A stretch of DNA of 64,000 nucleotides, from NCBI RefSeq assembly GCF_017356035.1, contig NZ_JAFIQX010000001.1, positions 620,001 to 684,000 on the forward strand. Reading direction: 5' to 3'. A program made the translations under genes and the position numbers. This DNA is from Longitalea luteola (GTDB lineage Bacteria > Bacteroidota > Bacteroidia > Chitinophagales > Chitinophagaceae). Under the pieces are notes generated by a model. It was not told the DNA's origin, did not search any database, and was given only the letters and a program-made list of their open reading frames with translations. Of the stretch, positions 1-64,000 are shown one piece after another (position 1 is the stretch's first letter; every line of letters starts with the position of its first letter).

Positions 1-1
1 T

Positions 2-724
2 AAGATCGTTCAGTTCAATCCGTTCAGGTCGCCGTTGAATGATACTTCCCTGATCACCCTTACTTCCAATCTGGTAAATACATTTTCCTTTAACCGCTTC
101 AGTACAAAATGGGGGTTCGATGTGACCAATGCCCGTAATGAATCGAAATCATTGCTTACGTACGGGTACGAAAGTCATAAACTCGATGACTGGACGGTGC
201 GCGGCCGCTTGAATATCACCAGGATGTTTGCCATCGAGATGGCGGGCCGCACAGGCATCAACCAGCTCATTTCTTCCAATCCGAAATTCGATAACCGCAA
301 TTACAGGATCAACCAGTATTCGGCAGAACCCCGGCTCACTTTTACGAAGGGAACCAATTTCAGGATGGGGGTAGGTTATAAGTACAGCGATAAAGAAAAT
401 ACCCAGGGCAGCCAGGAAAGATCAATAGCGAATTCGCTGAACACCGATGTGAAGTATAACATATTGCAGAACACATCCATAATGGCGAAATTCACTTACA
501 CCGGTATAAGCTTCTCTTCGCTCGATAGTGTGCCTAATGTAAACTCTTCATCTGGCTATATCATTCTGGAAGGATTAATGCCGGGCAAGAACTTTTTATG
601 GACGCTCGATCTTACCAAACGTCTTTCGAACAATCTTGAGTTCAGCATGCAGTATGAGGGGCGTAAACCTGGTACTTCCCGTATTGTTCATATCGGACGG
701 GCTTCTATCCGGGCGCTCTTATAA
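2..724 (+). CDS. C-terminal part of an outer-membrane beta-barrel protein (5' truncated)
   Basis: The reading frame is open to the left edge of the window, so this is the last 240 or so residues of a longer protein and the first TTG at 35 is not a real start. The visible part is a series of alternating polar/aromatic strands (for example KFTYTGISF, NLEFSMQYEGRKPG) ending in HIGRASIRALL, a pattern usual for the last strands of large Bacteroidota barrel proteins. It has no catalytic motif. The function is unknown; an outer-membrane location is inferred from strand pattern only. It converges on the next gene, with a two-way terminator between them. Confidence 0.6.
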   Translation, partial: KIVQFNPFRSPLNDTSLITLTSNLVNTFSFNRFSTKWGFDVTNARNESKSLLTYGYESHKLDDWTVRGRLNITRMFAIEMAGRTGINQLISSNPKFDNRNYRINQYSAEPRLTFTKGTNFRMGVGYKYSDKENTQGSQERSIANSLNTDVKYNILQNTSIMAKFTYTGISFSSLDSVPNVNSSSGYIILEGLMPGKNFLWTLDLTKRLSNNLEFSMQYEGRKPGTSRIVHIGRASIRALL

Positions 725-737
725 GGCGGAAGGCACT

Positions 738-775
738 CACCATTGACCATTGACCATTGACCATTCACCATTGAC
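738..775. repeat. Short tandem repeat, CCATTGA/CCATTCA type
   Basis: About five 7-bp units (ACCATTG or variants such as ACCATTC) follow each other in one orientation. The same family recurs at 27144-27178, 29938-29967 and 47275-47335. Confidence 0.85.
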
Positions 776-805
776 CCACTCACAACATCAGGCAATCTAA
801 AAAGA

Positions 806-838
806 AAAAGGGACCAACCTTTTCGGTCAGTCCCTTTT
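806..838. terminator. Bidirectional intrinsic terminator
   Basis: Stem AAAAGGGAC (806-814) pairs with GTCCCTTTT (830-838), with T-runs on both strands. It lies between the barrel gene on + and the coiled-coil gene on -, so it can end both transcripts. Confidence 0.8.
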
Positions 839-859
839 CGAATATAGTATAGTGAAAGA

Positions 860-1837
860 TTATCCGAAGATGCCGCCTTTCTTCAGTGAACGGGTAGCTT
901 CGCCGATCTTGAAACCATTGTGGTATACTTCGATCTTGTAGTTACCTTGTTTGAAAGGGCTGTTTTGTTTCCAGGCAAATTCAACGTGTTTGTTTTTGCC
1001 TTGTTCGAAATCCACAGGAACTTTAGCAGTGAATAATTTTTCACCTTCTTCACGAGTAGTGAATTTACCAGAACCTAAAGCTTCAACAGCTACTGGCTGG
1101 CCATCAGGACCAGTGATGCAAACATAAACATCAGTAGAACCTGTTTGGGCGATACGGTTACTAACGTCCATGGCAATTACCAGTTTGTCAACTTTCTTTG
1201 CAGAGGTTGTTTCTGATTCTTTGCCACCTTTTTTCTCGTTAACCGGTGTAACAGAGATGTTAGTTGCGTTCAGTGTAGAAGCTACATCAACTTTTGCAGC
1301 TAACTCATCTTTTTGTTGAGTAGTAGTTTGCAGGTCAGTTGTGAGTTTTTCTTTGTCAGCTGTTAACTGCGTTTTTTCGGTAGTCAGGGTTTGATTTTCC
1401 TGAGTTAAACGGGCAACTTCAGCTTCAAGGTTAGCGATCTTGTCATTCAGCTCACCGATTAAAGACTGGGCTTTCTTCTTTTCGCTTTCAGACAGACGTT
1501 GTTTTTTCAGGATGCTTCCGATCTGACCTTTCAGCTTTTGAATTTCGCTGGTTTTGTCATTCACTTTACCTTCCAGTTCATTGTTGTAACCGGTTAATGA
1601 ATCCAGGCGGGTTAAAGCAGCATCGAAGCTTTTTTGTAATTCATTCTTAGATGAATCTACTGCCACGTATTGTGTTTGCAGTTGTGTGATCTTTTGATCA
1701 GATTTGTTTTTGTCCCATAAAAAGTATCCCCAAGTTCCAAGAATACCTACGGCCAGCAAACCGATGATCAGGTTCTTTGAATCGCGTTTTGGGGGTGTGC
1801 CTTGTGGACTAGCGGATGGATAATTGGTTGTACTCAT
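860..1837 (-). CDS. Membrane-anchored coiled-coil protein of unknown function
   Basis: 325 residues. A short polar N-terminus is followed by one membrane segment at about residues 23-42 (LIIGLLAVGILGTWGYFLW). A long Gln/Lys/Leu/Thr-rich coiled coil then runs from about 50 to 185, and a compact C-terminal part rich in beta-like segments fills about 210-325. This suggests an inner-membrane anchor with a periplasmic rod and head, but I recognise no named family. The coiled-coil stretch will attract spurious SMC-like matches. It is transcribed away from holA; the 257-bp gap between them carries both promoters, which I could not place with confidence. Confidence 0.75.
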   Translation of the reverse strand: MSTTNYPSASPQGTPPKRDSKNLIIGLLAVGILGTWGYFLWDKNKSDQKITQLQTQYVAVDSSKNELQKSFDAALTRLDSLTGYNNELEGKVNDKTSEIQKLKGQIGSILKKQRLSESEKKKAQSLIGELNDKIANLEAEVARLTQENQTLTTEKTQLTADKEKLTTDLQTTTQQKDELAAKVDVASTLNATNISVTPVNEKKGGKESETTSAKKVDKLVIAMDVSNRIAQTGSTDVYVCITGPDGQPVAVEALGSGKFTTREEGEKLFTAKVPVDFEQGKNKHVEFAWKQNSPFKQGNYKIEVYHNGFKIGEATRSLKKGGIFG

Positions 1838-2094
1838 AATAAGTGTATGTTTATTTTGAAAGGTTATAAAATCGGGTTCAGTATTCGAGTATTAACGGGT
1901 TAGTTATACTTAGTGATTGGGTTTCGCATAAGGGTTTGACCAAAACCATGCCAGAATTTGACATTTACCCATTCCACAGGTCGGGGAAAAACGATGAAAC
2001 GTAGTATTGTATTGTGTTACAGTTGTGTATAATTCATTATATGTCACCGCTTTTTTTGTGGTAATATTGCAAAGTTTAAACCACGATTACAGTC

Positions 2095-3093
2095 ATGTCT
2101 GCAGAAAAAATTATATCCGATTGGAAAAAAAAGCTCTTTAAACCGGTTTACTGGTTAGAAGGGGAAGAAGACTATTTTATCGATAAAATTGTGCATTACG
2201 CCGAGCATAATATTTTAACGGAGGCTGAGGCTGGTTTTAATTTGACGGTGTTCTATGGAAGGGATGCAGACTGGACCCAGGTGATCAACGCCTGTAAAAG
2301 ATATCCCATGTTTGCCGAGCGGCAGGTAGTTTTACTGAAGGAAGCGCAACATATGCGTGATATCGACAAACTGGAATCGTATATTTCCCAACCCTTATCA
2401 TCAACTGTTTTTGTAGTTTCATACAAAGAAAAGAAAGTAGATGGCCGCACACAACTCGCCAAGCTGCTTAAATCGAAGGCCGAGTTGTTTACTACCAAGA
2501 AAATGTACGATAGCCAGCTACCCGAATGGACGAACGAACTGGTTAAAGGCAAGGGGTACACTATCTCGCAAAAAGCAGTGTTGTTACTGGTTGATCATAT
2601 TGGTAATGACCTCAGCCGCATAGATAATGAGGTAGATAAAATGCTGGTGAACCTGGGTACCAGGACCAACATCACCGAAGACGATATTGAAAAATATGTT
2701 GGCGTAAGTAAAGAATACAACCCATTCGAATTACAATCGGCCATGGCTGCCAAAGACCTGCCCAAAGCCATGCGCATTATACAATATTTTGAGGCTAACC
2801 CGAAAGCAGCGCCCATACAATTGGTATTACCTACACTATACAACCTGTTCAGTAAGACCTATATGATTTTCGGACAAACGGCCAAGGATGAAAAGACCAT
2901 AGCCGCCAACATCGGTGTGAATGCCTGGTTCGTCAAAGATTATTTACTCGTAGCGCGTAATTATGGATATAACGGTGTTGAAAAAGCGCTGTTGCTGTTA
3001 CATCATTACAACCTCCGCAGTGTTGGTGTAAATGATACAGGATCATCCGATGCTTCGCTGTTAAAGGAAATGGTGGTGAAGATGGTAAACTAA
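2095..3093 (+). CDS. holA: DNA polymerase III subunit delta
   Basis: 332 residues, the usual length for HolA. The N-terminus (KPVYWLEGEEDYFIDKIV) is the typical start of the delta subunit, and the middle carries the AAA+-like region with DLSRIDNEVDKMLV. Delta opens the beta sliding clamp as part of the clamp loader during replication. ATG at 2095 gives the normal family N-terminus. A near-consensus -7 box (TAATATTG) lies at about 2062. The gene ends just before a hairpin-forming repeat and converges on ribF. Confidence 0.93.
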   Translation: MSAEKIISDWKKKLFKPVYWLEGEEDYFIDKIVHYAEHNILTEAEAGFNLTVFYGRDADWTQVINACKRYPMFAERQVVLLKEAQHMRDIDKLESYISQPLSSTVFVVSYKEKKVDGRTQLAKLLKSKAELFTTKKMYDSQLPEWTNELVKGKGYTISQKAVLLLVDHIGNDLSRIDNEVDKMLVNLGTRTNITEDDIEKYVGVSKEYNPFELQSAMAAKDLPKAMRIIQYFEANPKAAPIQLVLPTLYNLFSKTYMIFGQTAKDEKTIAANIGVNAWFVKDYLLVARNYGYNGVEKALLLLHHYNLRSVGVNDTGSSDASLLKEMVVKMVN

Positions 3094-3170
3094 TGTGATG
3101 ATCTGATAATTAGCAAATGTGATAATGCCTGTATTTCATTATCACATCATCACATCATCACATTATCAAA
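3094..3170. repeat. Arm-loop-inverted-arm repeat, TGTGATAAT type
   Basis: Units resembling TGTGATAAT/TTAGCAAA run left to right to about 3127. A short spacer with CTGTATTT (3129-3136) follows, and then the inverse units ATTATCACATCATCACAT run to the ribF stop. The whole gap can fold into one imperfect hairpin between the convergent holA and ribF genes and may act as a terminator. Confidence 0.85.
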
Positions 3171-4151
3171 TTACTGCCCAAGTACACGTAATGTATCTTC
3201 TTTATCCTTCTCAAGTTGTTCAACTAAAGCTTCAAGCCCGTTGAACTTAACTTCGGGGCGCAGGTATTGTTTTACATATACACGTAATGTTTTGCCATAA
3301 ATATCTTCATTGAAATCAAAGATATTTACTTCAATCACCCGGTCGGTGCCGCCAATGGTAGGTCTTATGCCTATGCTCATCATGCCGGAAAGCAGGTCTG
3401 AGGTCTGAGGTCTGAGGTCTGAAGCCTGACTTCCGGCTTCCGGCCCCGGATTTCTGATTTCGGCTTTCACCGCGTAAATCCCATTTCCGGGGATGAGCTT
3501 TTCTTCATTTTCAACACGCAGGTTGGCAGTGGGGTAGCCCAGCGTTCGGCCGAGCTTATTGCCGTCGACCACTGTGCCTTCAAAAAAGAAATCGTATCCC
3601 AGCAAGGTGTTGGCTCGTTCGGTATTACCCTGTAAAATGGCTTCGCGGATACGGGTTGAGCTAACGGTATTGTCATTGATCACATGGGCCGGAATTTCCA
3701 TTAGCTTGAAACCAAGCCGGTCGCTGTATTTTTCCAGTAATTTGTAGTCGCCCTGTCGATCCTTGCCAAAACGATGGTCGTAGCCGATGATAACCGTGTG
3801 CGGATGGAACTTTTCAACCAGGAACTGTTCAATGTAGGCTTCGGGGCTCTGTTGCGAAAAAGCATCGGTAAAGGGCACTACTACCAGGTGATCGATGCCG
3901 TTTTTATGCAGCAGTTCAATCTTTTCGTCGATCGTATTGATCAGCTGAATACCCGGCTGGCCGCTAACGATCACTTTGCGCGGATGCGGATGGAAGGTGA
4001 TAATGACCGTTTCGCCGCCGATGCGCGCTGCCTCCCGTTTCAATTGCTCCAGGATGCTCTTGTGGCCGGTATGCACTCCATCGAACGTACCTATGGTGAC
4101 TACAGCCCTGTTAAAGGCGGGAATAGTATCGGTTGAAAAGTAAACTTTCAT
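3171..4151 (-). CDS. ribF: Bifunctional riboflavin kinase / FAD synthetase
   Basis: RibF phosphorylates riboflavin to FMN and adenylylates FMN to FAD in the cytoplasm. The N-terminal FAD synthetase domain has TIGTFDGVHTGHKSIL with the HxGH nucleotidyl-transfer motif at residues 27-30. SSTRIREAI follows mid-protein, and the C-terminal flavokinase domain has GRTLGYPTANL and SIGIRPTIGGT. I chose ATG at 4151 (MKVYF) over the upstream ATG at 4172, which only adds seven residues that do not belong to the family. An insert of about 20 residues (around SQASDLRPQTSDL) sits between two flavokinase strands and is encoded by a spacer-type repeat. The enzyme is otherwise complete. Confidence 0.94.
   Translation of the reverse strand: MKVYFSTDTIPAFNRAVVTIGTFDGVHTGHKSILEQLKREAARIGGETVIITFHPHPRKVIVSGQPGIQLINTIDEKIELLHKNGIDHLVVVPFTDAFSQQSPEAYIEQFLVEKFHPHTVIIGYDHRFGKDRQGDYKLLEKYSDRLGFKLMEIPAHVINDNTVSSTRIREAILQGNTERANTLLGYDFFFEGTVVDGNKLGRTLGYPTANLRVENEEKLIPGNGIYAVKAEIRNPGPEAGSQASDLRPQTSDLLSGMMSIGIRPTIGGTDRVIEVNIFDFNEDIYGKTLRVYVKQYLRPEVKFNGLEALVEQLEKDKEDTLRVLGQ
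3393..3455. repeat. Spacer-type repeat inside ribF (GGTCTGA units)
   Basis: Consecutive GGTCTGA units followed by CCTGACTTCCGGCTTCCGG and the TTTCTGATTT word. The same words occur in non-coding spacers at 4165-4206 and 51145-51215. The copy keeps the ribF frame and adds about 20 residues to the flavokinase domain. Confidence 0.8.
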
Positions 4152-4164
4152 AAATGCGGTGCGA

Positions 4165-4335
4165 AAATACAATCTGAAATCGGAAGTCGGAAGCCGGAGG
4201 CCTGATTTAGAGATTTCGGGATTTCGAGATTTTGAGATTTCGAGATTTCGAGATTTTAAGATTTCGAGATTTTGAGATTCGCATTTCGTGAAATCAGCAA
4301 ATCCCGAAATCCCGAAATCAGAAATCAGAAATTTC
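4165..4335. repeat. Arm-loop-inverted-arm repeat, GAGATTTCG type, between ribF and purM
   Basis: Starts with GGAAGTCGGAAGCCGG words, then eight or more 7-8 bp units of GAGATTTC/GAGATTTT. After a short centre (CGCATTTCGTG) come inverted units (AAATCCCGAAATCCCGAAATC). It fills the gap between two divergent genes. Confidence 0.85.
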
Positions 4336-4340
4336 CGTCT

Positions 4341-4348
4341 TACCTTTG
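4341..4348 (+). promoter_or_regulatory. Putative -7 promoter box for purM
   Basis: TACCTTTG matches the Bacteroidota primary-sigma -7 consensus TAnnTTTG and lies 29 bp before the purM ATG, just after the repeat. No clear -33 box was seen. Confidence 0.6.
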
Positions 4349-4376
4349 GCGATTCATAAGATAATCAAAATCAGTA

Positions 4377-5540
4377 ATGAGTTTATATTCACAACGCGGT
4401 GTTTCTGCCCAGAAAGAGGAAGTTCACAAGGCTACGGAAAAACTGGATAAAGGATTGTATCCCCATGCTTTCTGCAAAATATATCCTGATTACCTGACCG
4501 GTAGCTCCGATTGGGTGAATGTAATGCATGCCGATGGCGCCGGAACCAAAAGCATCCTGGCTTATTTATACTGGAAAGAGACCGGTGACCTGTCGGTTTG
4601 GAAAGGCATTGCACAGGATGCAGTAGTGATGAACCTCGACGACCTGCTATGTGTGGGTATAACTGATAACCTGTTATTTTCTTCAACCATCGACCGCAAT
4701 AAAAAGCTGGTGACCGGCGAAGTGCTGGAAACCGTGATCAATGGCACCCAGGAGCTGTTCGATTCGCTGAAACAGTTTGGCGTGAACATCCATTACCTGG
4801 GCGGCGAAACGGCCGACGTGGGCGATGTGGTGCGCACCATTGCGGTAAATGGCACCATGACGGCCCGCTGGCCCAAAAACCGGCTGGTGACCAACGAAAA
4901 GATCCAGGCCGGCGATGTGATCGTCGGCTTCAGCAGTTTTGGACAAACCGTGTATGAAACGGAATACAACAGTGGCATTGGCAGCAACGGGCTTACCAGC
5001 GCCCGTCACGATGTGTTAAGCAAGTTTTACGCGGAAACATTCAAAGAATCATACGAGAACAGCCTCGCCGATGAAGTGGTGTATATCGGGCCCCATCGCA
5101 TGACAGATACGGTGGGCGCTGACAAACACCAGGTAGGTAAACTGCTGTTATCGCCCACCCGCACCTATGCGCCTTTGCTGAACGTATTCTTTGATAATTA
5201 TTTTGAGGCCATTCACGGCCTTATTCATTGCAGCGGCGGCGGACAAACGAAATGTATGAAATACCTGCCCGGCAATTTCCGGGTTGTAAAAGATAATTTG
5301 TTCGAGCCGCCCATCATCTTCCAGCTTATACAAAAAGCCTCCGGCTCAAACAACCGCGAAATGTACCAGGTGTTCAACATGGGCCATCGGCTGGAACTGT
5401 TTACCGATGCCGCTTCTGCACCGTTATTCATGGAAGCCGCTAAAAAGCTCGGCATAGAAGCGCAGATCGTAGGCCGCGTAGAAGCAAGTGATAAAAAAGA
5501 ACTGATCTTGAAGGTGGCAGGAGAAGAAATAGTTTATTGA
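4377..5540 (+). CDS. purM: Phosphoribosylformylglycinamidine cyclo-ligase (AIR synthetase)
   Basis: 387 residues, full length for the longer PurM type found in Bacteroidota. PurM closes the imidazole ring of FGAM with ATP to give AIR, step five of purine synthesis. Visible family signatures are HADGAGTKSILAYLY near residue 50, the DLLCVGITDNLLFSSTID block, and GGETADVGDVV, the nucleotide-binding glycine-rich segment. No other pur gene lies nearby, so it is expressed alone from the promoter just upstream. The start is fixed by ATG at 4377, 29 bp after a good -7 box. Confidence 0.93.
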   Translation: MSLYSQRGVSAQKEEVHKATEKLDKGLYPHAFCKIYPDYLTGSSDWVNVMHADGAGTKSILAYLYWKETGDLSVWKGIAQDAVVMNLDDLLCVGITDNLLFSSTIDRNKKLVTGEVLETVINGTQELFDSLKQFGVNIHYLGGETADVGDVVRTIAVNGTMTARWPKNRLVTNEKIQAGDVIVGFSSFGQTVYETEYNSGIGSNGLTSARHDVLSKFYAETFKESYENSLADEVVYIGPHRMTDTVGADKHQVGKLLLSPTRTYAPLLNVFFDNYFEAIHGLIHCSGGGQTKCMKYLPGNFRVVKDNLFEPPIIFQLIQKASGSNNREMYQVFNMGHRLELFTDAASAPLFMEAAKKLGIEAQIVGRVEASDKKELILKVAGEEIVY

Positions 5541-5545
5541 TACGG

Positions 5546-5785
5546 TTTACTAGTTTGGAGTTTATGGTTTATGGTTTATAGTTTATGGTTGTTCAGTATT
5601 CAGCCTCGCGACTACCCCTAAAATAAAAACACTTATGAACTGAACAACTCAATAACTGAACAACTCAATAACTCAGGAACTCAATAACTCAGGAACTGAA
5701 TAACTCAGGAACTGAATAACTCGTGAACTATGAACTTTAAACTTTAAACTTTGAACTTTGAACTGTGAACTGTGAATGAACTTTG
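5546..5785. repeat. Arm-loop-inverted-arm repeat, GTTTATG / ACTGAAT type
   Basis: Left arm of GTTTATGGTTTATAGTTTATG units, a loop containing TCGCGA (5606-5611), then a long right arm of AACTGAACAACTCAATAACT units passing into AACTTTGAACTTTGAAC units. It fills the gap between the convergent purM and DeoR-type genes. Confidence 0.85.
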
Positions 5786-5787
5786 AA

Positions 5788-6537
5788 CTAAATAACTTGT
5801 ATACCCGCATCCCGGTAGGGTTTTAATATCGGATCCTCCGGCGGTAACTCCGTAATAAGCATATGAATTTTGCCGATCTCGCAGATGTGTATGGGCTGCA
5901 GGCTGTTGATCTTTTCCGCAATGCTCAGGCAAACCACTTTTTGGGAAGATTCGATCATGGCTTTTTTCAACTGAACAACATCCCAGTCGCTATCGGTAAT
6001 GCCGTCTTTCAGACTGATGGCGTTAACGCCTAAAAAACACAGATCGGCCCGTATCCTTTTGATCTGGGTAATAGCCTCGCCGCCCGTTGTGATCTTCGAA
6101 TTCTTGGAAACCTTGTCGCCAATAGCGATCACATCAACCGACGGGTGCTGCATATATTCAAGAATGGCCGGTATGCTGCCAGACACGAACGTAGCTTTTA
6201 ACCGGGGCGGTAAAGCCCTGGCCATTTCAATAATGGTGGTGCCCCCGGTGGTAAGCACGAACATGCCGTCATGTATCAACGACGCGGCTTTGCGCGCAAT
6301 CGTCTTTTTATGATCGTGGGAATAAATATGCGAGCCGGTATAATGCACCTGGCTGAAAGAGTGTGACAGCGCGCCGCCATGTACTTTAATGATCTTCCCC
6401 TCTTCGGCCAGTTCCTGCAGGTCGCGCCGGATCGTGTCTTCCGATACATTCATATCCCTGCTGAGATTCGATGACATTACTTTATTGTGCAGGTTCACCT
6501 GGTGCAATATGTAAGCTTGTCGTTCTTTCTTTAACAT
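5788..6537 (-). CDS. DeoR-family transcriptional regulator
   Basis: 249 residues. The N-terminal winged helix-turn-helix covers about residues 5-57, with SRDMNVSEDTIRRDLQELAEEGKIIKVHGGAL, the DeoR signature. A sugar-phosphate-binding DeoRC domain follows, with TTGGTTIIEMARAL, IAIGDKVSKNSKITTGGE and LGVNAISLKDGITDSD. Family members usually repress sugar catabolism genes and sense a phosphorylated sugar. Here no sugar gene is adjacent, so the target and ligand are unknown. The ATG at 6537 gives the standard MLKKERQAYIL start. Confidence 0.9.
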   Translation of the reverse strand: MLKKERQAYILHQVNLHNKVMSSNLSRDMNVSEDTIRRDLQELAEEGKIIKVHGGALSHSFSQVHYTGSHIYSHDHKKTIARKAASLIHDGMFVLTTGGTTIIEMARALPPRLKATFVSGSIPAILEYMQHPSVDVIAIGDKVSKNSKITTGGEAITQIKRIRADLCFLGVNAISLKDGITDSDWDVVQLKKAMIESSQKVVCLSIAEKINSLQPIHICEIGKIHMLITELPPEDPILKPYRDAGIQVI

Positions 6538-6666
6538 GTTCGTTGAAGGGTATAATTCCAGTGACGGTTAAAATGGGAAAGCTATAGAAAATCCTGTATA
6601 AAATTTGCAAAAATTTCGCTGAAACTGTCAAGTCTTCGCCTTGCGTATGAGCGCTGAATGCAAAAC

Positions 6667-6697
6667 AAAAGGCCATTCCCTGAATGAAAATGGCCCT
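6667..6697 (-). terminator. Intrinsic terminator after the M56-amidase gene
   Basis: On the minus strand AATGGCC (6689-6695) would be the left and GGCCATT (6671-6677) the right strand of the stem, each read as its complement, followed by a T-rich tail. It is 26 bp past the stop of the M56-amidase gene. Confidence 0.65.
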
Positions 6698-6722
6698 TCC
6701 TCTTATATGCTTTATTCGTTAT

Positions 6723-8795
6723 TTAAACGGCAGGCTGTTTCTTTTTTTGGATCCGGAAGTTGACTTCGAAATAGTATTGAGCCGGTGGCAGCTCGTCGGC
6801 TGACAATTTCAGTTTGTTATCAAAAACCCGTTTCACTTCATCTTCCAGTAATTTTTGCATTTCCCTCCGGGTAAGCGGTTCACTAATGGCGGGATGTGTG
6901 TCTGCTTCCAGTCCTACAGAAGTCAAACTCGTTATGGCCTTTATTTCAGGCGGCGCCTGATCATAAAATTTTATATTATTCACCTCACCGTTCTTATTTA
7001 CTGCCAATGAAAAATACACAACGCCTTCTACATGGTTGTCCATAGCTTTTTTGGGGTACCGGGCACTGCGGCGGTAATGCCATGCAATTTTGAAAAGAAT
7101 AGAATCTTCATCAATATGTTTTGAATCTTTGCCAGTGTTTGCCGTGAGGTGTCTGCTCACTTGCAATGGTTGTGTTGCATTACCGGCTGGCTGTCGTGTT
7201 GCAGCCGGCGTAGCTTTGGGAACAGGGTAGGCCGATGGTGAAGGTGCCGGCTCACTAACGGCAGCGGTGGTTTTTTGCCTGCTGTTCACAATACCTTCCA
7301 GTATCTTTTTGGCAACAGCTTCCTGATTGCTGGTGTTGCTGATAAAGGCCAGGTCTTTTTCATTGTCGATAAAACCACATTCTATCAGAACAGCAGGACA
7401 GGGGGTTTGTTCAAGCACCCAGATGTTCTTTGTCCGTTGCTTTAAGGTCATATCGGTAGTGTATATCTTACTCAGCTCCTGTGCCAGGGCAGTGCCCAGT
7501 TGTTTCGATTGGTTCGTACGTTCATTTTCCTTGTTCGATACCCATACCTCAAAACCACTGCCGGCATCGCCATTCGGTTTGTCACTATGTGATATATGGA
7601 TTGAGATGTACATGTCGGGTTTGATCTTTTCAGCAAGTGCCGTACGGGCTCTTAACCCATCGTTTTTGTCTGTTGTACCGGTCGGCAGATTATTATCGGT
7701 GCGGGTCATTACCACGTTCACATTATACGAAGGAGCGAGCTGCTGAATCTTCTGGCTTATCTGTAAAGTGAGGTCTTTCTCGGCGACCTTTCCGTCTTTA
7801 CTGTAAGCGCCGGCATCTGAGCCGCCGTGACCGGCGTCTATAATTACGGTGATGGGCGTTTTGTTAGGTCCGGTATAGTAAATGTTCTTTAAGGCATTGG
7901 CCGACCGTTGCGCATATAAGGCAACGGTGCAGAATACAAGGGCCAATACGGGCAGCGCCATGAGGCGGCTGCGATAGCTGTAACGGGTTGACTGGTTGTT
8001 GGTAATCATGGCTATACGTCTTTTTATATGGTTTTGAAAAAAGTGGTTGGTAATGGAGCCGTTTTTGGTTTTCAGTGTTTGCAGCACCAGTAATTCTGCA
8101 TAGGCATAGCGGTCGCTGTCCGAGATGGCGTATTGATCGGCCAGGAATTCGTGAATAGCCTTCAATTCTTTTTTAAGCAAATGAAAGAATGGGTTGAACC
8201 AGAAAAAGGCGGTGATGATCTCTGCGAGAACGATATCAGCAGAATGCTTTTGCTGTACATGGAACAGCTCGTGACGGAAGATCTGCTGCCCTTCGCGGCT
8301 ATTGAAGGATAGGTCGTTATTCCAGAAAATTGACCGGAAAAAGGAGAAGGGTGTATTGGGTTCCCGGGTGGTGTAGAACTTCAGTTCTCCAATGCGTTCG
8401 AACGGATACCTGGTTGAGATCTTTCTGATGTACATAAGGGACCTTGCCAGTGTCCAAAGCAATAGCATAATGCCTGCGCTGTATATCAGGTACAGCATAT
8501 TTTCCAAAGTAAACAGTTTTGCCAGCGTACCTGGTGCGGATTGCAACCCGTCGTCCTCGCCATAATTCACCGTTAGCACTTCCAGGGTCTGGTACATGAC
8601 CTGGTTCACCCCGTTTTGCGGTTTGTTCCATACCGGGATCCTGATGAGGGGCAGCGTCACCGAGAACAGGAGGGTCGCCTGCAGGTAAAACCGGTTGTAA
8701 TGGTGGAACCGTTTGTTGCGTAAAAAGAGCCAGTAATAGCCCAGCAGTATGCCGGAGCACAGCATAACTTTTCCCAGGTACAGCAAAAAGGTCAT
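6723..8795 (-). CDS. BlaR1-like M56 metallopeptidase fused to an N-acetylmuramoyl-L-alanine amidase and a TonB-like C-terminal domain
   Basis: 690 residues in three parts. Residues 1-295 form an M56 (BlaR1/MecR1) unit with several membrane segments and the zinc site HELFH (175-179) plus E216 in HEFLADQYA. Residues 315-503 form an Amidase_3 domain with zinc ligands in DAGHGG (H323), E339 and SIH (H400) and the catalytic glutamate in IECGF (E472). After a Pro/Ala-rich linker, residues 570-685 resemble the TonB C-terminal domain (ARYPKKAMDNHVEGVVYFSLAVNKNGEV). BlaR1 proteins cleave or relieve a BlaI repressor; the BlaI gene overlaps this one by 4 bp. The amidase, exported past the last membrane segment, would cut peptidoglycan stem peptides. 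The fusion suggests a cell-wall sensor or repair enzyme; that role is inference. All key residues are present. Confidence 0.88.
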   Translation of the reverse strand: MTFLLYLGKVMLCSGILLGYYWLFLRNKRFHHYNRFYLQATLLFSVTLPLIRIPVWNKPQNGVNQVMYQTLEVLTVNYGEDDGLQSAPGTLAKLFTLENMLYLIYSAGIMLLLWTLARSLMYIRKISTRYPFERIGELKFYTTREPNTPFSFFRSIFWNNDLSFNSREGQQIFRHELFHVQQKHSADIVLAEIITAFFWFNPFFHLLKKELKAIHEFLADQYAISDSDRYAYAELLVLQTLKTKNGSITNHFFQNHIKRRIAMITNNQSTRYSYRSRLMALPVLALVFCTVALYAQRSANALKNIYYTGPNKTPITVIIDAGHGGSDAGAYSKDGKVAEKDLTLQISQKIQQLAPSYNVNVVMTRTDNNLPTGTTDKNDGLRARTALAEKIKPDMYISIHISHSDKPNGDAGSGFEVWVSNKENERTNQSKQLGTALAQELSKIYTTDMTLKQRTKNIWVLEQTPCPAVLIECGFIDNEKDLAFISNTSNQEAVAKKILEGIVNSRQKTTAAVSEPAPSPSAYPVPKATPAATRQPAGNATQPLQVSRHLTANTGKDSKHIDEDSILFKIAWHYRRSARYPKKAMDNHVEGVVYFSLAVNKNGEVNNIKFYDQAPPEIKAITSLTSVGLEADTHPAISEPLTRREMQKLLEDEVKRVFDNKLKLSADELPPAQYYFEVNFRIQKKKQPAV

Positions 8796-9163
8796 TGTTG
8801 TTGGTTTTTGGCGTTTTTGATTTGTTCCAATAAGGCTTCCAGCTCTTCCTCGCTCAGTTTGTTCTCGCTCACGAAGTGGGATAACAATTTGGCGGGCGAA
8901 CCTTCAAAATATCCTTTTACCAGCTGGTTGATACTTTTCTTACCGTACTCGGCTTTGCTCACCGCCGGCTTGTACTGGTTGTTGCGACCCTGTACTTCGA
9001 ATGTTACAAAGCCTTTCTCGATCAGTATTTTAAGAATGGTGGCCACCGTGTTGGAATGCGGTTTGGGCTCGGGCATTTTATCCATGATGTCTTTTAAAAA
9101 ACCCTGTTTCAATTCCCAGAGGATCTGCATTACCTGTTCTTCGGCTTTTGTAAGGGATTTCAT
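8792..9163 (-). CDS. BlaI/MecI/CopY-family repressor
   Basis: 123 residues, the usual length. The N-terminal winged helix (LTKAEEQVMQILWELKQGFLKDIMDKMPEPKPHSNTVATILKILIEKGFV) is the BlaI signature, followed by a C-terminal dimerisation helix pair. Family members bind DNA as dimers and are inactivated by the partner M56 peptidase. The stop overlaps the start of the M56-amidase gene by 4 bp, so the two are translationally coupled. Two identical palindromes flank the promoter just upstream, consistent with self-repression. No beta-lactamase gene is nearby. Confidence 0.92.
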   Translation of the reverse strand: MKSLTKAEEQVMQILWELKQGFLKDIMDKMPEPKPHSNTVATILKILIEKGFVTFEVQGRNNQYKPAVSKAEYGKKSINQLVKGYFEGSPAKLLSHFVSENKLSEEELEALLEQIKNAKNQQQ

Positions 9164-9188
9164 TGCAGCATTTTTATTGGTTTACTAT

Positions 9189-9204
9189 AACTAATTATTT
9201 AGTT
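9189..9204. promoter_or_regulatory. Putative BlaI-type operator 1
   Basis: Perfect dyad AACTAA-TTAT-TTAGTT, 26 bp upstream of the BlaI start and just downstream of the minus-strand -7 box. Its core resembles known BlaI-family dyads in size and symmetry. Confidence 0.7.
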
Positions 9205-9211
9205 GTGTGAT

Positions 9212-9219
9212 CAAATGTA
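9212..9219 (-). promoter_or_regulatory. Putative -7 promoter box of the blaI/M56-amidase operon
   Basis: CAAATGTA on + reads TACATTTG on -, matching TAnnTTTG. It sits exactly between the two identical dyads. Confidence 0.65.
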
Positions 9220-9220
9220 T

Positions 9221-9236
9221 AACTAATTTTTTAGTT
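9221..9236. promoter_or_regulatory. Putative BlaI-type operator 2
   Basis: Second dyad AACTAA-TTTT-TTAGTT, centred 32 bp (about three helical turns) from operator 1, so both would lie on the same face of the DNA. Confidence 0.7.
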
Positions 9237-9472
9237 GCCGCCATTCTGCTTGATTTTTTTCAAAATATTTTTGAAAAAGGTTACGATGGTATGATAAATG
9301 GTACTAATAAGTAGGTGTTTGCCCTATGTACGGGCGTTTTTGGGCGCTGAAAAGCCGGAGGAAGGTTGAACGATAGTAGAATTTATGTATTCGTGACTAA
9401 TTATTAATCAATTATTGTCTGTTATAGCGTCGATTTTATCCACAAAAGCTATGAGGTTTGGAGATTGAGTGT
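9237..9472. other. Long divergent leader between blaI and rpoD
   Basis: No gene seen. It holds an AT-rich dyad with 10-bp arms (TTTTTCAAAA, 9256-9265; TTTTGAAAAA, 9269-9278) and a small hairpin GCCC/GGGC with a T-run at 9321-9341. Both may be regulatory or terminator-like. Confidence 0.45.
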
Positions 9473-9480
9473 TACTTTTG
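9473..9480 (+). promoter_or_regulatory. Putative -7 promoter box for rpoD
   Basis: TACTTTTG fits TAnnTTTG. It would give an untranslated leader of about 145 nt before the rpoD ATG at 9631. Confidence 0.5.
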
Positions 9481-9630
9481 CAGACAGTACCGGATGGATT
9501 AACAGGTTATTAGCACCTGATTTGCAACCTCCCCCGAACATAGTTAGTCTTGCAAATGTTAGTATAGTACCCTTACAACATAGAAAGGCGATTTATAATC
9601 GACGATTAAAGTCATTTTTTATAAAGTAAT

Positions 9631-10488
9631 ATGAGACAGCTCAAAATTGCGACCCAGATCACGAATCGAGATTCGCAGGCGGTAGAAAAGTATCTTCAGG
9701 AAATTTCCAAAATTCCGATGATCACTCCTGAAGAGGAGACAGTACTGGCCCAGCGGATCAAGATGGGTGATCAGAAGGCATTGGATAAGTTAGTGCAGGC
9801 CAACTTGCGTTTCGTGGTATCTGTTGCTAAGCAGTACCAGCACCAGGGTCTTTCTCTTAGCGATCTGATCAACGAGGGTAACCTCGGTTTGATAAAAGCA
9901 GCCCAGCGTTTCGATGAAACCAAGGGTTTTAAATTCATTTCATACGCCGTATGGTGGATCCGCCAGTCCATTTTACAGGCGTTGGCAGAGCAGGGTAGAT
10001 TAGTCCGCCTGCCTCAAAACAAAATTGGCACCTACAACAAGGCTAATAAAGCCTACATGGCTTTTGAACAGGAACATGAGCGTGAGCCAAGTACTGAAGA
10101 GCTGGCCGAGTTACTCGAAATGAGTGAAACCGAGATCAATAATATTTTTCAAAGCAATACCCGTCATACCTCGCTCGATGCTCCGGTACACGAAGCAGAA
10201 GACGTGGCCATGGGTGATCTGCTGGAAGGTGGAGACGATACCGATGATGATGTAATGAAAGATTCATTGCGTAACGAGATCCGCCGGGTGTTGAAATCAC
10301 TCAGCCCGCGCGAAGCAGAGATCGTAAATGCTTACTTTGGCCTCGACGGTGAGAATGGCGTTACGATCGAGCAGATCGGTCAGAAATACGATCTTACCAA
10401 AGAACGTATTCGCCAGATCAAGGAAAGAGCCATCAAGCGTTTGCAGAAAGCACGCTACAGCAATGCATTGAAAGCGTATTTAGGTTAG
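9631..10488 (+). CDS. rpoD: Primary RNA polymerase sigma factor, Bacteroidota sigma-70 type
   Basis: 285 residues, the short primary sigma of Bacteroidota lacking the long N-terminal region 1.1. Region 1.2 is VEKYLQEISKIPMITPEEE. Region 2 holds QANLRFVVSVAKQY and the promoter-melting FISYAVWWIRQSILQAL, then LVRLPQNKIG. Region 4.2 is TIEQIGQKYDLTKERIRQIKERAIKRL, the -33 reader. It directs core RNA polymerase to the TAnnTTTG promoters seen across the window. It is monocistronic, with a clear terminator after it. Confidence 0.96.
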   Translation: MRQLKIATQITNRDSQAVEKYLQEISKIPMITPEEETVLAQRIKMGDQKALDKLVQANLRFVVSVAKQYQHQGLSLSDLINEGNLGLIKAAQRFDETKGFKFISYAVWWIRQSILQALAEQGRLVRLPQNKIGTYNKANKAYMAFEQEHEREPSTEELAELLEMSETEINNIFQSNTRHTSLDAPVHEAEDVAMGDLLEGGDDTDDDVMKDSLRNEIRRVLKSLSPREAEIVNAYFGLDGENGVTIEQIGQKYDLTKERIRQIKERAIKRLQKARYSNALKAYLG

Positions 10489-10508
10489 TACAGTACTATA
10501 AAGAAACG

Positions 10509-10544
10509 AACCCCGGTTGGCTTACCGCCTTCCGGGGTTTTTTG
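10509..10544 (+). terminator. Intrinsic terminator of rpoD
   Basis: AACCCCGG (10509-10516) pairs with CCGGGGTT (10532-10539), followed by a run of six T. It begins 20 bp past the rpoD stop. Confidence 0.9.
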
Positions 10545-10615
10545 TTACAAATACGCATAAATATTCGAACCTTCATATATCTGGTTCGTTATTTGAATGC
10601 TGTGGAAGGTCTACA

Positions 10616-11509
10616 ATGTTTAAGCATTTCCGATTAGCAGCAATAGTCATGGGGATGATATTGGCTTCCTGCGAAAAAACAATTACGTTCAGGCCTGATG
10701 ACTCAGCGCCCGTCGTAGTTGTGGAAGCTTCTATTGAGAACGGTCAGGCGCCCGTAGTGATCTTGTCCCAAAGCTTCAACTACTTTAACCAGATCAGCGC
10801 CGAGACGCTGGCCAATTCCTTTATCCGCAATGCAGTCATTACCGTCTCCAACGGTACGTTAACCCATACTTTAAAAGAATACCGGCAGGTGGTGGCTAAC
10901 GGCTATTCCATTTATTATTATTCAAACGATTCCACCACCAATCGGAACACGGCTTTTGTAGGGGAGTTTGGCAAAACCTATTCATTAAGTATAAAGATCG
11001 ACGAGCGGGAATACACGGCCACTACTACCATTCCCACGCTTACCAAAAAGATCGACTCCTTATGGTGGGAGGATGCGCCCAATGAACCGGATCCGGTTAA
11101 AGTAATAGTGATGGGACGCTTTATAGATCCGCCCGGGCTCGGCAATTATACCCGCTATTACACGCAGGTCGACGGCTTGCAGTTTTACCCCGGTTTTAAC
11201 TCGGTATTTGATGACCAGTTGACTGATGGCGTTACTTACAACCTGCAGATAGAAAAAGGGGTTGACCGCAACAACGGCATCAACCTCGAGGAATATGCTT
11301 TTTTCGATCACGGCGATTCAGTGGTAGTGAAGTTCTGTAATATCGATAAGGCCACTTTCGACTTCTGGCGCACGATGGAATACAGCTACGCCAATATCGG
11401 CAACCCGTTTGCCGCACCTAATAAGGTGCTTAGTAATATTGAAGGCGGCGGCCTGGGGTATTTTGGCGGTTATGCAGCGCAGTACAAAACAATTGTAATA
11501 CCGAAATAA
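10616..11509 (+). CDS. DUF4249-family lipoprotein
   Basis: 297 residues from ATG 10616. This start gives a lipoprotein signal peptide ending in LASC (Cys at residue 19); a longer frame from 10517 would run through the rpoD terminator and is not used. The mature protein matches the DUF4249 pattern: PVVVVEASIENGQAPVVILSQSFNYF, then NAVITVSNGTLTHTL and YSLSIKIDEREYTATTTIPTL. DUF4249 proteins are surface lipoproteins often encoded after a TonB-dependent receptor; none is next to this one, so its substrate is unknown. Confidence 0.85.
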   Translation: MFKHFRLAAIVMGMILASCEKTITFRPDDSAPVVVVEASIENGQAPVVILSQSFNYFNQISAETLANSFIRNAVITVSNGTLTHTLKEYRQVVANGYSIYYYSNDSTTNRNTAFVGEFGKTYSLSIKIDEREYTATTTIPTLTKKIDSLWWEDAPNEPDPVKVIVMGRFIDPPGLGNYTRYYTQVDGLQFYPGFNSVFDDQLTDGVTYNLQIEKGVDRNNGINLEEYAFFDHGDSVVVKFCNIDKATFDFWRTMEYSYANIGNPFAAPNKVLSNIEGGGLGYFGGYAAQYKTIVIPK

Positions 11510-11624
11510 AATACTTTCAGCGGTATGTATTTCTTTGCCCCTTCGAGGGGCGGCAGGGGAGGCCCCGTTATTCACACTCAATGCAGGTATCCTGCCTTTA
11601 TCATTTTCGTAACTCATTTTCAGG

Positions 11625-11632
11625 TAAATTTG
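11625..11632 (+). promoter_or_regulatory. Putative -7 promoter box for trxB
   Basis: TAAATTTG fits TAnnTTTG, 37 bp before the trxB ATG. Confidence 0.55.
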
Positions 11633-11668
11633 TCAACTTTTCTTTAGAATAAGGAGAATAACAGCATT

Positions 11669-12607
11669 ATGGAAAGCGAAAAAATACATTGCCTGATTAT
11701 TGGAAGCGGGCCCGCAGGATATACCGCCGCTATTTATGCAGCGAGAGCTAACATGAAACCGGTATTATACCAGGGGATCCAGCCCGGAGGTCAGTTAACT
11801 ATTACGACAGAAGTGGAAAATTACCCTGGTTACCCCGATGGTGTACAGGGACCCGAAATGATGGTTCATTTTGAAAAGCAGGCTGCCCGCATGGGTGCCG
11901 ATATTCGTTATGGACTCGCTACTAAGGTCGATTTTTCAGCGCCCCCTTTTAAAGTGTGGATAGATGAGGAGAAACTGGTGGAAGCAGATTCGGTTATTAT
12001 TGCAACCGGTGCATCGGCCAAATGGCTTGGGTTGGAAAGCGAACAACGCCTGAATGGCTTTGGCGTAAGCGCCTGTGCCGTTTGTGATGGTTTCTTTTTC
12101 CGCGGCAAGGAAGTGGCTATCGTAGGCGCCGGTGATACAGCTGCCGAAGAAGCCCTGTACCTGTCTAAATTATGCACGACCGTACATATGTTCATTCGTC
12201 GTAATGAAATGCGTGCTTCCAAGGTGATGCAGGAAAGGGTTCAACGCACACCCAATATCAAGGTGTACTGGAATACCACTACCGATGAGATCCTGGGTGA
12301 GAACAAAGTAGAATCAGTGCGCATCAAGAATACAAAGACCGGTGAATTGCAAACCATTCCCATCAACGGATTTTTTGTAGCCATCGGCCACCAGCCAAAC
12401 TCCGAGATTTTCAAAGGCTGGCTCGAAATGGATGAAGCCGGTTACCTGAAAACCATCCCCGGCACCAGCAAAACAAATATTGAAGGTGTTTTTGCCGCCG
12501 GTGATGTACAGGATAAGATCTACCGCCAGGCTGTTACAGCAGCCGGTAGCGGCTGTATGGCCGCTCTGGATGCCGAACGCTATCTTTCGGCCAAAGGCAT
12601 CGTTTAG
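11669..12607 (+). CDS. trxB: Thioredoxin-disulfide reductase
   Basis: 312 residues, full length. The FAD-binding GSGPAGYTAAIYAARA is at residues 13-27. The redox-active CAVCDG is at 136-141 inside the NADPH domain, followed by the NADPH-binding GAGDTAAEEA and, near the end, GVFAAGDVQDKIYRQAVTAAGSG. The enzyme reduces thioredoxin with NADPH in the cytoplasm. It stands alone with its own promoter; no thioredoxin gene is in the window. Confidence 0.96.
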   Translation: MESEKIHCLIIGSGPAGYTAAIYAARANMKPVLYQGIQPGGQLTITTEVENYPGYPDGVQGPEMMVHFEKQAARMGADIRYGLATKVDFSAPPFKVWIDEEKLVEADSVIIATGASAKWLGLESEQRLNGFGVSACAVCDGFFFRGKEVAIVGAGDTAAEEALYLSKLCTTVHMFIRRNEMRASKVMQERVQRTPNIKVYWNTTTDEILGENKVESVRIKNTKTGELQTIPINGFFVAIGHQPNSEIFKGWLEMDEAGYLKTIPGTSKTNIEGVFAAGDVQDKIYRQAVTAAGSGCMAALDAERYLSAKGIV

Positions 12608-12895
12608 GCTCAACGCTTAACGCGGAACGCTTAACGCCGGACGCTTAACGCGGAACGCTAAAGGCTGAAGGCAAACGCAATAAGGCTAAAGGCTCAAGGC
12701 TGAAAGCTGAAGGCAAAATGCAATAAGGCTAAAGGCAAAACGCAAATACAGGAGAGCAGCGCTAAGGCGCTGCGGGAAGTATAATCTGAACGCTGAATGT
12801 TTGACGCGAGCTTACCATTTCGGAGGCTGGCCTTAAGCGTTCAGCGTTCGGCATTTAGCTTTTTCAGCGTTAAGCGTTCAGTGTCTTTTATGGCA
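12608..12895. repeat. Arm-loop-inverted-arm repeat, AACGCTTAACGC / GGCTAAAGGC type
   Basis: Left arm of AACGCTTAACGC and GGCTAAAGGCTGAAGGC units. A GC hairpin (GCAGCGC/GCGCTGC, 12756-12773) marks the centre, then an inverted right arm (AAGCGTTCAGCGTTCGGC). No gene lies in this 314-bp gap. The family recurs at 27224-27330, 35124-35343 and 49735-49905. Confidence 0.88.
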
Positions 12896-12921
12896 TTATT
12901 TTAGCAAAACAAAATAGAGTT

Positions 12922-13281
12922 ATGGTTGTTATTGAGTTAAATCAGGTTAAGCTGCATGCATTTCACGGCGTTTACGAGGGTGAGAAGCTTACCGGAAGTG
13001 CCTACGAGATCAATGTACGGGTGGCTTATGAAGAAGGCGACAGTACATTTGACGATTTAAAAAATACGATCAATTACGTTGAAGTTCTCGACATAGTAAA
13101 GCAACGAATGCGGATGCCGGCCGGTCTTTTAGAAAAGGTGGCCTATGATGTAATAAACAAGATCAGGCACCAGTATCCATTCACCAGGGAAATAAGTTTT
13201 TCGATCTATAAATTAGAGGCCCCTGTTGAAAATTTTCAGGGGAAAATAGGCGTTACATTGCATAAGAAGTTTGATGGGTAA
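12922..13281 (+). CDS. folB: Dihydroneopterin aldolase
   Basis: 119 residues, the usual length. The N-terminus VIELNQVKLHAFHGVYEGEKLTGSAYEINV and the later TINYVEVLDIVKQRM and EKVAYDVINKI match FolB. The enzyme cleaves dihydroneopterin to hydroxymethyl-dihydropterin and glycolaldehyde in folate synthesis, supplying the substrate of FolK (47.4 kb in this window). The stop overlaps the start of the next gene, implying cotranscription. Confidence 0.93.
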   Translation: MVVIELNQVKLHAFHGVYEGEKLTGSAYEINVRVAYEEGDSTFDDLKNTINYVEVLDIVKQRMRMPAGLLEKVAYDVINKIRHQYPFTREISFSIYKLEAPVENFQGKIGVTLHKKFDG

Positions 13282-14038
13282 AATAGGAAGTACAATAGGG
13301 CTGTTGCTTTTTTTGTTAATCCTGCCATTCGAAAACAATGCACAGGATATCAATACGCTGTTGAAGGAAGCGCAACAGCTCGAAAATGCATTTAAAGAAC
13401 CGGAAGCCTTACAGAAATACCTCGCCATCACCCGCCACCAGCCTACGAATTTGACCGCGCTCATTAAAACAAGCGAATTATACAGCATTTTAGGAAAACA
13501 CCAGGGTACCAAGGAAAAGCAGAAAGAATATTACCGTAACGCCCGGGTATATGCTCAAAAAGCATTGCAGGTGAATCCCAACAGCTCCGATGCCAATGTG
13601 GTAATGTCGCTGGCCATGGGCCGTATGGCGCTTATTTCTTCGGGCGAAGAAAAGATCAAAGCGGTAAAGGATGTAAAATCCTATTCTGAAAAAAGCATTC
13701 AGCTCGATCCTGCCAACTTTAAAGGGTACCATGTGCTGGCCAAATGGCATTACGAGGTGAGCGACCTGAATACGGTGGAAAAATGGCTGGTGAAAGTAGC
13801 CTATGAGGCGCTGCCAAAAGCAAGTCTGGATGATGCCATCAGATTATATGAGAAAAGCCGTTCACTCAATCCTTCCTTTTTATTGAATTACCTCGAACTG
13901 GCCAAAGCCTATCACCGGAAGAACAACGACAAAAAAGCGGTGGAACTGCTCGAAACCATGCTTAAAATGCCCAATAAGATCGGCGACGATGGACACATAA
14001 AAGCAAAGGGGAAGAAACTTTTGGAAGAATACAAATAA
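13274..14038 (+). CDS. Periplasmic TPR-repeat protein
   Basis: 254 residues from ATG 13274, which overlaps the folB stop by 8 bp; the preceding TTG at 13271 is a weaker choice. A signal peptide covers about residues 1-23 (GLLLFLLILPFENNAQ). The rest is helical with tetratricopeptide-like units, for example ARVYAQKALQVNPNSSDANVVMSLAMGRMA and SEKSIQLDPANFKGYHVLAKWHYE. The arrangement resembles regulator-of-microtubule-dynamics-type TPR proteins. It is probably a scaffold in the periplasm. The partner is unknown. Confidence 0.82.
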   Translation: MGKIGSTIGLLLFLLILPFENNAQDINTLLKEAQQLENAFKEPEALQKYLAITRHQPTNLTALIKTSELYSILGKHQGTKEKQKEYYRNARVYAQKALQVNPNSSDANVVMSLAMGRMALISSGEEKIKAVKDVKSYSEKSIQLDPANFKGYHVLAKWHYEVSDLNTVEKWLVKVAYEALPKASLDDAIRLYEKSRSLNPSFLLNYLELAKAYHRKNNDKKAVELLETMLKMPNKIGDDGHIKAKGKKLLEEYK

Positions 14039-14040
14039 CA

Positions 14041-14188
14041 AATGTGATAATTAGCTAATTAGTTCATTATCGCAATTAACTATATGCCGGCAACACCTTA
14101 TTTATCCAATTACCTGTATTCATTAGCACATCAGCACATTAGCACATTAGCTAATTAACCTGTATTTCATTATCACATTATCGAATTA
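14041..14188. repeat. Arm-loop-inverted-arm repeat, TGTGATAATTAGCTAAT type
   Basis: Left arm at 14041-14070, then a centre, then inverted units CATTAGCACATCAGCACATT and CTGTATTT (14160-14167) with ATTATCACATTATCGAATT. It lies between the convergent TPR and MATE genes. Confidence 0.85.
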
Positions 14189-15547
14189 TCAAATTACTTT
14201 GTTCTTCCATTTCCCGCTTCTCATATACAAAAACGACGGTAAGAACAAACACACCCAATACAACCACTCACTCATCCAGCCATAGGTGATTGATAAGAAG
14301 AATTTATCTAATACGAGGTATATGTAAACACAGTATAGAACAATAGCAAATAATTCGATCAGTAACGACACCCGGCTATTGCCCGAGCCTGTAACTGCAT
14401 TCAGGAATACAACCGAGAACGACATGATAATGATCGCGATAGACATTACCCGCACCACGGGAACAGCCGCTGCCACAAATTCGCCCGACTGGCCATAGAG
14501 GGAAAACAACAGATCGGGGAACAGGTTGAGCAAAATGGCGATTACGATGGCCGATCCCAGGCTCAGTTTGATCATTTTTCGAATCAGCACCCAAACCTGG
14601 TCCTGCCGGCCCTGGCCAATGATATTACTCACCATGGCATTGGTAGTAGAGCCAAATGCCCAGGTTACAATGCCCGACAGGCCAAGGATATTACGCATCG
14701 TGTTGGAAACGCCCAGCGCTATTTCACCGTGCGCATCGATGAGCAGGAAAAAATACTCCCAGCTTACAATGCTGATGCCGTGCTGAAATACCAGCGGGGC
14801 CGACATGGCAAATATGAGCCGTGAATTGTAGGCGTCCCACCGGAAGTTTTTGAACAAATGCAATTGTTTGCCGATACCTTTGTTCATGATCACCAGGTAG
14901 ATCACCAGCAGTCCGGTGATCTCGGCAATGATCGAGGAAACTGCAGCCCCGTTCAATCCCATTTCCGGGAAACCGGCTTTACCAAAGATCAGCAGGTAAT
15001 CGAGCAGGATATTGGTCACCGCCTCTGCAAGCGCGCCGCCCACCAGGTACTTGCTTTGATTGGTGCCTACCAGCAGTGCATTGCGCATTTGGTAAACAAA
15101 CAAAAAGGGAAGTCCCCAGATGCGGATCTTGCAAAAAGAAACAGCCTGTTGTAAACGCTCGGCATCGTTGATAAAATAGCCGAACAAATGAGGAGTGATC
15201 GTATAAGTGATCAATATGCCCAGCAGGGAAATGGAAAGGCCGATAAACACCGCCTGGCTGAATAGTTTACCAATTTCTTCGGGGCGGTTCTCGCCGGCGC
15301 GCCGTGCGATCAGTGCCTGCAGACCATTGTTCAGGCCATAGCCGATGGCTGAAAAAATAAGATAATATACGCCGGTAAGGCCGGCAATGGCCAGTGCCTG
15401 TTTGCTGTAATGCCCTAAAAAAATATTATTGGTAACAAAATTGATTTGTGGTATCAAAATGGCAAAGCTGATAGGCGCAGCCATTTTGATGATCTGGCGG
15501 TTCGACAGTTCTACCTGAAATCCTGTATTTTTAGATAAGGCGGTCAT
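14189..15547 (-). CDS. MATE-family multidrug/cation efflux transporter
   Basis: 452 residues with about twelve hydrophobic segments in two homologous halves, the MATE layout. The N-terminal half starts KMAAPISFAILIPQINFVTNNIFLGHYS, the usual MATE opening with an acidic/polar first helix. These pumps export organic cations or drugs against sodium or protons. I use ATG at 15547 (MTALSKNTGF) rather than a TTG 12 bp upstream. The promoter box is only 10 bp from this ATG, so the message is nearly leaderless. The substrate is unknown. Confidence 0.9.
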   Translation of the reverse strand: MTALSKNTGFQVELSNRQIIKMAAPISFAILIPQINFVTNNIFLGHYSKQALAIAGLTGVYYLIFSAIGYGLNNGLQALIARRAGENRPEEIGKLFSQAVFIGLSISLLGILITYTITPHLFGYFINDAERLQQAVSFCKIRIWGLPFLFVYQMRNALLVGTNQSKYLVGGALAEAVTNILLDYLLIFGKAGFPEMGLNGAAVSSIIAEITGLLVIYLVIMNKGIGKQLHLFKNFRWDAYNSRLIFAMSAPLVFQHGISIVSWEYFFLLIDAHGEIALGVSNTMRNILGLSGIVTWAFGSTTNAMVSNIIGQGRQDQVWVLIRKMIKLSLGSAIVIAILLNLFPDLLFSLYGQSGEFVAAAVPVVRVMSIAIIIMSFSVVFLNAVTGSGNSRVSLLIELFAIVLYCVYIYLVLDKFFLSITYGWMSEWLYWVCLFLPSFLYMRSGKWKNKVI

Positions 15548-15556
15548 AAAGGGGAG

Positions 15557-15564
15557 CAAAGGTA
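15557..15564 (-). promoter_or_regulatory. Putative -7 promoter box for the MATE gene
   Basis: CAAAGGTA on + reads TACCTTTG on -, matching TAnnTTTG, 10 bp before the ATG. Confidence 0.55.
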
Positions 15565-15862
15565 AGTTACAGGTTCCATGTTACAAGTTACAAGGCACAA
15601 ATTGCGGTCTGTGAAATGATTGCAAGATTGCCGATTTTCAAGCCCTGACCTGAAACCTGTAACCGGCAACTGTATTTCCCGGTAACTGGTAACTGGTAAC
15701 CAGTAACTGGTAACTGGTAACCGGCACCTGGTAACCGGTAACTGTATTTCCCGGTAACTGGTAACTGGTAACTGGGAACCGGTAACTGGTAACCGGTAAC
15801 CGGTAACTGATTTGCCTGAAACCTGTAACTTGTAACCTGTAACTTGTAACTTATTTCGTAAC
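15565..15862. repeat. Arm-loop-inverted-arm repeat, GTAACTGGTAACCG type
   Basis: Short left arm (GTTACAGGTTCCATGTTAC), an 80-bp centre, then a very long right arm of over twenty 7-bp units (GGTAACT/GGTAACC), with CTGTATTT at 15670-15677 and 15742-15749. It fills a divergent gap, so it must share the space with two promoters. The long frame on - through it encodes only repeats and is not a gene. Confidence 0.88.
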
Positions 15863-15883
15863 ATTGCAGCTTTTGATAACATT

Positions 15884-16735
15884 ATGCTTAAGGCTAATTT
15901 TGATATTGTTCCTGAAATGAGGGATTCCGAAGAGCTTCGGAACAGTCAACTGCTCATCGAAGTAGGGGAAAAAACATTCAGCTTTGTCATTTACCATAAA
16001 GAGCAGCGTCGCTTTATCGGACTTCGGCAATACAATCTCGATTATACGCCTGGTAAAACCATGCTGGAAAACCTGCTGGACATTATTACCAACGATGAAG
16101 TTTTGCAAACGCAGTTCAAAGAGGCATTTATCATCTACAATTATACCGACAGCAACTTTTTACCGGAAAAAGTATTCCATATTGAACTGACGCAGCCCGT
16201 TACCGAGGTGGTTTATGGCAACGCCAAAAAGGGATTGTTGCTGAGTGAGAAAGTGATCGGCTGGAAAATGTACAATATCTACCGTGTTCCCCGCGAAATA
16301 CATGCCCTGCTGCAACGGAAATTCTCTTCCGGCAACTACTGGCATTATTATACGCTGTTGCTGTATGATAACGAGGTGCAGCCTTCCGGCGACGAACAGG
16401 TAATAAAAATGGTCATGCGCGCCGATCAGTTCCTGGTGGCTGTATATAAGGGTTCCACCATTCAGCTGGTACAATCCTATTCGTATCAAACGCCGGATGA
16501 TGTATCATACTACCTGCTGTCGATCTGCAACCGCTTTAACATAAGCCAGGACAAGGTTACCCTGATCGTTTCCGGATTGCTCGATGAACAATCGCGCCTG
16601 TACCAGGAACTGCTGAAATATTTCTTGCAGGTGCAATGGGATCGTTTGCCAGATTCGGTCAAACTGGACGCTTCGTTCGATACCTTTCCCTCGCATTACT
16701 TTTCACCGCTTTTGAAAATGGCATTATGCGTATAA
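15884..16735 (+). CDS. DUF3822-family protein
   Basis: 283 residues. The sequence (FDIVPEMRDSEELRNSQLLIEVGEKTFSFVIYHKEQRRFIGLRQYNLD and LIVSGLLDEQSRLYQELLKYFLQVQWDRL) fits DUF3822, an actin/ATPase-fold-like family limited to Bacteroidota. No function is known. The stop overlaps the rsmD start by 10 bp, and this pairing points to translational coupling with ribosome modification. A role in ribosome maturation is inference only. Confidence 0.82.
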   Translation: MLKANFDIVPEMRDSEELRNSQLLIEVGEKTFSFVIYHKEQRRFIGLRQYNLDYTPGKTMLENLLDIITNDEVLQTQFKEAFIIYNYTDSNFLPEKVFHIELTQPVTEVVYGNAKKGLLLSEKVIGWKMYNIYRVPREIHALLQRKFSSGNYWHYYTLLLYDNEVQPSGDEQVIKMVMRADQFLVAVYKGSTIQLVQSYSYQTPDDVSYYLLSICNRFNISQDKVTLIVSGLLDEQSRLYQELLKYFLQVQWDRLPDSVKLDASFDTFPSHYFSPLLKMALCV

Positions 16736-17271
16736 TAGGAGGTGAGTTAGGAGGAAGAAAGATCAATCCGCCGGGTAAGATGCCACATACCCGGCCTACC
16801 ACGGATATTGCCAAGGAAGGACTATTTAATATCATCGAGAATAACCTTGATATAACTGCCTTACATACCCTCGATCTGTTTGGCGGTACGGGCAGCATCA
16901 GCTATGAGCTTAAATCGCGCGGCGCAGCAGCCTGCACCATTGTAGAGAAGGATCCTGCGATGTATGAATTCATCAGGAAAACAGCAGCCTCCCTGCACCT
17001 GGAGAACTTCAACGTGGTGAAGATGGACGTTTTCAAATTCATCAACCAGTGCACCAACAAATACAATTTTATTTTTGCAGGGCCGCCTTATGCACTGGGC
17101 ACCATTGACGAATTGCCCAGGTTGATTGCAGAAAAGCAATTGCTGCAACCCGGAGGCTGGTTTGTGCTGGAACATACGCCCAGGAACAATTACGAAACAT
17201 ATCCGTTGTTTGCAACTTCACGTAATTATGGAACTACTATCTTCAGCATCTTCGTAAATAAAAATCTCTGA
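16726..17271 (+). CDS. rsmD: 16S rRNA (guanine(966)-N2)-methyltransferase
   Basis: 181 residues from ATG 16726 (MRIIGGELGGRKINPP), the standard RsmD start; a longer frame from 16636 lies inside DUF3822. RsmD methylates G966 of 16S rRNA using SAM. Visible are HTRPTTDIAKEGLFNII, the SAM-binding DLFGGTGSISYELKSRGA and VEKDPAMYEFIRK. Motif IV, normally (D/N)PP(Y/F), reads GPPY at FAGPPYAL. Either this is a lineage variant or activity is altered. It is coupled to DUF3822 upstream and followed by a strong palindrome. Confidence 0.88.
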   Translation: MRIIGGELGGRKINPPGKMPHTRPTTDIAKEGLFNIIENNLDITALHTLDLFGGTGSISYELKSRGAAACTIVEKDPAMYEFIRKTAASLHLENFNVVKMDVFKFINQCTNKYNFIFAGPPYALGTIDELPRLIAEKQLLQPGGWFVLEHTPRNNYETYPLFATSRNYGTTIFSIFVNKNL

Positions 17272-17276
17272 TTTCG

Positions 17277-17310
17277 TTAGAGACCTGCCTGCCGGCAGGC
17301 AGGTCTCTAA
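17277..17310. terminator. 34-bp perfect palindrome after rsmD, possible terminator
   Basis: TTAGAGACCTGCCTGCC followed by its exact reverse complement, centred on GCCGGC. It makes a 17-bp stem with no spare loop, starting 6 bp after the rsmD stop. It is a member of the CCTGCCTGCCGGCAGGCAGG element also seen at 21693-21714, 27986-28005 and 51134-51148. A terminator role is inference: it has no long T-run. Confidence 0.6.
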
Positions 17311-17345
17311 ATCTCAAAATCCCAAAATCCCAAAATCATCAAAGG
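17311..17345. repeat. Right-arm repeat, AAATCTCAAAATCCC type
   Basis: Four 8-bp units (CAAAATCC variants) between the palindrome and the bioD start. Confidence 0.7.
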
Positions 17346-17975
17346 GTGGAGCGAATATTTGTAACAGGTATAGGAACCGGCATAGGAAAAACGATCGTTT
17401 CAGCGATATTGACCAGGGCACTGGACGCCGATTACTGGAAACCGGTACAGGCAGGTTTTGCCGATGGTACCGATAGCGAATGGGTAGCGCAATGGCTGAA
17501 AGACACGGGTTCGGTTGTGCATCCGGAAGTTTACCGGTTGGCGAAACCCGCATCACCACATATTGCTGCCCGGGAGGAAGGCATTACGATCGATATAAAA
17601 AATATTATTAAGCATATTCCCATAAATAATCGTACCTTACTCATTGAAGGCGCAGGGGGATTATTGGTTCCATTGAACAATTCGGCATTCGTGGCTGACC
17701 TGATCAAAGCGATCGGCGCAAAGGTCATTCTGGTCAGTCGTAATTACCTGGGAAGCATCAATCATTCTTTATTAACGGCACGTGTGTGCCGGGAAATGCA
17801 ATTACCGGTGATCGGATGGGTGTTCAATGACCAGTATCTCGATTATGAAGAAGAGATCGTACAATGGAGCAACTTTCCCAGGATAGCATCAATTCCCTAT
17901 TCTGAAAACATAAACGGGACATTTATCAACACTCAGGCAGCTGCTATAAGAGCGCAACTGAAAGAATTACTATGA
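17346..17975 (+). CDS. bioD: Dethiobiotin synthase
   Basis: 209 residues, starting with GTG at 17346 (MERIFVTGIGTGIGKT). The P-loop GTGIGKT lies at about residues 9-15, YWKPVQAGFADGTDSEWV binds diaminopelargonate, and LIEGAGGLLVPL is the family's second signature. BioD makes dethiobiotin from DAPA, CO2 and ATP. It is the first gene of a run with 4- and 11-bp overlaps through the cyclo-ligase and lpxK. Its pathway partner bioA is at 58.5 kb. Confidence 0.93.
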   Translation: MERIFVTGIGTGIGKTIVSAILTRALDADYWKPVQAGFADGTDSEWVAQWLKDTGSVVHPEVYRLAKPASPHIAAREEGITIDIKNIIKHIPINNRTLLIEGAGGLLVPLNNSAFVADLIKAIGAKVILVSRNYLGSINHSLLTARVCREMQLPVIGWVFNDQYLDYEEEIVQWSNFPRIASIPYSENINGTFINTQAAAIRAQLKELL

Positions 17976-18541
17976 TAAAAAATACCGTTAGAAAAGAGTT
18001 TTTGCAACGCAGGATGAACATGCCGGAAGAGGAGCTGCAACAACAAACTGCATTAATTGCCGCTAACTTCCGGAAACTGACACTTCCCCCCGTAAATTTT
18101 CTGTTGTCTTATTACCCGCTGGCAAGCCGGCATGAGTTCGACGTTTCCATTTGTGAAGACATATTGAAAGAGCAGAATCTGCTCTTGCGCGTGGCATGGC
18201 CAAAGGTCCATATCGACTTGCACGATATGGAAGCTGTACAGGTTGAAAAAGACGGCTTGTTTATCAAGAACCGGTATAATATCCTGGAACCCATCGGCGG
18301 GGCCATAATTCCGCCCCAACAGCTCGATGTCGTTTTTGTACCCCTGGTAGCATTTGATGAACGTGGATACCGGGTTGGGTATGGCAAGGGATATTACGAT
18401 CGTTACCTGTCACAATGCCGCCCGGCCGCTATCAAGATCGGGTTCTCGTTTTTCGATGCAATAGAATACATTGAGGACATCGACGAATTTGATGTACCTT
18501 TAAACTTTTGCATTACACCGCATCGTATTTATGAATTTTAA
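17972..18541 (+). CDS. 5-formyltetrahydrofolate cyclo-ligase
   Basis: 189 residues. The N-terminal IKNTVRKEFLQRRMNMPEEEL and the C-terminal GYRVGYGKGYYDRYL, which binds substrate and ATP, identify the family. The enzyme turns 5-formyl-THF into 5,10-methenyl-THF, returning it to the active one-carbon pool. The ATG overlaps the bioD stop by 4 bp (ATGA), and the end overlaps lpxK by 11 bp, so the genes are translated from one message. Confidence 0.92.
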   Translation: MIKNTVRKEFLQRRMNMPEEELQQQTALIAANFRKLTLPPVNFLLSYYPLASRHEFDVSICEDILKEQNLLLRVAWPKVHIDLHDMEAVQVEKDGLFIKNRYNILEPIGGAIIPPQQLDVVFVPLVAFDERGYRVGYGKGYYDRYLSQCRPAAIKIGFSFFDAIEYIEDIDEFDVPLNFCITPHRIYEF

Positions 18542-19607
18542 TGCTCCGTTGCTGCGGCCTTTCCGCATATTGTTGTTCCCTTTTTCCCTGTTATATGGCG
18601 CAGCGATCTGGATACGTAACCGATTGTATGACAAAGGCATCCTTAGATCAACCGGGTTTAACCTGCCGATCATCTGCATCGGGAACCTGTCGGTAGGAGG
18701 TACTGGTAAATCTCCCATGGTAGAATGGCTGGTAAAATACTTGCATAATGAAATGCAGGTGGCTGTATTAAGCCGCGGGTATAAACGCCGGACCAAGGGG
18801 TATGCACTCGCTGGTGAAAATACCACTGCCCTGGATATAGGAGATGAGCCTATGCAGTTCCATATTAAATTTCCCGGTGTTGCCGTAGCAGTTGGGGAGG
18901 AAAGGATCGTCGCCGTTCCCCAGTTATTGCACGACCGGCCCGAAACAAAGGTCATCATCCTCGATGATGCATTTCAACACCGGTCGATCAAAGCGGGGTT
19001 GAACATCGTATTGTCGAATTATGATAACCTCTTTACCCGCGACTGGATGATGCCTACAGGCGATCTGCGCGATGAGCGGAGTTCGTATAAACGGGCAGAT
19101 GTCATAGTGGTAACCAAATGCCCGGTTAATTTATCGGTAGAAGAAAAAGAGGCCATTAAACAGGAAATAAAACCACTGCCTCACCAGCAGGTTTTCTTCT
19201 CTTCCATACAGTATGGATATCCTTACCACATTATCAGTAAAAAAGAGATTTCGCTGAGCACAACCACCGAAGTTTTACTGGTAAGCGGCATTGCAAATCC
19301 GCTGCCGTTAAAAAAATATTTACAGGATGCTACAAAAACGTACTATGAAATATTGTATGGCGATCATCATATCTTTTCCATCGACGACTGGAAGGATATC
19401 GTGAACCGGTTTAAGAACATCCCCACCCAAAATAAAATTATACTTACTACTGAAAAAGATGCCGTTCGTCTGGTAAAATTTGGACAGACCTTGCAAGATT
19501 ACCCCTTATATGTAATTCCCATTGAGATCCAATTCCTTTTTAATGAGGGGCATCAGTTTACTGATATTATCAGTAAATTCATTACTGAATTCAGTATCAC
19601 GAATTAA
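18531..19607 (+). CDS. lpxK: Tetraacyldisaccharide 4'-kinase
   Basis: 358 residues. The N-terminal membrane-associating helix (RPFRILLFPFSLLYGAAIWIRNRLYD) precedes the P-loop CIGNLSVGGTGKSPMVEWL. LSRGYKRRTKGY and VIILDDAFQHRSI are LpxK signatures. It phosphorylates the disaccharide lipid A precursor at the inner membrane, so the organism makes lipopolysaccharide. The start overlaps the preceding gene by 11 bp; the stop is 10 bp before RNase R. Confidence 0.93.
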   Translation: MNFNAPLLRPFRILLFPFSLLYGAAIWIRNRLYDKGILRSTGFNLPIICIGNLSVGGTGKSPMVEWLVKYLHNEMQVAVLSRGYKRRTKGYALAGENTTALDIGDEPMQFHIKFPGVAVAVGEERIVAVPQLLHDRPETKVIILDDAFQHRSIKAGLNIVLSNYDNLFTRDWMMPTGDLRDERSSYKRADVIVVTKCPVNLSVEEKEAIKQEIKPLPHQQVFFSSIQYGYPYHIISKKEISLSTTTEVLLVSGIANPLPLKKYLQDATKTYYEILYGDHHIFSIDDWKDIVNRFKNIPTQNKIILTTEKDAVRLVKFGQTLQDYPLYVIPIEIQFLFNEGHQFTDIISKFITEFSITN

Positions 19608-19616
19608 AATGATTGA

Positions 19617-21656
19617 ATGAGCAGAAAACAAGCAAAGAAGAAAAAGAAAAAAGGAGCAGCTGAGCCACACACACTGAAAGGTGTTTTAGATATTACCCGG
19701 TCAGGCATCGGGTATGTAATTGTTGAAAATCTTCCCAATGATATTCTCGTGCGGCCCGCTGATTTCAATACCGCCCTGCATGGCGATACCGTGCGGGTTC
19801 GCGTATTGGGCGGCTCCGCCAAAAAAAGCGGCCGGCAACAGGGCCAGATCGTTGATGTACTGCAGCGTAAACAAATGGAATTTCTGGGAAAACTGGAAAT
19901 AGGCAAAACTGCCGCTTTCTTTACTGCAGATACCGAAAAGCCCATGCCCGATATTTTCATTCCCGAATCGGCATTGAATGGCGCTAAAGACGGTGATCGC
20001 GTAATTGTACGCATTACTGAGTGGGAGAAACAGAAGAAGCCGGTTGGCACGGTTATCCAGGTAATGGAGCCAGGTAACGAAGGCGATATGGCCATGAAGG
20101 AGATCCTGATGGAAAATGGCTTCCCCTTATTTTTCCCGGAAAATGTATTGGAAGAAGCGGAACGTATACCCGATACCATTTCACAGGACGAGATCAAAAA
20201 AAGAAGAGATTGCCGCGATGTGTTGACATTCACCATCGACCCGGTAGACGCCAAGGATTTTGATGATGCCTTAAGCATTCGGTTACTGAAGAACGGTATG
20301 TATGAAATAGGGGTGCATATAGCCGATGTAAGTCATTACGTAGAGCCGGATTCGGCCCTTGATAAAGAAGCTTATGACCGCGCCACATCGGTATACCTTC
20401 CCGACCGCGTAGCGCCCATGCTGCCCGAACGCATTTCGAATGAACTGTGCTCACTGCGGCCGCGGGAAGACAAGCTTACCTTTTCAGCGATCTTTCAAAT
20501 AACCGATACCGGTGAAGTAAAGCAATACTGGCTGGGCCGCACAGTGATCCATTCCAATCACCGCTTCACGTACGAAGAAGTGCAGGAGATCATCGAAAAA
20601 GGAGAGGGCTTATACCTCGATGAAATATTGCTGTTGAATAAACTCGCACAGGGCTTCCGCGCAAAGCGCTTTAAAAAGGGAGCCATCAATTTCTCATCAC
20701 AGGAAGTGCGCTTTAAGCTCGATGAATCAGGAAAGCCTATTGGCATTATGGTCAAGGAAAGCAAAGAGGCGCATCAGCTGATCGAAGAATTCATGCTGCT
20801 GGCGAATCGCGTAGTAGCAGAGAATGTAGGTAAGGTAAAGGTCAATAAAAAAGACCTGCCTTTCCCATACCGTGTGCATGATACTCCCGACGAAATGAAA
20901 CTGTTGCCCTTTGTTGAATTTGCAAAGAAATACGGTCATACATTCGATACCAAGACCCCGGAAGGCATTGCGGCTTCCTTCAACCTGATGCTGCAGGATG
21001 TACAGGGTAAACCCGAACAGCATGTGCTGGAACAACTGGGCATCCGCACCATGGCCAAAGCCATTTATACTACAGAGAATATCGGTCACTATGGATTAGG
21101 CTTTAAGCACTATTGTCATTTTACCTCACCCATTCGCCGTTATCCCGATGTAATGGTGCATCGCATTTTGCAGGAAGTGATAGATGGCGATCCGGAGCCG
21201 CAGAAGAAGCTGGAATCGAAATGTAAACACTGCAGTGAGAAGGAACGCGCCGCTATGGAAGCGGAACGCGCTGCCAATAAATACAAGCAGGTAGAATACA
21301 TGAAAGAATTCCTGGGTGAAGAATTTGAAGGTGTGATCAGCGGCGTGGCTTCTTTTGGTTTCTGGGTTGAGACCATAGAGCATAAATGTGAAGGTTTGGT
21401 AAGCATTAACAGCCTGCTCGAATACGATGATTTCCGCCATGTAGAAAGCGATTACAGTCTGGTAGGTTTACGCAGCGGCCGCAAATTTGCGATGGGCGAT
21501 AAAGTGCGCATAAAAGTAGTGGCAGCCAACCTTACCAAGCGCCAGCTGGATTATGAGTGGGTGATCACCTCGAGTTTGAAGGAAGAGACCGGCGCCGCTA
21601 AAAGATCCGGTGCCAGGAAAAATGTTCCTGCTAAAAAGAAAGGAAGCAAAAAGTGA
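19617..21656 (+). CDS. rnr: Ribonuclease R
   Basis: 679 residues. A Lys-rich head (KQAKKKKKKG) precedes OB-type cold-shock domains. The RNB catalytic domain begins at RRDCRDVLTFTIDPVDAKDFDDALSI with the metal-binding aspartates, and includes YTTENIGHYGLGFKHYCHFTSPIRRYPDVMVHR. An S1 domain (about 575-655, EEFEGVISGVASFGFWVE) and a basic tail close it. It is a processive 3'-to-5' exoribonuclease for structured RNA. It follows lpxK by 9 bp, so the two are likely cotranscribed. Confidence 0.94.
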   Translation: MSRKQAKKKKKKGAAEPHTLKGVLDITRSGIGYVIVENLPNDILVRPADFNTALHGDTVRVRVLGGSAKKSGRQQGQIVDVLQRKQMEFLGKLEIGKTAAFFTADTEKPMPDIFIPESALNGAKDGDRVIVRITEWEKQKKPVGTVIQVMEPGNEGDMAMKEILMENGFPLFFPENVLEEAERIPDTISQDEIKKRRDCRDVLTFTIDPVDAKDFDDALSIRLLKNGMYEIGVHIADVSHYVEPDSALDKEAYDRATSVYLPDRVAPMLPERISNELCSLRPREDKLTFSAIFQITDTGEVKQYWLGRTVIHSNHRFTYEEVQEIIEKGEGLYLDEILLLNKLAQGFRAKRFKKGAINFSSQEVRFKLDESGKPIGIMVKESKEAHQLIEEFMLLANRVVAENVGKVKVNKKDLPFPYRVHDTPDEMKLLPFVEFAKKYGHTFDTKTPEGIAASFNLMLQDVQGKPEQHVLEQLGIRTMAKAIYTTENIGHYGLGFKHYCHFTSPIRRYPDVMVHRILQEVIDGDPEPQKKLESKCKHCSEKERAAMEAERAANKYKQVEYMKEFLGEEFEGVISGVASFGFWVETIEHKCEGLVSINSLLEYDDFRHVESDYSLVGLRSGRKFAMGDKVRIKVVAANLTKRQLDYEWVITSSLKEETGAAKRSGARKNVPAKKKGSKK

Positions 21657-21836
21657 TTTCTGATTTCTGATTTCGAGATTTTGAGATTTTGAGACCTGCC
21701 GGCCGGCAGGCAGGTTTTTAGATTTTTTTATGTTCAGCCAACTGATAATTCGCAAAATCTCTGTATTTCTAAATCCCAAAATCAAGAAATCTCTAAATCT
21801 CTAAATCCCGGAAATCCCAAAATCAAAGCCGTATTC
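21657..21836. repeat. Arm-loop-inverted-arm repeat, GATTTCGAGATTTTGAG type
   Basis: Left arm 21657-21692, then the palindrome CCTGCCGGCCGGCAGG (21695-21710), a centre with TGTTCAGCCAACTGA (21731-21745), CTGTATTT (21761-21768), then a right arm of AAATCTCTAAATCCC units to about 21830. Confidence 0.87.
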
Positions 21837-21846
21837 TATTAACTAT

Positions 21847-22812
21847 ATGCAAAGCTTTCAAGATCTATCAAAACAGTTCACTGAATATTTCAACGTCCGG
21901 CATTTTCCGAAAGAACCCGCCAGCTTGTACGATGCCGATGAATATTTCCTAAGCCTCGGCGGAAAACGCGTGCGGCCGGTGATGTGTTTAATGGGCAATG
22001 AATTATTCGATGAGATCAATAAAGATGCCTGGCCGGTAGCTGCCGCCATAGAATTGTTCCACAACTTTACCCTCATTCACGACGATATTATGGACAAGGC
22101 GCCTTTGCGCCGTAACCAGCCTACGGTACACGCCAGGTATGGCGAGTCCACTGCTTTGCTTTCAGGCGATGTAATGCTCATTGTGGCTTATGATTACCTC
22201 AATAAGATCAGCACCGATTACCTGCATAAAGTGATCAGCCTGTTCAACCGCACTGCCAAAGAAGTTTGTGAAGGCCAGCAGCTCGATATGGATTTTGAGA
22301 AACAGGAACAGGTGAAAATGGATGAGTATATCCGGATGATAGAACTGAAGACCTCCGTCCTGCTGGCGGCGAGTTTGCGGCTCGGTGCTATTTTAGGCGG
22401 GGCCGGCCAAAGCAACCAGGAACACCTGTACGCTTTTGGCCGTAACCTGGGCATTGCCTTCCAGATCCAGGACGATTACCTTGATGCCTATGGCGATCCG
22501 GCGAAGTTCGGGAAACAACCCGGCGGTGATATTATGGCGAATAAAAAAACCTTCTTAATGATCAAGGCCATGGAGTCGGCCAACCCCGCACAGTTAAAGG
22601 AATTAAAGCGCCTGATGCAGGAGAATCCTGACGACAAAGTGGCCCGCGTACTATCGGTTTTTGATGATTGTGGGGTGAATAAATGGGCGGCTGACCTGAA
22701 AGAAAAATACGTCAGCGAAGCTTTCGAACACCTGGAAGAAATTGCAGTCGTATCAGTACGTAAGGAACCATTAAGACAACTTGCCCACTTCCTAGTACAA
22801 AGAGAGCACTAA
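21847..22812 (+). CDS. Polyprenyl diphosphate synthase
   Basis: 321 residues. The first Asp-rich motif is DDIMD (79-83, in LIHDDIMDKAPLRR) and the second is DDYLD (209-213), which bind magnesium and the allylic diphosphate. GGKRVRP near residue 38 binds isopentenyl diphosphate. The DDxxD form with two residues between is typical of all-trans geranylgeranyl/longer-chain synthases rather than bacterial FPP synthase, but chain length cannot be read from sequence alone. The product may serve menaquinone or carotenoid synthesis. Confidence 0.92.
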   Translation: MQSFQDLSKQFTEYFNVRHFPKEPASLYDADEYFLSLGGKRVRPVMCLMGNELFDEINKDAWPVAAAIELFHNFTLIHDDIMDKAPLRRNQPTVHARYGESTALLSGDVMLIVAYDYLNKISTDYLHKVISLFNRTAKEVCEGQQLDMDFEKQEQVKMDEYIRMIELKTSVLLAASLRLGAILGGAGQSNQEHLYAFGRNLGIAFQIQDDYLDAYGDPAKFGKQPGGDIMANKKTFLMIKAMESANPAQLKELKRLMQENPDDKVARVLSVFDDCGVNKWAADLKEKYVSEAFEHLEEIAVVSVRKEPLRQLAHFLVQREH

Positions 22813-22814
22813 CA

Positions 22815-22958
22815 AAAAGCGATTGCTGATTTTGAGATTTACGATTTTGAGATTTCTATACGTTCAACATTCCGATAAATCCCGGAATCTCAAAATCTCA
22901 AAATCTCAAAATCTCGAAATCTCAAAATCTCGAAATCTCGAAATCAAATTGGGGGATT
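22815..22958. repeat. Arm-loop-inverted-arm repeat, GATTTTGAGATTT type
   Basis: Left arm about 22825-22858, centre to about 22880, right arm of nine or more AAATCTCA/AAATCTCG units up to the permease leader. Confidence 0.86.
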
Positions 22959-23009
22959 CGGTAATTAAAGAGAATTTCCATAATTTTCCCCGCTTAAAAC
23001 CCCGTCAAC

Positions 23010-24779
23010 ATGCCAAACTCGCTGTTTCGCACAAAAAAAATAGAATCTATCTTAAAAGAAGGAAGTGATGAGGGACATGGAGCTGGCGGGTTGAAGCGGG
23101 TGTTGAATGTGCGGGATCTTACCTTTTTCGGGATTGCGGCTATCATTGGCGCCGGCAGCTTCAGCAGCCTGGGCGATGCGTGTTTCAAGGGCGGTCCGGG
23201 CGTTGTGGTCCTGTTTATCATGTGCGGTATTGCCTGTGCGTTTACTGCCTTTTGTTATTCAGAGTTCGCGAGCCGTATTCCTGTAGCGGGCAGCGCTTAT
23301 ACCTATGCATATGCTTCCTTCGGTGAGTTGTTTGCCTGGATCATTGGCTGGGCCCTGATCATGGAATATTCCATCGGCAACATATATGTGGCTTTTTCCT
23401 GGAGCGATTACTTTACCTCTTTTCTGCATAAAATAAATGTACATATACCCGATTACCTCACCTGTAGTTACCAGGAGGCGAAAAAGACATTCCTTCACTA
23501 CGCTGCCCAAACGCCGGCTGACCAGCTTGAATTTGTGAAGAACCAGTCCAATGCCGAATTATTGAATGCCTGGAATAACAGTCCGGTAATGGGATCGCTG
23601 AAAATTATCTTCGACCTGCCGGCCCTGATCATCAATATTCTCATAACCACCCTGGTATATATTGGAATAAAAGAATCACGGAATTTCAGCAACGCCATGG
23701 TGGTGCTGAAACTGGCCGTGGTAGCCCTGGTGATCATTGTAGGCGCCTATTATATTGATCCTGCTAACTGGTTACCGGTTAACGACGCGGGTACTAAATC
23801 ATTTATGCCGAATGGCTTTGGCGGGGTGATGGCTGCCGTGTCGGGCGTTTTCTTTGCCTATATTGGTTTTGATGCGGTCAGTGTGCTTGCCGAAGAAAGC
23901 AAAAATCCACAGCGCGATCTGCCAAAGGGTATGACCTATTCGCTGGTCATTTGTACCATTGTATACATTCTGCTCGCCCTGGTATTGACCGGCGTGGTAC
24001 ACTACAAGCAGTTTCAAAACGTAGGCGATCCGCTGGCGAAGATATTCGAAGTAAAAAATGTAGGCTGGATGCAATTGCTGGTATCTGTAAGCGCCGTAAT
24101 AGCCATGACCAGCGTATTACTGGTCTTTCAAATGGGACAACCCCGCATCTGGATGAGCATGAGCCGCGACGGCTTGTTGCCGCCCGTATTTCAACGCATT
24201 CATAAGAAATACAAGACCCCTTCTTTCTCTACCATTCTTACCGGTATGGTGGTTGGATTGCCTATTTTATTTACCGACAAATCATTTGTGCTCGACTTTA
24301 CCAGCATCGCTACCCTGTTTGCGTTTGTGCTTGTTTGTGGTGGTGTGTTGTTGATACCCCGTAAAGAGAAAGTAGCCGGCCGGTTTAATATGCCCTATAT
24401 CAATGCCCAGTTTATTTACCCGTTATTGATCCTCATCTCGTTGACCGTTTTGACGGTATGGGCGCCGGGTTATTTTTCAGACATGTTGAATTTTGATTTT
24501 TCAGCCGATCCCGATTATACATCAAACGCCGTAAGTTTTATGGATCTGGCCACGCCCAAAATTTCAGGGATCGTTTTCTGGATCGCCTGTATCAGCTTAA
24601 GCATCCTGGCCCTGGTTAAAAAGTACTCGTTAATCCCCCTGATGGGTGTAACTACCTGTTTATACCTGTTAACCGGTATGACAAAAAGCAACTGGGCCTG
24701 GTTCCTGGGCTGGTTGTTATTGGGCCTGGTCATTTATTTCTTTTATGGTTACAAAAAAAGTAAACTCGCAAGGTCCTGA
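23010..24779 (+). CDS. APC-superfamily amino acid permease (cationic amino acid transporter type)
   Basis: 589 residues with 12-14 hydrophobic segments. The first helix FFGIAAIIGAGSFSSLGDACFKGGPGVVV is the APC substrate-binding motif; GSAYTYAYASFGELFAWIIGWALIMEY and FFAYIGFDAVSVLAEESKNPQRDLPKGM are typical of the CAT/YhdG branch. It imports amino acids with protons; the substrate cannot be named. The loop between helices near residues 145-190 is longer than usual. Its 3' end overlaps the HD-protein gene by 35 bp. Confidence 0.9.
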   Translation: MPNSLFRTKKIESILKEGSDEGHGAGGLKRVLNVRDLTFFGIAAIIGAGSFSSLGDACFKGGPGVVVLFIMCGIACAFTAFCYSEFASRIPVAGSAYTYAYASFGELFAWIIGWALIMEYSIGNIYVAFSWSDYFTSFLHKINVHIPDYLTCSYQEAKKTFLHYAAQTPADQLEFVKNQSNAELLNAWNNSPVMGSLKIIFDLPALIINILITTLVYIGIKESRNFSNAMVVLKLAVVALVIIVGAYYIDPANWLPVNDAGTKSFMPNGFGGVMAAVSGVFFAYIGFDAVSVLAEESKNPQRDLPKGMTYSLVICTIVYILLALVLTGVVHYKQFQNVGDPLAKIFEVKNVGWMQLLVSVSAVIAMTSVLLVFQMGQPRIWMSMSRDGLLPPVFQRIHKKYKTPSFSTILTGMVVGLPILFTDKSFVLDFTSIATLFAFVLVCGGVLLIPRKEKVAGRFNMPYINAQFIYPLLILISLTVLTVWAPGYFSDMLNFDFSADPDYTSNAVSFMDLATPKISGIVFWIACISLSILALVKKYSLIPLMGVTTCLYLLTGMTKSNWAWFLGWLLLGLVIYFFYGYKKSKLARS

Positions 24780-25437
24780 ACGCAATCAACAGCTGCAGGA
24801 TAAGGTTCGCACAGTGTGGGACCAGTTAACTGCCCAATACGGTAAGGATAGTGAATTGGGGGACCGTTTCTTTCAGGAGATCCTGAGAAAATACACGACA
24901 TCGCGGCGGCATTATCACAACCTGCAGCACATTCATGCTTTATTACAGTACAGTGAACGGTATGCCGGCCATCTGCAGGACCGGGAGGTGGTAGTATTCT
25001 CCATCTTTTACCACGATATCATTTACAATGTACTGCGCAAGGATAATGAGCCAAGGAGTGCCCGGCTGGCCGAAAGGCGGTTGCAGGCGCTCAAACTGCC
25101 GCCATCCAAAATAGAGCAGGTTAAAATATATATAGAAGCTACCCAAACGCATGCGGTTACCGCAGCTGTTACACATCTCACCGATCTGCAGTTATTCCTC
25201 GATTTCGACATGTCGATCCTCGGCGCCGACTGGGACGACTATGAACTCTATACCCGCCAGGTTCGGCGGGAATACCGCATTTATCCCGATAAGTTGTATT
25301 ATCCCGGCCGGAAGCATTTCCTGCAGCACTGCCTGCAAACGGAGCATATTTTTCAAACGGCTATCTTCCGCGAGCAGTATGAGGCGAAGGCGAGGGCGAA
25401 CTTAAACCGTGAGCTAGCTATGATTAATAGTATATAG
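24745..25437 (+). CDS. HD-domain predicted metal-dependent phosphohydrolase
   Basis: 230 residues. The metal site is RHYHNLQHI (H58, H62) and SIFYHDIIYN (H90-D91), with a downstream LFLDFDMSILGADWDDYELYTRQVRREY segment. This matches the COG4339 group of HD proteins, whose substrate is unknown. It starts inside the last codons of the permease (35-bp overlap), so the two are cotranscribed. A nucleotide or signalling role is possible but not shown. Confidence 0.85.
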   Translation: MVTKKVNSQGPERNQQLQDKVRTVWDQLTAQYGKDSELGDRFFQEILRKYTTSRRHYHNLQHIHALLQYSERYAGHLQDREVVVFSIFYHDIIYNVLRKDNEPRSARLAERRLQALKLPPSKIEQVKIYIEATQTHAVTAAVTHLTDLQLFLDFDMSILGADWDDYELYTRQVRREYRIYPDKLYYPGRKHFLQHCLQTEHIFQTAIFREQYEAKARANLNRELAMINSI

Positions 25438-25562
25438 TTCACAGTTCAAAGTTTACAGTTCACAATTCGAAGTTGATAGCTTTCCGGGTTTCTAAGCCAT
25501 TGAGCTGAAGCGCGAGGCACTTAGAAGTTAGAACTTAAAACTTAGAACTTGTTTTGCCCAGA
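25438..25562. repeat. Arm-loop-inverted-arm repeat, AGTTCAAAGTT / AACTTAGAACTT type
   Basis: Left arm with GTTCACAGTTCAAAGTTTAC, a 50-bp centre, right arm with AGAACTTAAAACTTAGAACT. It begins at the HD-gene stop. Confidence 0.8.
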
Positions 25563-25615
25563 TCAACCCTTGCGCCGGGTCTGGTTCGGGAACCTTTCGC
25601 CCGTTTCAGCCAGGT

Positions 25616-25707
25616 GATCTGTAAGTGTCTCGTACATGTCTCGTTCCTTTAAAGGAACGGCTTATGTACGACACATATACGAGACATGTACGGGATATGT
25701 ACGAGAC
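25616..25707. repeat. 11-bp repeats in both orientations around an 18-bp palindrome
   Basis: Two to three inverted units (GTCTCGTACAT, 25627-25637, and variants) lead into the perfect palindrome CGTTCCTTTAAAGGAACG (25642-25659). Four head-to-tail units of ATGTACGAGAC and close variants follow at 25664-25707. The unit length is one helical turn. It lies in a 599-bp gap; the rest (25708-25971) shows no gene. Confidence 0.85.
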
Positions 25708-25971
25708 ATCCCCGGACCTGACCAGGCAAAGACCCGGCCGAGCCCTGGCGCCAGGGCAATAAAGAAGTAGCAAAAAAGGCGAAGAATGCAGTAAAAAGAA
25801 CGAAAATCAACCGGTTTGAGCTAAAAAGGCCTTTCCGGCCTTGTTGCATACGGTTTTAAGCGATTATCCTCATAAATGAAAATGAGAAGCAGGGAGCTTT
25901 AGGGGGTAGGAGATTGTTAAAGCGTCAAAAAAGGTGCCTGACCGGTGCTTCGGACATCCCTTTTTCAGCCG

Positions 25972-25979
25972 TACCTTTG
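25972..25979 (+). promoter_or_regulatory. Putative -7 promoter box for the DUF2027-Smr gene
   Basis: TACCTTTG fits TAnnTTTG, 57 bp before the ATG. Confidence 0.55.
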
Positions 25980-26036
25980 CAGCTGAAAAAAATAAAAACA
26001 GCTATATGCTGTGATTTAGCAATCAAATAATTATCC

Positions 26037-27065
26037 ATGAAGTTTGAGGTAGGCGATAAGGTAGTGGTCATTCAGACCAATGAAGAAGGCGAAGTGATTG
26101 ATATTATTAATAATAAAATGGTTATGATAGACGTGCGGGGCGTGAAATTTCCCGCCTACGTCGATCAGCTGGATTTCCCATATTTCAAGCGTTTTACGGA
26201 AAAGAAGCTTTTTCCACCCAAAAAAGAGAAAAAGTTCATCGATGATCTGCCGCGGGAAAAGAAAAAGATCACCCAGCGGGTGGTTGATGGCGTCTGGATC
26301 ACGTTCATTCCCGTAACCGTAAATGATGAGTTTGGCGACGATATTGTGACCGAACTAAAGGTGCATTTGGTTAACCGGACGGAACAGGGCTATAAATTCA
26401 CGTACAAACTGACCTATTTCGGCAATGCAGACTTTGAACTGGTAAACCAGATCCATGCATTTGAAGATTTTTACCTGCATGACGTTCCGTTTGAGAACCT
26501 GAACGACAGTCCGGTCTTTGGGTTTGAGTTTTCACTGGTTACCCCTGATAAACATAAGGCCGACTATTACGAGGCTACGGTCAAGTTAAAACCGAAGCAG
26601 GTCTTTAACCGTATTGAAGAAGTTCGGAAGAAGGGGGAGGCCACTTTTTCCTATAAGCTGTTTGATGAGTATCCGCCCAGGCCGTACGAAGATAAGCCCG
26701 CAGGGCTTGATCTGTCGAGCCTCTCGAAAGCCGGGTTTAAAATATACGATGCCTCCAAAGTGCGGCAAAACCTGGAGCCTGCCAGGCAGGAGCTCGACCT
26801 GCATATAGAAAAGCTTACGCCGGCCTGGGAGTCGATGAGCAACCTGGAAATTTTGGCCTTACAGTTGAAGACCTTCGAAAAATATTTTGATCTGGCCATC
26901 GCGCATCACCAGCCCTGGTTGATCGTGATCCACGGGGTGGGCAGTGGCAAACTCCGCGATGAGATCCACGAGGTTTTGCGGCTACGGAAAGAGGTGAAGA
27001 GCTTCGCCAACCGTTATCATCCAGCATACGGGTATGGCGCCACGGAGATCTATTTTCAGTATTGA
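26037..27065 (+). CDS. DUF2027 / Smr-domain protein
   Basis: 342 residues. An N-terminal KOW/Tudor-like beta unit (FEVGDKVVVIQTNEEGEVIDI) is followed by the DUF2027 beta-sandwich (about 85-190). A C-terminal Smr domain has LDLHI (253-257) and HGVGSGKLR (299-307), the MutS2-type nuclease loop. Smr domains nick branched DNA or cut RNA on stalled ribosomes. The combination is common in Bacteroidota but its target is not known. It is a single gene with its own promoter. Confidence 0.87.
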   Translation: MKFEVGDKVVVIQTNEEGEVIDIINNKMVMIDVRGVKFPAYVDQLDFPYFKRFTEKKLFPPKKEKKFIDDLPREKKKITQRVVDGVWITFIPVTVNDEFGDDIVTELKVHLVNRTEQGYKFTYKLTYFGNADFELVNQIHAFEDFYLHDVPFENLNDSPVFGFEFSLVTPDKHKADYYEATVKLKPKQVFNRIEEVRKKGEATFSYKLFDEYPPRPYEDKPAGLDLSSLSKAGFKIYDASKVRQNLEPARQELDLHIEKLTPAWESMSNLEILALQLKTFEKYFDLAIAHHQPWLIVIHGVGSGKLRDEIHEVLRLRKEVKSFANRYHPAYGYGATEIYFQY

Positions 27066-27143
27066 TCCCCCGGCACCCTGAGGGGAAGACGTTTGCGCTA
27101 GCGGTAAATGAGCTCCTGCTTTATTGCAGGTTAAGTTTTTGTT

Positions 27144-27330
27144 GAAGGTGAATGGTGAATGGTCAATGGTGAATGGCTCGCGAAATTTAAACCCAATAAT
27201 GGATCTTACACCTCCAAATATTCAATGCCTTTAGCCTTCAGCCTTCCGCCTTCCGCCTTCCGCCTTCAGCCTTTAGCCTTCAGCCTTCAGCCTTCCGCCT
27301 TCAGCCTTTAGCCTTCCGCCTTTCGCCTAT
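27144..27330. repeat. Mixed spacer repeats: AATGGTGAATGGTC units, then CCTTCAGCCTTCCGCC units
   Basis: 27144-27178 holds five 7-bp GGTGAAT/GGTCAAT units ending at TCGCGA (27178-27183). 27224-27330 holds over a dozen 7-8 bp AGCCTTC/CGCCTTC units. No gene is seen between the Smr gene and rnpB. Confidence 0.85.
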
Positions 27331-27345
27331 CCCTTAACTATTTCG

Positions 27346-27353
27346 TAACTTTG
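27346..27353 (+). promoter_or_regulatory. Putative -7 promoter box for rnpB
   Basis: TAACTTTG fits TAnnTTTG and lies 6 bp before the 5' strand of RNase P helix P1, the right distance for transcription to begin at the RNA's 5' end. Confidence 0.7.
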
Positions 27354-27358
27354 CCATC

Positions 27359-27846
27359 AACTACAAACCGGGCTATCGCCTCGATTTATCGGGGAGGAAA
27401 GTCTGGACAGCATAGGGCAATGTACCGGTGAACAGCCGGGTCTTGTCCCGATAAAATCGGGATGGGAACAGACAGTGCCACAGAAAATTACAGCCTTCGC
27501 CCGCCAAAGCTTTGGCGGAGGTGGGTTTGTTCCGGCAAAGAGGGAAACCTCTTGAGCCGGAAGGGTGATGGTGAAAATGTGGGGTAAGAGCCCACGGTTC
27601 CGGCAGGTGACTGCCGGGAGGGGTAAACCTTGCATGCTGAAATGCCATGTATACCAGCGTTGAAGGGCGGCTCGTCCGATCCTTTCCGGGTAACCGGGGA
27701 GGAACGTTGGGTGGGTAGGCAGAATGATCCAGTCAGTAATGGCTGGACAAGATAAATGATAGCCTTATTCGTTGTTGCTTCCGGGCGGAATCCGCCGGTG
27801 AAGCTTCGGCGGATAATACAGAATCCGGCTTACAGGTTTGTAGTTT
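27359..27846 (+). ncRNA. rnpB: RNase P RNA (M1-type ribozyme)
   Basis: The conserved GAGGAAAGTCTGGACAG block (27394 on), ACAGAAAATTAC, GGGTAAGAGCCCA, CAGAATGATCC and the 3' ACAGAATCCGGCTTACAGG identify the RNA. Helix P1 closes exactly: AACTACAAACC (27359-27369) pairs with GGTTTGTAGTT (27835-27845), followed by a T-run. At about 488 nt it is longer than the usual 350-400 nt. The excess lies in three hairpins built from palindromes at 27446-27462, 27501-27518 and 27790-27814. It processes the 5' ends of tRNA precursors. Open frames across it on either strand are not genes. Confidence 0.93.
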
Positions 27847-27856
27847 CTTTTTTATA
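27843..27856 (+). terminator. T-run after rnpB
   Basis: P1 of RNase P RNA followed at once by TTTCTTTTTTAT can serve as an intrinsic terminator. Confidence 0.5.
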
Positions 27857-28328
27857 ATGCTTCCCTATATAGCGACGTTCCTGGCAAAAAGTAATTCTGG
27901 TTGCCCCAGGATTGCGAAGTAAGAAACAGGAAGTATGAACCAGGATATTACTTTTTTGATCTTTGAACATCACTTTATCCTCAAACCTGCATGCCGTCAG
28001 GCAGGCTTCGTACTTCTTACATCCTACTTCTTACTTCATATTCGCATTTATCCCCAATTCGTAATGTCTTACTGGTTGATAATAACAGTTGTAGCATTTC
28101 CTTTCCTTTCGGTAAAAAAAAATGGGCATTATTTTTGAATTTTTCCTCACACTTCCAATACGCACATCGTAACGTGCTTTCACCTTTGATAAGTCTGAAC
28201 ATCTAACTATTACCTTATCCTTACAGTGTGGCTGTTATTGAACGGCTATAAGTAACCGCTTTTACCAGTATTCCTATAATTCCCCTTAACCGACCGTAGG
28301 GCCTATTTGTAACCGTAAAATTCGCCTT
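27857..28328. other. Gap between rnpB and the OB-fold gene
   Basis: No convincing gene. 27914-27941 (GAAGTAAGAAACAGGAAGTA) and 28008-28040 (TACTTCTTACATCCTACTTC) are inverted arms. Between them is the imperfect palindrome CCTGCATGCCGTCAGGCAGG (27986-28005). A 67-codon frame from 27935 is made of these repeats and is not supported. The rest is AT-rich. Confidence 0.6.
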
Positions 28329-28730
28329 ATGAGGAACATCGTATTCACCCTTGGATGCGCTTTTGTAGCATTTCTGGCCGGTCTTTTAATTTATTTCTAC
28401 AGTAAACCCAGAAACCTGACATCAGAGACCGGTATTCCCATTACTGCGACTGAATTATATAGTCAATTCACTTCAGATCAATGTCAGGCTAACCAGGCCT
28501 ATTTGAATAAGGTATTGCAGGTTAGCGGACAGGTACTAACTATTAAGAATACACCGTATGCTGGCAGCATCGTTGTATTGTATACCGGCGATCCGGTATG
28601 CACTATCTCGTGCAGACTGGAAAAAGAACATCCTGTAACGGTAAAGCCCGGTGAAAAGATCACCATCAAAGGGATCTGTTCAGGATATATAAGTGATGTG
28701 GTACTCAGTAATAGTCAATTAGCTAATTAG
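28329..28730 (+). CDS. Membrane-anchored OB-fold (tRNA_anti-like) protein
   Basis: 133 residues. One N-terminal membrane segment (about 4-24, VFTLGCAFVAFLAGLLIYFY) is followed by a single OB-fold-like domain: AYLNKVLQVSGQVLTIKN, VVLYTGDPVCTISCRLEK and PGEKITIKGICSGYISDVVL. This matches the tRNA_anti-like family of small Bacteroidota proteins. The ligand is unknown; the fold name does not imply tRNA binding. It is a single gene. Confidence 0.75.
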   Translation: MRNIVFTLGCAFVAFLAGLLIYFYSKPRNLTSETGIPITATELYSQFTSDQCQANQAYLNKVLQVSGQVLTIKNTPYAGSIVVLYTGDPVCTISCRLEKEHPVTVKPGEKITIKGICSGYISDVVLSNSQLAN

Positions 28731-29124
28731 CTAATGTGATAATTTGATGATGTGATAATGTGATAATGAAATACAGGAAAATTACAATAATCAACATGTT
28801 TAGGGATAAATAGAAAATCCGCAAAAATGAAATTAATTATCGAATCATCGAATTATCACATTATCACATTGTGATTCGTACCCAACGCCAGTGCAAGGGG
28901 TGGGCGTCAGTACTCTTGACGACCCACCTTTGCCTGGCAACTATTGTTGATTTAATAATTCGATAATGTGATGATGTGATAATGAAAAACCGATCAGCTG
29001 ATTAGCTAATGTGCTGATGTGCTAATGAAAATAATTCAGTGAACATTATAATGTTTGAATAATTGAGGAATGCTTGAAATGGAGATCAATTAGCATATTA
29101 GCACATTAGCAAATTAGCAAATCA
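28722..29124. repeat. Two arm-loop-inverted-arm repeats (TGTGATAAT type) separated by a GC-rich hairpin
   Basis: Copy 1: left arm 28722-28770, AAATACAG at 28769-28776, right arm 28836-28872. A hairpin of 52 nt follows (28887-28938; GCCAG and GGTGGGCGTCA pair with TGACGACCCACC and CTGGC). Copy 2: left arm 28954-29026, right arm 29090-29124. No gene is present. Confidence 0.85.
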
Positions 29125-29745
29125 TCACATTATTCTTACTGCTATTCCCACCTGGATGTGATTTGATTTCCATTCATAACGGTCATCAATGTCGTTAACG
29201 TCAGATAATCCTTTATTGTAGCGGGCATAAAAGCCTACACTTCCTACATTCACCTGCGCCCCGATATTGGCGCTGATCTCACTTTTTTTCAATGCGTCCC
29301 GGCCGTTCTTTAACAGGTTTTCATCTTCAAAGATCATATAACTGTATTGTGGTCCGGCCAAGATGCTGAACGTTTTGTTGAAATTATATCGCACCAGTAG
29401 CGGTAAACTTACTGCACCCAGATTGATCTTTTCATTCGCGGCGCTTCGTCCGTAATTATTGTAATAGGTCATAAAATCGCCGGCTTTTTTATATTGCGAC
29501 CAGCTATATAATAACTCGGGTTGAATGGCCCAGTGTTTAGCGATATTGATCTCAACAAAACCACCCACCTGGAAGCCGGCAGAATATTTGTTCTGCACGC
29601 CATTTCCTTTAAGAGCGCCATAACTGGCATCGAGCTTGGGACCAAAATGAAATCGCTGTGCATCTGCAGTAGATGCAAGCAGCAAGGCGGCGCATACCAA
29701 TGTATATTTCATCATAATACGGAATCCGATAAAGGGCTTTTTCAT
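29125..29745 (-). CDS. Small outer-membrane beta-barrel protein (porin/PorT-like)
   Basis: 206 residues with a signal peptide (MKYTLVCAALLLASTADAQ). The mature chain alternates short strands: FHFGPKLDASYG, AGFQVGGFVEINIAKHWAIQPELLYSW, LPLLVRYNFNKTFSILAGPQYSYM and VGFYARYNKGLSDV, and ends in IQVGIAVRIM. This is the outer-membrane beta-barrel domain common in Bacteroidota. The start may be 29745 or the internal ATG at 29712; both give a signal peptide. The function is unknown. Confidence 0.8.
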   Translation of the reverse strand: MKKPFIGFRIMMKYTLVCAALLLASTADAQRFHFGPKLDASYGALKGNGVQNKYSAGFQVGGFVEINIAKHWAIQPELLYSWSQYKKAGDFMTYYNNYGRSAANEKINLGAVSLPLLVRYNFNKTFSILAGPQYSYMIFEDENLLKNGRDALKKSEISANIGAQVNVGSVGFYARYNKGLSDVNDIDDRYEWKSNHIQVGIAVRIM

Positions 29746-29779
29746 GTAACAGGATGTTTTGATAGAATAATGCTAAGCC

Positions 29780-29787
29780 CAAATGTA
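29780..29787 (-). promoter_or_regulatory. Putative -7 promoter box for the small barrel gene
   Basis: CAAATGTA on + reads TACATTTG on -, 34 bp before the ATG at 29745. Confidence 0.5.
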
Positions 29788-29875
29788 TTTAGCCGGCATT
29801 CATGGTAATCGTTATAATCTATCAATGCCCATAAATAATAGACAGGAAAGGAGATTGTTCCGATTACCACACTTC

Positions 29876-30195
29876 ATATTTACACTTTACACTTTACAGT
29901 TTAAAGTTCATAGTTCATGGTTACCAGTTGCTATTCACCATTGACCATTCACCATTGACCAATTGCCGGGGGCCGATATCTTTGACCAGCTTTTTTAATG
30001 GCATTTTAAATTGTTTTTTTTTTGTTGCCCAGGCAACCACTATCGTCATATTTACATCTGTAACTGTCTATTTTACATTTGTATGAATGTTGTACCCATT
30101 GCCAATTGTCGATAGTCTATTGCCAATTGACTTTTGCCGATTGGTTATTGCTGATTTATTTATACATTTACCAGAAGGGATAGATTGCTTGTATT
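29876..30195. other. Gap upstream of the sodium/solute symporter gene
   Basis: No gene. 29876-29967 carries TTACACTTTACAGTTTAAAG and ACCATTGACCATTCACC repeat units. A -7-like box TACATTTG at 30074-30081 could start the symporter message with a leader of about 115 nt that contains CCAATTG/CGATTGG words. Confidence 0.5.
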
Positions 30196-31767
30196 ATGAA
30201 TCATTTACCAACTGTAGATTTAACAATTATTCTCATCTACTTTGCGGCCATGATCGCCGTGGGAATATTTTTGAGCGGCAGGAATAAAGGATCAGAACAG
30301 TACACCGTAGCTTCCGGCGCCATACCGGGATGGGCATTGGGAATGTCGTTCTACGCTACTTTTTTAAGCGCCATTACTTTTCTGGGCGATCCGGGCAAAT
30401 CATTTGGCGCCAACTGGAATTCATTTGTATTCAGCCTGTCGATGCCGTTTGCAGCATTCATTGCTTCCCGGTTCTTTGTTCCGTTTTACCGCAACAGCGA
30501 AGCCATCAGCGCGTATACGCACCTGGAAGAACGGTTCGGTCCATGGGCCCGCACCTACGCCATGATCTGTTTTGTATTGATACAGCTGGCCCGCATGGGA
30601 ACCATTTTCTATTCCATTGCCCTTACCCTGAAAGCACTCACCGGCTATTCCATGCCGGCCATCATGATCACCACCGGCATTTGTATTATTGTATATACCA
30701 TGATGGGTGGGATGAAGGCGGTGATCTGGACAGAAGTGGTGCAGGCCGTGATTAAAACCCTGGGAGCTTTATTGATCCTTTACCTGATCGTTTCCCGGCT
30801 CGATGGTGGTGTTGATTATATCATCGAAACGGGGAAGGCCCACGATAAATTCAGTCTGGGAAGTTTTAAAGTCTCGGAATTTTCGATGTCAACTTTCTGG
30901 GTCATCTTTCTCTACGGCTTCTTTATAAACCTGAATAATTTCGGTATCGATCAGAATTACATCCAGCGGTATCACACCGCCCGCAACACCCGCGACGCCA
31001 GCCGCAGTATCTGGATGTGTGTGTGGTTTTATGTTCCGGTGAGCATGTTGTTCTTTTTTATCGGTACTGCTTTATATGCTTATTATCAACAGCATCCCGA
31101 TCTTATTCTGCCATTACAGCAACAGGTGTCGGCAGAAAAGAACATTGCCCTGGGCAACCTGACGCCGGCTGATTATGGCGACCGGGTACTGCCTTATTTC
31201 ATGCGCAACGAAGTGCCGCGTGGTTTATTGGGACTGATCATTGCCGCCATTTTATCTGCCGCCATGAGCACCATGAGCAGTGGCATGAACAGTTCGGCCA
31301 CCGTCTTTTTAAAAGATATCTACCTGCGGTATTTCAACAAGGATGCCTCTTCAAAAGTACAAATGCGGGTGTTGTATGTGGCTACAGCGGTTATGGGTGT
31401 ACTGGCCATCAGTTTCGGCATTGGCATGATCGGCGTAAAAAGTTTGCTCGATGCCTGGTGGAAACTGGCGGGTATCTTTTCAGGTGGCATCCTGGGATTG
31501 TTTTTATTGGGATTGCTCGCCAGGAAAGCCAGGAACATCGAGGCGGCCATTGCGGTCATTATCGGCGTGCTGGTGATCATCTGGATCACTTTTTCGCGCC
31601 AATTACCCGATAGCTATGCCTGGTTGCGCACCAACCTGCATGCAAACATGACCATCGTCATTGGAACGCTGACCATCTTTTTAACCGGCAAGTTCCTGGC
31701 AGGTTTGCGGTTGTTCGGCTCCGCCCAGGATGCTCCGGGCAAGCCGGCACAGAAAAACAGTCATTAA
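30196..31767 (+). CDS. Sodium/solute symporter (SSS family)
   Basis: 523 residues with about 13-14 hydrophobic segments. The N-terminus LTIILIYFAAMIAVGIFLSGRNKGSEQY, the GMSFYATFLSAITFLGDPG sodium-site helix, GGMKAVIWTEVVQAVIK and ILSAAMSTMSSGMNSSATVF are SSS family signatures. It imports an organic solute with sodium at the inner membrane. A DHDPS-type lyase gene lies 154 bp downstream, which suggests a sugar acid or amino-sugar acid as substrate; that is inference. Confidence 0.92.
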   Translation: MNHLPTVDLTIILIYFAAMIAVGIFLSGRNKGSEQYTVASGAIPGWALGMSFYATFLSAITFLGDPGKSFGANWNSFVFSLSMPFAAFIASRFFVPFYRNSEAISAYTHLEERFGPWARTYAMICFVLIQLARMGTIFYSIALTLKALTGYSMPAIMITTGICIIVYTMMGGMKAVIWTEVVQAVIKTLGALLILYLIVSRLDGGVDYIIETGKAHDKFSLGSFKVSEFSMSTFWVIFLYGFFINLNNFGIDQNYIQRYHTARNTRDASRSIWMCVWFYVPVSMLFFFIGTALYAYYQQHPDLILPLQQQVSAEKNIALGNLTPADYGDRVLPYFMRNEVPRGLLGLIIAAILSAAMSTMSSGMNSSATVFLKDIYLRYFNKDASSKVQMRVLYVATAVMGVLAISFGIGMIGVKSLLDAWWKLAGIFSGGILGLFLLGLLARKARNIEAAIAVIIGVLVIIWITFSRQLPDSYAWLRTNLHANMTIVIGTLTIFLTGKFLAGLRLFGSAQDAPGKPAQKNSH

Positions 31768-31921
31768 ATCCTCATTTTCAACGGACTTCAAAACCCTATT
31801 GGAAACACGATATTAAATCAATGGATTTTCCGCGATAATTGTCTGAAAAACAATATTTCCTTTTTAATTTTAATGGGCGGAAAGGCCTGACATTTTAAAC
31901 AACAAAATCAAAATAAGTCGG

Positions 31922-32890
31922 ATGGAAAAAAGATTTGTTCCGGTAATGATCACACCGTTCAACCTGAAGGCAAAGATCGATTTCGATATGGTGGAACGGC
32001 TGATTGATTTTTACCTGGCAGCCGGTGTAAGTGGTTTTTTTGCCAATTGCCTCAGCAGTGAAATGTACAGCATCAGTGAAGATGAGCGCCTGGAATTAAC
32101 CGCTCATATTGTGCGTTATGTGAATGGCCGCGTACCGGTGGTGGCTACCGGGTCATTTGGATTGACCATTGAAGATAAAGCCGAATTCAGTAAAAAGATC
32201 TATGATACCGGTATCGATGCGGTAGTGCTGATCACCGGCCATTATGCCAATGTGGATGATGGCGACGATGTGCTGTTGAAGCGGTTCGATAAAATGTTTT
32301 CTTTAACGCCGGACATACCGATGGGAACTTACGAATGCCCCGCGCCTTACAAGCGTATTTTATCGGCCGATGTGTTTAAGACGCTGCTGTCGACCGGCAG
32401 ATTGAAATACCATAAAGACACGAGCATTGACCTCGACAAAGTAAAAGAGAAACTGCAGATAGCAAATGTACCGGGCTTCGACTTTTTCGATGCTCATACG
32501 CCAAATGCGATGCACAGTTTGCAAATGGGTGCAAGAGGTATGTCTTCTATCAGTGGTAATTTTTATCCCGAAGTATTGGTGTGGATGTGTAATAACGCCA
32601 ATGATCCGGCCAAACAGGCGGACGTACAATGGCTGCAATCTGAGCTTACGAGGGTTGATCCGCTCATTCACCAGGCTTATCCGATGAGCGCCAAATATTT
32701 CCTGCAATTGCGAGGTTTACCGGTTCGTACCATCAGCCGGGCGTACGTGCAGGAGCTGACGCCGGCGCAGAAGGATGTATTGAAGGGCATTTATGACAGC
32801 TTTACCCAATGGTGCAGCCGGTTGAATATAACGCCGGTAGATACCCGCAGTATAATGGAACCTAAGATCTTACCCGACCCGGCTATTTAA
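31922..32890 (+). CDS. Dihydrodipicolinate synthase / N-acetylneuraminate lyase family protein
   Basis: 322 residues with the (beta/alpha)8 aldolase pattern. The Schiff-base lysine is K165 (KYHKDTS) and the catalytic tyrosine Y137 (TYECPAPYKR). The usual GTTGE pyruvate-binding loop reads CLSSEM, and the protein is longer than DapA (about 290). It is therefore more likely a lyase for a sugar acid than a lysine-pathway enzyme. The symporter upstream may deliver its substrate. The start ATG 31922 gives EKRFVPVMITPFN, the normal family opening. Confidence 0.88.
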   Translation: MEKRFVPVMITPFNLKAKIDFDMVERLIDFYLAAGVSGFFANCLSSEMYSISEDERLELTAHIVRYVNGRVPVVATGSFGLTIEDKAEFSKKIYDTGIDAVVLITGHYANVDDGDDVLLKRFDKMFSLTPDIPMGTYECPAPYKRILSADVFKTLLSTGRLKYHKDTSIDLDKVKEKLQIANVPGFDFFDAHTPNAMHSLQMGARGMSSISGNFYPEVLVWMCNNANDPAKQADVQWLQSELTRVDPLIHQAYPMSAKYFLQLRGLPVRTISRAYVQELTPAQKDVLKGIYDSFTQWCSRLNITPVDTRSIMEPKILPDPAI

Positions 32891-32985
32891 TTTCTGATTT
32901 TGAGATTTCGGGATTTTGAGATTTGCTCCCGGTTTACTTTCCGACAAATCTCAAAATCCCTACTTCTCTAAATTTCTATAAAGCG
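32891..32985. repeat. Arm-loop-inverted-arm repeat, GATTTTGAGATTTCGGG type
   Basis: Left arm 32891-32925, a short centre, right arm AAATCTCAAAATCCC from 32945. Confidence 0.8.
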
Positions 32986-32992
32986 CCCACCA

Positions 32993-33382
32993 CTATCGAC
33001 GGCGACTATTGTAGTAGTCTTTCTTCGCCTGCAGGATCTCTCTGTCACGTTCGATCTTCAGCGCATGTACCTGTTTGCGTCTTTCTTTCCTTGTCAGGCT
33101 TTCATCATGCCGCACCGACCAGATCCTGTCTTTATAATCCATCTGAATATCCTGTATTTCCAGATCCAGTTTACTGGGCCGTGAATGATAATAATATCCC
33201 GGAGGATAAGCATACCATGGATTATACCAGAAAGGAGAATAAGGCCCCCAGCCACCCAGTCCAACTCCTACCGCTACATGTGTTCGTGGATAAAACCGGG
33301 GTACAGGGCGTATCACCTTTTGGGCCGCTGCATGCAGCGTGATACCCAATGCAAAAATTGCTATTAATGATACCGTTTTCAT
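32993..33382 (-). CDS. Small secreted protein of unknown function
   Basis: 129 residues. The signal peptide is MKTVSLIAIFALGITLHAAAQ. A Gly/Pro/Tyr/Trp-rich stretch follows (GLGGWGPYSPFWYNPWYAYP). The C-terminal half is a charged helix (LDLEIQDIQMDYKDRIWSVR; LTRKERRKQVHALKIERD) ending in Arg residues. It is probably periplasmic or outer-membrane associated. I recognise no named family. Confidence 0.7.
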   Translation of the reverse strand: MKTVSLIAIFALGITLHAAAQKVIRPVPRFYPRTHVAVGVGLGGWGPYSPFWYNPWYAYPPGYYYHSRPSKLDLEIQDIQMDYKDRIWSVRHDESLTRKERRKQVHALKIERDREILQAKKDYYNSRRR

Positions 33383-33481
33383 CTTACAAATTTTTTATGT
33401 TACATCTGTAAGACGTCAAAAAGTACGCAAAGGTTAAAGGGACCAAATAAGTATAACGTTTCAATAACAAAAACGAAAAAC

Positions 33482-33668
33482 TGATTTCTGATTTCGAGAT
33501 TTTGAGATTTAGCGATTTTCTTGTGTTCAGCCAACTGAGAAATTGCAAAATCTCGAAATCTCGGAATCTCGGAATCTCGAAATCTCGAAATCTCGAAATC
33601 CGGAAATCTGTGTATTTCTAAATCCCGAAATCTCGAAATCCCGAAATCTCGAAATCCCGAAATCGAAA
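33482..33668. repeat. Arm-loop-inverted-arm repeat, GATTTCGAGATTTTGAG type
   Basis: Left arm 33482-33512, centre with TGTTCAGCCAACTGA (33524-33538), then over a dozen AAATCTCG/AATCTCGG units. The centre matches that of the repeat at 21657-21836. Confidence 0.88.
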
Positions 33669-33674
33669 ATTGTT

Positions 33675-34220
33675 TTATTTCCTGCCCAATGCGGCATTGA
33701 TGGGTGCCCGGTCGATATATTGTATGATCTCATCTATCTGATTCTCATTATTAAAGTGCATATCGGTGTGCACCCAGAATGTCAGCCGCGCCTTATTTTT
33801 ATAGGTTGCATTGACCTTTTGCCAGTGCAATAACCAGGTGCCCTTATTTTCACGGCCTTGTGGCTGATTCACGGTAACGGGAAGCCAGATGTCGTCGGTG
33901 AAGACCAGCGAATCGATGACTTTCATCCGGCGGTCTTTCCAGTACTTTAAAATGGCTGCCTTGCCCGCAAGGCTGTCGCCCGACGACCAGCGGTAAATGG
34001 CATTGTCGGCAAAATTGGTGGCCCAGCCGTCGATATCTCCACTGGCAAACTGGGACCAGGCTTTTTTGCCCATATCGATGTACTTCTGATCGGCAAATTC
34101 TACAGGGGGCGGATTTTTAGTTGATTCGCCGGCGACTACCGGTTCGGTGGCTTTTTCTGCTTCATTCTGGCAGGCTACGGCCATCATCAGGAACATCGTT
34201 CCTACAAAGATATTTCTCAT
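33675..34220 (-). CDS. NTF2/SnoaL-like lipoprotein
   Basis: 181 residues. A lipoprotein signal peptide ends at AVAC (Cys 17). The mature part has the NTF2-like cone-fold pattern: KKAWSQFASGDIDGWATNFADNAIYRWSSGDSLAGKAAILKYWKDR, then GTWLLHWQKV, ARLTFWVHTDMHFNNENQIDEIIQYIDRAP. Such domains bind small molecules or act as enzymes; no active-site pair is clear here. It is probably anchored in the outer membrane or facing the periplasm. Confidence 0.78.
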   Translation of the reverse strand: MRNIFVGTMFLMMAVACQNEAEKATEPVVAGESTKNPPPVEFADQKYIDMGKKAWSQFASGDIDGWATNFADNAIYRWSSGDSLAGKAAILKYWKDRRMKVIDSLVFTDDIWLPVTVNQPQGRENKGTWLLHWQKVNATYKNKARLTFWVHTDMHFNNENQIDEIIQYIDRAPINAALGRK

Positions 34221-34487
34221 AAATCAATTGTTTATGGTTATAAAATGGTTAGGACCTGTTGCGTAGAGCCTGGAGCGGGATTAAAAGGAAGAGGTAGCTG
34301 CTAATGTAGGGATAATGCTACAGTTGGTCAAAAAATTTGTAATGTAACCTGTTTGGAAAGAGCGATTTATGATCTTGATCAGGAAAACCGGCGCCGCCGC
34401 ATACTAAAATAAGCCGTGGGTCGTGTTTGCAATTCCATTTTTAGATTGTTATATTCACCTACAACATTGCTTAAAACCCCCTACCAT

Positions 34488-35123
34488 ATGAAACTCCAAA
34501 AACACCTCACCGTATGCATATGGGCCTTATTGGCAGCCTGCTCATCAGCCGATAAGTCCAGGATGCCACCCATCGGCGACAAGGTTGCCGTAAACGCGCC
34601 AGAAACCGCTGACGAAGCCTTTAACAGGCAGCCCGCAGGAACGATCCTCGATTTTTTAAAATGGTACCGGTCTAATGTAAAGCAGTTGAAAAAGATTGAA
34701 ATGGTGAAACATTCAAGCCACCCCGATTCTTCGCGGTATTATGTGATGAATGATGCAGGTACGGAACAATACCTTGACGCATTGAAGCGAAGCGGCTTTG
34801 TGAGTGATACGTACATTACCAACTGGCGTGCGTATTTCACAAAATGCAACGACAACCTGCACAAAGCGCCGCAAACCGAAGCTCCGGTACAGGGGCTCGA
34901 TTTTGACCTGGTAATGCTGGCGAAAGAGTATGAGGAAGACCTGGCTCGTATTGAAAAAACTACCGTGGAATATGTGAGTGTTGCAGACGATAAAGGCTCC
35001 ATTACGGTTGGTTTGCCTACCGCGGGACGATTGAAGTACAGGCTCTCCAAACAGGATGGAAAATGGCTGATAGACGATATTAAGGACCTGCGCAGCGCGC
35101 TTGACCAGGCGCAGAATGACTGA
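34488..35123 (+). CDS. Lipoprotein of unknown function (DUF3828-like)
   Basis: 211 residues from ATG 34488, giving a lipoprotein signal peptide ending at LAAC (Cys 18). A GTG start at 34416 would place 24 extra residues in front and hide the signal. The mature protein has FLKWYRSNVKQLKK, GLDFDLVMLAKEYEEDLARI and a final RLSKQDGKWLIDDIKDLR strand-turn pattern, which resembles DUF3828 proteins. This assignment is moderate. It ends before a repeat block and a shared terminator. Confidence 0.65.
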   Translation: MKLQKHLTVCIWALLAACSSADKSRMPPIGDKVAVNAPETADEAFNRQPAGTILDFLKWYRSNVKQLKKIEMVKHSSHPDSSRYYVMNDAGTEQYLDALKRSGFVSDTYITNWRAYFTKCNDNLHKAPQTEAPVQGLDFDLVMLAKEYEEDLARIEKTTVEYVSVADDKGSITVGLPTAGRLKYRLSKQDGKWLIDDIKDLRSALDQAQND

Positions 35124-35343
35124 AACGCTTAACGCCAAATGCTAAAGGCTAAGGGCTGAATGCCTAAGGCTGAACGCCAGTTGCTGTTAGGCTGATAGTC
35201 TTACTTTTTCGAAGATTCACATAAATGCAAAGCATTAAAATAAAAAAGGCAGTTTTTACTCGAAAACTGCCTCTTTTATATTTTATCGGAAATAATGCAT
35301 TGCGGGAACCAGCCTTAAGCATTAGCGTTCAGCATTAAGCCTA
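35124..35343. repeat. Inverted arms of the AACGCTTAACGC type around a terminator
   Basis: Left arm 35124-35185 (ACGCTTAACGCCAAATGC, GGCTAAGGGCTGAATGCC), right arm 35315-35343 (CCTTAAGCATTAGCGTTC). The hairpin terminator at 35243-35278 sits between them. Confidence 0.82.
35243..35278. terminator. Bidirectional intrinsic terminator
   Basis: GGCAGTTTT (35248-35256) pairs with AAAACTGCC (35263-35271), with an A-run before and a T-run after. It serves both the lipoprotein gene and gcvP, which converge here. Confidence 0.88.
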
Positions 35344-35344
35344 T

Positions 35345-38272
35345 TTAAGCTTCTGCTTCAACATACGAACTAACCGGTTCGCAGGTACAGATCAGGTTGC
35401 GGTCGCCATACGTATTGTTCACTCTTCCTACACTCGGCCAGAATTTATTCTCACGAACATAAGGCAATGGGAATGCTGCCTGTTCACGGGTATAAGCATG
35501 TGACCATTCTGAACTGATAACAACATGTTGTGTATGCGGCGCATTCTTCAGGGCATTGTCTTTTTTATCGGCCCTGCCTTCTTCAATAGCGCGGATCTCT
35601 TCCCGGATACTTAACAGGGCATCACAGAAACGATCCAGTTCCGATTTGTCTTCACTTTCTGTAGGTTCTATCATGATAGTGCCTGGTACCGGGAAGCTCA
35701 TGGTAGGCGCGTGGAAGCCGTAATCCATCAAACGTTTGGCTACATCTTCCGCCTCAATTTCAGCGCTTTTCTTGAAGGGGCGCAGGTCAACAATGAATTC
35801 ATGCGCACATTCGCCATTATGATTGGTATACAGGATCTCGTATTGTCCTTCCAGCCGGGCGCGCATATAATTCGCATTCAGAATGGCATATTCACTGGCC
35901 TTGCGAACGCCTTCGGCGCCCAGCATCCTGATATAGGCGTAACTGATCAGCAGGATAGAAGCTGAACCATAAGGCGCTGCACTTACCGAATTGATGGTGG
36001 TCAGGCTGGTGGACTTGTTATGTCCACGGCTGCTTTCTATCGTAATATGTTCTGTTTGCAGGTTACCGGGCAGGAATTTAGCCAGGTGTTGCTTAACGCA
36101 AATAGGGCCCATGCCGGGACCACCGCCTCCATGGGGAATGGCGAATGTTTTATGCAGGTTCAGGTGACAAACGTCCGCGCCAATTAGACCCGGGGCGGTT
36201 AAGCCCACCTGGGCATTCATGTTGGCGCCATCCATATATACCTGTCCGCCGTGCTGGTGAACGATCTGCGTAATTTCTTTTACGGTTTCTTCATACACGC
36301 CATAGGTACTGGGGTATGTGATCATGATGCCTGACAGGTTCTTGCTGTGTTGTTCCGCTTTGGCCTTGAGGTCTTCTACATCGATATACCCGTTTTCCAG
36401 CGCTTTCACTACCACTACCTTCATTCCTGCCATCACAGCGCTCGCGGGGTTGGTACCGTGGGCTGAAATGGGGATAAGCATCACATTGCGGTGTGCTTCA
36501 TTGCGGCTTTCATGGTAAGCGCGGATCACGAGCAGACCGGCATATTCTCCCTGGGCGCCGCTGTTCGGCTGCAGGCTGCAGGCGTCAAAGGCGGTAATGT
36601 CGCACAGGTACTGGCTCAGTTCATCGGTGATCTGTTTATAACCTTCTGTTTGATCGGCTGGTGCAAAGGGATGTATTTTGCTCCAGTGCTGCCAGCTTAA
36701 CGGGATCATTTCACTGGCGGCATTCAATTTCATGGTACAGCTGCCGAGTGAGATCATGGATGTATTCAGCGACAGGTCTTTATTTTCGAGCTGCTTGATG
36801 TACCGCATCATTTCTGTTTCACTGCGGTGGGTATTGAACACCGGGTGTGTCAAAAAGTGACTGGTGCGGGTAAGCGTATTGGGAATATTATACAGCACTG
36901 CATCTTCGCTAACGCTGAAAGTGGCTACATTCTGATCATTCGGATGATCCAGGAGTAACAGAATATCCAGCACATCGCTGAGGGTGGTGGTTTCATCAAG
37001 CGAGATACCTACCTCGTTATTGCCGTAATAGCGGAAGTTGATCTGGGCTGCTTCTGCTTTTTTGCGAATGGTGCTGGCGTTCTTCGCCTTAAACACGATG
37101 GTATCGAAGAAGTTCTTATGCACCAGTTCATATCCTTCTGCCTCCAGTTCTTCGGCCAGGGCATTGGTAAGTACCGTTACTCTTTTAGCTATGGTCTTCA
37201 GCCCGTCGGGACCGTGATACACCGCGTACATGGCGGCCATGTTCGCCAGCAGGGCCTGGGCCGTACAAATGTTGCTGGTAGCTTTTTCCCGTTTGATATG
37301 CTGTTCGCGGGTTTGCAGGGCCATTCGCAGGGCGCGGTTATTCTGCGCATCGATGCTCACACCGATTATGCGGCCGGGGATACTGCGCTTGAACTCATCT
37401 TTGGCGGCAAAGAAGGCGGCGTGCGGACCGCCGAAACCCAAAGGAACGCCAAAACGTTGAGCGGAACCGAAGGCTACGTCGGCGCCCAGTTCGCCGGGCG
37501 GGGTGAGCAGGGTGAGGGCCAGCAGGTCGGTGCCCATGGCTACATAGGCGCCTGCCTGATGAACTTTATGGATGAAGTCACGATAGTCTTCAATGGCGCC
37601 TTTGTCGTTCGGGTATTGTACCAGCGCGCCGAAGTACTGCTGATCGATGTCGGCCGTGCGGTAATCGCCAAACACTATTTCAATACCCACGGGTTCGGCG
37701 CGGGTAACCACTACATCTTTTGTTTGCGGGAATGTATCGATGTCGATAAAGAATTTTGGCCGTGTGATGTGCTCATGGTCCTTGTTCAGGGTGTTGAAGA
37801 ACATGGTCATGGCTTCGGCGGCTGCGGTAGCTTCATCGAGCAGGGAAGCGTTGGTAAGCGGTAAGGCGGTAAGGTCGCTGACCATGGTTTGAAAGTTCAG
37901 CAGGCTTTCCAAACGGCCCTGTGAAATTTCAGCCTGGTAAGGAGTGTATTGGGTATACCAGCCTGGATTCTCGAATACGTTACGCAGAATTACACTGGGC
38001 GTAATGGTATCGTAATAGCCCTGTCCGATATAGTTCTTATATACTTTATTCTTTAGGGAAATGTCCTTGATCAGTTGCAGGTACTCGTATTCGCTGATGG
38101 AAGGCGGAATGTTCAGGTCTCCCTCCATACGGATACCGGCCGGTACTGTCTTATCGATCAGCGTGTCGAGGCTGCTTTCGCCGATAGCTTTAAGCATCTG
38201 GCGGGTTTCAGATTCAGTGGGTCCAATGTGGCGACGGATGAATTCAGTATTCTGTTGTTCAAAAAGATTCAT
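35345..38272 (-). CDS. gcvP: Glycine dehydrogenase (aminomethyl-transferring), P protein
   Basis: 975 residues: the single-chain P protein with both halves fused. The N-terminus [17 protein letters not shown] is typical, as are [27 protein letters not shown] and the PLP-binding lysine K708 in [21 protein letters not shown]. It decarboxylates glycine and passes the aminomethyl group to the H protein. The gcvT and gcvH genes are not in the window. A minus-strand promoter box lies 70 bp upstream. No glycine riboswitch was seen in the leader. Confidence 0.96.
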
Positions 38273-38341
38273 AATCCCGTTTATGTTTGTAGTTTATTGT
38301 TTCTTCTCCTGCTGCAATGGTTATTTTAAGGTATAAGGCCG

Positions 38342-38349
38342 CAAAGTTA
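38342..38349 (-). promoter_or_regulatory. Putative -7 promoter box for gcvP
   Basis: CAAAGTTA on + reads TAACTTTG on -, fitting TAnnTTTG, 70 bp before the ATG. Confidence 0.6.
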
Positions 38350-38410
38350 ATATTAAACCGGGAGACTAACACCTGTTTGGCGTCAGGCGTGAATTGAATG
38401 GGGATAAGAA

Positions 38411-38625
38411 CAACAATTAGCTAATGTGATAATTAGCTGATGCGCTAATGAAAATACACATTAATGATTGAAAATTAATTGATTACCGGGTTATTAGGCA
38501 GTTAAATAGGCTGCCGTAGCGCTTTAAAAAACTAAACCAAGTATCTAACGTGCTAAGAATTAACAACTTGAACTTAGAACTTAAAACTTAGAACTTAAAA
38601 CTTAGAACTTAGAACTTTGTTGTTC
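38411..38625. repeat. Spacer repeats, TTAGCTAATGTGATAATT type then GAACTTAGAACTT type
   Basis: 38411-38460 is a left arm of the TGTGATAAT family. 38556-38625 holds AACTTAGAACTTAAAACTT units that run into the 3' end of the neighbouring hydroxylase gene and supply its last codons and stop. Confidence 0.8.
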
Positions 38626-39504
38626 TTTAACCCTCATTTCTTCGCTGGTAAGGCGGCTGCCGTCATGACTCCAGCCGGGTGGACCGAAGAGATATTTCAG
38701 TTTCTTTTTGAAGTCGATGTCTTTGCGGCGCATGTCTTTCATAATAGCGCCCCACTCATGAAAGATAATGTTGGGTAAAGAATCATCCTCGAGCGGATGG
38801 GTAATGCCATAATTAATGGGTTTGTACTGCTGCGGTGGTAACTCTTCCTGGAAAGTGCCAAAGAGTTTATCCCAGAAGATGAACACGGTGCCCATGTTCT
38901 TATCGAGGTATTTGGGATTGGAAGCATGGTGAACGCGGTGATGGGAGGGTGTCACAAAAATGTATTCGAGCCAACCGAGTTTACGTACTTTTTCGGTATG
39001 GGTTAAGATCGCCCAAACCTGGCAAACCGAATACATGAAGAAGATATCTACAGGCGCAAAGCCGGCCAGTGTAATCGGAATAAAAAAAAGAAAGCTGTAA
39101 AAAGGCTCCAGCACCCCGCTGCGGAAACCCACACTGAAATTGAAATGAGTGGAGGTATGGTGATTCACATGCACCGCCCAGAAAAAACGGCATTGATGGC
39201 CCAGCCGGTGCAGCCAGTAATGCATCATATCGGTGAACAGTAAAAGTATTATCCAATACAGAACGGAATGTGACCAGGAAAAAGAACCAAGGGTGAAAAA
39301 CCAGGTGAGCACTATTAAACTAATACCCCGCATCACGAGGTCGGCGACACCGGTCAATAAGCTCAGGACGAAATTATGAATCGTATCTTTCCAGGTATAA
39401 GATTTTACACCTTCCAAATGACAGATCAGGAGTTCGGCTCCAATAACCAGGACAGCTAGCGGCGTTGATAAAAGCAGTATGATCTGATCGTATAATGCTC
39501 TCAT
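38602..39504 (-). CDS. Sterol desaturase / fatty acid hydroxylase family protein
   Basis: 300 residues, membrane-bound with about four hydrophobic segments. The di-iron histidine motifs are HYWLHRLGH, HVNHHTS and HRVHH, in the order usual for the family. These enzymes hydroxylate or desaturate lipids; the exact lipid is unknown. The last residues (QQSSKF) and the stop are encoded by the adjoining AACTTAGAACTT repeat, so the natural C-terminus has been replaced or extended by spacer sequence. Confidence 0.9.
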   Translation of the reverse strand: MRALYDQIILLLSTPLAVLVIGAELLICHLEGVKSYTWKDTIHNFVLSLLTGVADLVMRGISLIVLTWFFTLGSFSWSHSVLYWIILLLFTDMMHYWLHRLGHQCRFFWAVHVNHHTSTHFNFSVGFRSGVLEPFYSFLFFIPITLAGFAPVDIFFMYSVCQVWAILTHTEKVRKLGWLEYIFVTPSHHRVHHASNPKYLDKNMGTVFIFWDKLFGTFQEELPPQQYKPINYGITHPLEDDSLPNIIFHEWGAIMKDMRRKDIDFKKKLKYLFGPPGWSHDGSRLTSEEMRVKEQQSSKF

Positions 39505-39759
39505 GTGAATTAAAAATCAAAAACCAAACCATGAATGTCAGGGATAAAGTAACTTGCAGAGGCCGGAAAAGCTGCATTTGCCCAATGGAAACACGAGCTT
39601 CTTTTTGCATCTGCAGGTTACTGCCACCAAGGTACAAGCCGAAGGCCAAAGCCCAAGCGGCCCCTGCGAGTGGTGACAGTTGTCTGGCGGGATATTGAGG
39701 CCTTTGTGGGCATTAAATGGCCCAGGTGGTTAAAGAAAAAAATGTATTTTATAAAATAA
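39505..39759. other. Gap between the hydroxylase and YkgJ-type genes
   Basis: No supported gene, no clear repeat arms. It must hold two divergent promoters, but no box matches TAnnTTTG cleanly. Confidence 0.4.
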
Positions 39760-40272
39760 ATGGCAGTACATCGCGATAATAATGAACCTGTTGCAGGGAT
39801 AGGAGAAGGCAACTGGCAGAAGAAAAGCGCCGAGCATCAGAAGCAGTACAAAAATTTGTTAAAACGGGCAGACAAGAACAAAGTGTTGAAAAAATTGCCC
39901 GAACTGCATGAAGAAGCATTTTCAAAGGTCGATTGCCTGCAATGTGCGGCCTGTTGTAAAAACTATTCTCCCAGGTTTAAGACGCCTGATATTAAACGTA
40001 TCAGTAAACATCTTAAAATGAAGGAAAGCGCTTTCATTGAAACCTATTTACGGTTAGATGAGGAGGGGGATTACGTTGTGAAACAAACGCCGTGTGCGTT
40101 TTTGGGGGCAGATAATTATTGCAGTATTTATGAAGTTCGTCCGTCTGATTGCGAGCGGTTCCCATACACCGATGAAGATGTGATCCTGAAGCGGCCGCAG
40201 CTTACCTTGAAGAATGCCAGTTTTTGTCCCGCAGTATATCATGTGATGGAGAGGTTGTTGGGGAGTTGTTGA
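39760..40272 (+). CDS. YkgJ-family cysteine-cluster protein
   Basis: 170 residues. The Cys cluster CLQCAACCKNYSP (C59, C62, C65, C66), then C112, C121 (NYCSIYEVRPSDCERFPY) and C131, with another in FCPAVYH, is the zinc/iron-chelating YkgJ (CxxCxxCC) signature. Members are thought to bind metal, probably zinc or an iron-sulfur cluster; the function is not settled. ATG 39760 precedes a charged N-terminal helix. It is a single gene. Confidence 0.87.
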   Translation: MAVHRDNNEPVAGIGEGNWQKKSAEHQKQYKNLLKRADKNKVLKKLPELHEEAFSKVDCLQCAACCKNYSPRFKTPDIKRISKHLKMKESAFIETYLRLDEEGDYVVKQTPCAFLGADNYCSIYEVRPSDCERFPYTDEDVILKRPQLTLKNASFCPAVYHVMERLLGSC

Positions 40273-40470
40273 TTAGTTGACGAGTTGACGAGTTGACGAG
40301 TTGATAAAGTTGACAAAGTTGACTGGTTGATAAAGTTGATAGTGATTTCCGACTGCGGATTGACGATTGCCGTCTGCCTGCGTAGCACCATTTTTTGTTA
40401 GCTGTATTTAATTATCAAATTATCACATTAGCACATTAGCATATTGTCATTAGCAAATTATCACATTGGC
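40273..40470. repeat. Spacer repeats, GTTGACGAGTTGAC units and ATTATCACATTAGCAC units
   Basis: 40273-40345 is a tandem array of 8-9 bp GTTGACGA/GTTGATAAA units. 40402-40409 is CTGTATTT, and 40410-40466 a right arm of the TGTGATAAT family. Confidence 0.82.
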
Positions 40471-40475
40471 TTTTC

Positions 40476-42707
40476 ATGTCCCATTTACCAACGCTCATAC
40501 AGGATCTAGCCTTAATACTGGCCATTGCCAGTGTAACCACCCTCTTATTTAAAAAATTAAAACAACCGGTGGTGCTGGGATATATCCTGGCCGGCTTGCT
40601 GGTTGGTCCCAACTTTACTTTATTGCCTTCCATATCTGATCTTGATGGCGTAAAAGTATGGGCTGACATCGGGGTTATATTCCTGTTGTTCAGTCTGGGC
40701 CTCGAGTTCAGTTTTAAGAAGCTGGTGAAGATCGGCGGCACTTCCGGTGTAACGGGTGTATTCGAGATCATGTGTATGGTGGCGTTAGGTTATTTAACCG
40801 GGTGGCTGCTGGGCTGGCCAACGATGGATTGCATTTTCCTGGGTGGCATCATTGCTATTTCATCTACTACGATCATCATCCGGGCTTTTGATGAACTGGG
40901 GGTAAAAACGAGAAAGTTTGCCGGCATTGTAATGGGGGTTCTGATCGTTGAAGACCTTATGGCTGTATTGATGATGGTGTTGCTGTCGACGGTGGCCGTC
41001 AGCCGTGAGTTTGCGGGTATTGAGATGTTGCAATCGGCTTTAAAGCTCATTTTCTTTTTATGTCTTTGGTTTCTCTCGGGTATCTTCCTGCTGCCGGGCT
41101 TTTTTAAATGGGGCCGCAAGCTGATGAATGATGAAACCATGCTGGTAATTTCGTTGGGCTTGTGTCTGGTGATGGTCGTGCTGGCTACCTACGCCGGTTT
41201 CTCAGCACCGTTAGGCGCCTTTATTATGGGTTCTGTGCTGGCGGAAACCACCCAGGCCGAAAAAATAGAGCACATCGTGCAACCGGTAAAAAACCTGTTC
41301 GGCGCCATATTTTTTGTATCGGTGGGTTTGCTGATAGACCCTGAAATGCTGATCAAATATATTGGACCGGTGCTGATCATTTCAGGCGTGGTGATCCTGG
41401 GCAAAACGGTGAATGTTACTTTGGGGGCGCTGTTATCGGGTCAGCCCTTACGGCAATCGATACAGGCGGGCTTTAGCCTGGCACAGATCGGGGAGTTCTC
41501 TTTTATTATTGCCACGCTGGGTTTATCGCTGCATGTGACCGGTGATTATTTATATCCGATAGCGGTGGGTGTGTCGGTGATCACCACCTTCACTACGCCG
41601 TATATGATCAAACTGGCCGATCCTTTCTTTAACTGGTTTGCACCCAAACTGCCATTAAAATGGCGTATGGCCATTAACCAGTACAGTACCGGTGCGCAAA
41701 CCATTCAGGCGGAAAGCGACTGGCGCGTGGTATTGAGATCTTACCTCACGGTGATGGCTTCCAATTCGGTGATCATTATTGCCATCATATTATTGTCTGC
41801 TACTTATCTGTTACCGGTTTTAAAAAACAATATCGCCGGCCAGCAATTGCCTGCCATATTAACCTGTGCCATTACCCTCATTGCAACCGCTCCGTTCTTT
41901 TGGGGATTGGCCATTCGCCGGTTGCACTCGTTGTCGTACACCAATTTGTGGCTCGATAAGAAATATAATCATGGTCCGCTGGTGATGTTAGAGGTGGTCC
42001 GAAATGTATTGATGGTCGTGCTGGTTGGTTTTATGGTGAACCAGCTGTTCAATACCCTTGTAGCGCTGGTGGCCATATTACCGGTTATCGTCGTTGTATT
42101 GCTGGTATTCGCGAGACGGTTGAATTCATTCTATGCCCGTATTGAAAACCGCTTCCTGATGAATTTGAACCAACGCGAGCAGCAGCCTTCGGGAACCAGC
42201 GACCTTTCGCCCTGGGATGCCCACATGGCCTTTTTTACCATGCCCGCCGAATCGACGGTTGTAGGCAAAACCCTGATGGAACTGGCCTGGCGGGAAAAAT
42301 ACGGCATCAACATCGCCTATGTTGAGCGGGGTTCTATCACCATTACGGCGCCGGCCCGCACAGATGTGTTGTATCCTTTTGACAAGATCGCGGTGATCGG
42401 TACGGATGTGCAGTTGGAACAGTTCCGAACCATTTTAGAGTCAGCCATTCTGCCTTCTCAGAATGGTCAGGCAGAGATCATCCTAAATAAATTGATCGTT
42501 GATAATCATACTGCGTTGCGGGGTAAGACCATTCGCGCCTCGGGCATTCGCGAAATTACCAATGGCGTGGTTGTTGGTATCGAGCGCAATGGTAAGCGTA
42601 TTTTGAACCCTGATTCCACCACTGTTTTTGAATGGGACGATATTATCTGGATCGTGGGCGACCGCAAAAAAATAGAGGAGTTAAAGGAAGCGGGGATCAG
42701 ACAATAA
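40476..42707 (+). CDS. CPA2-family cation:proton antiporter with C-terminal RCK_C domains
   Basis: 743 residues. The antiporter domain (about 1-390) opens LIQDLALILAIASVTTLLFKKLKQPVVLGYILAGLLVGP and has DIGVIFLLFSLGLEFS and MGVLIVEDLMAVLMMVLL, the CPA2 signature with its acidic residues. Further membrane segments follow to about 560. Two RCK_C (TrkA-C) domains end it: STVVGKTLMELAWREKYGINIAYVERG and NHTALRGKTIRASGIREITNGVVVGIERNG. The NAD-binding RCK_N domain found in KefB/KefC is absent. It likely exchanges K+ or Na+ for protons, gated by a ligand at the RCK_C domains. Confidence 0.9.
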   Translation: MSHLPTLIQDLALILAIASVTTLLFKKLKQPVVLGYILAGLLVGPNFTLLPSISDLDGVKVWADIGVIFLLFSLGLEFSFKKLVKIGGTSGVTGVFEIMCMVALGYLTGWLLGWPTMDCIFLGGIIAISSTTIIIRAFDELGVKTRKFAGIVMGVLIVEDLMAVLMMVLLSTVAVSREFAGIEMLQSALKLIFFLCLWFLSGIFLLPGFFKWGRKLMNDETMLVISLGLCLVMVVLATYAGFSAPLGAFIMGSVLAETTQAEKIEHIVQPVKNLFGAIFFVSVGLLIDPEMLIKYIGPVLIISGVVILGKTVNVTLGALLSGQPLRQSIQAGFSLAQIGEFSFIIATLGLSLHVTGDYLYPIAVGVSVITTFTTPYMIKLADPFFNWFAPKLPLKWRMAINQYSTGAQTIQAESDWRVVLRSYLTVMASNSVIIIAIILLSATYLLPVLKNNIAGQQLPAILTCAITLIATAPFFWGLAIRRLHSLSYTNLWLDKKYNHGPLVMLEVVRNVLMVVLVGFMVNQLFNTLVALVAILPVIVVVLLVFARRLNSFYARIENRFLMNLNQREQQPSGTSDLSPWDAHMAFFTMPAESTVVGKTLMELAWREKYGINIAYVERGSITITAPARTDVLYPFDKIAVIGTDVQLEQFRTILESAILPSQNGQAEIILNKLIVDNHTALRGKTIRASGIREITNGVVVGIERNGKRILNPDSTTVFEWDDIIWIVGDRKKIEELKEAGIRQ

Positions 42708-42711
42708 AAAC

Positions 42712-42870
42712 CAATGTGCTGATGTGCTAATATGCTAATGCAATTTGATGATTGTGATGATGTGATAATTTGATAATGATAATTTGATAATCCCGGCTGA
42801 AGTCGGGACAGGTTGTGCAAATGAAATACAGTTCCGGAAACTGGCAACCGGTAACCTGGCAAAAAATCTA
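42712..42870. repeat. Spacer repeats, ATGTGCTGATGTGCTAAT type with a hairpin
   Basis: 42712-42790 is a TGTGATAAT-type left arm. TCCCG/CGGGA (42791-42808) forms a hairpin, AAATACAG lies at 42824-42831, and 42833-42865 holds GGAAACTGGCAACCGGTAAC units. Confidence 0.82.
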
Positions 42871-42929
42871 TCCAAAGTCAGTTTTTTGGCCATCTGATTA
42901 CAGTTAACTTTATAATTAAACTAACTGCT

Positions 42930-43205
42930 ATGCCAAAATATGTCATTGAAAGAGAAATGCCCAATGTTGGTAATCTTTCGCAAGAGCAACTTCAACAGGC
43001 GGCCCAAACCTCCTGCGGTGTTTTAATGGAGATGGGTCCCTCGATCCAATGGGTACAAAGCTATGTAACAGATGACAAAATTTACTGTGTTTATAATGCG
43101 CCTGATGAAGAAGCGATCAAAAAACATGCAGCGGATGCCGGATTTCCAGCCGATAAGATAAGCCGGGTTCGAACTATTATGGATCCTACGACGGCCGAAG
43201 TTTAA
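42930..43205 (+). CDS. DUF4242-family small protein (SCO4226-like)
   Basis: 91 residues. MPKYVIEREMPNVGNLSQEQLQ, SCGVLMEMGPSIQWVQSYVTDDKIYCVYNAPDEEAIKKHAADAGFP and ISRVRTIMDP fit DUF4242, a ferredoxin-like dimeric fold. A nickel-binding relative is known from Streptomyces. The role here is unknown. It is cytoplasmic and a single gene. Confidence 0.87.
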   Translation: MPKYVIEREMPNVGNLSQEQLQQAAQTSCGVLMEMGPSIQWVQSYVTDDKIYCVYNAPDEEAIKKHAADAGFPADKISRVRTIMDPTTAEV

Positions 43206-43206
43206 T

Positions 43207-43320
43207 ACGCAGTTCTAAGTTCTAAGTTCTTGAGTTCCTAAGTTCTTGAGTTCCTAAGTTCTTAAGTTCATAAGTTATTAAGTTAAATACAGTCGCGAGG
43301 TTTGAATAACTGAATAACTG
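43207..43320. repeat. Arm-loop repeat, GTTCTAAGTTCTTGAGTTCC type
   Basis: Over ten AAGTTCT/GAGTTCC units, then AAATACAG (43285-43292) overlapping TCGCGA (43293-43298), then short inverted GAATAACTGAATAACTG units ending at the next gene. Confidence 0.84.
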
Positions 43321-43321
43321 A

Positions 43322-43933
43322 TTACTTATTACTGGCTTTCTCCTCTTTTTTTACCTGGGTTAGTGGATTAGCCCTGGGCTTCGCCGTATTGTTTGTATGA
43401 TTCAGCACATGAGTGATTTTGTCCGGAGCAGGCGCCACATGATTCCTGCCCATTTTAAAGGCTACATATAACAAACTCAGGGTTACGATAAACTGTATTA
43501 CCGTAAGCGAGTTAGAAACCACATGCACGGCCGGACTGATAGCCTTTTTCATCTGTGACTCATTCATGGCCGAGAGAGGCGGATAGACAGTAACATCGCC
43601 GAAATAGATCATTTCTGAAATGATGACCTGCTTGTTGATGGTAGCTATCAGCAGTATGAGGATGGAACCTGCAATGAGCATGATAACATTCGATGCTTTC
43701 CGGCTGAATTGGTACCTGATCTCTTTTACCAGGAAAATAAAAAAGGCGAAGAAGATAAATAACGGTAATACAATTTTCCAGGAGGAGATGGTAAAATACG
43801 TTTCGTGCAGGCGAATGTCGAAATGGTTGCTCAGGAAGGTCCAGCCAAAAACGAAGATGGTTACCAGAACGGTTACATTCAGGATAAGACCCAACCAAAT
43901 GAGTTCAATGAGTAACGGCTTAAATTTTTGCAT
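43322..43933 (-). CDS. Four-helix membrane protein of unknown function
   Basis: 203 residues with four clear membrane segments (about 9-31, 50-68, 81-98 and 138-158). Between the first two is DIRLHETYFTISSWKIVLP; a D-x-x-x-H-x-T-Y-F motif of this kind recurs in small Bacteroidota membrane proteins, meaning unknown. The C-terminus is a charged cytoplasmic tail (KVKKEEKASNK-like). I recognise no named family. Confidence 0.7.
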   Translation of the reverse strand: MQKFKPLLIELIWLGLILNVTVLVTIFVFGWTFLSNHFDIRLHETYFTISSWKIVLPLFIFFAFFIFLVKEIRYQFSRKASNVIMLIAGSILILLIATINKQVIISEMIYFGDVTVYPPLSAMNESQMKKAISPAVHVVSNSLTVIQFIVTLSLLYVAFKMGRNHVAPAPDKITHVLNHTNNTAKPRANPLTQVKKEEKASNK

Positions 43934-43976
43934 AGGTAATCAGGCTTAGACTAAATATACAAAAATCGTGCGATTA

Positions 43977-44849
43977 TTACCCAAACAGATCGCTGCTCAG
44001 GTAGCGGTCGCCCCGGTCGCAAACGATAAACACAATTACGCCTGATTTGATCTCTTTAGCCAGCCGGAAAGCTGCTGAAGCTGCGCCGCCACTGCTCATG
44101 CCGGCAAAAACGCCTTCTACTTTGGCCAGCTGCCGGGCTGTAAGGGTCGCTTCCTCCTGCGATACATCGATGATGCGGTCGACCCGGCTGGGATCGAAGA
44201 TCCTGGGCAGGTATTCCTTCGGCCACCGGCGGATACCGGGAATTGAAGATTCTTCGGTTGGCTGGCAACCTACGATCTGGATACCTGGATCTTTTTCCTT
44301 AAAGAACATAGAGCAGCCCATGATGGTGCCGGTAGTGCCCATGGAGCTCACAAAGTGGGTGATCGTCTGATTGGTGTCGCGCCAGATCTCGGGACCTGTT
44401 GTTTTATAATGGGCTTTGTAATTATCGGGATTGGAAAACTGGTTCAGGATGATGAATTCACCGGTAGCTGCTTTTTCTTCTGCATAATCACGGCATTTCT
44501 CAATGCTTTCGAGCAAGGTCACCTTAGCGCCATAGGCTTCCATCGTCAGGGTTCTTTCACGCGTTGAAGTAGAAGGCATCACCAGTTCAATATCCAGATT
44601 GAACAGGCGTGCTACCATTGCCAGCGCTATGCCGGTGTTGCCACTGGTGGCCTCAATCAATTTTGAACCCGGTTTTATTTCACCCCGCTCCAGTGCAGAC
44701 CTGATCATGTTCAGTGCGGGCCGGTCCTTAACGCTGCCGCCCGGATTGTTTCCTTCCAGCTTTGCGTATATGGTCACATTCGGATTGGGATTGAGCTGTT
44801 TGATCTCTACCATTGGGGTGTTGCCTACCAGGTCTATAATGCTTGCCAT
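43977..44849 (-). CDS. cysM: Cysteine synthase (CysM/CysK family)
   Basis: 290 residues. The PLP lysine is K41 in GGSVKDRPA, the substrate loop EATSGNTGIALAM, and MGTTGTIMG binds the PLP phosphate. FIVCDRGDRYLSSDLF at the C-terminus is more like CysM than CysK. It makes cysteine from O-acetylserine and sulfide or thiosulfate. It is a single gene. The choice between CysM and CysK is by sequence pattern only. Confidence 0.88.
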   Translation of the reverse strand: MASIIDLVGNTPMVEIKQLNPNPNVTIYAKLEGNNPGGSVKDRPALNMIRSALERGEIKPGSKLIEATSGNTGIALAMVARLFNLDIELVMPSTSTRERTLTMEAYGAKVTLLESIEKCRDYAEEKAATGEFIILNQFSNPDNYKAHYKTTGPEIWRDTNQTITHFVSSMGTTGTIMGCSMFFKEKDPGIQIVGCQPTEESSIPGIRRWPKEYLPRIFDPSRVDRIIDVSQEEATLTARQLAKVEGVFAGMSSGGAASAAFRLAKEIKSGVIVFIVCDRGDRYLSSDLFG

Positions 44850-45179
44850 TGTAATAATTTAAACAGAAGATTGAAATTACCACTTTTATATTTCTGATTG
44901 GTGCGGATGGTATAATTTATTCTACCACTACGATAGATTATCATGTTCCGCTAATTTCATTCTAATGTAAAGGTGCCGTACCTATACATGTTCTTAACAA
45001 GGTGTAATGCGCCCTGAACATTATATATTTGAATTACTGCCTATACAATTCTGGAAACATTTTGGTTCAATAAGCCGATCATAATTTTTTTCATTTTTAA
45101 TGCAGTGGTTTAAAAGAGTTTTTACAATGTCTTTACCTCCGCTTAACCATTGTGGTCTGCACATATAAGCAATAACTGC
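44850..45179. other. Divergent gap between cysM and the MFS gene
   Basis: No gene and no low-complexity repeat arms, one of the few large gaps free of them. It is AT-rich and presumably carries the regulatory sites of both genes. Confidence 0.45.
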
Positions 45180-45187
45180 TACTTTTG
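45180..45187 (+). promoter_or_regulatory. Putative -7 promoter box for the MFS gene
   Basis: TACTTTTG fits TAnnTTTG, 42 bp before the ATG. Confidence 0.55.
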
Positions 45188-45228
45188 CAATCGATTTTCG
45201 CTTTTGTTGACCATCAAATCGTTACAGA

Positions 45229-46485
45229 ATGGCTGCTGATCCCGGTACGGATAATCCATCAAGTCCTTTCGCATCAATTCGGATAAAAGAATTTCGCCTG
45301 TTTATTATTCAACGGTTCTTTTTCATTATGGCCATGCGTATGATTGCCACCGTAATAGGCTGGAAAATGTACGAGATCACTAAAAGTCCGCTCGCCATTG
45401 CATTTGTAGGTTTATCAGAAGCCATTCCTGCTATTTCGCTGGCTTTGTATTCGGGGCATGTAGTTGACAAAAGCGACAAACGCACCCTGCTTTTCAAAAT
45501 GCTTGTGTTGTATTTCCTCTGCTGCAGTGCGTTCCTGTTTATCACATTCCAGCAAACTGAATTGAGCCTGGGTAAGAGATTCGTTCAGTTTGCCATTTAT
45601 GCGGTTATGTTCTGCACAGGGGTGCTACGATCTTTTTCGGGCCCGGCCACCAGCTCTATATTAGCGCAACTGGTGCCCAAAATTGTTTTACCCAATGCGG
45701 TCACCTGGAGCTCAAGCACCTGGTTAACAGCATCTGTGATCGGCCATGCTTCTGCCGGTTTCCTGGTTGCCTATACGGGTTATACCGGCACTTTTATATT
45801 GATCATGGGCTATGTGGCCATTGCTGGTTTGGCGCTGTTCCAGATAGAACGAAAACCCATTGTACATTCGAATAAGGGCCAGGCTACCTGGGAAAGTGTG
45901 AAGGAAGGGCTGCGGTATGTTTTCGGCACAAAAGAACTATTAGGCGCTTTATCGCTCGATATGCTGGCTGTATTGTTTGGCGGCACTACTGCAATGATCC
46001 CATTCTTTGCCGGGGAAATCTTACACGTAGGCGCCATTGGCTTTGGCTGGCTGAATGCAGCGGCTGATATCGGTTCCATGATCGTTATACTAACGCTTAC
46101 CTTCTATCCGCTGCGGCGAAAGCAGGGCACGTTGTTATTGTTTGTAGTGGCTGGTTTTGGATTAAGCATCATTACTTTTGGGATCTCCACCGTTTACTGG
46201 CTTTCCTTCGTGGCATTAATGTTAAGCGGTGCGCTCGATGGCATCAGTGTGGTCATACGGGGAACCATTCTGCAACTGAAAACACCCGATGAAATGCGGG
46301 GCCGTGTGTCTGCTGTAAATTCCATGTTCATCAACTCATCAAACGAGATCGGTGCATTTGAAAGCGGTGTGGCCGCACATTTCATGGGTAAGGTGCCTTC
46401 TGTCGTTTTTGGCGGTGCCATGACCTTGCTGGTGGTAGTTATTATGTGGTTTAAAGCCCCAACACTTAGAAAATTTGAATACTAA
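45229..46485 (+). CDS. Major facilitator superfamily transporter (EntS-like)
   Basis: 418 residues with about twelve hydrophobic segments. FASIRIKEFRLFIIQRFFFIMAMRMIATVIGWKMYEITKSPLAIAFVGLSEAIPAI is the opening typical of the MFS_3 (enterobactin exporter-like) group. SGHVVDKSDKRTLL is the family's conserved loop between helices 2 and 3, and PDEMRGRVSAVNSMF that after helix 10. It is probably an efflux pump; the substrate is unknown and no siderophore genes are nearby. Confidence 0.9.
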   Translation: MAADPGTDNPSSPFASIRIKEFRLFIIQRFFFIMAMRMIATVIGWKMYEITKSPLAIAFVGLSEAIPAISLALYSGHVVDKSDKRTLLFKMLVLYFLCCSAFLFITFQQTELSLGKRFVQFAIYAVMFCTGVLRSFSGPATSSILAQLVPKIVLPNAVTWSSSTWLTASVIGHASAGFLVAYTGYTGTFILIMGYVAIAGLALFQIERKPIVHSNKGQATWESVKEGLRYVFGTKELLGALSLDMLAVLFGGTTAMIPFFAGEILHVGAIGFGWLNAAADIGSMIVILTLTFYPLRRKQGTLLLFVVAGFGLSIITFGISTVYWLSFVALMLSGALDGISVVIRGTILQLKTPDEMRGRVSAVNSMFINSSNEIGAFESGVAAHFMGKVPSVVFGGAMTLLVVVIMWFKAPTLRKFEY

Positions 46486-46488
46486 CAA

Positions 46489-46633
46489 AGTTTTTAGTCT
46501 ATAGTTTGTGGTTTGTGGTTTGTAGTTGTTCAATTATTCGGTCTCGCGATTTGTTTTAAACTCAAAAACCTATAAACTAAATAACTTATGAACTGAATAA
46601 CTTACGAACAGAATAACTTAAGAACTGAATAAC
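46489..46633. repeat. Arm-loop-inverted-arm repeat, GTTTGTGGTTTGT / ACTGAATAACTT type
   Basis: Left arm of GGTTTGTGGTTTGTAG units, a centre with TCGCGA (46544-46549), right arm of GAACTGAATAACTTAT units. The layout matches that at 5546-5785. It lies between convergent genes. Confidence 0.85.
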
Positions 46634-47272
46634 TTATGATTCAGGTAACGTAAAATAATGCTGCCCCTGTTCATACTCCTGGTCAAGCGCATCGATGATG
46701 ACCTGTAAATGTTTTGGATTACTGAGGAAATCGGCATTGCCGGCATCGATGAACAGCGTTTTAATATTGTGTTGCCTGATATAGTGCGTATAGGTTTGTT
46801 GAATGTTCAGCAGGTAATCATCAGGGATATTTTGTTCATAAGAGCGGTTGCGCTTTTTAATGTTCTGCTGCAGGCGGCTTACCGGTGCATGCAGGTAAAT
46901 CAGCAGGTCGGGCTGAACCAGTTGCTGGTGAATGATCTCAAACAGTTTTTGATATAACCTGAATTCTTCTTCGGGCAGGTTGATCTTGGCAAACAGAAGA
47001 CATTTGGTGAACAGGTAATCGGTTATGGTAACACGCTGGAAAAGATCCTTGGTGTGGATGAGTTCCTTCAATTGCTTATAACGTTCAGCCATAAAGAACA
47101 GTTCCACCGGGAACGCATATTGCTGCGGGTTTTCATAGAACTTCGACAGAAAAGGATTGTCGGCAAATTCTTCCAGTATTAAACGGGCATTAAAATGTTT
47201 GGCCAGCAGATGCGCCAGCGTCGTTTTACCGGCACCGATGTTCCCTTCTATTGTAATAAAATGATACTTCAT
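46634..47272 (-). CDS. Deoxynucleoside kinase
   Basis: 212 residues from ATG 47272 (MKYHFITIEGNIGAGKTTLAHLL); a TTG start 24 bp further up lies in repeat sequence. The P-loop GNIGAGKT is at residues 10-17. Also seen are LEEFADNPFL, ERYKQLKEL, a DYLFTKCLLFAK stretch and the lid region KRNRSYEQNI. It phosphorylates deoxynucleosides for dNTP salvage in the cytoplasm; the preferred base is not readable. It lies upstream of folK's opposite end on the same strand. Confidence 0.9.
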   Translation of the reverse strand: MKYHFITIEGNIGAGKTTLAHLLAKHFNARLILEEFADNPFLSKFYENPQQYAFPVELFFMAERYKQLKELIHTKDLFQRVTITDYLFTKCLLFAKINLPEEEFRLYQKLFEIIHQQLVQPDLLIYLHAPVSRLQQNIKKRNRSYEQNIPDDYLLNIQQTYTHYIRQHNIKTLFIDAGNADFLSNPKHLQVIIDALDQEYEQGQHYFTLPES

Positions 47273-47274
47273 AT

Positions 47275-47390
47275 TTGGTGAATGGTCAATAGTCAATGGT
47301 CAATGGTGAATGGTCAATAGTCAATGGTCAATGTACCGGCTGAATAACTTAAAACTTTGAACTTAAAACTTTGAACTTTGAACTTTCTTC
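47275..47390. repeat. Spacer repeat, GGTCAATGGTGAAT units then AACTTTGAACTT units
   Basis: Eight or so 7-bp GGTCAAT/AGTCAAT units, a short centre, then AACTTAAAACTTTGAACTTTG units that enter the folK coding end. Confidence 0.85.
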
Positions 47391-47857
47391 ACTTCCAGTT
47401 CATCTTTACATTCCAGCAGCAATTCAGCAACGGTCTTATGAAGAACCGGATGTACAAATGAGGGCGCTATTTCATTGAGAGGCTCCAGCACAAAACGGCG
47501 GTTCTGCAATTCGGGGTGTGGAACGGTGAGGTTTGGTTCATCAATGATGTCATCGTTGTAAAATATTATGTCGATATCTATCAGGCGGGGCCCGAATCTT
47601 TCCAGCCGGCGCCGGCCCATTTTTTCTTCAACTGATAAGATGGTGGTGATAAGTTCCCGGGCGCTTAACGAAGTGGTTAATAAGAGCGCCTGGTTCATAA
47701 AAGCGGCCTGATCCGTTTTCCCCCAGGCAGCAGTTTCGTACACGGCCGATTGTTGGATGACGGGTCCACAGGCAGCCGATAACAGGCTTACAGCCTGGTG
47801 CAGGTTTTGCAACCGGTTGCCCATATTGCCGCCTATCAGTAAAAAGACTTTATTCAT
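47363..47857 (-). CDS. folK: 6-hydroxymethyl-dihydropterin pyrophosphokinase
   Basis: 164 residues from ATG 47857 (MNKVFLLIGGNMGNR), the standard start; ATG 47866 adds three residues. AVYETAAWGKTDQAAFMNQA and RFGPRLIDIDIIFYND with the metal-binding aspartates, then VPHPELQNRRFVLEPLNEIAP, are diagnostic. It transfers pyrophosphate from ATP to the pterin made by FolB (12.9 kb). The final QSSKF and stop come from an AACTTTGAACTT repeat, as in the hydroxylase gene at 38.6 kb. Confidence 0.94.
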   Translation of the reverse strand: MNKVFLLIGGNMGNRLQNLHQAVSLLSAACGPVIQQSAVYETAAWGKTDQAAFMNQALLLTTSLSARELITTILSVEEKMGRRRLERFGPRLIDIDIIFYNDDIIDEPNLTVPHPELQNRRFVLEPLNEIAPSFVHPVLHKTVAELLLECKDELEVKKVQSSKF

Positions 47858-47916
47858 ATATTGCATTCCCTCGAAGGGTCAAATATCTTTGAATTTCGTT
47901 TAAAATAAATTTGTTA

Positions 47917-49671
47917 ATGAAGAGCTTTTTTAAAATATTCCTGGCATCTCTCCTGGCCTTTTTCGTGGTATGCGTAATTATCTTTTTCATTTTTATCGGT
48001 TTTGTGACCAATATAGCATCGAAGGAAAAGGTAAGAACGGGCGCCAAAGCGGTACTGGAGATAGACCTGGCCCGAACTTACCCGGAAATTGGTGTAGAGA
48101 ATCCGCTGGCGCGTTTTTCCGGTAAGGAAGACGGTGATATGCCCTCGTTATACGATGTAATACGCCTGATAAAACATGCAAAGTCCGATTCGGCGGTAAA
48201 AGGTATTTACCTCAAATGCAGCAACAATGCGAATGGCATGGGCGCCAGCCAGGAGATCCGCAATGCTTTGTATGACTTTAAGTCTTCCGGCAAATTCATC
48301 TATGCTTATGGCGATGTAATTACCCAGGCTGGTTACTCGGTGGGCAATGTGGCCAACAGAATATATTGTAATCCCGAGGGTGGGGTCGACTGGCGGGGAT
48401 ATGCCATCGAGCTGGCCTATGTAAAAGGACTGCTGCAAAAACTGGAAATAGAACCACAGATCTTTTACGCCGGCAAGTTCAAAAGCGCAACAGAACCTTT
48501 TCGCGAAACATCTATGACGGAAGCTAACCGCCTGCAGTTATCGGTTATGCTGGGCGATATGTATGGCCGCTTTTTACAACAAACTGCCGAAGCGCGTAAG
48601 CTGGATACCGCCACCTTACATCAGTATGCAAATGAGTACCGCATCCAGTTTGCAGCAGACGCCGTGAAATACGGACTCATTGACGGATTGAAATACGATG
48701 ATGAGGTAAAAACTGAAATAGCCGCCAAATTAGGTGGGGTAAAGCTCGACAAGCTCAATTTTGTGAACGTACAGAAATATGCCAAAGCAGTAGATTATAA
48801 ACCCGATGGTACAGACAAGATCGCGGTTATTTATGCGCAGGGTGATATCGTTGATGGCAAGGGCGACCGTGACCGCATAGGCAGTATAACCTACCGCGAC
48901 CTGGTGCGCAAAGCCCGCCTTGACGACAGGACCAAAGCCATCGTGCTTCGCATTAATTCCGGTGGTGGCAGCGCCCTGGCCAGTGAGAATATCTGGCGCG
49001 AACTTACTTTAGCCCGTAAAGTAAAACCTGTAGTGGTAAGCTTTGGCGATGTAGCCGCTTCCGGCGCCTATTATTTATCGTGCAACGCCGACAGCATTTT
49101 TGCGCAAACAAATACCATTACCGGATCGATCGGGGTGTTCACCCTGTTGCCGAACATGCAGAAATTCTTTAACGATAAACTGGGCATCACTTTCGATGGC
49201 GTTAAAACGGCGCCCCAGGCCGACATGTTAACGGCCACCAAGCCATTGACGCCCGCCCAGCGAACCTACCTGCAAAATAGTGTCGACTCTATTTATTTTA
49301 CCTTTAAGAAAAGAGTGGCCGAAGGCCGTAAAAAAGATCTCGGTTATGTAGACAGCATCGGGCAGGGCAGGGTATGGAGCGGTTCGCGCGCCCTGCAACT
49401 GGGCCTGGTTGACCGCCTGGGCGGTTTGGACGATGCCATTGCCTGTGCAGCCCGGATGGCAAAAACAACTGATTACCGGCTGCGCGAATATCCTGAGCCA
49501 CACAATGTGCTGGAATTGATCTTCGGAGGCTACAATGAAGAAGCTACCCAATCGGCCCTGCAGAAAGAACTGGGGGAAGAGGGTATAAAAACTTTCCAGA
49601 CCCTTAAACGGGTAAAAGCGATGGTTGGGATTACGCAGGCCCGCCTTCCATTCGAGTTTAGTATAGAATAG
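47917..49671 (+). CDS. sppA: Signal peptide peptidase SppA, 67-kDa type
   Basis: 584 residues from ATG 47917; the upstream TTG 47911 is less likely. One N-terminal membrane segment (IFLASLLAFFVVCVIIFFIFIGFV) anchors it. Two peptidase S49 repeats follow. The first holds the catalytic lysine in IFYAGKFKSATEPFRE, and the second the nucleophile serine in GDVAASGAYYLSCNAD. It cleaves leftover signal peptides in the membrane. The gene is divergent from folK with only 59 bp between starts, so their promoters overlap. Confidence 0.94.
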   Translation: MKSFFKIFLASLLAFFVVCVIIFFIFIGFVTNIASKEKVRTGAKAVLEIDLARTYPEIGVENPLARFSGKEDGDMPSLYDVIRLIKHAKSDSAVKGIYLKCSNNANGMGASQEIRNALYDFKSSGKFIYAYGDVITQAGYSVGNVANRIYCNPEGGVDWRGYAIELAYVKGLLQKLEIEPQIFYAGKFKSATEPFRETSMTEANRLQLSVMLGDMYGRFLQQTAEARKLDTATLHQYANEYRIQFAADAVKYGLIDGLKYDDEVKTEIAAKLGGVKLDKLNFVNVQKYAKAVDYKPDGTDKIAVIYAQGDIVDGKGDRDRIGSITYRDLVRKARLDDRTKAIVLRINSGGGSALASENIWRELTLARKVKPVVVSFGDVAASGAYYLSCNADSIFAQTNTITGSIGVFTLLPNMQKFFNDKLGITFDGVKTAPQADMLTATKPLTPAQRTYLQNSVDSIYFTFKKRVAEGRKKDLGYVDSIGQGRVWSGSRALQLGLVDRLGGLDDAIACAARMAKTTDYRLREYPEPHNVLELIFGGYNEEATQSALQKELGEEGIKTFQTLKRVKAMVGITQARLPFEFSIE

Positions 49672-49909
49672 GCCCCGGCCCCCTGAAGGGGGAGCTGTTA
49701 TGAGTTTCCAGTTGCCCCGAGGCGGTTTCAGGGCGTTGACTTATGCCTTGTGCCTTCAGCCTTGCACCTTCAGCCTTGAGCCTTCAGCCTTGCGCCTTGT
49801 GCCTTGTGCCTTCAGCCTTTAGCCTTCAGCCTTGCACCTTGCGCCTTCAGCCTTTAGCCTTCAGCCTTTAGCCTTTAGCCTTTAGCCTTGCGCCTTCAGC
49901 TTTTATCGA
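49672..49909. repeat. Spacer repeat, GCCTTCAGCCTTGCGCC type
   Basis: A hairpin CCCCC/GGGGG (49679-49692) follows the sppA stop. 49735-49905 then holds about twenty units of GCCTTCA/GCCTTGC/GCCTTTA in one orientation. Confidence 0.87.
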
Positions 49910-49917
49910 TAGCTTTG
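49910..49917 (+). promoter_or_regulatory. Putative -7 promoter box for the ABC-2 permease gene
   Basis: TAGCTTTG fits TAnnTTTG and directly follows the repeat array, 23 bp before the ATG. Confidence 0.55.
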
Positions 49918-49939
49918 CCGCCTAATTTTTGAGCAATCT

Positions 49940-51034
49940 ATGTCTGGTCAGTATAACCAATGGACCGCCATGTGGGCGATATGCAAAGCTACCATGCGCG
50001 CCATTTTTAAAAGTCCCCAGGCCATTTTCTTCAGCCTTTTCTTTCCCATCGTGCTGATAATGGTATTTGGCGCCCTGGCCGGGGGCGGGGGAAAAGCCTA
50101 TGATATTGCCTTTGACGCCAAAAGCGATACCCTGAGCCCACTTTATTACTGGATAAAGAGTAATGCCCTTTTCGATATAAACGAGGGCAGCGAGGAAGAA
50201 CTGCTCGACCGCCTGAAAAAAGGACGCATTACCGCCATGATCGATGTGCATAAACTGTCTGATCATAGTTTACCTCAATACGAGATCCGGTTGAAAACCA
50301 CCTCAGCCGGTCAGCGCGAGCTGCCGGCGGTGCGTGAAGTGCTGGAAAGCATCATTGCCCGCGTAACAGCTAATGGAAATGAATACCAGGTAGCCACCAT
50401 AGCCGTGGAAGAGATCCCTGGCCGGCAGTACCGGATGATCGACTTTTATTTACCGGGCATGCTGGGTTTCTCCCTCATTGGTTCGGCGGTGTTTGGGGTA
50501 GCTTTTGTTTTCTTTACCCTGCGCGAAACGCTGGTACTGAAACGCATGTTTGCCACCCCGGTAAAAAAAACCTTTATTGTGTTGGGCGAAAGCCTTGCGC
50601 GGGTGCTGTTCCAGCTCACTACTTCCATTGTATTGATATTATTCGGCACCTTCTTTTATCATTTTACACTGGCACATGGCTTTATCACCTTCCTCGAACT
50701 GCTGGTGCTGAGCTTTCTGGGCATTACCGTGTTTATGGGATTTGGTTTTATTATTAGTAGTCTGGCCAAAAACCAGCATGTGATACCCATCTATGCCAAC
50801 CTGTTCATGTTCCCGCAGTATTTTTTATCCGGAACCTTTTTCCCCAAGGGTTTACTGCCCGACAGCCTGCAGGCAGTCATCAATTATCTGCCGCTGACTG
50901 CGCTGAACGATGCGATGCGCAAAGTGTCGTTTGAAGGCATGCATTTGCTGGGGGTAGGGAAGGAGATCACTATTCTTATTGTGTGGTGTTTGCTGGCCTA
51001 TAGTGTGTTGATCAGGATATTCAGATGGGAGTGA
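49940..51034 (+). CDS. ABC-2 type transporter permease
   Basis: 364 residues. One N-terminal membrane helix (AIFFSLFFPIVLIMVFGALAGGGG), a periplasmic domain of about 140 residues, then five C-terminal segments (FYLPGMLGFSLIGSAVFGVAFVFF; LFMFPQYFLSGTFFPKGLLPDSLQAVINYLPLTALNDAMRKV) form the ABC2_membrane layout with its conserved SGTFFP. It would pair with an ATPase subunit for export, but none is adjacent. Its partner may lie elsewhere. Confidence 0.88.
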   Translation: MSGQYNQWTAMWAICKATMRAIFKSPQAIFFSLFFPIVLIMVFGALAGGGGKAYDIAFDAKSDTLSPLYYWIKSNALFDINEGSEEELLDRLKKGRITAMIDVHKLSDHSLPQYEIRLKTTSAGQRELPAVREVLESIIARVTANGNEYQVATIAVEEIPGRQYRMIDFYLPGMLGFSLIGSAVFGVAFVFFTLRETLVLKRMFATPVKKTFIVLGESLARVLFQLTTSIVLILFGTFFYHFTLAHGFITFLELLVLSFLGITVFMGFGFIISSLAKNQHVIPIYANLFMFPQYFLSGTFFPKGLLPDSLQAVINYLPLTALNDAMRKVSFEGMHLLGVGKEITILIVWCLLAYSVLIRIFRWE

Positions 51035-51035
51035 A

Positions 51036-51357
51036 AGCTCGATTTCTGATTTCTTGATTGCGGGATTTCTTCATAGGCAGTCCTCGCGACAGATCTCTAA
51101 ATCACTAAATTCCGAAATGCTGAAATTTCAAAACCTGCCTGCCGGCAGCGGAAGTCGGAAGTAACACAACACGAAAGCCAAGATCGGAAGACAGAAGACA
51201 GACACACAACGGACGTACACAGGGCCGAAGGTCCCGAAATCTCAAAATCCCGAAATCTCAAAATCCCGAAATCTCAAAATCCCTAAATCAAATCAGGAAT
51301 CCCAAAATAAGGGAATTTCAAATCAGGAAATCTCGAAATCTCAAAATCAGAAATCAT
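51036..51357. repeat. Arm-loop-inverted-arm repeat, GATTTCTTGATTGCGGG / AAATCTCAAAATCCC type
   Basis: Left arm 51040-51070, centre with TCGCGA (51084-51089), the half palindrome CCTGCCTGCCGGCAG (51134-51148), GGAAGTCGGAAG words, then a long right arm of CGAAATCTCAAAATCC units. No gene lies in this 328-bp gap. Confidence 0.86.
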
Positions 51358-51362
51358 TTAGT

Positions 51363-51857
51363 ATGCGTTTTATAAAACTGGCCATTATCAGTGCGATCGT
51401 GTTATTTGTGATCACTTATCTTTTTTCGCTGATCATTCCATCGCAGGTGCGGGTTTCCCGGGCTATTAATATTTCAGCGCCTAAAGACAGTTTGCGCGCC
51501 GCTGTTTCCGATCTGCAGCAATGGAAATCCTGGAATGAGCTGGTGAATAGCCAGGATCTTACCAATAAGCAATATACCGATCAGGCCTTTTCGAGTGATC
51601 AGCTCACCGTGACGAAAAAGTCGCTGGTGGGCGATAGCCTGCTTACCGACTGGCAGCAAAAAAATGCGCGCATGCTTTCCAGTGGGTTTGTGTGGCTGGG
51701 TGAGGACGGCCAGCTGGTACTACAATGGTATTTTGATATAAAATTGCGCTGGTACCCATGGGAAAAATTTGGTAGCATAGTTTTTGATAAGCAATTGGGG
51801 CCGTCTATGGAGAAATCGCTCGGTAACCTGAAAAAGTTGCTGGAGAACAATCCATAA
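51363..51857 (+). CDS. SRPBCC-family (START-like) protein with membrane anchor
   Basis: 164 residues. One N-terminal membrane segment (LAIISAIVLFVITYLFSLIIP) is followed by the SRPBCC opening (VRVSRAINISAPKDSLRAAVSDLQQWKSWNELV) and the final helix FDKQLGPSMEKSLGNLKKLLE. The cavity of such domains binds a hydrophobic ligand. Ligand and role are unknown. It is followed at 118 bp by the DUF2911 gene on the same strand. Confidence 0.82.
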   Translation: MRFIKLAIISAIVLFVITYLFSLIIPSQVRVSRAINISAPKDSLRAAVSDLQQWKSWNELVNSQDLTNKQYTDQAFSSDQLTVTKKSLVGDSLLTDWQQKNARMLSSGFVWLGEDGQLVLQWYFDIKLRWYPWEKFGSIVFDKQLGPSMEKSLGNLKKLLENNP

Positions 51858-51975
51858 AGGCTTATTTTTCATTTATCAGATCAGGTTGTGTACACCGGGC
51901 AAGATAATTTGTTCAGTGACCATCCTGGGACTAATAAATCTCTGACTTTTAAAAAACAATAAAAAAACATTTCAG

Positions 51976-52488
51976 ATGAAAAAATTATTGCTTTTGTCTG
52001 CCATAACATGGGTTGCGTTGGGTGTACAGGCTCAGGACGACAAATCAAAAAGGCCCAGTCCGCCAGCCAAGGTAACAGAAACAATTAACAGCGGTGCTGT
52101 TATTACCATCGATTATAGCCAGCCTGCCGTGAAAGGCCGGGAAATCGGGAAGGACATTGCTCCTTATGGCAAAGTATGGAGAACCGGCGCCAATGAAGCT
52201 ACAACCTTTGAAGTAAGCAAGGACGTAAAGGTAGAAGGCAAATCCCTGCCGGCTGGTAAATATGGTTTGTTCACGATACCCAATAAGGATGAGTGGGTAG
52301 TCATCTTCAATAAAACGCCGAACCAATGGGGCGCATACAAATATGTGGAGGCAGATGATGTCGTACGCGTAAATGTAAAGCCAACCAAAGCCTCGCAATT
52401 TACTGAACGTATGACATTCACCGTTGATAAAGATGGTAAGGTAGCGTTGTTATGGGGAAATGAGCAAGTAGCTTTCAACGTACAATAG
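51976..52488 (+). CDS. DUF2911-family secreted protein
   Basis: 170 residues with a signal peptide (MKKLLLLSAITWVALGVQAQ). The mature part is the DUF2911 pattern: ITIDYSQPAVKGREIGKDIAPYGKVWRTGANEATTFEVSKDVKVEGKSLPAGKYGLFTIPN and WVVIFNKTPNQWGAYKY. These are periplasmic beta proteins of unknown role, common in Bacteroidota. The gene has a good terminator. Confidence 0.9.
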   Translation: MKKLLLLSAITWVALGVQAQDDKSKRPSPPAKVTETINSGAVITIDYSQPAVKGREIGKDIAPYGKVWRTGANEATTFEVSKDVKVEGKSLPAGKYGLFTIPNKDEWVVIFNKTPNQWGAYKYVEADDVVRVNVKPTKASQFTERMTFTVDKDGKVALLWGNEQVAFNVQ

Positions 52489-52516
52489 GTTTCACGTATA
52501 TAAGAGTAAAGTAAGG

Positions 52517-52558
52517 AAAAGCTGTCCTGAGCGTTAGCGGGGGATGGCTTTTTTTTTA
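52517..52558 (+). terminator. Intrinsic terminator of the DUF2911 gene
   Basis: AAAAGCTGTCC (52517-52527) pairs with GGATGGCTTTT (52542-52552) through two G-U pairs, then runs on into T. Confidence 0.82.
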
Positions 52559-53132
52559 TCCCAACCCCCTGAAGGGCGAGTAAGCGTTGCAAGTTTCTAA
52601 AAGTTTCAGCGCCTTGCATTTCGTATTTCCCTGCAACCTGCATCCTGCAACCTGAAACAGGTTTATAATGGCTTAACCCAGAATCACAAACTGCCTTCTG
52701 CCAATTGCTAACTGCCCCTGCCTACTGGCCATTTTCTGCATGCTTTAGCCGGAACAGGTGGTATTACTAATTAGTTTAATCCTAAACCTGCAAGAAGCCG
52801 CAGTGCTGTGCTTTTTGTTTTGGTAATTTGCGTTTTTATGCTGAATTTGGTGTTAACTAACTGTTGTGCCATGCTTTACACCTTCAGCCAGGCAATCCAA
52901 ATGCTGGGATTTTACCACCGGTCAGGAAAATATGATCATCCTGTAAACACTACCGGGCATACCTACACATTAATTAATTCAACTGTCACCACAAATTATT
53001 TGATGCCTGCAACGAGGCACTAGCATCCGTTGGTTTCCGCTACCCAACTGTAACTACTATCCGAAAAGATTATATAAACCTGTCCTTAGTCCAAATTCAT
53101 GGTATTTAATTATTAATTCGAAAAAAAGGATT
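52559..53132. other. Long leader upstream of the susC-like gene
   Basis: No supported gene; a 71-codon frame from 52808 has no family look. It contains CCCCCTGAAGGGCG, a short run of GCAACCTGCATCCTGCAACC units and a long AT-rich stretch. It likely holds the promoter and any regulatory site for the SusC/SusD pair. Confidence 0.45.
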
Positions 53133-56100
53133 ATGACCCATTTTTCATCAATGATTAGCCGGCCAGTAAAAGCAGTTGGCTTATTACTGTTCTGCCAGTT
53201 GATAGTGAGCCTGACCATTGCCCAGGTTCGAATCAGTGGCAAGATCTCCGGAGCGGCCAACCAGCCGCTAACCGGTATTTCAGTAACGATCAGGAATACC
53301 AATTATGGAACCGCTACTGACCCATCGGGTAATTACACCTTATCGGCTCCATTGAAGCCCGGCAACTATACGCTTGAGTTCTCCGGCGTTGGTTTTAAGA
53401 CCACCACGCAGCAGGTGCAGGTAGGCAGTGCCGAGAGTTATACGGTAAGTCTTACGCTGGTAGAGGATGCATTGGGGTTGGATGAAGTGGTGGTAACCGG
53501 TACTTCAGAAGGAACTACCCGTAAACAGGTGGGAAGTTATATCAGCACCGTTAAAGGCGATGCACTTACCAAAGGCGCTACGGGCAATGTGCTGGCCGCA
53601 CTGCAGGGTAAAACAGCAGGCGCCCAGATCGTTCAGAACTCAGGTGATCCTGCCGGTGGTATGTCGGTTCGATTGCGGGGTATCAGTTCCATCAATAGTG
53701 GATCAGATCCGTTATATATAGTTGATGGTGTAATAGTGAATAACGCTACCACGCGGGTTACCAATACCCAGAGTGGTTATGATGGCACCAACTTTATTGG
53801 CAGCGTCGGCCAAAACCGGATGGTGGATATCAACCCGGCCGATATCGAGCGCATTGAAGTATTGAACGGGGCAGCGGCGTCGGCTATTTATGGTTCAAGG
53901 GCTAATAACGGGGTTATCCAGATCTTTACAAAACGCGGCAGCACTGGTGCGCCGGTGGTTAGTTTTTCAACCGGTGTTATGATGAGCGAACTGCGCAAAA
54001 AGCTCGAAGTGAACCAGGCGCCAGTTAAATTCGGCGGTCCGGCCGACGGCACGGGTGCATTGACCCAGGATCTTATTACGGCGGTAGGAACCCCTTCCGC
54101 CCTGCCTACCACTACCAGTCCGGTTACGCGCTACGATTACCAGGATTATATTTTCCGCACGGGCCTGGGTACCGACAACAACGTATCGGTGAGCGGTGGC
54201 AGGGATAAAACCAAGTATTTTGCATCGGCCTCTTATTTCTTTAACGAGGGCATTATAAAGAATACCGATTTCAGACGATTCAGTTTCAGGGTGAACCTCG
54301 ACCAGGAGCTGGCCAGTTGGGCGAGCATGGGCGTTGGCCTCAACTACATCAACAGTGCTGCCGATGAAAAGCCCGATGGTAATTCGTTCTTTTCACCTAT
54401 GAACTCTGTGACCATCATTGGTAATTTCCATAACATCTGGGAGCGCGATGCGTTGGGTAATTTAAAGGCAGTGGGCGAACGCGGCCGCGTGAACCCTGTA
54501 TCGGTTATAGAGGACTTCAAACAACGGCAGGAAACCAACCGCCTGATCGCCAACGCCAAATTGAAGTTAAAACCGGCGAAAGGACTCACATTCGATTACA
54601 CAATAGGCGTAGATAACTATGGGCAGCGGGGTAATACATTTATGCCGCCTTTTACTTATAATGTCAACACTGCTTTTTGGGGCGGTGGCGCCAACCTCGA
54701 TCCTGCATTGAATGGTTATGCCAGTACCGGGGCGAATAATTTCTTCCAGATCAACCATGAAATAAATGGTACTTACCAGGCCAATATCAGTGAAGATTGG
54801 GCGTCAACCACCCAGGTAGGTTATGCGGTACAGTACGAGAAATCGCACCTGAGCATCTTGCAGGGCAGGGGCATGACGCCCTTCATTGAATCGGTGACCA
54901 GTGCCAGCACGGCGCTACAGGGTACCGACAGCCGTAGCGAGTTATCAGTTTCAGGCGCCTATCTGCAGCAAAACTTTAAATTCAAGAACCAGTTGTTTAT
55001 TACCGGAGCTATCCGGGCTGATGGTTCTTCGGTATTTGGTGAAGAAGAGCGTAACCAGATCTATGTTAAAGCCAGTGGCAGCTACCTGTTATCGGAAACC
55101 AATTGGTGGGCCGGTTTGGCAATATCCAAATGGTGGAATGTGGCCAAGCTGCGCGTAGCCTATGGCGAATCAGGGAACATGACAGGTATTGGCGCGTATG
55201 ATCGTTTCAATTCCTACAGAAGCAGTACATTTTTAGGAAGATCTGCTTTGTATTCCATTTCGAGGTTGTCGAATGTGAATGTGGGACCGGAGAAGCAACG
55301 GGAACTGGAAATAGGTACTGACCTGTCTTTTTTGACCAACCGCCTGAACCTGCAGTTTAATTATTATAATAAAGAAGTAGAGGCTTTGCTGTTAGAGCGC
55401 AATATTGCGCCTACCAATGGCTATTCGAGCCTGCTGGATAATTATGGCACATTGGAAAACAAAGGGTTTGAGTTTGTATTAACCGGTACTCCGGTTCGCA
55501 ATAAAGACTGGAACTGGGACATTACAGCTATCTTCAACCGTAACCGGAACAAGGCAGTAGGTATTGGCCAGGCGGCCGCCTTCAGCACCAATGCTGGCGC
55601 TCCGATCTATTTAATAGAAGATGCGCCTGTAGGCGTTTTCTATGGCACCTTCTTCGCGAAGGATGGCAGTGGCAACGAAGTAAAAAATGCATCCGGCTTT
55701 CCGCTCACAGAAAGAGGAACGCAGAATGGTTTTACTTCTTACACGGCTCAACGCGATAACAACGGGTTACCATCAGGCGCTGTGTTGCGGAAAATAATCG
55801 GCGACCCCAATCCTGACTGGACCGGCTCACTGGTGAATGAAGTAAGCTTTAAAAAATTCGGTTTACGCGTGCAGTTCGATGCGGTACAGGGGTTTGATGT
55901 ATGGAATGCCGATTTCAGGACCAGGCAGGGCGTTGGTAATGGAAAAGTAGCAGAACAGGAACACCTGGGCGAGTTGCCCCGCGGCTATGTGAATAGTGTA
56001 TACCAGATAGAAGAATGGCGGGTTGATGACGGATCATTCGTCAAGCTGCGGGAAATAAACCTGAGCTATCGTTTCGGTAAAACCAGGCTCTTTAATGATC

Positions 56101-56264
56101 TTACGGTAAGTGTAAGCGGCCGTAACCTCGTTTCCTGGGATGATTATAAAGGATATGATCCGGAAACAAATGCCGGCGGACAAAGCACTCTGTTAAGAGC
56201 CGTTGATTTCGGTACCGTGCCTATTCCGCGCACGTTCAGTTTTAATATAGCCGCTAAATTCTAA
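53133..56264 (+). CDS. SusC/RagA-family TonB-linked outer-membrane receptor
   Basis: 1043 residues. A signal peptide runs to about residue 30 (VSLTIAQV), then a carboxypeptidase-regulatory-like domain (33-110, VRISGKISGAANQPLTGISVTIRNTNYGT) and the DEVVVTGTSEG linker. The plug has SVRLRGISSINSGSDPLYIVDG and AAASAIYGSRANNGVIQIFTKRG. The rest is the 22-strand barrel ending in IPRTFSFNIAAKF. It imports a large nutrient with energy from TonB, with the SusD lipoprotein as lid. No glycosidase is adjacent, so a peptide, vitamin or small glycan substrate cannot be chosen. Confidence 0.95.
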   Translation: MTHFSSMISRPVKAVGLLLFCQLIVSLTIAQVRISGKISGAANQPLTGISVTIRNTNYGTATDPSGNYTLSAPLKPGNYTLEFSGVGFKTTTQQVQVGSAESYTVSLTLVEDALGLDEVVVTGTSEGTTRKQVGSYISTVKGDALTKGATGNVLAALQGKTAGAQIVQNSGDPAGGMSVRLRGISSINSGSDPLYIVDGVIVNNATTRVTNTQSGYDGTNFIGSVGQNRMVDINPADIERIEVLNGAAASAIYGSRANNGVIQIFTKRGSTGAPVVSFSTGVMMSELRKKLEVNQAPVKFGGPADGTGALTQDLITAVGTPSALPTTTSPVTRYDYQDYIFRTGLGTDNNVSVSGGRDKTKYFASASYFFNEGIIKNTDFRRFSFRVNLDQELASWASMGVGLNYINSAADEKPDGNSFFSPMNSVTIIGNFHNIWERDALGNLKAVGERGRVNPVSVIEDFKQRQETNRLIANAKLKLKPAKGLTFDYTIGVDNYGQRGNTFMPPFTYNVNTAFWGGGANLDPALNGYASTGANNFFQINHEINGTYQANISEDWASTTQVGYAVQYEKSHLSILQGRGMTPFIESVTSASTALQGTDSRSELSVSGAYLQQNFKFKNQLFITGAIRADGSSVFGEEERNQIYVKASGSYLLSETNWWAGLAISKWWNVAKLRVAYGESGNMTGIGAYDRFNSYRSSTFLGRSALYSISRLSNVNVGPEKQRELEIGTDLSFLTNRLNLQFNYYNKEVEALLLERNIAPTNGYSSLLDNYGTLENKGFEFVLTGTPVRNKDWNWDITAIFNRNRNKAVGIGQAAAFSTNAGAPIYLIEDAPVGVFYGTFFAKDGSGNEVKNASGFPLTERGTQNGFTSYTAQRDNNGLPSGAVLRKIIGDPNPDWTGSLVNEVSFKKFGLRVQFDAVQGFDVWNADFRTRQGVGNGKVAEQEHLGELPRGYVNSVYQIEEWRVDDGSFVKLREINLSYRFGKTRLFNDLTVSVSGRNLVSWDDYKGYDPETNAGGQSTLLRAVDFGTVPIPRTFSFNIAAKF

Positions 56265-56281
56265 CACGCAAATTTGATTTT

Positions 56282-57583
56282 ATGAAGCTAAATACGATAA
56301 GATATACAACGGGTATTGCCCTGGCAGCAGTGTTCTTGACTACCGTGGGCTGTAAAAAAGAATTTACCGACCCCAATAATGCAGCTGTTGACAGAATCAC
56401 TTCAGCTACCGGTTTAACGGGTGTTGCCATAGGGGTGCAGCGAGCGTACTCGGCCGGCCGCGCCAGTTCTGTATACAACCTGATAACCACCGATGGTTTT
56501 CTTACCAGGCAGTTGAACATCATCAACCAGGGTAATACCGCCGAATATCAGTTCTTTTTGGGCGGCGACCGGGTAGATCCTACCAATACCATGGTGCTGT
56601 CGTTCTGGACCAACAGCAACAAAGTAATATATGATGCCAATATCGTGTTGACATATGCACCGGAACTGGGCGATAAGAATTATGCCAGCGGGTTAATTGC
56701 CTATGCCAGCATCTTTAAAGCGCTGGCGATCGCCAATATGTCGATGTTCTGGGAACAGGTGCCTGATACCACCGGCATTGGCCTGCAGGTAAATTTTATT
56801 CCCAATACAGAAGGATTCAACAGAGCATTGGGCGTGGTAAATAATGCGCTGGCTACCGTGAGCGCCAACCCGATCAGTGCATCATTCCTGTCGAATATTC
56901 CTGCCGGCATCGATATCGTGAATACGCTGCAGGCATTAAAAGCGCGTTACAGTTTGTATACCGGCAACTACGCGCAGGCGTTAGCGGCAGCCAACGCAGT
57001 TGATCTCACCAAGAAATCGACCTTAAATTTTGATCTGGTTACGCTGAACCCGATCTTTGAAACGGCTACTTCCACCAACAATGTGTACCAGCCGATCGAT
57101 TCTACAATGGGTTTACCACAGTCGTTGGAGCCGAATCTGGCCGACAAACGCGTGCCGTTTTATATAGGTATTGCCGCTTCATCGCCCCGTTACCGCATCA
57201 ATGGGTTTGGCGCTACCTCCACTATTGCCATTCCCATTTATTTACCGGGTGAAATGATCCTCACGAAAGCAGAAGCACATGCCCGGCTGTCGAACCTGCC
57301 CGATGCGGTGGTTGAGTTAAATAAGGTGCTCACCAAGCAACCGGCAAACGATCCGTTTGGCGTAGGAGCCGGCCTGTCGCCTTATGCTGGCGCCATTACA
57401 CAGACGGCGCTGCTGGAAGAGATCTACCGGCAACGCGCAATAGAATTATATATGTCGGGTTTGCGGCTGGTAGACAACCGCCGGTTCAACCGGCCGGTTA
57501 CCGAACGTAAGCGCAGCTTTTTGCCTTATCCGTTCCAGGAGCATGATAATAATCCAAATACGCCTACCGATCCGGTTTTTTAA
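56282..57583 (+). CDS. SusD/RagB-family nutrient-binding lipoprotein
   Basis: 433 residues, somewhat short for the family. The lipoprotein signal peptide ends at VGC (Cys 24), followed by KKEFTDPNNAAVDRITSATGLTGVAIGVQRAY. The helical TPR-type core includes ALKARYSLYTGNYAQALAAANAV. The C-terminal LLEEIYRQRAIELYMSGLRLVDNRRFNRP is the RagB signature. It caps the SusC barrel and binds the nutrient. It starts 17 bp after susC and ends at a terminator, so the two form one unit. Confidence 0.93.
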   Translation: MKLNTIRYTTGIALAAVFLTTVGCKKEFTDPNNAAVDRITSATGLTGVAIGVQRAYSAGRASSVYNLITTDGFLTRQLNIINQGNTAEYQFFLGGDRVDPTNTMVLSFWTNSNKVIYDANIVLTYAPELGDKNYASGLIAYASIFKALAIANMSMFWEQVPDTTGIGLQVNFIPNTEGFNRALGVVNNALATVSANPISASFLSNIPAGIDIVNTLQALKARYSLYTGNYAQALAAANAVDLTKKSTLNFDLVTLNPIFETATSTNNVYQPIDSTMGLPQSLEPNLADKRVPFYIGIAASSPRYRINGFGATSTIAIPIYLPGEMILTKAEAHARLSNLPDAVVELNKVLTKQPANDPFGVGAGLSPYAGAITQTALLEEIYRQRAIELYMSGLRLVDNRRFNRPVTERKRSFLPYPFQEHDNNPNTPTDPVF

Positions 57584-57617
57584 AATTTGTAATTCATACA
57601 GTTTCGTTTAAGAAGTG

Positions 57618-57649
57618 ACCCTGCCGTATTTACGGCAGGGTTTTCTTTT
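57618..57649 (+). terminator. Intrinsic terminator of the susCD unit
   Basis: ACCCTGCCGTA (57618-57628) and TACGGCAGGGT (57631-57641) form an 11-bp perfect stem with a 2-base centre, then TTTTCTTTT. Confidence 0.93.
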
Positions 57650-57767
57650 GGTGTTGATGGATATCAATTAATGGAATTCTAAGGAATTATTGTTGAATAC
57701 ATGTATATATTTGAGGATGTCGAGGTAAAAATAACAGTGTAATTTGAGCTGACGGAGTATGATTCTG

Positions 57768-57775
57768 TAGTTTTG
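57768..57775 (+). promoter_or_regulatory. Putative -7 promoter box for the SemiSWEET gene
   Basis: TAGTTTTG fits TAnnTTTG and lies only 8 bp before the ATG, implying a very short or absent leader. Confidence 0.5.
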
Positions 57776-57782
57776 TTACCCT

Positions 57783-58049
57783 ATGACAATTTCCACTATA
57801 GGGATGATCGCTGCCCTGCTTACAACAGCGGCTTATATTCCGCAGGCGTATAAGACCATCAAAACAAGATCGACCAAAGATCTTTCAATTGTTACTTTTT
57901 CCATGCTTTTTGTTGGAACTATACTCTGGTTCGTTTATGGGTTGTATATTCACGATACGCCATTAATGCTGGCCAACGGCATCACGGCTACTTTATCGGG
58001 TATCATATTTTTTATGAAGATCAGTTCCGCCAAAAAACGCCGGAGATAA
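57783..58049 (+). CDS. SemiSWEET sugar transporter
   Basis: 88 residues with three membrane segments, one PQ-loop unit. The PQ motif is P20-Q21 in AAYIPQAYKTIKTRSTKDLSI; FSMLFVGTILWFVYGLYIHDTPLMLANGITATLSGIIFFMKI completes the three-helix bundle. Two copies dimerise to carry sugars down their gradient across the inner membrane. The GNAT gene begins 9 bp after its stop. Confidence 0.93.
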   Translation: MTISTIGMIAALLTTAAYIPQAYKTIKTRSTKDLSIVTFSMLFVGTILWFVYGLYIHDTPLMLANGITATLSGIIFFMKISSAKKRRR

Positions 58050-58058
58050 AATTATTAT

Positions 58059-58493
58059 ATGAATGTAAGAGAAGCCCTTTTGACCGATATACCGCAAATG
58101 AACGAGGTGCGACTGGCCGTAAAAGAAAATGCTTTAACCGGTTCCGGTGAGGTAACGCAACAGGATTATGCTGATCATTTATCAGCGGGGGGAAAAGGCT
58201 GGGTGTGTGAAATGGATAACCGGGTGGTAGGTTTTGCCATCGGCGATCTTAACAGGCACAATTTGTGGGCCCTGTTTGTGCTGCCAGAATATGAGGAACA
58301 GGGAGTGGGCCGTGAACTGTTGATCACGTTGCTCGACTGGTATTACAGTCAAACCCGCGAAACGATCTGGCTTAGCACCGCCCCCGATACCCGGGCCGCT
58401 GAATTTTACCGGAGCTTTGGCTTTGCTGAAACCGGGAAAATGCCCAATGGCGAGATCAGGTTCGAATTATCGGCAGATGATTGGGGAGCTTAG
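58059..58493 (+). CDS. GNAT-family N-acetyltransferase
   Basis: 144 residues. The GNAT fold is shown by VREALLTDIPQMNEVRLAVKENAL, VGFAIGDLNRHNLWALFVLPEYEEQGVGRELL (the acetyl-CoA-binding Q-x-x-G-x-G/A form, QGVGRE) and TAPDTRAAEFYRSFGFAETG. It acetylates an unknown amine using acetyl-CoA. It is probably cotranscribed with SemiSWEET. Its stop overlaps that of bioA on the other strand by 4 bp. Confidence 0.9.
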   Translation: MNVREALLTDIPQMNEVRLAVKENALTGSGEVTQQDYADHLSAGGKGWVCEMDNRVVGFAIGDLNRHNLWALFVLPEYEEQGVGRELLITLLDWYYSQTRETIWLSTAPDTRAAEFYRSFGFAETGKMPNGEIRFELSADDWGA

Positions 58494-59752
58494 CTTCCCA
58501 AAATATTCACTATCACTTCATACACTTTTTCCAGTTCCTGCTGCGTAATGCAGTACGGTGGCATAACATACACGGTATTGCCTAAAGGACGCAAATACAC
58601 CCCCTGTTCAAGCGATTTGCGGGTAATCTCGAGTCCAATCGTATTTAAATAACCATCAGCACCGGCAACCATTTCAAAGGCCATAATAGTACCCAGCGAA
58701 CGCACGTTTTTAATTCGATCAGCGAACCGCGCATCGGTACTTAATTGTTGAACGAACTGATTATGCTGCCGGGTGATCCTTTCCCTGTTTGCCTGGCAGT
58801 CGGCTTGCAGTAACAGGTCCATACTCGCCAGGGCGGCGGCGCAGGCGAGGGGATTGGCGGTAAATGAATGCCCATGGAAAAACGTCTTGCGCCGGTCATC
58901 GTCCACATACGCATTATGGATCTTAGCGGTGCAGGCTGTAACACCTAAGGCCATGGTGCCGCCGGTCAATCCTTTTGACAGACAAATTATGTCCGGCCTT
59001 TCTTCCACATACTGGCTGGCGAAGAGCCGGCCGGTTCTGCCAAAACCCGTCATCACCTCATCGGCTATACAAAGTACATCATGCGCATGGCATTGTTTCA
59101 GTAACTCGTTCAACGCCGTTGCTTCATACATATTCATACCGCCAGCGCCCTGTAACAACGGTTCATAAATAATACAGGCTATTTCATCCCAGGGGCCAGG
59201 GTAAGCCGGCCTGCCCCCGACGGGTGGATCAATAAAAATGACCTCGAATAGTTTGTCATGAAAAGCCATATTGAATACCCCACGTTCACTGAGGCTCATG
59301 GTGCCAAACGTATCGCCATGATAGCTGTGATTCAGCGCCAGGATCTTGTTACGTTTGGTATTACCCTGGTTCCACCAGTATTGCAGGGCCATCTTAATGC
59401 CCACTTCCACCGCGGTAGAACCATTATCAGAATAGAAGATCTTAGCAAAGTCGCCGGGCAGTATTTCCAGCAGCCGTTCGGCCAGGCGAACCGCCGGTTC
59501 GTGGGTGAAGCCGGCAAATATTACCTGTTCCAGGGTTTTTGCCTGTTCATAGATTTTTTCGGCAATATAGCTATTGGCGTGCCCGTGAATGGTGACCCAC
59601 CAGCTGCTGATGGCGTCGATGTAGGCTTTTCCATGGGCGTCTATAATATAAACACCTTCTCCTTTTACAATAGGGATGGTCGCGGGCATCGACTTCTGCG
59701 GCGTATACGGATGCCACACTACTTTTTGATCTCTTTCGCTAAGTGTTGCCAT
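58490..59752 (-). CDS. bioA: Adenosylmethionine-8-amino-7-oxononanoate aminotransferase
   Basis: 420 residues. VVWHPYTPQKSMPATIPIVKGEGVYIIDAHGKAYIDAISSWWVTIHGHAN is the BioA opening. ICLSKGLTGGTMALGVTAC carries the PLP lysine and FFHGHSFTANPLACAAALASM the substrate loop. It turns KAPA into DAPA with SAM as amino donor, the step before BioD (17.3 kb). It has its own promoter 15 bp upstream of the ATG and stands apart from other biotin genes. Confidence 0.95.
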   Translation of the reverse strand: MATLSERDQKVVWHPYTPQKSMPATIPIVKGEGVYIIDAHGKAYIDAISSWWVTIHGHANSYIAEKIYEQAKTLEQVIFAGFTHEPAVRLAERLLEILPGDFAKIFYSDNGSTAVEVGIKMALQYWWNQGNTKRNKILALNHSYHGDTFGTMSLSERGVFNMAFHDKLFEVIFIDPPVGGRPAYPGPWDEIACIIYEPLLQGAGGMNMYEATALNELLKQCHAHDVLCIADEVMTGFGRTGRLFASQYVEERPDIICLSKGLTGGTMALGVTACTAKIHNAYVDDDRRKTFFHGHSFTANPLACAAALASMDLLLQADCQANRERITRQHNQFVQQLSTDARFADRIKNVRSLGTIMAFEMVAGADGYLNTIGLEITRKSLEQGVYLRPLGNTVYVMPPYCITQQELEKVYEVIVNILGS

Positions 59753-59766
59753 AATTTTAAAGGGAG

Positions 59767-59774
59767 CAAAGGTA
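59767..59774 (-). promoter_or_regulatory. Putative -7 promoter box for bioA
   Basis: CAAAGGTA on + reads TACCTTTG on -, fitting TAnnTTTG, 15 bp before the ATG. Confidence 0.55.
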
Positions 59775-59831
59775 GTTCTCTGTTTCTAGTCGGTTCAAAT
59801 TTAAATTTCAAATTTTCAATTCCATGAGGCG

Positions 59832-59941
59832 GTTGCTTGTTACAGGTTACAAGTTACCAGGGTTTCAATCACAGTATGCTGAATAACAGTTTTAGTGGCA
59901 TAAATCCAAGGCCCTGAAACCTGGAAACTGAAACCTGTAAC
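59832..59941. repeat. Arm-loop-inverted-arm repeat, GTTACAGGTTACAAG type
   Basis: Left arm 59832-59862, a 50-bp centre, right arm CCTGAAACCTGGAAACTGAA at 59912-59940. It lies between the divergent bioA and ECF sigma genes. Confidence 0.85.
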
Positions 59942-60046
59942 GGCTATTCATATGATTGATTTATAATATATTCCAATCAACCATAATTGATTTACTTTGT
60001 TTGTGCAACGGAATGGCATCGGTTATTGTCAACCACATAACAAGAA

Positions 60047-60613
60047 ATGGATTATAACAGGCTGGTAAAAGATTGTTTGAAGGGGCTGCCGGAGGCCCAA
60101 CGACAGCTCTACGAGCATTTTGCTGAGAGTATGTTGGGTGTGTGCTATCGCTATACCAAGTCTGTTGCCGATGCAGAGGACGTTTTGCAGGAAGGGTTTA
60201 TTAAAATATTCCGCAACCTGCACCAGTTCAAATTTGAGGGAGAGCTGGGCGGCTGGGTCCGCCGGATCATGGTGAATACGGCTTTAAATTATCTCAAAAA
60301 GAACAGCCGCTATCAAACCGATCTATCCTTTCCTGAAACCAGCCTGCACCCGGTGTCAGATGACAACCCCGAAGTGGCACTGCAGGCAAAGGACCTGGCC
60401 GAGTTGATCCGCCAGTTACCGGCCGGTTATCAAACTGTATTCAACCTGCATGCAGTTGAAGGTTTTTCTCATGTTGAAATAGGCAAAATGCTTGGAATTA
60501 ACGAGGGAACTTCCCGGTCACAATATGCCCGTGCACGCGCATTATTGATCACCTGGTTAAAAAAAACGACCGTAGAAACAAAAAAGGAAACGTATGTCCG
60601 ACCACGAATTTGA
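60047..60613 (+). CDS. ECF-type RNA polymerase sigma factor
   Basis: 188 residues. Region 2 is HFAESMLGVCYRYTKSVADAEDVLQEGFIKIFRNLHQF with GGWVRRIMVNTALNYLKKN, and region 4 is LPAGYQTVFNLHAVEGFSHVEIGKMLGINEGTSRSQYARARALL. It would direct transcription in response to an envelope or other signal. The following gene overlaps it by 20 bp and encodes a membrane-anchored protein that may hold it inactive. No classical FecR-type anti-sigma is present. Confidence 0.93.
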   Translation: MDYNRLVKDCLKGLPEAQRQLYEHFAESMLGVCYRYTKSVADAEDVLQEGFIKIFRNLHQFKFEGELGGWVRRIMVNTALNYLKKNSRYQTDLSFPETSLHPVSDDNPEVALQAKDLAELIRQLPAGYQTVFNLHAVEGFSHVEIGKMLGINEGTSRSQYARARALLITWLKKTTVETKKETYVRPRI

Positions 60614-62285
60614 GAAACAGGTACATCAGAAGATGCAGGAGCTTAAGCTTCGGCCTTCTGATTCCGTATGGATGGAGGTGGAAAAAAATATCCGTCACGG
60701 CAAACGCCGCCGCCGCTTTGCGTGGCTGTGGGTAGCCGCCCTTTTTGTAGGTGTAACCACCAGCGGTTACATCCTTTATCGGTATGCCTGGCAAAATGAT
60801 GCTACAACAAATGTGGCCGAGGCTGCTTCAAAACAATCTTCCACCCAAAAAACTACCGGATCGACCAATTCTACTCTTAATACGCCGAATAAAAATAATA
60901 CTGCTTCACAACCGGCCGGTGAGAACAATCAACCCACCGGTGACAATACACCAAACGCTGCCACACCACAGACCGGTGCTGCCGAACCGGCCACCGGGGC
61001 ACCGGTAACGTCAGCAGGAACAGCCTATGAAACCGGCAATCCGAATGAAATACCGCCGGCTCCTGCAGCTATTGAAAATAACCCGGCAAATAATTCCATC
61101 ACCAATAAGAACAGCAGGCCCGCTGGAAGCCAGCTGGCGGCTGTAACCACCGATAAACCGCGGTACAGAAAGAAGAAAGGAACGCGTGAAGCCATTGTGC
61201 GGCAAAAACCGGTTCAACAGGAATTGATGACATTCAATGATGCCGTACAAACAACGGAAGCTGATGAACATGTTCTTAATGGTAGAATGCCTGCCCTGGT
61301 AGTAGGTCCAGATAATGCAATTGCTACCCAGAAAGCGGCACCGGCGCCTTTCAACAGCCAGTTCCCTTTATTGATGCCTGATTCGTCCGGCATCAGCACT
61401 GCCCATGCAGCGGCAATTCCCCGCCGGAAAGCATCTTTATGGCATTGGGGTGTAGTTGCCGACGCCGGTTATTCGCGCATTGCTGAAAGTAAACTGTTCC
61501 AGTTACGTGGTTTATTGGGACAGGAAAAATACCTGGCCGAAGATCTGTCGGCCCGCAGTTCGGCTAATGTGGCCCCAAGCGGCAGCGGCAATCAACAGCT
61601 CAATTTTACTTCCAATACGTTCCCGGTGAGAAGTGCATCGGCCATACAACCTGATTTTTCATTTTCAGCCGGTTTGTTTGTGCAACGTACCTTATCACCG
61701 CGGCTTAAGATATCAATCGGACTGGAATATGCCTATATGAGCGTAAATACGCAGGTAGGTAAATGGTTCGACTCTGCCATCGACGTTAATATCGGTTCGA
61801 ACAATCTGAAAGTGGTTGACCATTTTTATGGCACCCCGGGTTATATAGATACGGCAAGGGGCGGTATGTATGCGAATTTCCAGACCGTTGACCAGAATAA
61901 AGTGTATTACAGTCAGAAGCAACGGTACCGCTTTCATTACATAGAAATTCCTTTACTGCTGAACTGGCAAATAAATAAAGGAAGAAAGCTACCGCCTGTT
62001 GCCTTTGAAGGTGGTATATCTATCGGTCAGCTCATATCTGCTCAGGCACTACATTTTGAAGGAGTAAAAGGCGTGTATTACGAAGACAACAGTCTTTTGA
62101 ATAAAACGCAATTGAATTTTGTCACCGGCCTGAATGTTGGTTTGTTTCAACACAGCAAACATCCTGTATGGATAGGCCCCAACCTGCGATATGCACTCAA
62201 TGGGTTGGTTAAAAAAGACGTGTCCTCCGGCCAATACCTTTGGTCAACCGGGCTTAGCGTAAAGATGATGCTGGGAAGGTTGTAA
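60594..62285 (+). CDS. Membrane-anchored protein with C-terminal outer-membrane-barrel-like domain, possible ECF partner
   Basis: 563 residues. A short cytoplasmic head (FEKQVHQKMQELKLRPSDSVWMEVEKNI), a basic stop (RHGKRRRR) and one membrane segment (about 42-64) start the chain. A Thr/Asn/Pro/Ala-rich linker fills about 65-180. The C-terminal part (about 280-563) has beta strands ending SVKMMLGRL like an outer-membrane barrel domain (KISIGLEYAYMSV, IEIPLLLNWQINKGRKL). The head position and the 20-bp overlap with the sigma gene suggest an anti-sigma-like role; this is inference. A barrel domain tethered to an inner-membrane helix is odd. Confidence 0.75.
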   Translation: MSDHEFEKQVHQKMQELKLRPSDSVWMEVEKNIRHGKRRRRFAWLWVAALFVGVTTSGYILYRYAWQNDATTNVAEAASKQSSTQKTTGSTNSTLNTPNKNNTASQPAGENNQPTGDNTPNAATPQTGAAEPATGAPVTSAGTAYETGNPNEIPPAPAAIENNPANNSITNKNSRPAGSQLAAVTTDKPRYRKKKGTREAIVRQKPVQQELMTFNDAVQTTEADEHVLNGRMPALVVGPDNAIATQKAAPAPFNSQFPLLMPDSSGISTAHAAAIPRRKASLWHWGVVADAGYSRIAESKLFQLRGLLGQEKYLAEDLSARSSANVAPSGSGNQQLNFTSNTFPVRSASAIQPDFSFSAGLFVQRTLSPRLKISIGLEYAYMSVNTQVGKWFDSAIDVNIGSNNLKVVDHFYGTPGYIDTARGGMYANFQTVDQNKVYYSQKQRYRFHYIEIPLLLNWQINKGRKLPPVAFEGGISIGQLISAQALHFEGVKGVYYEDNSLLNKTQLNFVTGLNVGLFQHSKHPVWIGPNLRYALNGLVKKDVSSGQYLWSTGLSVKMMLGRL

Positions 62286-62362
62286 AAACAGTCCTGTAAA
62301 ATTTACAGGTTATTGCAACGCTTGTTTCATGCAGTTTGTCAGTTATAAAAAAGCTAAAACTT

Positions 62363-63616
62363 ATGAAACGGCATCCCATGCTGGTTTTACAGTTAATGGT
62401 GACTGTAATACTGATCGGTTTTTTTTCTAACTGCGATAAAGAAAAGGCCACCCGCACATACACCTGGTACGAGCCTGTTTACAAAACATTGACCGAAGTA
62501 CGGGCCGGGATGAAAAGCGGTCCGGCCCAGGCGCTGAAACATCCGGGTAAGATCTATATCTACGGGAACTACATATTCCTCAATGAACAGAATGAAGGCA
62601 TTCATATCATTGATAACACGCAGCCGGCAGCACCCAAAAGGATTTCGTTTATTCCGATTCCCGGCAATGTTGATCTCGCTGTTAATGGCAACACCTTATA
62701 TGCCGATTCATATAGTGACCTGGTGACATTTGATATCAGCAATCCCCAGGCCGTAGTGGTAAAAAAGTTTACAAGCGACGCGTTCCCCAATCGCATATAC
62801 TATTACAGCAATTATAACAGCAGGAATCCTGATTCGATTAAAATTCCTGTAAGCTGGATAAGACACGATACAACACTTCCTGCTGACCAGTATCCGCGCA
62901 GTCTTCTCGGTCTCGATTATATAGCCAGCAGCAGCTTTGCATCAAGTGCTCCGGGTAAAAGCGGTATTGGCGGATCGATGGCCCGGTTCACCCTGTTGAA
63001 TAACTACCTGTATACAGTAACCGACCGTGAGTTATATGCTTTTGATATTTCTACTCCGCAGGATCCTCAATTCGTTAAAAAATCATTCATCGATAACCAG
63101 CTGATAGAAACCATCTATCCGTTCAAGAACAAATTATTTATAGGTTCTACGCAGGGCATGTTCATCTATGATGTATCAACGCCTGGCAACCCGGTTAAAC
63201 AAGCCCAGTTCACCCATGCCCGTAGTTGTGACCCGGTTATCGCCGATGACAATACCGCTTATGTTACCCTGCGTTCCGGTACTTTTTGCGGTGGTAACAT
63301 AAACCAGCTGGAAGCGATCAATATCACCGATATTTTCAGACCTACGCTTATAAAGACGTATAGCATGACCAATCCATTCGGTTTGGGTAAAGATGGCAAT
63401 GTGTTGTTCATCTGTGATGGCAAGGACGGCGTTAAAGTGTATGATGCAGCTCAGCCGGCCGATCTCAAGTTGATAAAACAGATTAGTGGTATGGAAACCT
63501 ATGATGTAATAGCCTGGAATAAAAAAGCATTGGTAGTAGCGAAAGATGGTTTGTACCAGTTTGATTATTCCAATGTAAACCAGATCCGGTTACTCAGTAA
63601 AATAAGCCTGAACTAA
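62363..63616 (+). CDS. LVIVD-repeat lipoprotein
   Basis: 417 residues from ATG 62363; an upstream TTG frame (62336) adds nine residues before the signal. The lipoprotein signal peptide ends at FSNC (Cys 24). The mature protein is a beta-propeller of repeated GxxLYV-x-D-x-GLxVFDIS-type units: GNYIFLNEQNEGIHIIDNTQPAAPKRI, GNTLYADSYSDLVTFDISNPQ and NNYLYTVTDRELYAFDISTPQDP. It is a surface or periplasmic lipoprotein with no known ligand. The next gene begins 9 bp later. Confidence 0.88.
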   Translation: MKRHPMLVLQLMVTVILIGFFSNCDKEKATRTYTWYEPVYKTLTEVRAGMKSGPAQALKHPGKIYIYGNYIFLNEQNEGIHIIDNTQPAAPKRISFIPIPGNVDLAVNGNTLYADSYSDLVTFDISNPQAVVVKKFTSDAFPNRIYYYSNYNSRNPDSIKIPVSWIRHDTTLPADQYPRSLLGLDYIASSSFASSAPGKSGIGGSMARFTLLNNYLYTVTDRELYAFDISTPQDPQFVKKSFIDNQLIETIYPFKNKLFIGSTQGMFIYDVSTPGNPVKQAQFTHARSCDPVIADDNTAYVTLRSGTFCGGNINQLEAINITDIFRPTLIKTYSMTNPFGLGKDGNVLFICDGKDGVKVYDAAQPADLKLIKQISGMETYDVIAWNKKALVVAKDGLYQFDYSNVNQIRLLSKISLN

Positions 63617-63625
63617 TTCCCGGAT

Positions 63626-64000
63626 ATGCGAATAAAGATCTTTTTATTAGTTGTTCTTAGCGGGTATGGTCTCATATCCACTGCACAGGAAGCCAAACAG
63701 GAACAGCCGGCCACTAAAGGCTGTTCCTGTTCCTTCAGTTCCATAAACCAGGGTGGTGTGTTACACGGCAGCCGCGGCCAGTATTTCCAGTTCCAGACGA
63801 TCAATGGTGTTAAATATAAAGCCTGGTTTGCCGGTATAGGCCTGGGGCTCGATCATTACTACCGCCTGGGTTTCCCGGTATTCCTGGATGTAAGGAAGTA
63901 TTTGTTTGATAAACCAACCACGCCCTTCCTGTATGTTGACGGCGGTGTTCACCTTATAGCCCAAAAAAAAGAACAGGTGAGCCAATGGCATTATAACCGG
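63626..64000 (+). CDS. Small barrel-like secreted protein (3' truncated by the window)
   Basis: ATG 63626 opens a frame that runs to the right edge, 125 codons without a stop. It starts with a signal peptide (MRIKIFLLVVLSGYGLISTAQ), then a Cys/Ser patch (KGCSCSFSS) and strand-rich sequence (KYKAWFAGIGLGLDHYYR, VFLDVRKYLFD, FLYVDGGVHLIAQ) typical of outer-membrane barrels of Bacteroidota. It is 9 bp after the LVIVD gene, so probably in its operon. The real length is unknown. Confidence 0.65.
   Translation, partial: MRIKIFLLVVLSGYGLISTAQEAKQEQPATKGCSCSFSSINQGGVLHGSRGQYFQFQTINGVKYKAWFAGIGLGLDHYYRLGFPVFLDVRKYLFDKPTTPFLYVDGGVHLIAQKKEQVSQWHYNR

Follow-up and report, generated by a model that had tools for sequence, protein, structure and literature searches.

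Many of the gaps between genes in this genome and in related genomes carry tandem arrays of short degenerate units, and where two arrays of a gap face each other, the strand running inward is usually G-rich on both sides. The facing arms are independent of each other, the units are genome specific, and arrays have replaced earlier sequence both in gaps and in coding loops. The same layout built from different words in relatives hints at a process that writes repeats into spare DNA. With a probability of about one in three, we narrowly favour a trans-acting process that writes arrays at DNA ends; the break, the extension of 3' ends, the template and the enzyme are the parts of this model that we infer.

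The window, i.e., the whole stretch of 64,000 nucleotides that was analysed, belongs to a Niastella-like genome of the Chitinophagaceae and yielded 120 rows of TRF output, with exact block duplications among them. The degenerate tandem repeats reported for its gaps in a preliminary description are real: in 464 kb of the contig of the window, a score of at least 18 for a period of 7 or 8 bp was reached by 53 of 210 gaps, compared with none of 1,050 gaps after shuffling and one of 210 stretches of coding sequence. Six Niastella genomes contained 336 gap arrays, as against 4 after one shuffle per gap, with periods of 7 (212), 8 (117), 9 (4) and 6 (3). In a larger gap sample, the period was 7 or 8 in 679 of 691 arrays, as expected of heptamer tandem repeats. 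Genes were predicted with our own simple caller, and gaps of 50 to 1,500 bp were kept (from 60 bp in the 464-kb scan, up to 1,200 bp for matching of the named elements described below, and up to 2,000 bp in the scan of other genera). That most gaps carry such repeats held for the window at a loose cut-off, with 25 of the 37 gaps that have orthologues in at least four genomes, but not in a wider sample, since short arrays were found in 275 of 719 gaps over 1.26 Mb of the same genome. Greedy clustering of a sample of this genome gave about 54 unit families. Arrays occurred in every gap type, as had been stated, namely, convergent (101/181), co-directional (244/622) and divergent (52/218), the difference between convergent and divergent gaps being marked (p 9e-11). 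Random first stretches of at least 15 kb from other genomes of the family (11 genomes kept of 14) had arrays in only 2 of 91 gaps, and thus, on this small sample, a high array density seems characteristic of Niastella. AGTT arrays were present in 40 of 147 family genomes.

All eight elements named in the preliminary description were recovered, as an inverted match involving a tandem arm is present in every gap concerned. They occupy seven gaps, and folding gave z scores of -3.2 to -6.0 relative to dinucleotide shuffles, all better than the shuffles. The element at 3094-3170 fills a convergent gap from stop to stop with ATGTGATA octamers, with its right array at 3137-3168 and the heptamer AATACAG at 3129-3135 on the minus strand. 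In the divergent gap between ribF-like and AIR-synthase-like genes (4165-4335), GATTT-N-G-N octamers at 4204-4279 face an inverted array at 4291-4319 that continues to 4332. Two elements are co-directional. That at 12608-12895 has AACGC/AAGGC heptamers at 12608-12672, 12682-12723 and 12725-12746, AATACAG at 12745-12751 on the plus strand and an inverted array from 12830, and that at 22815-22958 has left GATTT octamers at 22828-22855 and an inverted array at 22878-22945. The convergent gap at 28731-29124 holds two elements, separated as distinct pairs: 28722-28872 (arrays at 28722-28768 and 28835-28870, AATACAG at 28770-28776 on the plus strand) and 28954-29124 (arrays at 28955-28984 and 28992-29027, inverted at 29089-29122). 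The GATTT octamer element at 33482-33668 comprises arrays at 33490-33518, inverted arrays at 33540-33608 and 33620-33664, and an AATACAC-type tag at 33610-33616 on the minus strand, and the divergent-gap element at 59832-59941 has GTTACA heptamers at 59839-59860 and an inverted array at 59913-59941.

Other gaps of the window are built in related ways. The convergent gap at 5541-5787 has GTTTATG heptamers on the left, AACTCAAT octamers in the middle and inverted GAACTTT heptamers on the right; a GTTACA/GGTAACT element in the divergent gap at 15548-15883 includes a 72-bp block duplication. In the GATTT element at 21654-21824, CTGATTT heptamers lie outside and are followed by GAGATTT octamers, with the inverted array at 21755-21824. 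A GGTGAAT array and a facing GCCTTCA array (27143-27322) lie a short way upstream of the gene for RNase P RNA (27360-27848), which was the only RNA returned by an Rfam search at gathering scores. At 43211-43321, AAGTTCTT octamers and an AATACAG tag are accompanied by a short inverted TGAATAAC array. One-way arrays are formed by about 22 copies of GCCTTGA at 49745-49900, for which no inverted partner was found, and by TGGTCAA units at 47276-47333, with an exact 28-bp block repeat.

The plan of an arm, a loop and the inverted arm had been proposed as common to these spacers. Among 235 within-gap array pairs from the six Niastella genomes, 73 were inverted, 83 direct, 78 unrelated and 1 ambiguous, whereas between gaps only 264 of 3,888 pairs were inverted (Fisher 3e-26). 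The plan is thus in excess within gaps but not general. In whole-gap alignments, 26 of 53 array gaps scored above all 20 shuffles, but 95% of the comparisons with other array gaps, which often have families in common, were surpassed by only 12 of 53. An inverted partner was absent for 457 of 691 arrays.

The inverted pairs show a prevailing polarity. We collected 117 such pairs, 15 of them in divergent gaps, and dropped 4 ties; the inward-running strand was G-rich in 97 of the 113 scorable pairs. Ratios of G-rich inward to opposite were 34:2 in convergent, 29:9 in co-directional plus, 21:4 in co-directional minus and 13:1 in divergent gaps. As 16 of 113 pairs go the other way, the inward polarity is prevailing, not absolute. 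In five genomes of four other genera, with stretches selected for the presence of AGTT arrays, the inward strand was G-rich in 10 of 10 pairs. Non-tandem hairpins in the first six-genome sample showed no G-rich inward bias (58:80 of 151). The polarity in divergent gaps may in part be general rather than array specific, because GC skew also differs between the left and right sides of divergent gaps that lack arrays (0.098 vs -0.028).

We then looked at the units themselves. Each combines a fixed core with variable positions, which are often restricted to two letters (e.g., A198 C65 T2 G0) and which, for the GATTT, AATNNGNT and GTTAC words, are alike in the same and in other species. The share of common units was 0.904 for arms of the same element, 0.902 for arms of different elements in the same genome and 0.876 for arms from different genomes. 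The arms are thus independent rather than mirror copies, and as those of one element share no extra units, hairpin copying of one arm from the other is disfavoured. In 49 pairs, permuted unit order gave matches as good as the native order (z = -0.04 ± 0.12), a result that, with the equal sharing of units, also disfavours snap-back copying. Shuffling of arm order, which had been put forward as a check on hairpin tuning, thus spoke mostly against it, although native folds were slightly more stable than the mean permuted fold in 7 of the 8 named elements, by 0.1 to 5.1 kcal/mol. Adjacent units agreed with roughly the frequency of units paired without regard to their distance in the array, with a slight surplus in two of six families, which disfavours simple local slippage. 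Arrays nevertheless keep some individuality, as, in each of the six families tested, units resembled each other more if they came from one array than from different arrays (e.g., 0.575 vs 0.477). The GATTT family showed a coarse mirror order, with 7-nt steps outermost in 30 of 75 runs and innermost in 7. Of the two mechanisms offered earlier, the building of arms by slippage or template switching at hairpins is therefore disfavoured in its simple forms, while selection for spacer hairpins still carries weight.

Comparison of orthologous gaps (in loci of at least 10 kb) showed that arrays and flanks are kept while unit families are swapped, and unit sets differ between genomes. Array presence was concordant across these gaps (205 vs 150 ± 5.9). 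The earlier reading, in which a single plan is realised with differing sequences across a general class, holds, and relatives carry inverted arms as well, not one-way arrays only. Arrays also occur in frame inside ribF, an fmt-like gene and an HI0933-like gene, and the words at one site vary by genome. In the window, the ribF-like coding sequence (3171-4151) contains AGGTCTG heptamers and then facing CTTCCGG heptamers on the minus strand at 3394-3468, where two relatives have a loop of ordinary sequence. In 2 of 6 genomes tested, G005 and G003, a 21-nt array word is common to the ribF and fmt-like loci; the longest common word was 15 nt in G009, 10 to 13 nt in the other three and 10 to 13 nt in cross-genome controls. 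Among the G003 gaps examined, none carried the coding word of that genome. An AAG-rich stretch already in place may have seeded the HI0933-like array. With one genome per species, fourfold-site identity to the nearest relative is only 0.626; the age of the arrays is therefore unreadable, and the exchangeability of units could come partly from old saturation.

A minority of arrays end in a tag. AATACAG stands at the end of the inward strand in 40 of 578 Niastella arrays, the 578 being those kept of 691 after dropping arrays with a G-C difference below 2. The AATACA tag was found in 56 of 336 arrays in the sense orientation, compared with 18 of 242 in the other. Orienting arrays by G over C, as for the tag, presupposes the polarity, whereas the polarity counts themselves do not. 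As convergent gaps are the richest in arrays and the tag prefers the sense strand, a link to transcription is suggested.

In the favoured model of array writing, short words from a genome-wide pool would be written in trans into DNA that the cell can spare. Where a break or gap arises, both 3' ends would grow inward by G-rich units of 7 to 8 nt, copied with a fixed core and loose other positions, and the extended ends would then be joined across filler, leaving units, a loop and reverse-complement units. One process would target both gaps and tolerant protein loops, with the frame intact, and replace the prior sequence. The polarity, the independence of the arms, the little memory between neighbours, the variable positions common to several species, the family swaps, the in-frame arrays and the results on G.U pairing (below) count for this model. 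Against it we counted the convergent enrichment, the sense bias of the tag, the skew of array-free gaps, the likeness of units within arrays and the slight advantage of native folds. Saturation, the HI0933-like seed, the block duplications, the absence of the G003 word from gaps and the polarity exceptions are further points on that side. It also counts against the model that no writing enzyme was found. A conserved reverse transcriptase resembling that of retron XIII (nine genomes of the genus have an RVT_1 gene comparable in length and score) does not track the arrays. Retron XIII reverse transcriptase is disfavoured as the writer, as strong RT_XIII matches (over 600 bits) occur in 6 of the 147 family genomes, and AGTT arrays are present in just two of these six, each a member of this genus. 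A more specific proposal, which we regard as unlikely, is that Chitinophagaceae own a telomerase-like end-extension system with many templates, in which genome-specific G-rich words of 7 to 8 nt cap or fill ends and joined ends stay as inverted-array spacers and in-frame inserts.

The closest competitor, a tentative reading as well, is that the hairpins are selected as bidirectional terminators or insulators, so that selection keeps facing arms of one family and leaves exact units nearly free. The preference for convergent gaps, the folding scores, the slight superiority of native order and the sense bias of the tag agree with it. In addition, among convergent gaps, a compact stem with a U or A tract is less frequent where arrays are present (6/101) than where they are absent (19/80; p 0.0009), although in co-directional gaps such sites are similarly frequent with (16/244) and without arrays (32/378). 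By eye, some loops contain a compact stem and then T, but no T-run follows the right arm (3.5 T in 10 nt), a weak test given that compact stems as a group reach only 3.8. Concordance across orthologous gaps also fits selection but may merely mark unconstrained gaps. No clear pairing signature was detected in unit order or in 66 co-directional hairpins, which showed no sense excess of G.U over A.C (48 vs 62), and RNA-pairing selection read in this way is disfavoured. Selected hairpins alone leave unexplained the inward polarity in divergent gaps and the arrays in coding loops, and the many arrays without a partner also count against them. A reading as Rho-loading sites, with a regularly spaced C-rich strand, was set aside by reasoning.

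Slippage within ancestral hairpin arms, with hairpin-templated exchange holding both arms in one family, would account for the block duplications, the drift of units along some arrays, the coarse mirror order of GATTT elements, the likeness of units within arrays and the possible seeding of the HI0933-like array. We consider it improbable in view of the little neighbour memory, which also disfavours plain slippage, the lack of arm-to-arm excess, the occurrence, in two genomes, of one word at coding loci that are unrelated, and the variable positions that the three main families share across species. A role as clustered binding sites for proteins that recognise DNA or RNA, with the core as recognition word and the facing arms as dyad symmetry, would explain invariant cores with free positions and identical words in another genus (e.g., AATGTGCT in G075). 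The number of unit families, their swaps at orthologous gaps and the arrays in coding loops make this quite unlikely. REP- or MITE-like hairpins dispersed by a transposase are very improbable. Facing ends and a tag common to a minority of arrays are what such cassettes would have, and stretches shared between gaps were slightly in excess at 16 nt or more (1,560 vs 1,440 permuted; maximum, 1,502) and at 35 nt or more (19 vs 11.8; maximum, 18). Longer copies were not in clear excess (49 vs 43 at 30 nt or more; maximum, 59; 3 vs 2.5 at 40 nt or more), however, and the families lack a common core, and transposed cassettes are disfavoured.

Several known systems resemble parts of this picture. The short tandemly repeated repetitive (STRR) sequences of heterocystous cyanobacteria are degenerate heptamers scattered between genes, with several families per genome. 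The dispersed heptamer families are alike; the inverted plan with its G-rich inward strand is not known to be part of that description, and arrays here are not simply direct repeats without facing arms. TAACTGA heptamer repeats have been described in Beggiatoaceae, cyanobacteria and five Bacteroidetes (MacGregor 2015, PMC4679880). They too are intergenic tandem units of 7 nt, with mixed heptamers, 7-nt step changes and strain-specific placement, and their other strand, read as AGTT-ATC, belongs to the AGTTNNN class found here. In the part of that account considered, they are direct, with one indirect case, and in the main species most lie immediately before start codons; no facing-arm plan, inward polarity, orthologous family swap or tag is described there. 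The fast-evolving tandem repeats of archaeal Borg elements, said to arise independently and to affect proteins (PMC9879509), differ, in the part of that report considered, in being direct repeats of archaeal extrachromosomal elements. Intrinsic terminators are likewise stable hairpins after genes, often between convergent genes, but the elements here have long degenerate arms, no T-run, and divergent-gap and intragenic sites. REP and other palindromic repeats share the many palindromic intergenic copies; here there is no conserved palindrome sequence across families, and near-identical copies at many loci were not found beyond the small excess at short lengths and that at 35 nt or more. No description of the inverted-arm plan was found in literature titles and abstract openings, a scope mostly outside subscription journals.

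In eukaryotes, telomere repeats at interstitial sites and telomeres fused head to head have short G-rich units that converge from either side. The arrays described here share the G-rich 3' strand toward the junction on both sides; they differ in their many unit families per genome and in that no telomerase-like enzyme was found. The observations make it testable whether repeats are written into spare DNA by repair or copying; if array writing is true, it would supply large-genome Bacteroidota with new spacers and new protein loops. Intergenic heptamer repeats are already known; what goes beyond them is the inward polarity, the independent arms, the word swaps and the presence of the words in housekeeping genes.

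The gaps between genes are rich in degenerate tandem repeats, as the preliminary description had stated. Genes and gaps were delimited with our own simple caller (50 genes and 42 gaps in the window, G000:C11:620001-684000), and the window gave 120 TRF rows. A strong 7- or 8-bp array was detected in 53 of 210 gaps (464 kb), versus none of 1050 shuffled gaps and one of 210 coding stretches. Across six genomes there were 336 arrays versus 4 in shuffles, with periods of 7 (212), 8 (117), 9 (4) and 6 bp (3). The widest sample, 1.26 Mb of the genome under study plus blocks of eight relatives (1021 gaps), totaled 691 arrays. They were present in 101 of 181 convergent, 244 of 622 co-directional and 52 of 218 divergent gaps, confirming their described occurrence in all three gap types. 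Greedy clustering of the part from the genome under study yielded 54 families, with 349 of 483 arrays in the top ten. Judging by an AIR-synthase-like protein of the window, 92% identical to that of Niastella populi (the closest named record), the 7.3-Mb source genome is probably a Niastella or near it (Bacteroidota, Chitinophagaceae). RNase P RNA (27360-27848) was the single Rfam match in the window at gathering scores.

In GATTT-N-G-N units, two positions varied (0.47 and 0.32) and the others by at most 0.07, the same two being variable in other species (0.81 and 0.36). GTT-N-C-N-R has three variable positions, identical in both samples, and AATNNGNT varied mainly at positions 4, 5 and 7 in both, and at position 1 in the genome under study only. 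AAGGC, AAGTT and AAGTA words have a core in that genome, with a less clean or different pattern in other species. Variable positions often used two letters. Arms also have an internal order: of 75 runs in the GATTT family, 30 had a 7-nt step at their outermost place and 7 at their innermost. At variable positions, agreement between neighbors was close to that between any two units of an array (0.575 vs 0.575, 0.717 vs 0.738, 0.534 vs 0.533, 0.689 vs 0.656, 0.661 vs 0.618 and 0.652 vs 0.658), yet in all six families units of the same array were more alike than those of different arrays (e.g., 0.575 vs 0.477). Units thus resemble samples of a pool shared by the whole genome, with each array retaining some individuality. 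Gap pairs with common exact stretches slightly exceeded those with permuted units (1560 vs 1440 at ≥16 nt, 49 vs 43 at ≥30 nt, 19 vs 11.8 at ≥35 nt).

The inverted plan, in which arm units are followed by a loop and by units of the same family as reverse complement, proved real, though not general. Array pairs within one gap were inverted and of the same family in 73 of 235 cases (83 direct, 78 unrelated, 1 ambiguous), compared with 264 of 3888 pairs between gaps; the median spacing of inverted pairs was 62 bp. In whole-gap alignments, 26 of the 53 array gaps scored above every one of 20 shuffles, and 12 of the 53 outscored 95% of the comparisons made with other array gaps. RNA folding supported the eight elements singled out initially (3094-3170, 4165-4335, 12608-12895, 22815-22958, 28722-28872, 28954-29124, 33482-33668 and 59832-59941), with z scores of -3.2 to -6.0. 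Flipping single arrays in the six of them with at least two detected arrays (17 flips) weakened the fold in 10 cases, left it unchanged in 1 and strengthened it in 6; the strengthening flips were all in elements that have several arrays pointing the same way.

Neither arm of an element is a copy of the other. The arm-to-arm match was unaffected when unit order was permuted in one arm (19.0 vs 19.1; z, -0.04 ± 0.12; n = 49). In seven of the eight elements, native order folded slightly better than the permuted mean, by 0.1 to 5.1 kcal/mol. Among arms of equal period with near-identical consensus, unit sharing was 0.904 for arms of the same element (59 pairs), 0.902 for arms of different elements in one genome (735) and 0.876 for arms from different genomes (608). 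These values argue against one arm having been copied from the other at a hairpin.

With 4 ties set aside, 97 of 113 inverted pairs had a G-rich inward strand, the one running from flank to loop: 34:2 in convergent, 29:9 in plus-strand co-directional, 21:4 in minus-strand co-directional and 13:1 in divergent gaps. Unpaired arrays, sorted by side of gap, leaned likewise in all of the eight classes; the bias was weakest for left halves of plus-strand co-directional gaps (67:42). Non-tandem hairpins from the first, six-genome sample had no such bias (58:80). Left-right contrast was slight in array-free gaps, divergent ones excepted (0.098 vs -0.028; array DNA in divergent gaps, 0.145 vs -0.079), and general composition may thus account for some of the polarity in divergent gaps. 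Ten genomes of other genera were sampled at stretches chosen for their AGTT arrays; all 10 inverted pairs there, contributed by five genomes in four genera, were G-rich inward.

The comparison of orthologous gaps covered 37 gaps, each with counterparts in four or more genomes, for a total of 202 genome-gap cells across six genomes. Arrays and inverted pairs coincided, while their families were swapped between genomes: arrays occupied 115 cells, with 205 co-present pairs (150.1 ± 5.9 expected), and inverted pairs 43 cells, with 29 co-present (21.3 ± 3.6 expected; P = 0.025). The gap between ribF-like and AIR-synthase-like genes kept its flanks while array words differed, with GATTT octamers in the genome under study (G000), its relative G005 and N. 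populi, and by eye in G007, GAAGTAG in G009, AAGTTTT in G002, and in G003 CAAGGCA by eye without a called array. Some orthologous gaps were array-free in every genome seen, so the cross-genome agreement may largely mark unconstrained gaps. Unit order was not kept between G000 and its nearest relative (z, 0.17 ± 0.16; 29 like-array comparisons in 10 orthologous gaps); fourfold-site identity, 0.626 for this relative and 0.53 to 0.55 for others, is too low for array age to be read.

Of 147 Chitinophagaceae genomes, 40 contained AGTTNNN ×5, in 32 of 100 genera. TTGANNN ×5, used as the backward control, was itself abundant in other genomes, which suggests another word family there; such arrays abound in G018, G040, G050, G054 and G149, of other genera, and resemble a word family of their own. 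AAGGCNN ×4 had 289 matches in G000 and 1 to 7 in six others of the 147. Arrays were sparse outside N. populi at the loci of the relatives search and were found in 2 of 91 gaps when stretches of 11 further genomes of the family were taken at random. Separately, locus L206 (G000:C1:220001-232000) is retron-like, of type XIII, with a reverse transcriptase at 5349-6860 and WGR/HEAT and SWIM proteins (PADLOC models); an RVT_1 gene comparable in length and score is present in nine genomes of the genus.

AATACA ends the inward strand of a minority of Niastella arrays. Among 578 oriented arrays, AATACAG lay just inside 40, just outside 4 and on the opposite strand in 3 (AATACA: 72, 17 and 11). At least six genomes carry the tag, which adjoins several unit families, most frequently AATNNGNT; in other genera it was seen in 0 of 63 cases. 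The palindrome TCGCGA, often as GGCTCGCGA, is a second motif enriched just inside arrays (20 inner, 1 outer), in loops of several elements in G000, G005 and other genomes. A compact palindrome with core CCTGCCTGCCGGCAGGCAGG recurs in G000 gaps, as at 17279-17308 between two GATTT-type arms, and is likely a separate REP-like repeat; CTGCCTGCC was found in 26 gaps versus 3.4 expected from coding. In G009, the orthologues of gaps 3094-3170 and 33383-33674 each have an element whose loop begins with the same longer sequence, AAATACACTGCTTC then CGGCCTACG; copying between loci may therefore also apply to some loops.

Coding sequence (897 kb) held 10 arrays, some perhaps in miscalled genes, versus 0 in codon-shuffled genes. 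Nine have period 7, and five of these fall in top intergenic families, as do 10.5% of random words; the word in ribF falls outside them. The ribF loop is ordinary sequence in G002 and N. populi and bears called arrays in G000, G005 and G009 and arrays judged by eye in G007 and G003; by eye, its arms face each other in G000 and G007. Among nine sequences compared for each gene, an fmt-like formyltransferase has arrays in its linker in G000, G003, G002 and G005, and an HI0933-like gene has them at one loop in G000, G009 and G003, whereas five others have them at a second site. The search output for the G002 fmt-like orthologue (L236, G002:C8:245158-246087) had one in-frame TAA. In G005, and likewise in G003, an array word of 21 nt is common to the ribF and fmt-like loci (within-genome values of 10, 12, 13 and 15 in the other four genomes; cross-genome controls, 10 to 13). 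Gaps of G009 often contain the G009 coding word, which is almost missing from those of other genomes, but that of G003 was not found in the G003 gaps examined. These array-bearing genes give the strongest hint that a pool may supply words in trans and that a terminator function would not have to be selected. For the HI0933-like array, growth from a local seed is an alternative.

We rank first, at roughly one chance in three, a mutational writing process as the origin of the arrays. Selection of hairpins as terminators or insulators is a tentative reading placed close behind it. In favor of hairpin selection, arrays are enriched in convergent gaps, where compact stem-and-tract sites are fewer with arrays (6/101) than without (19/80), but co-directional gaps show no such difference (16/244 vs 32/378). 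The element folds are stable and the tag favors the sense strand (56/336 vs 18/242; P = 0.001), yet a T-run is absent, co-directional hairpins carry no pairing signature (48 G·U vs 62 A·C), and arrays also occur in divergent gaps and coding loops. The writing process and hairpin selection can act together, and written arrays may be kept where a hairpin is of help.

The inverted plan was not described in the literature searched, and the main text of PMC13155455 mentions neither Bacteroidota nor Chitinophag. MacGregor (2015; PMC4679880) describes one heptamer in five Bacteroidetes and others.
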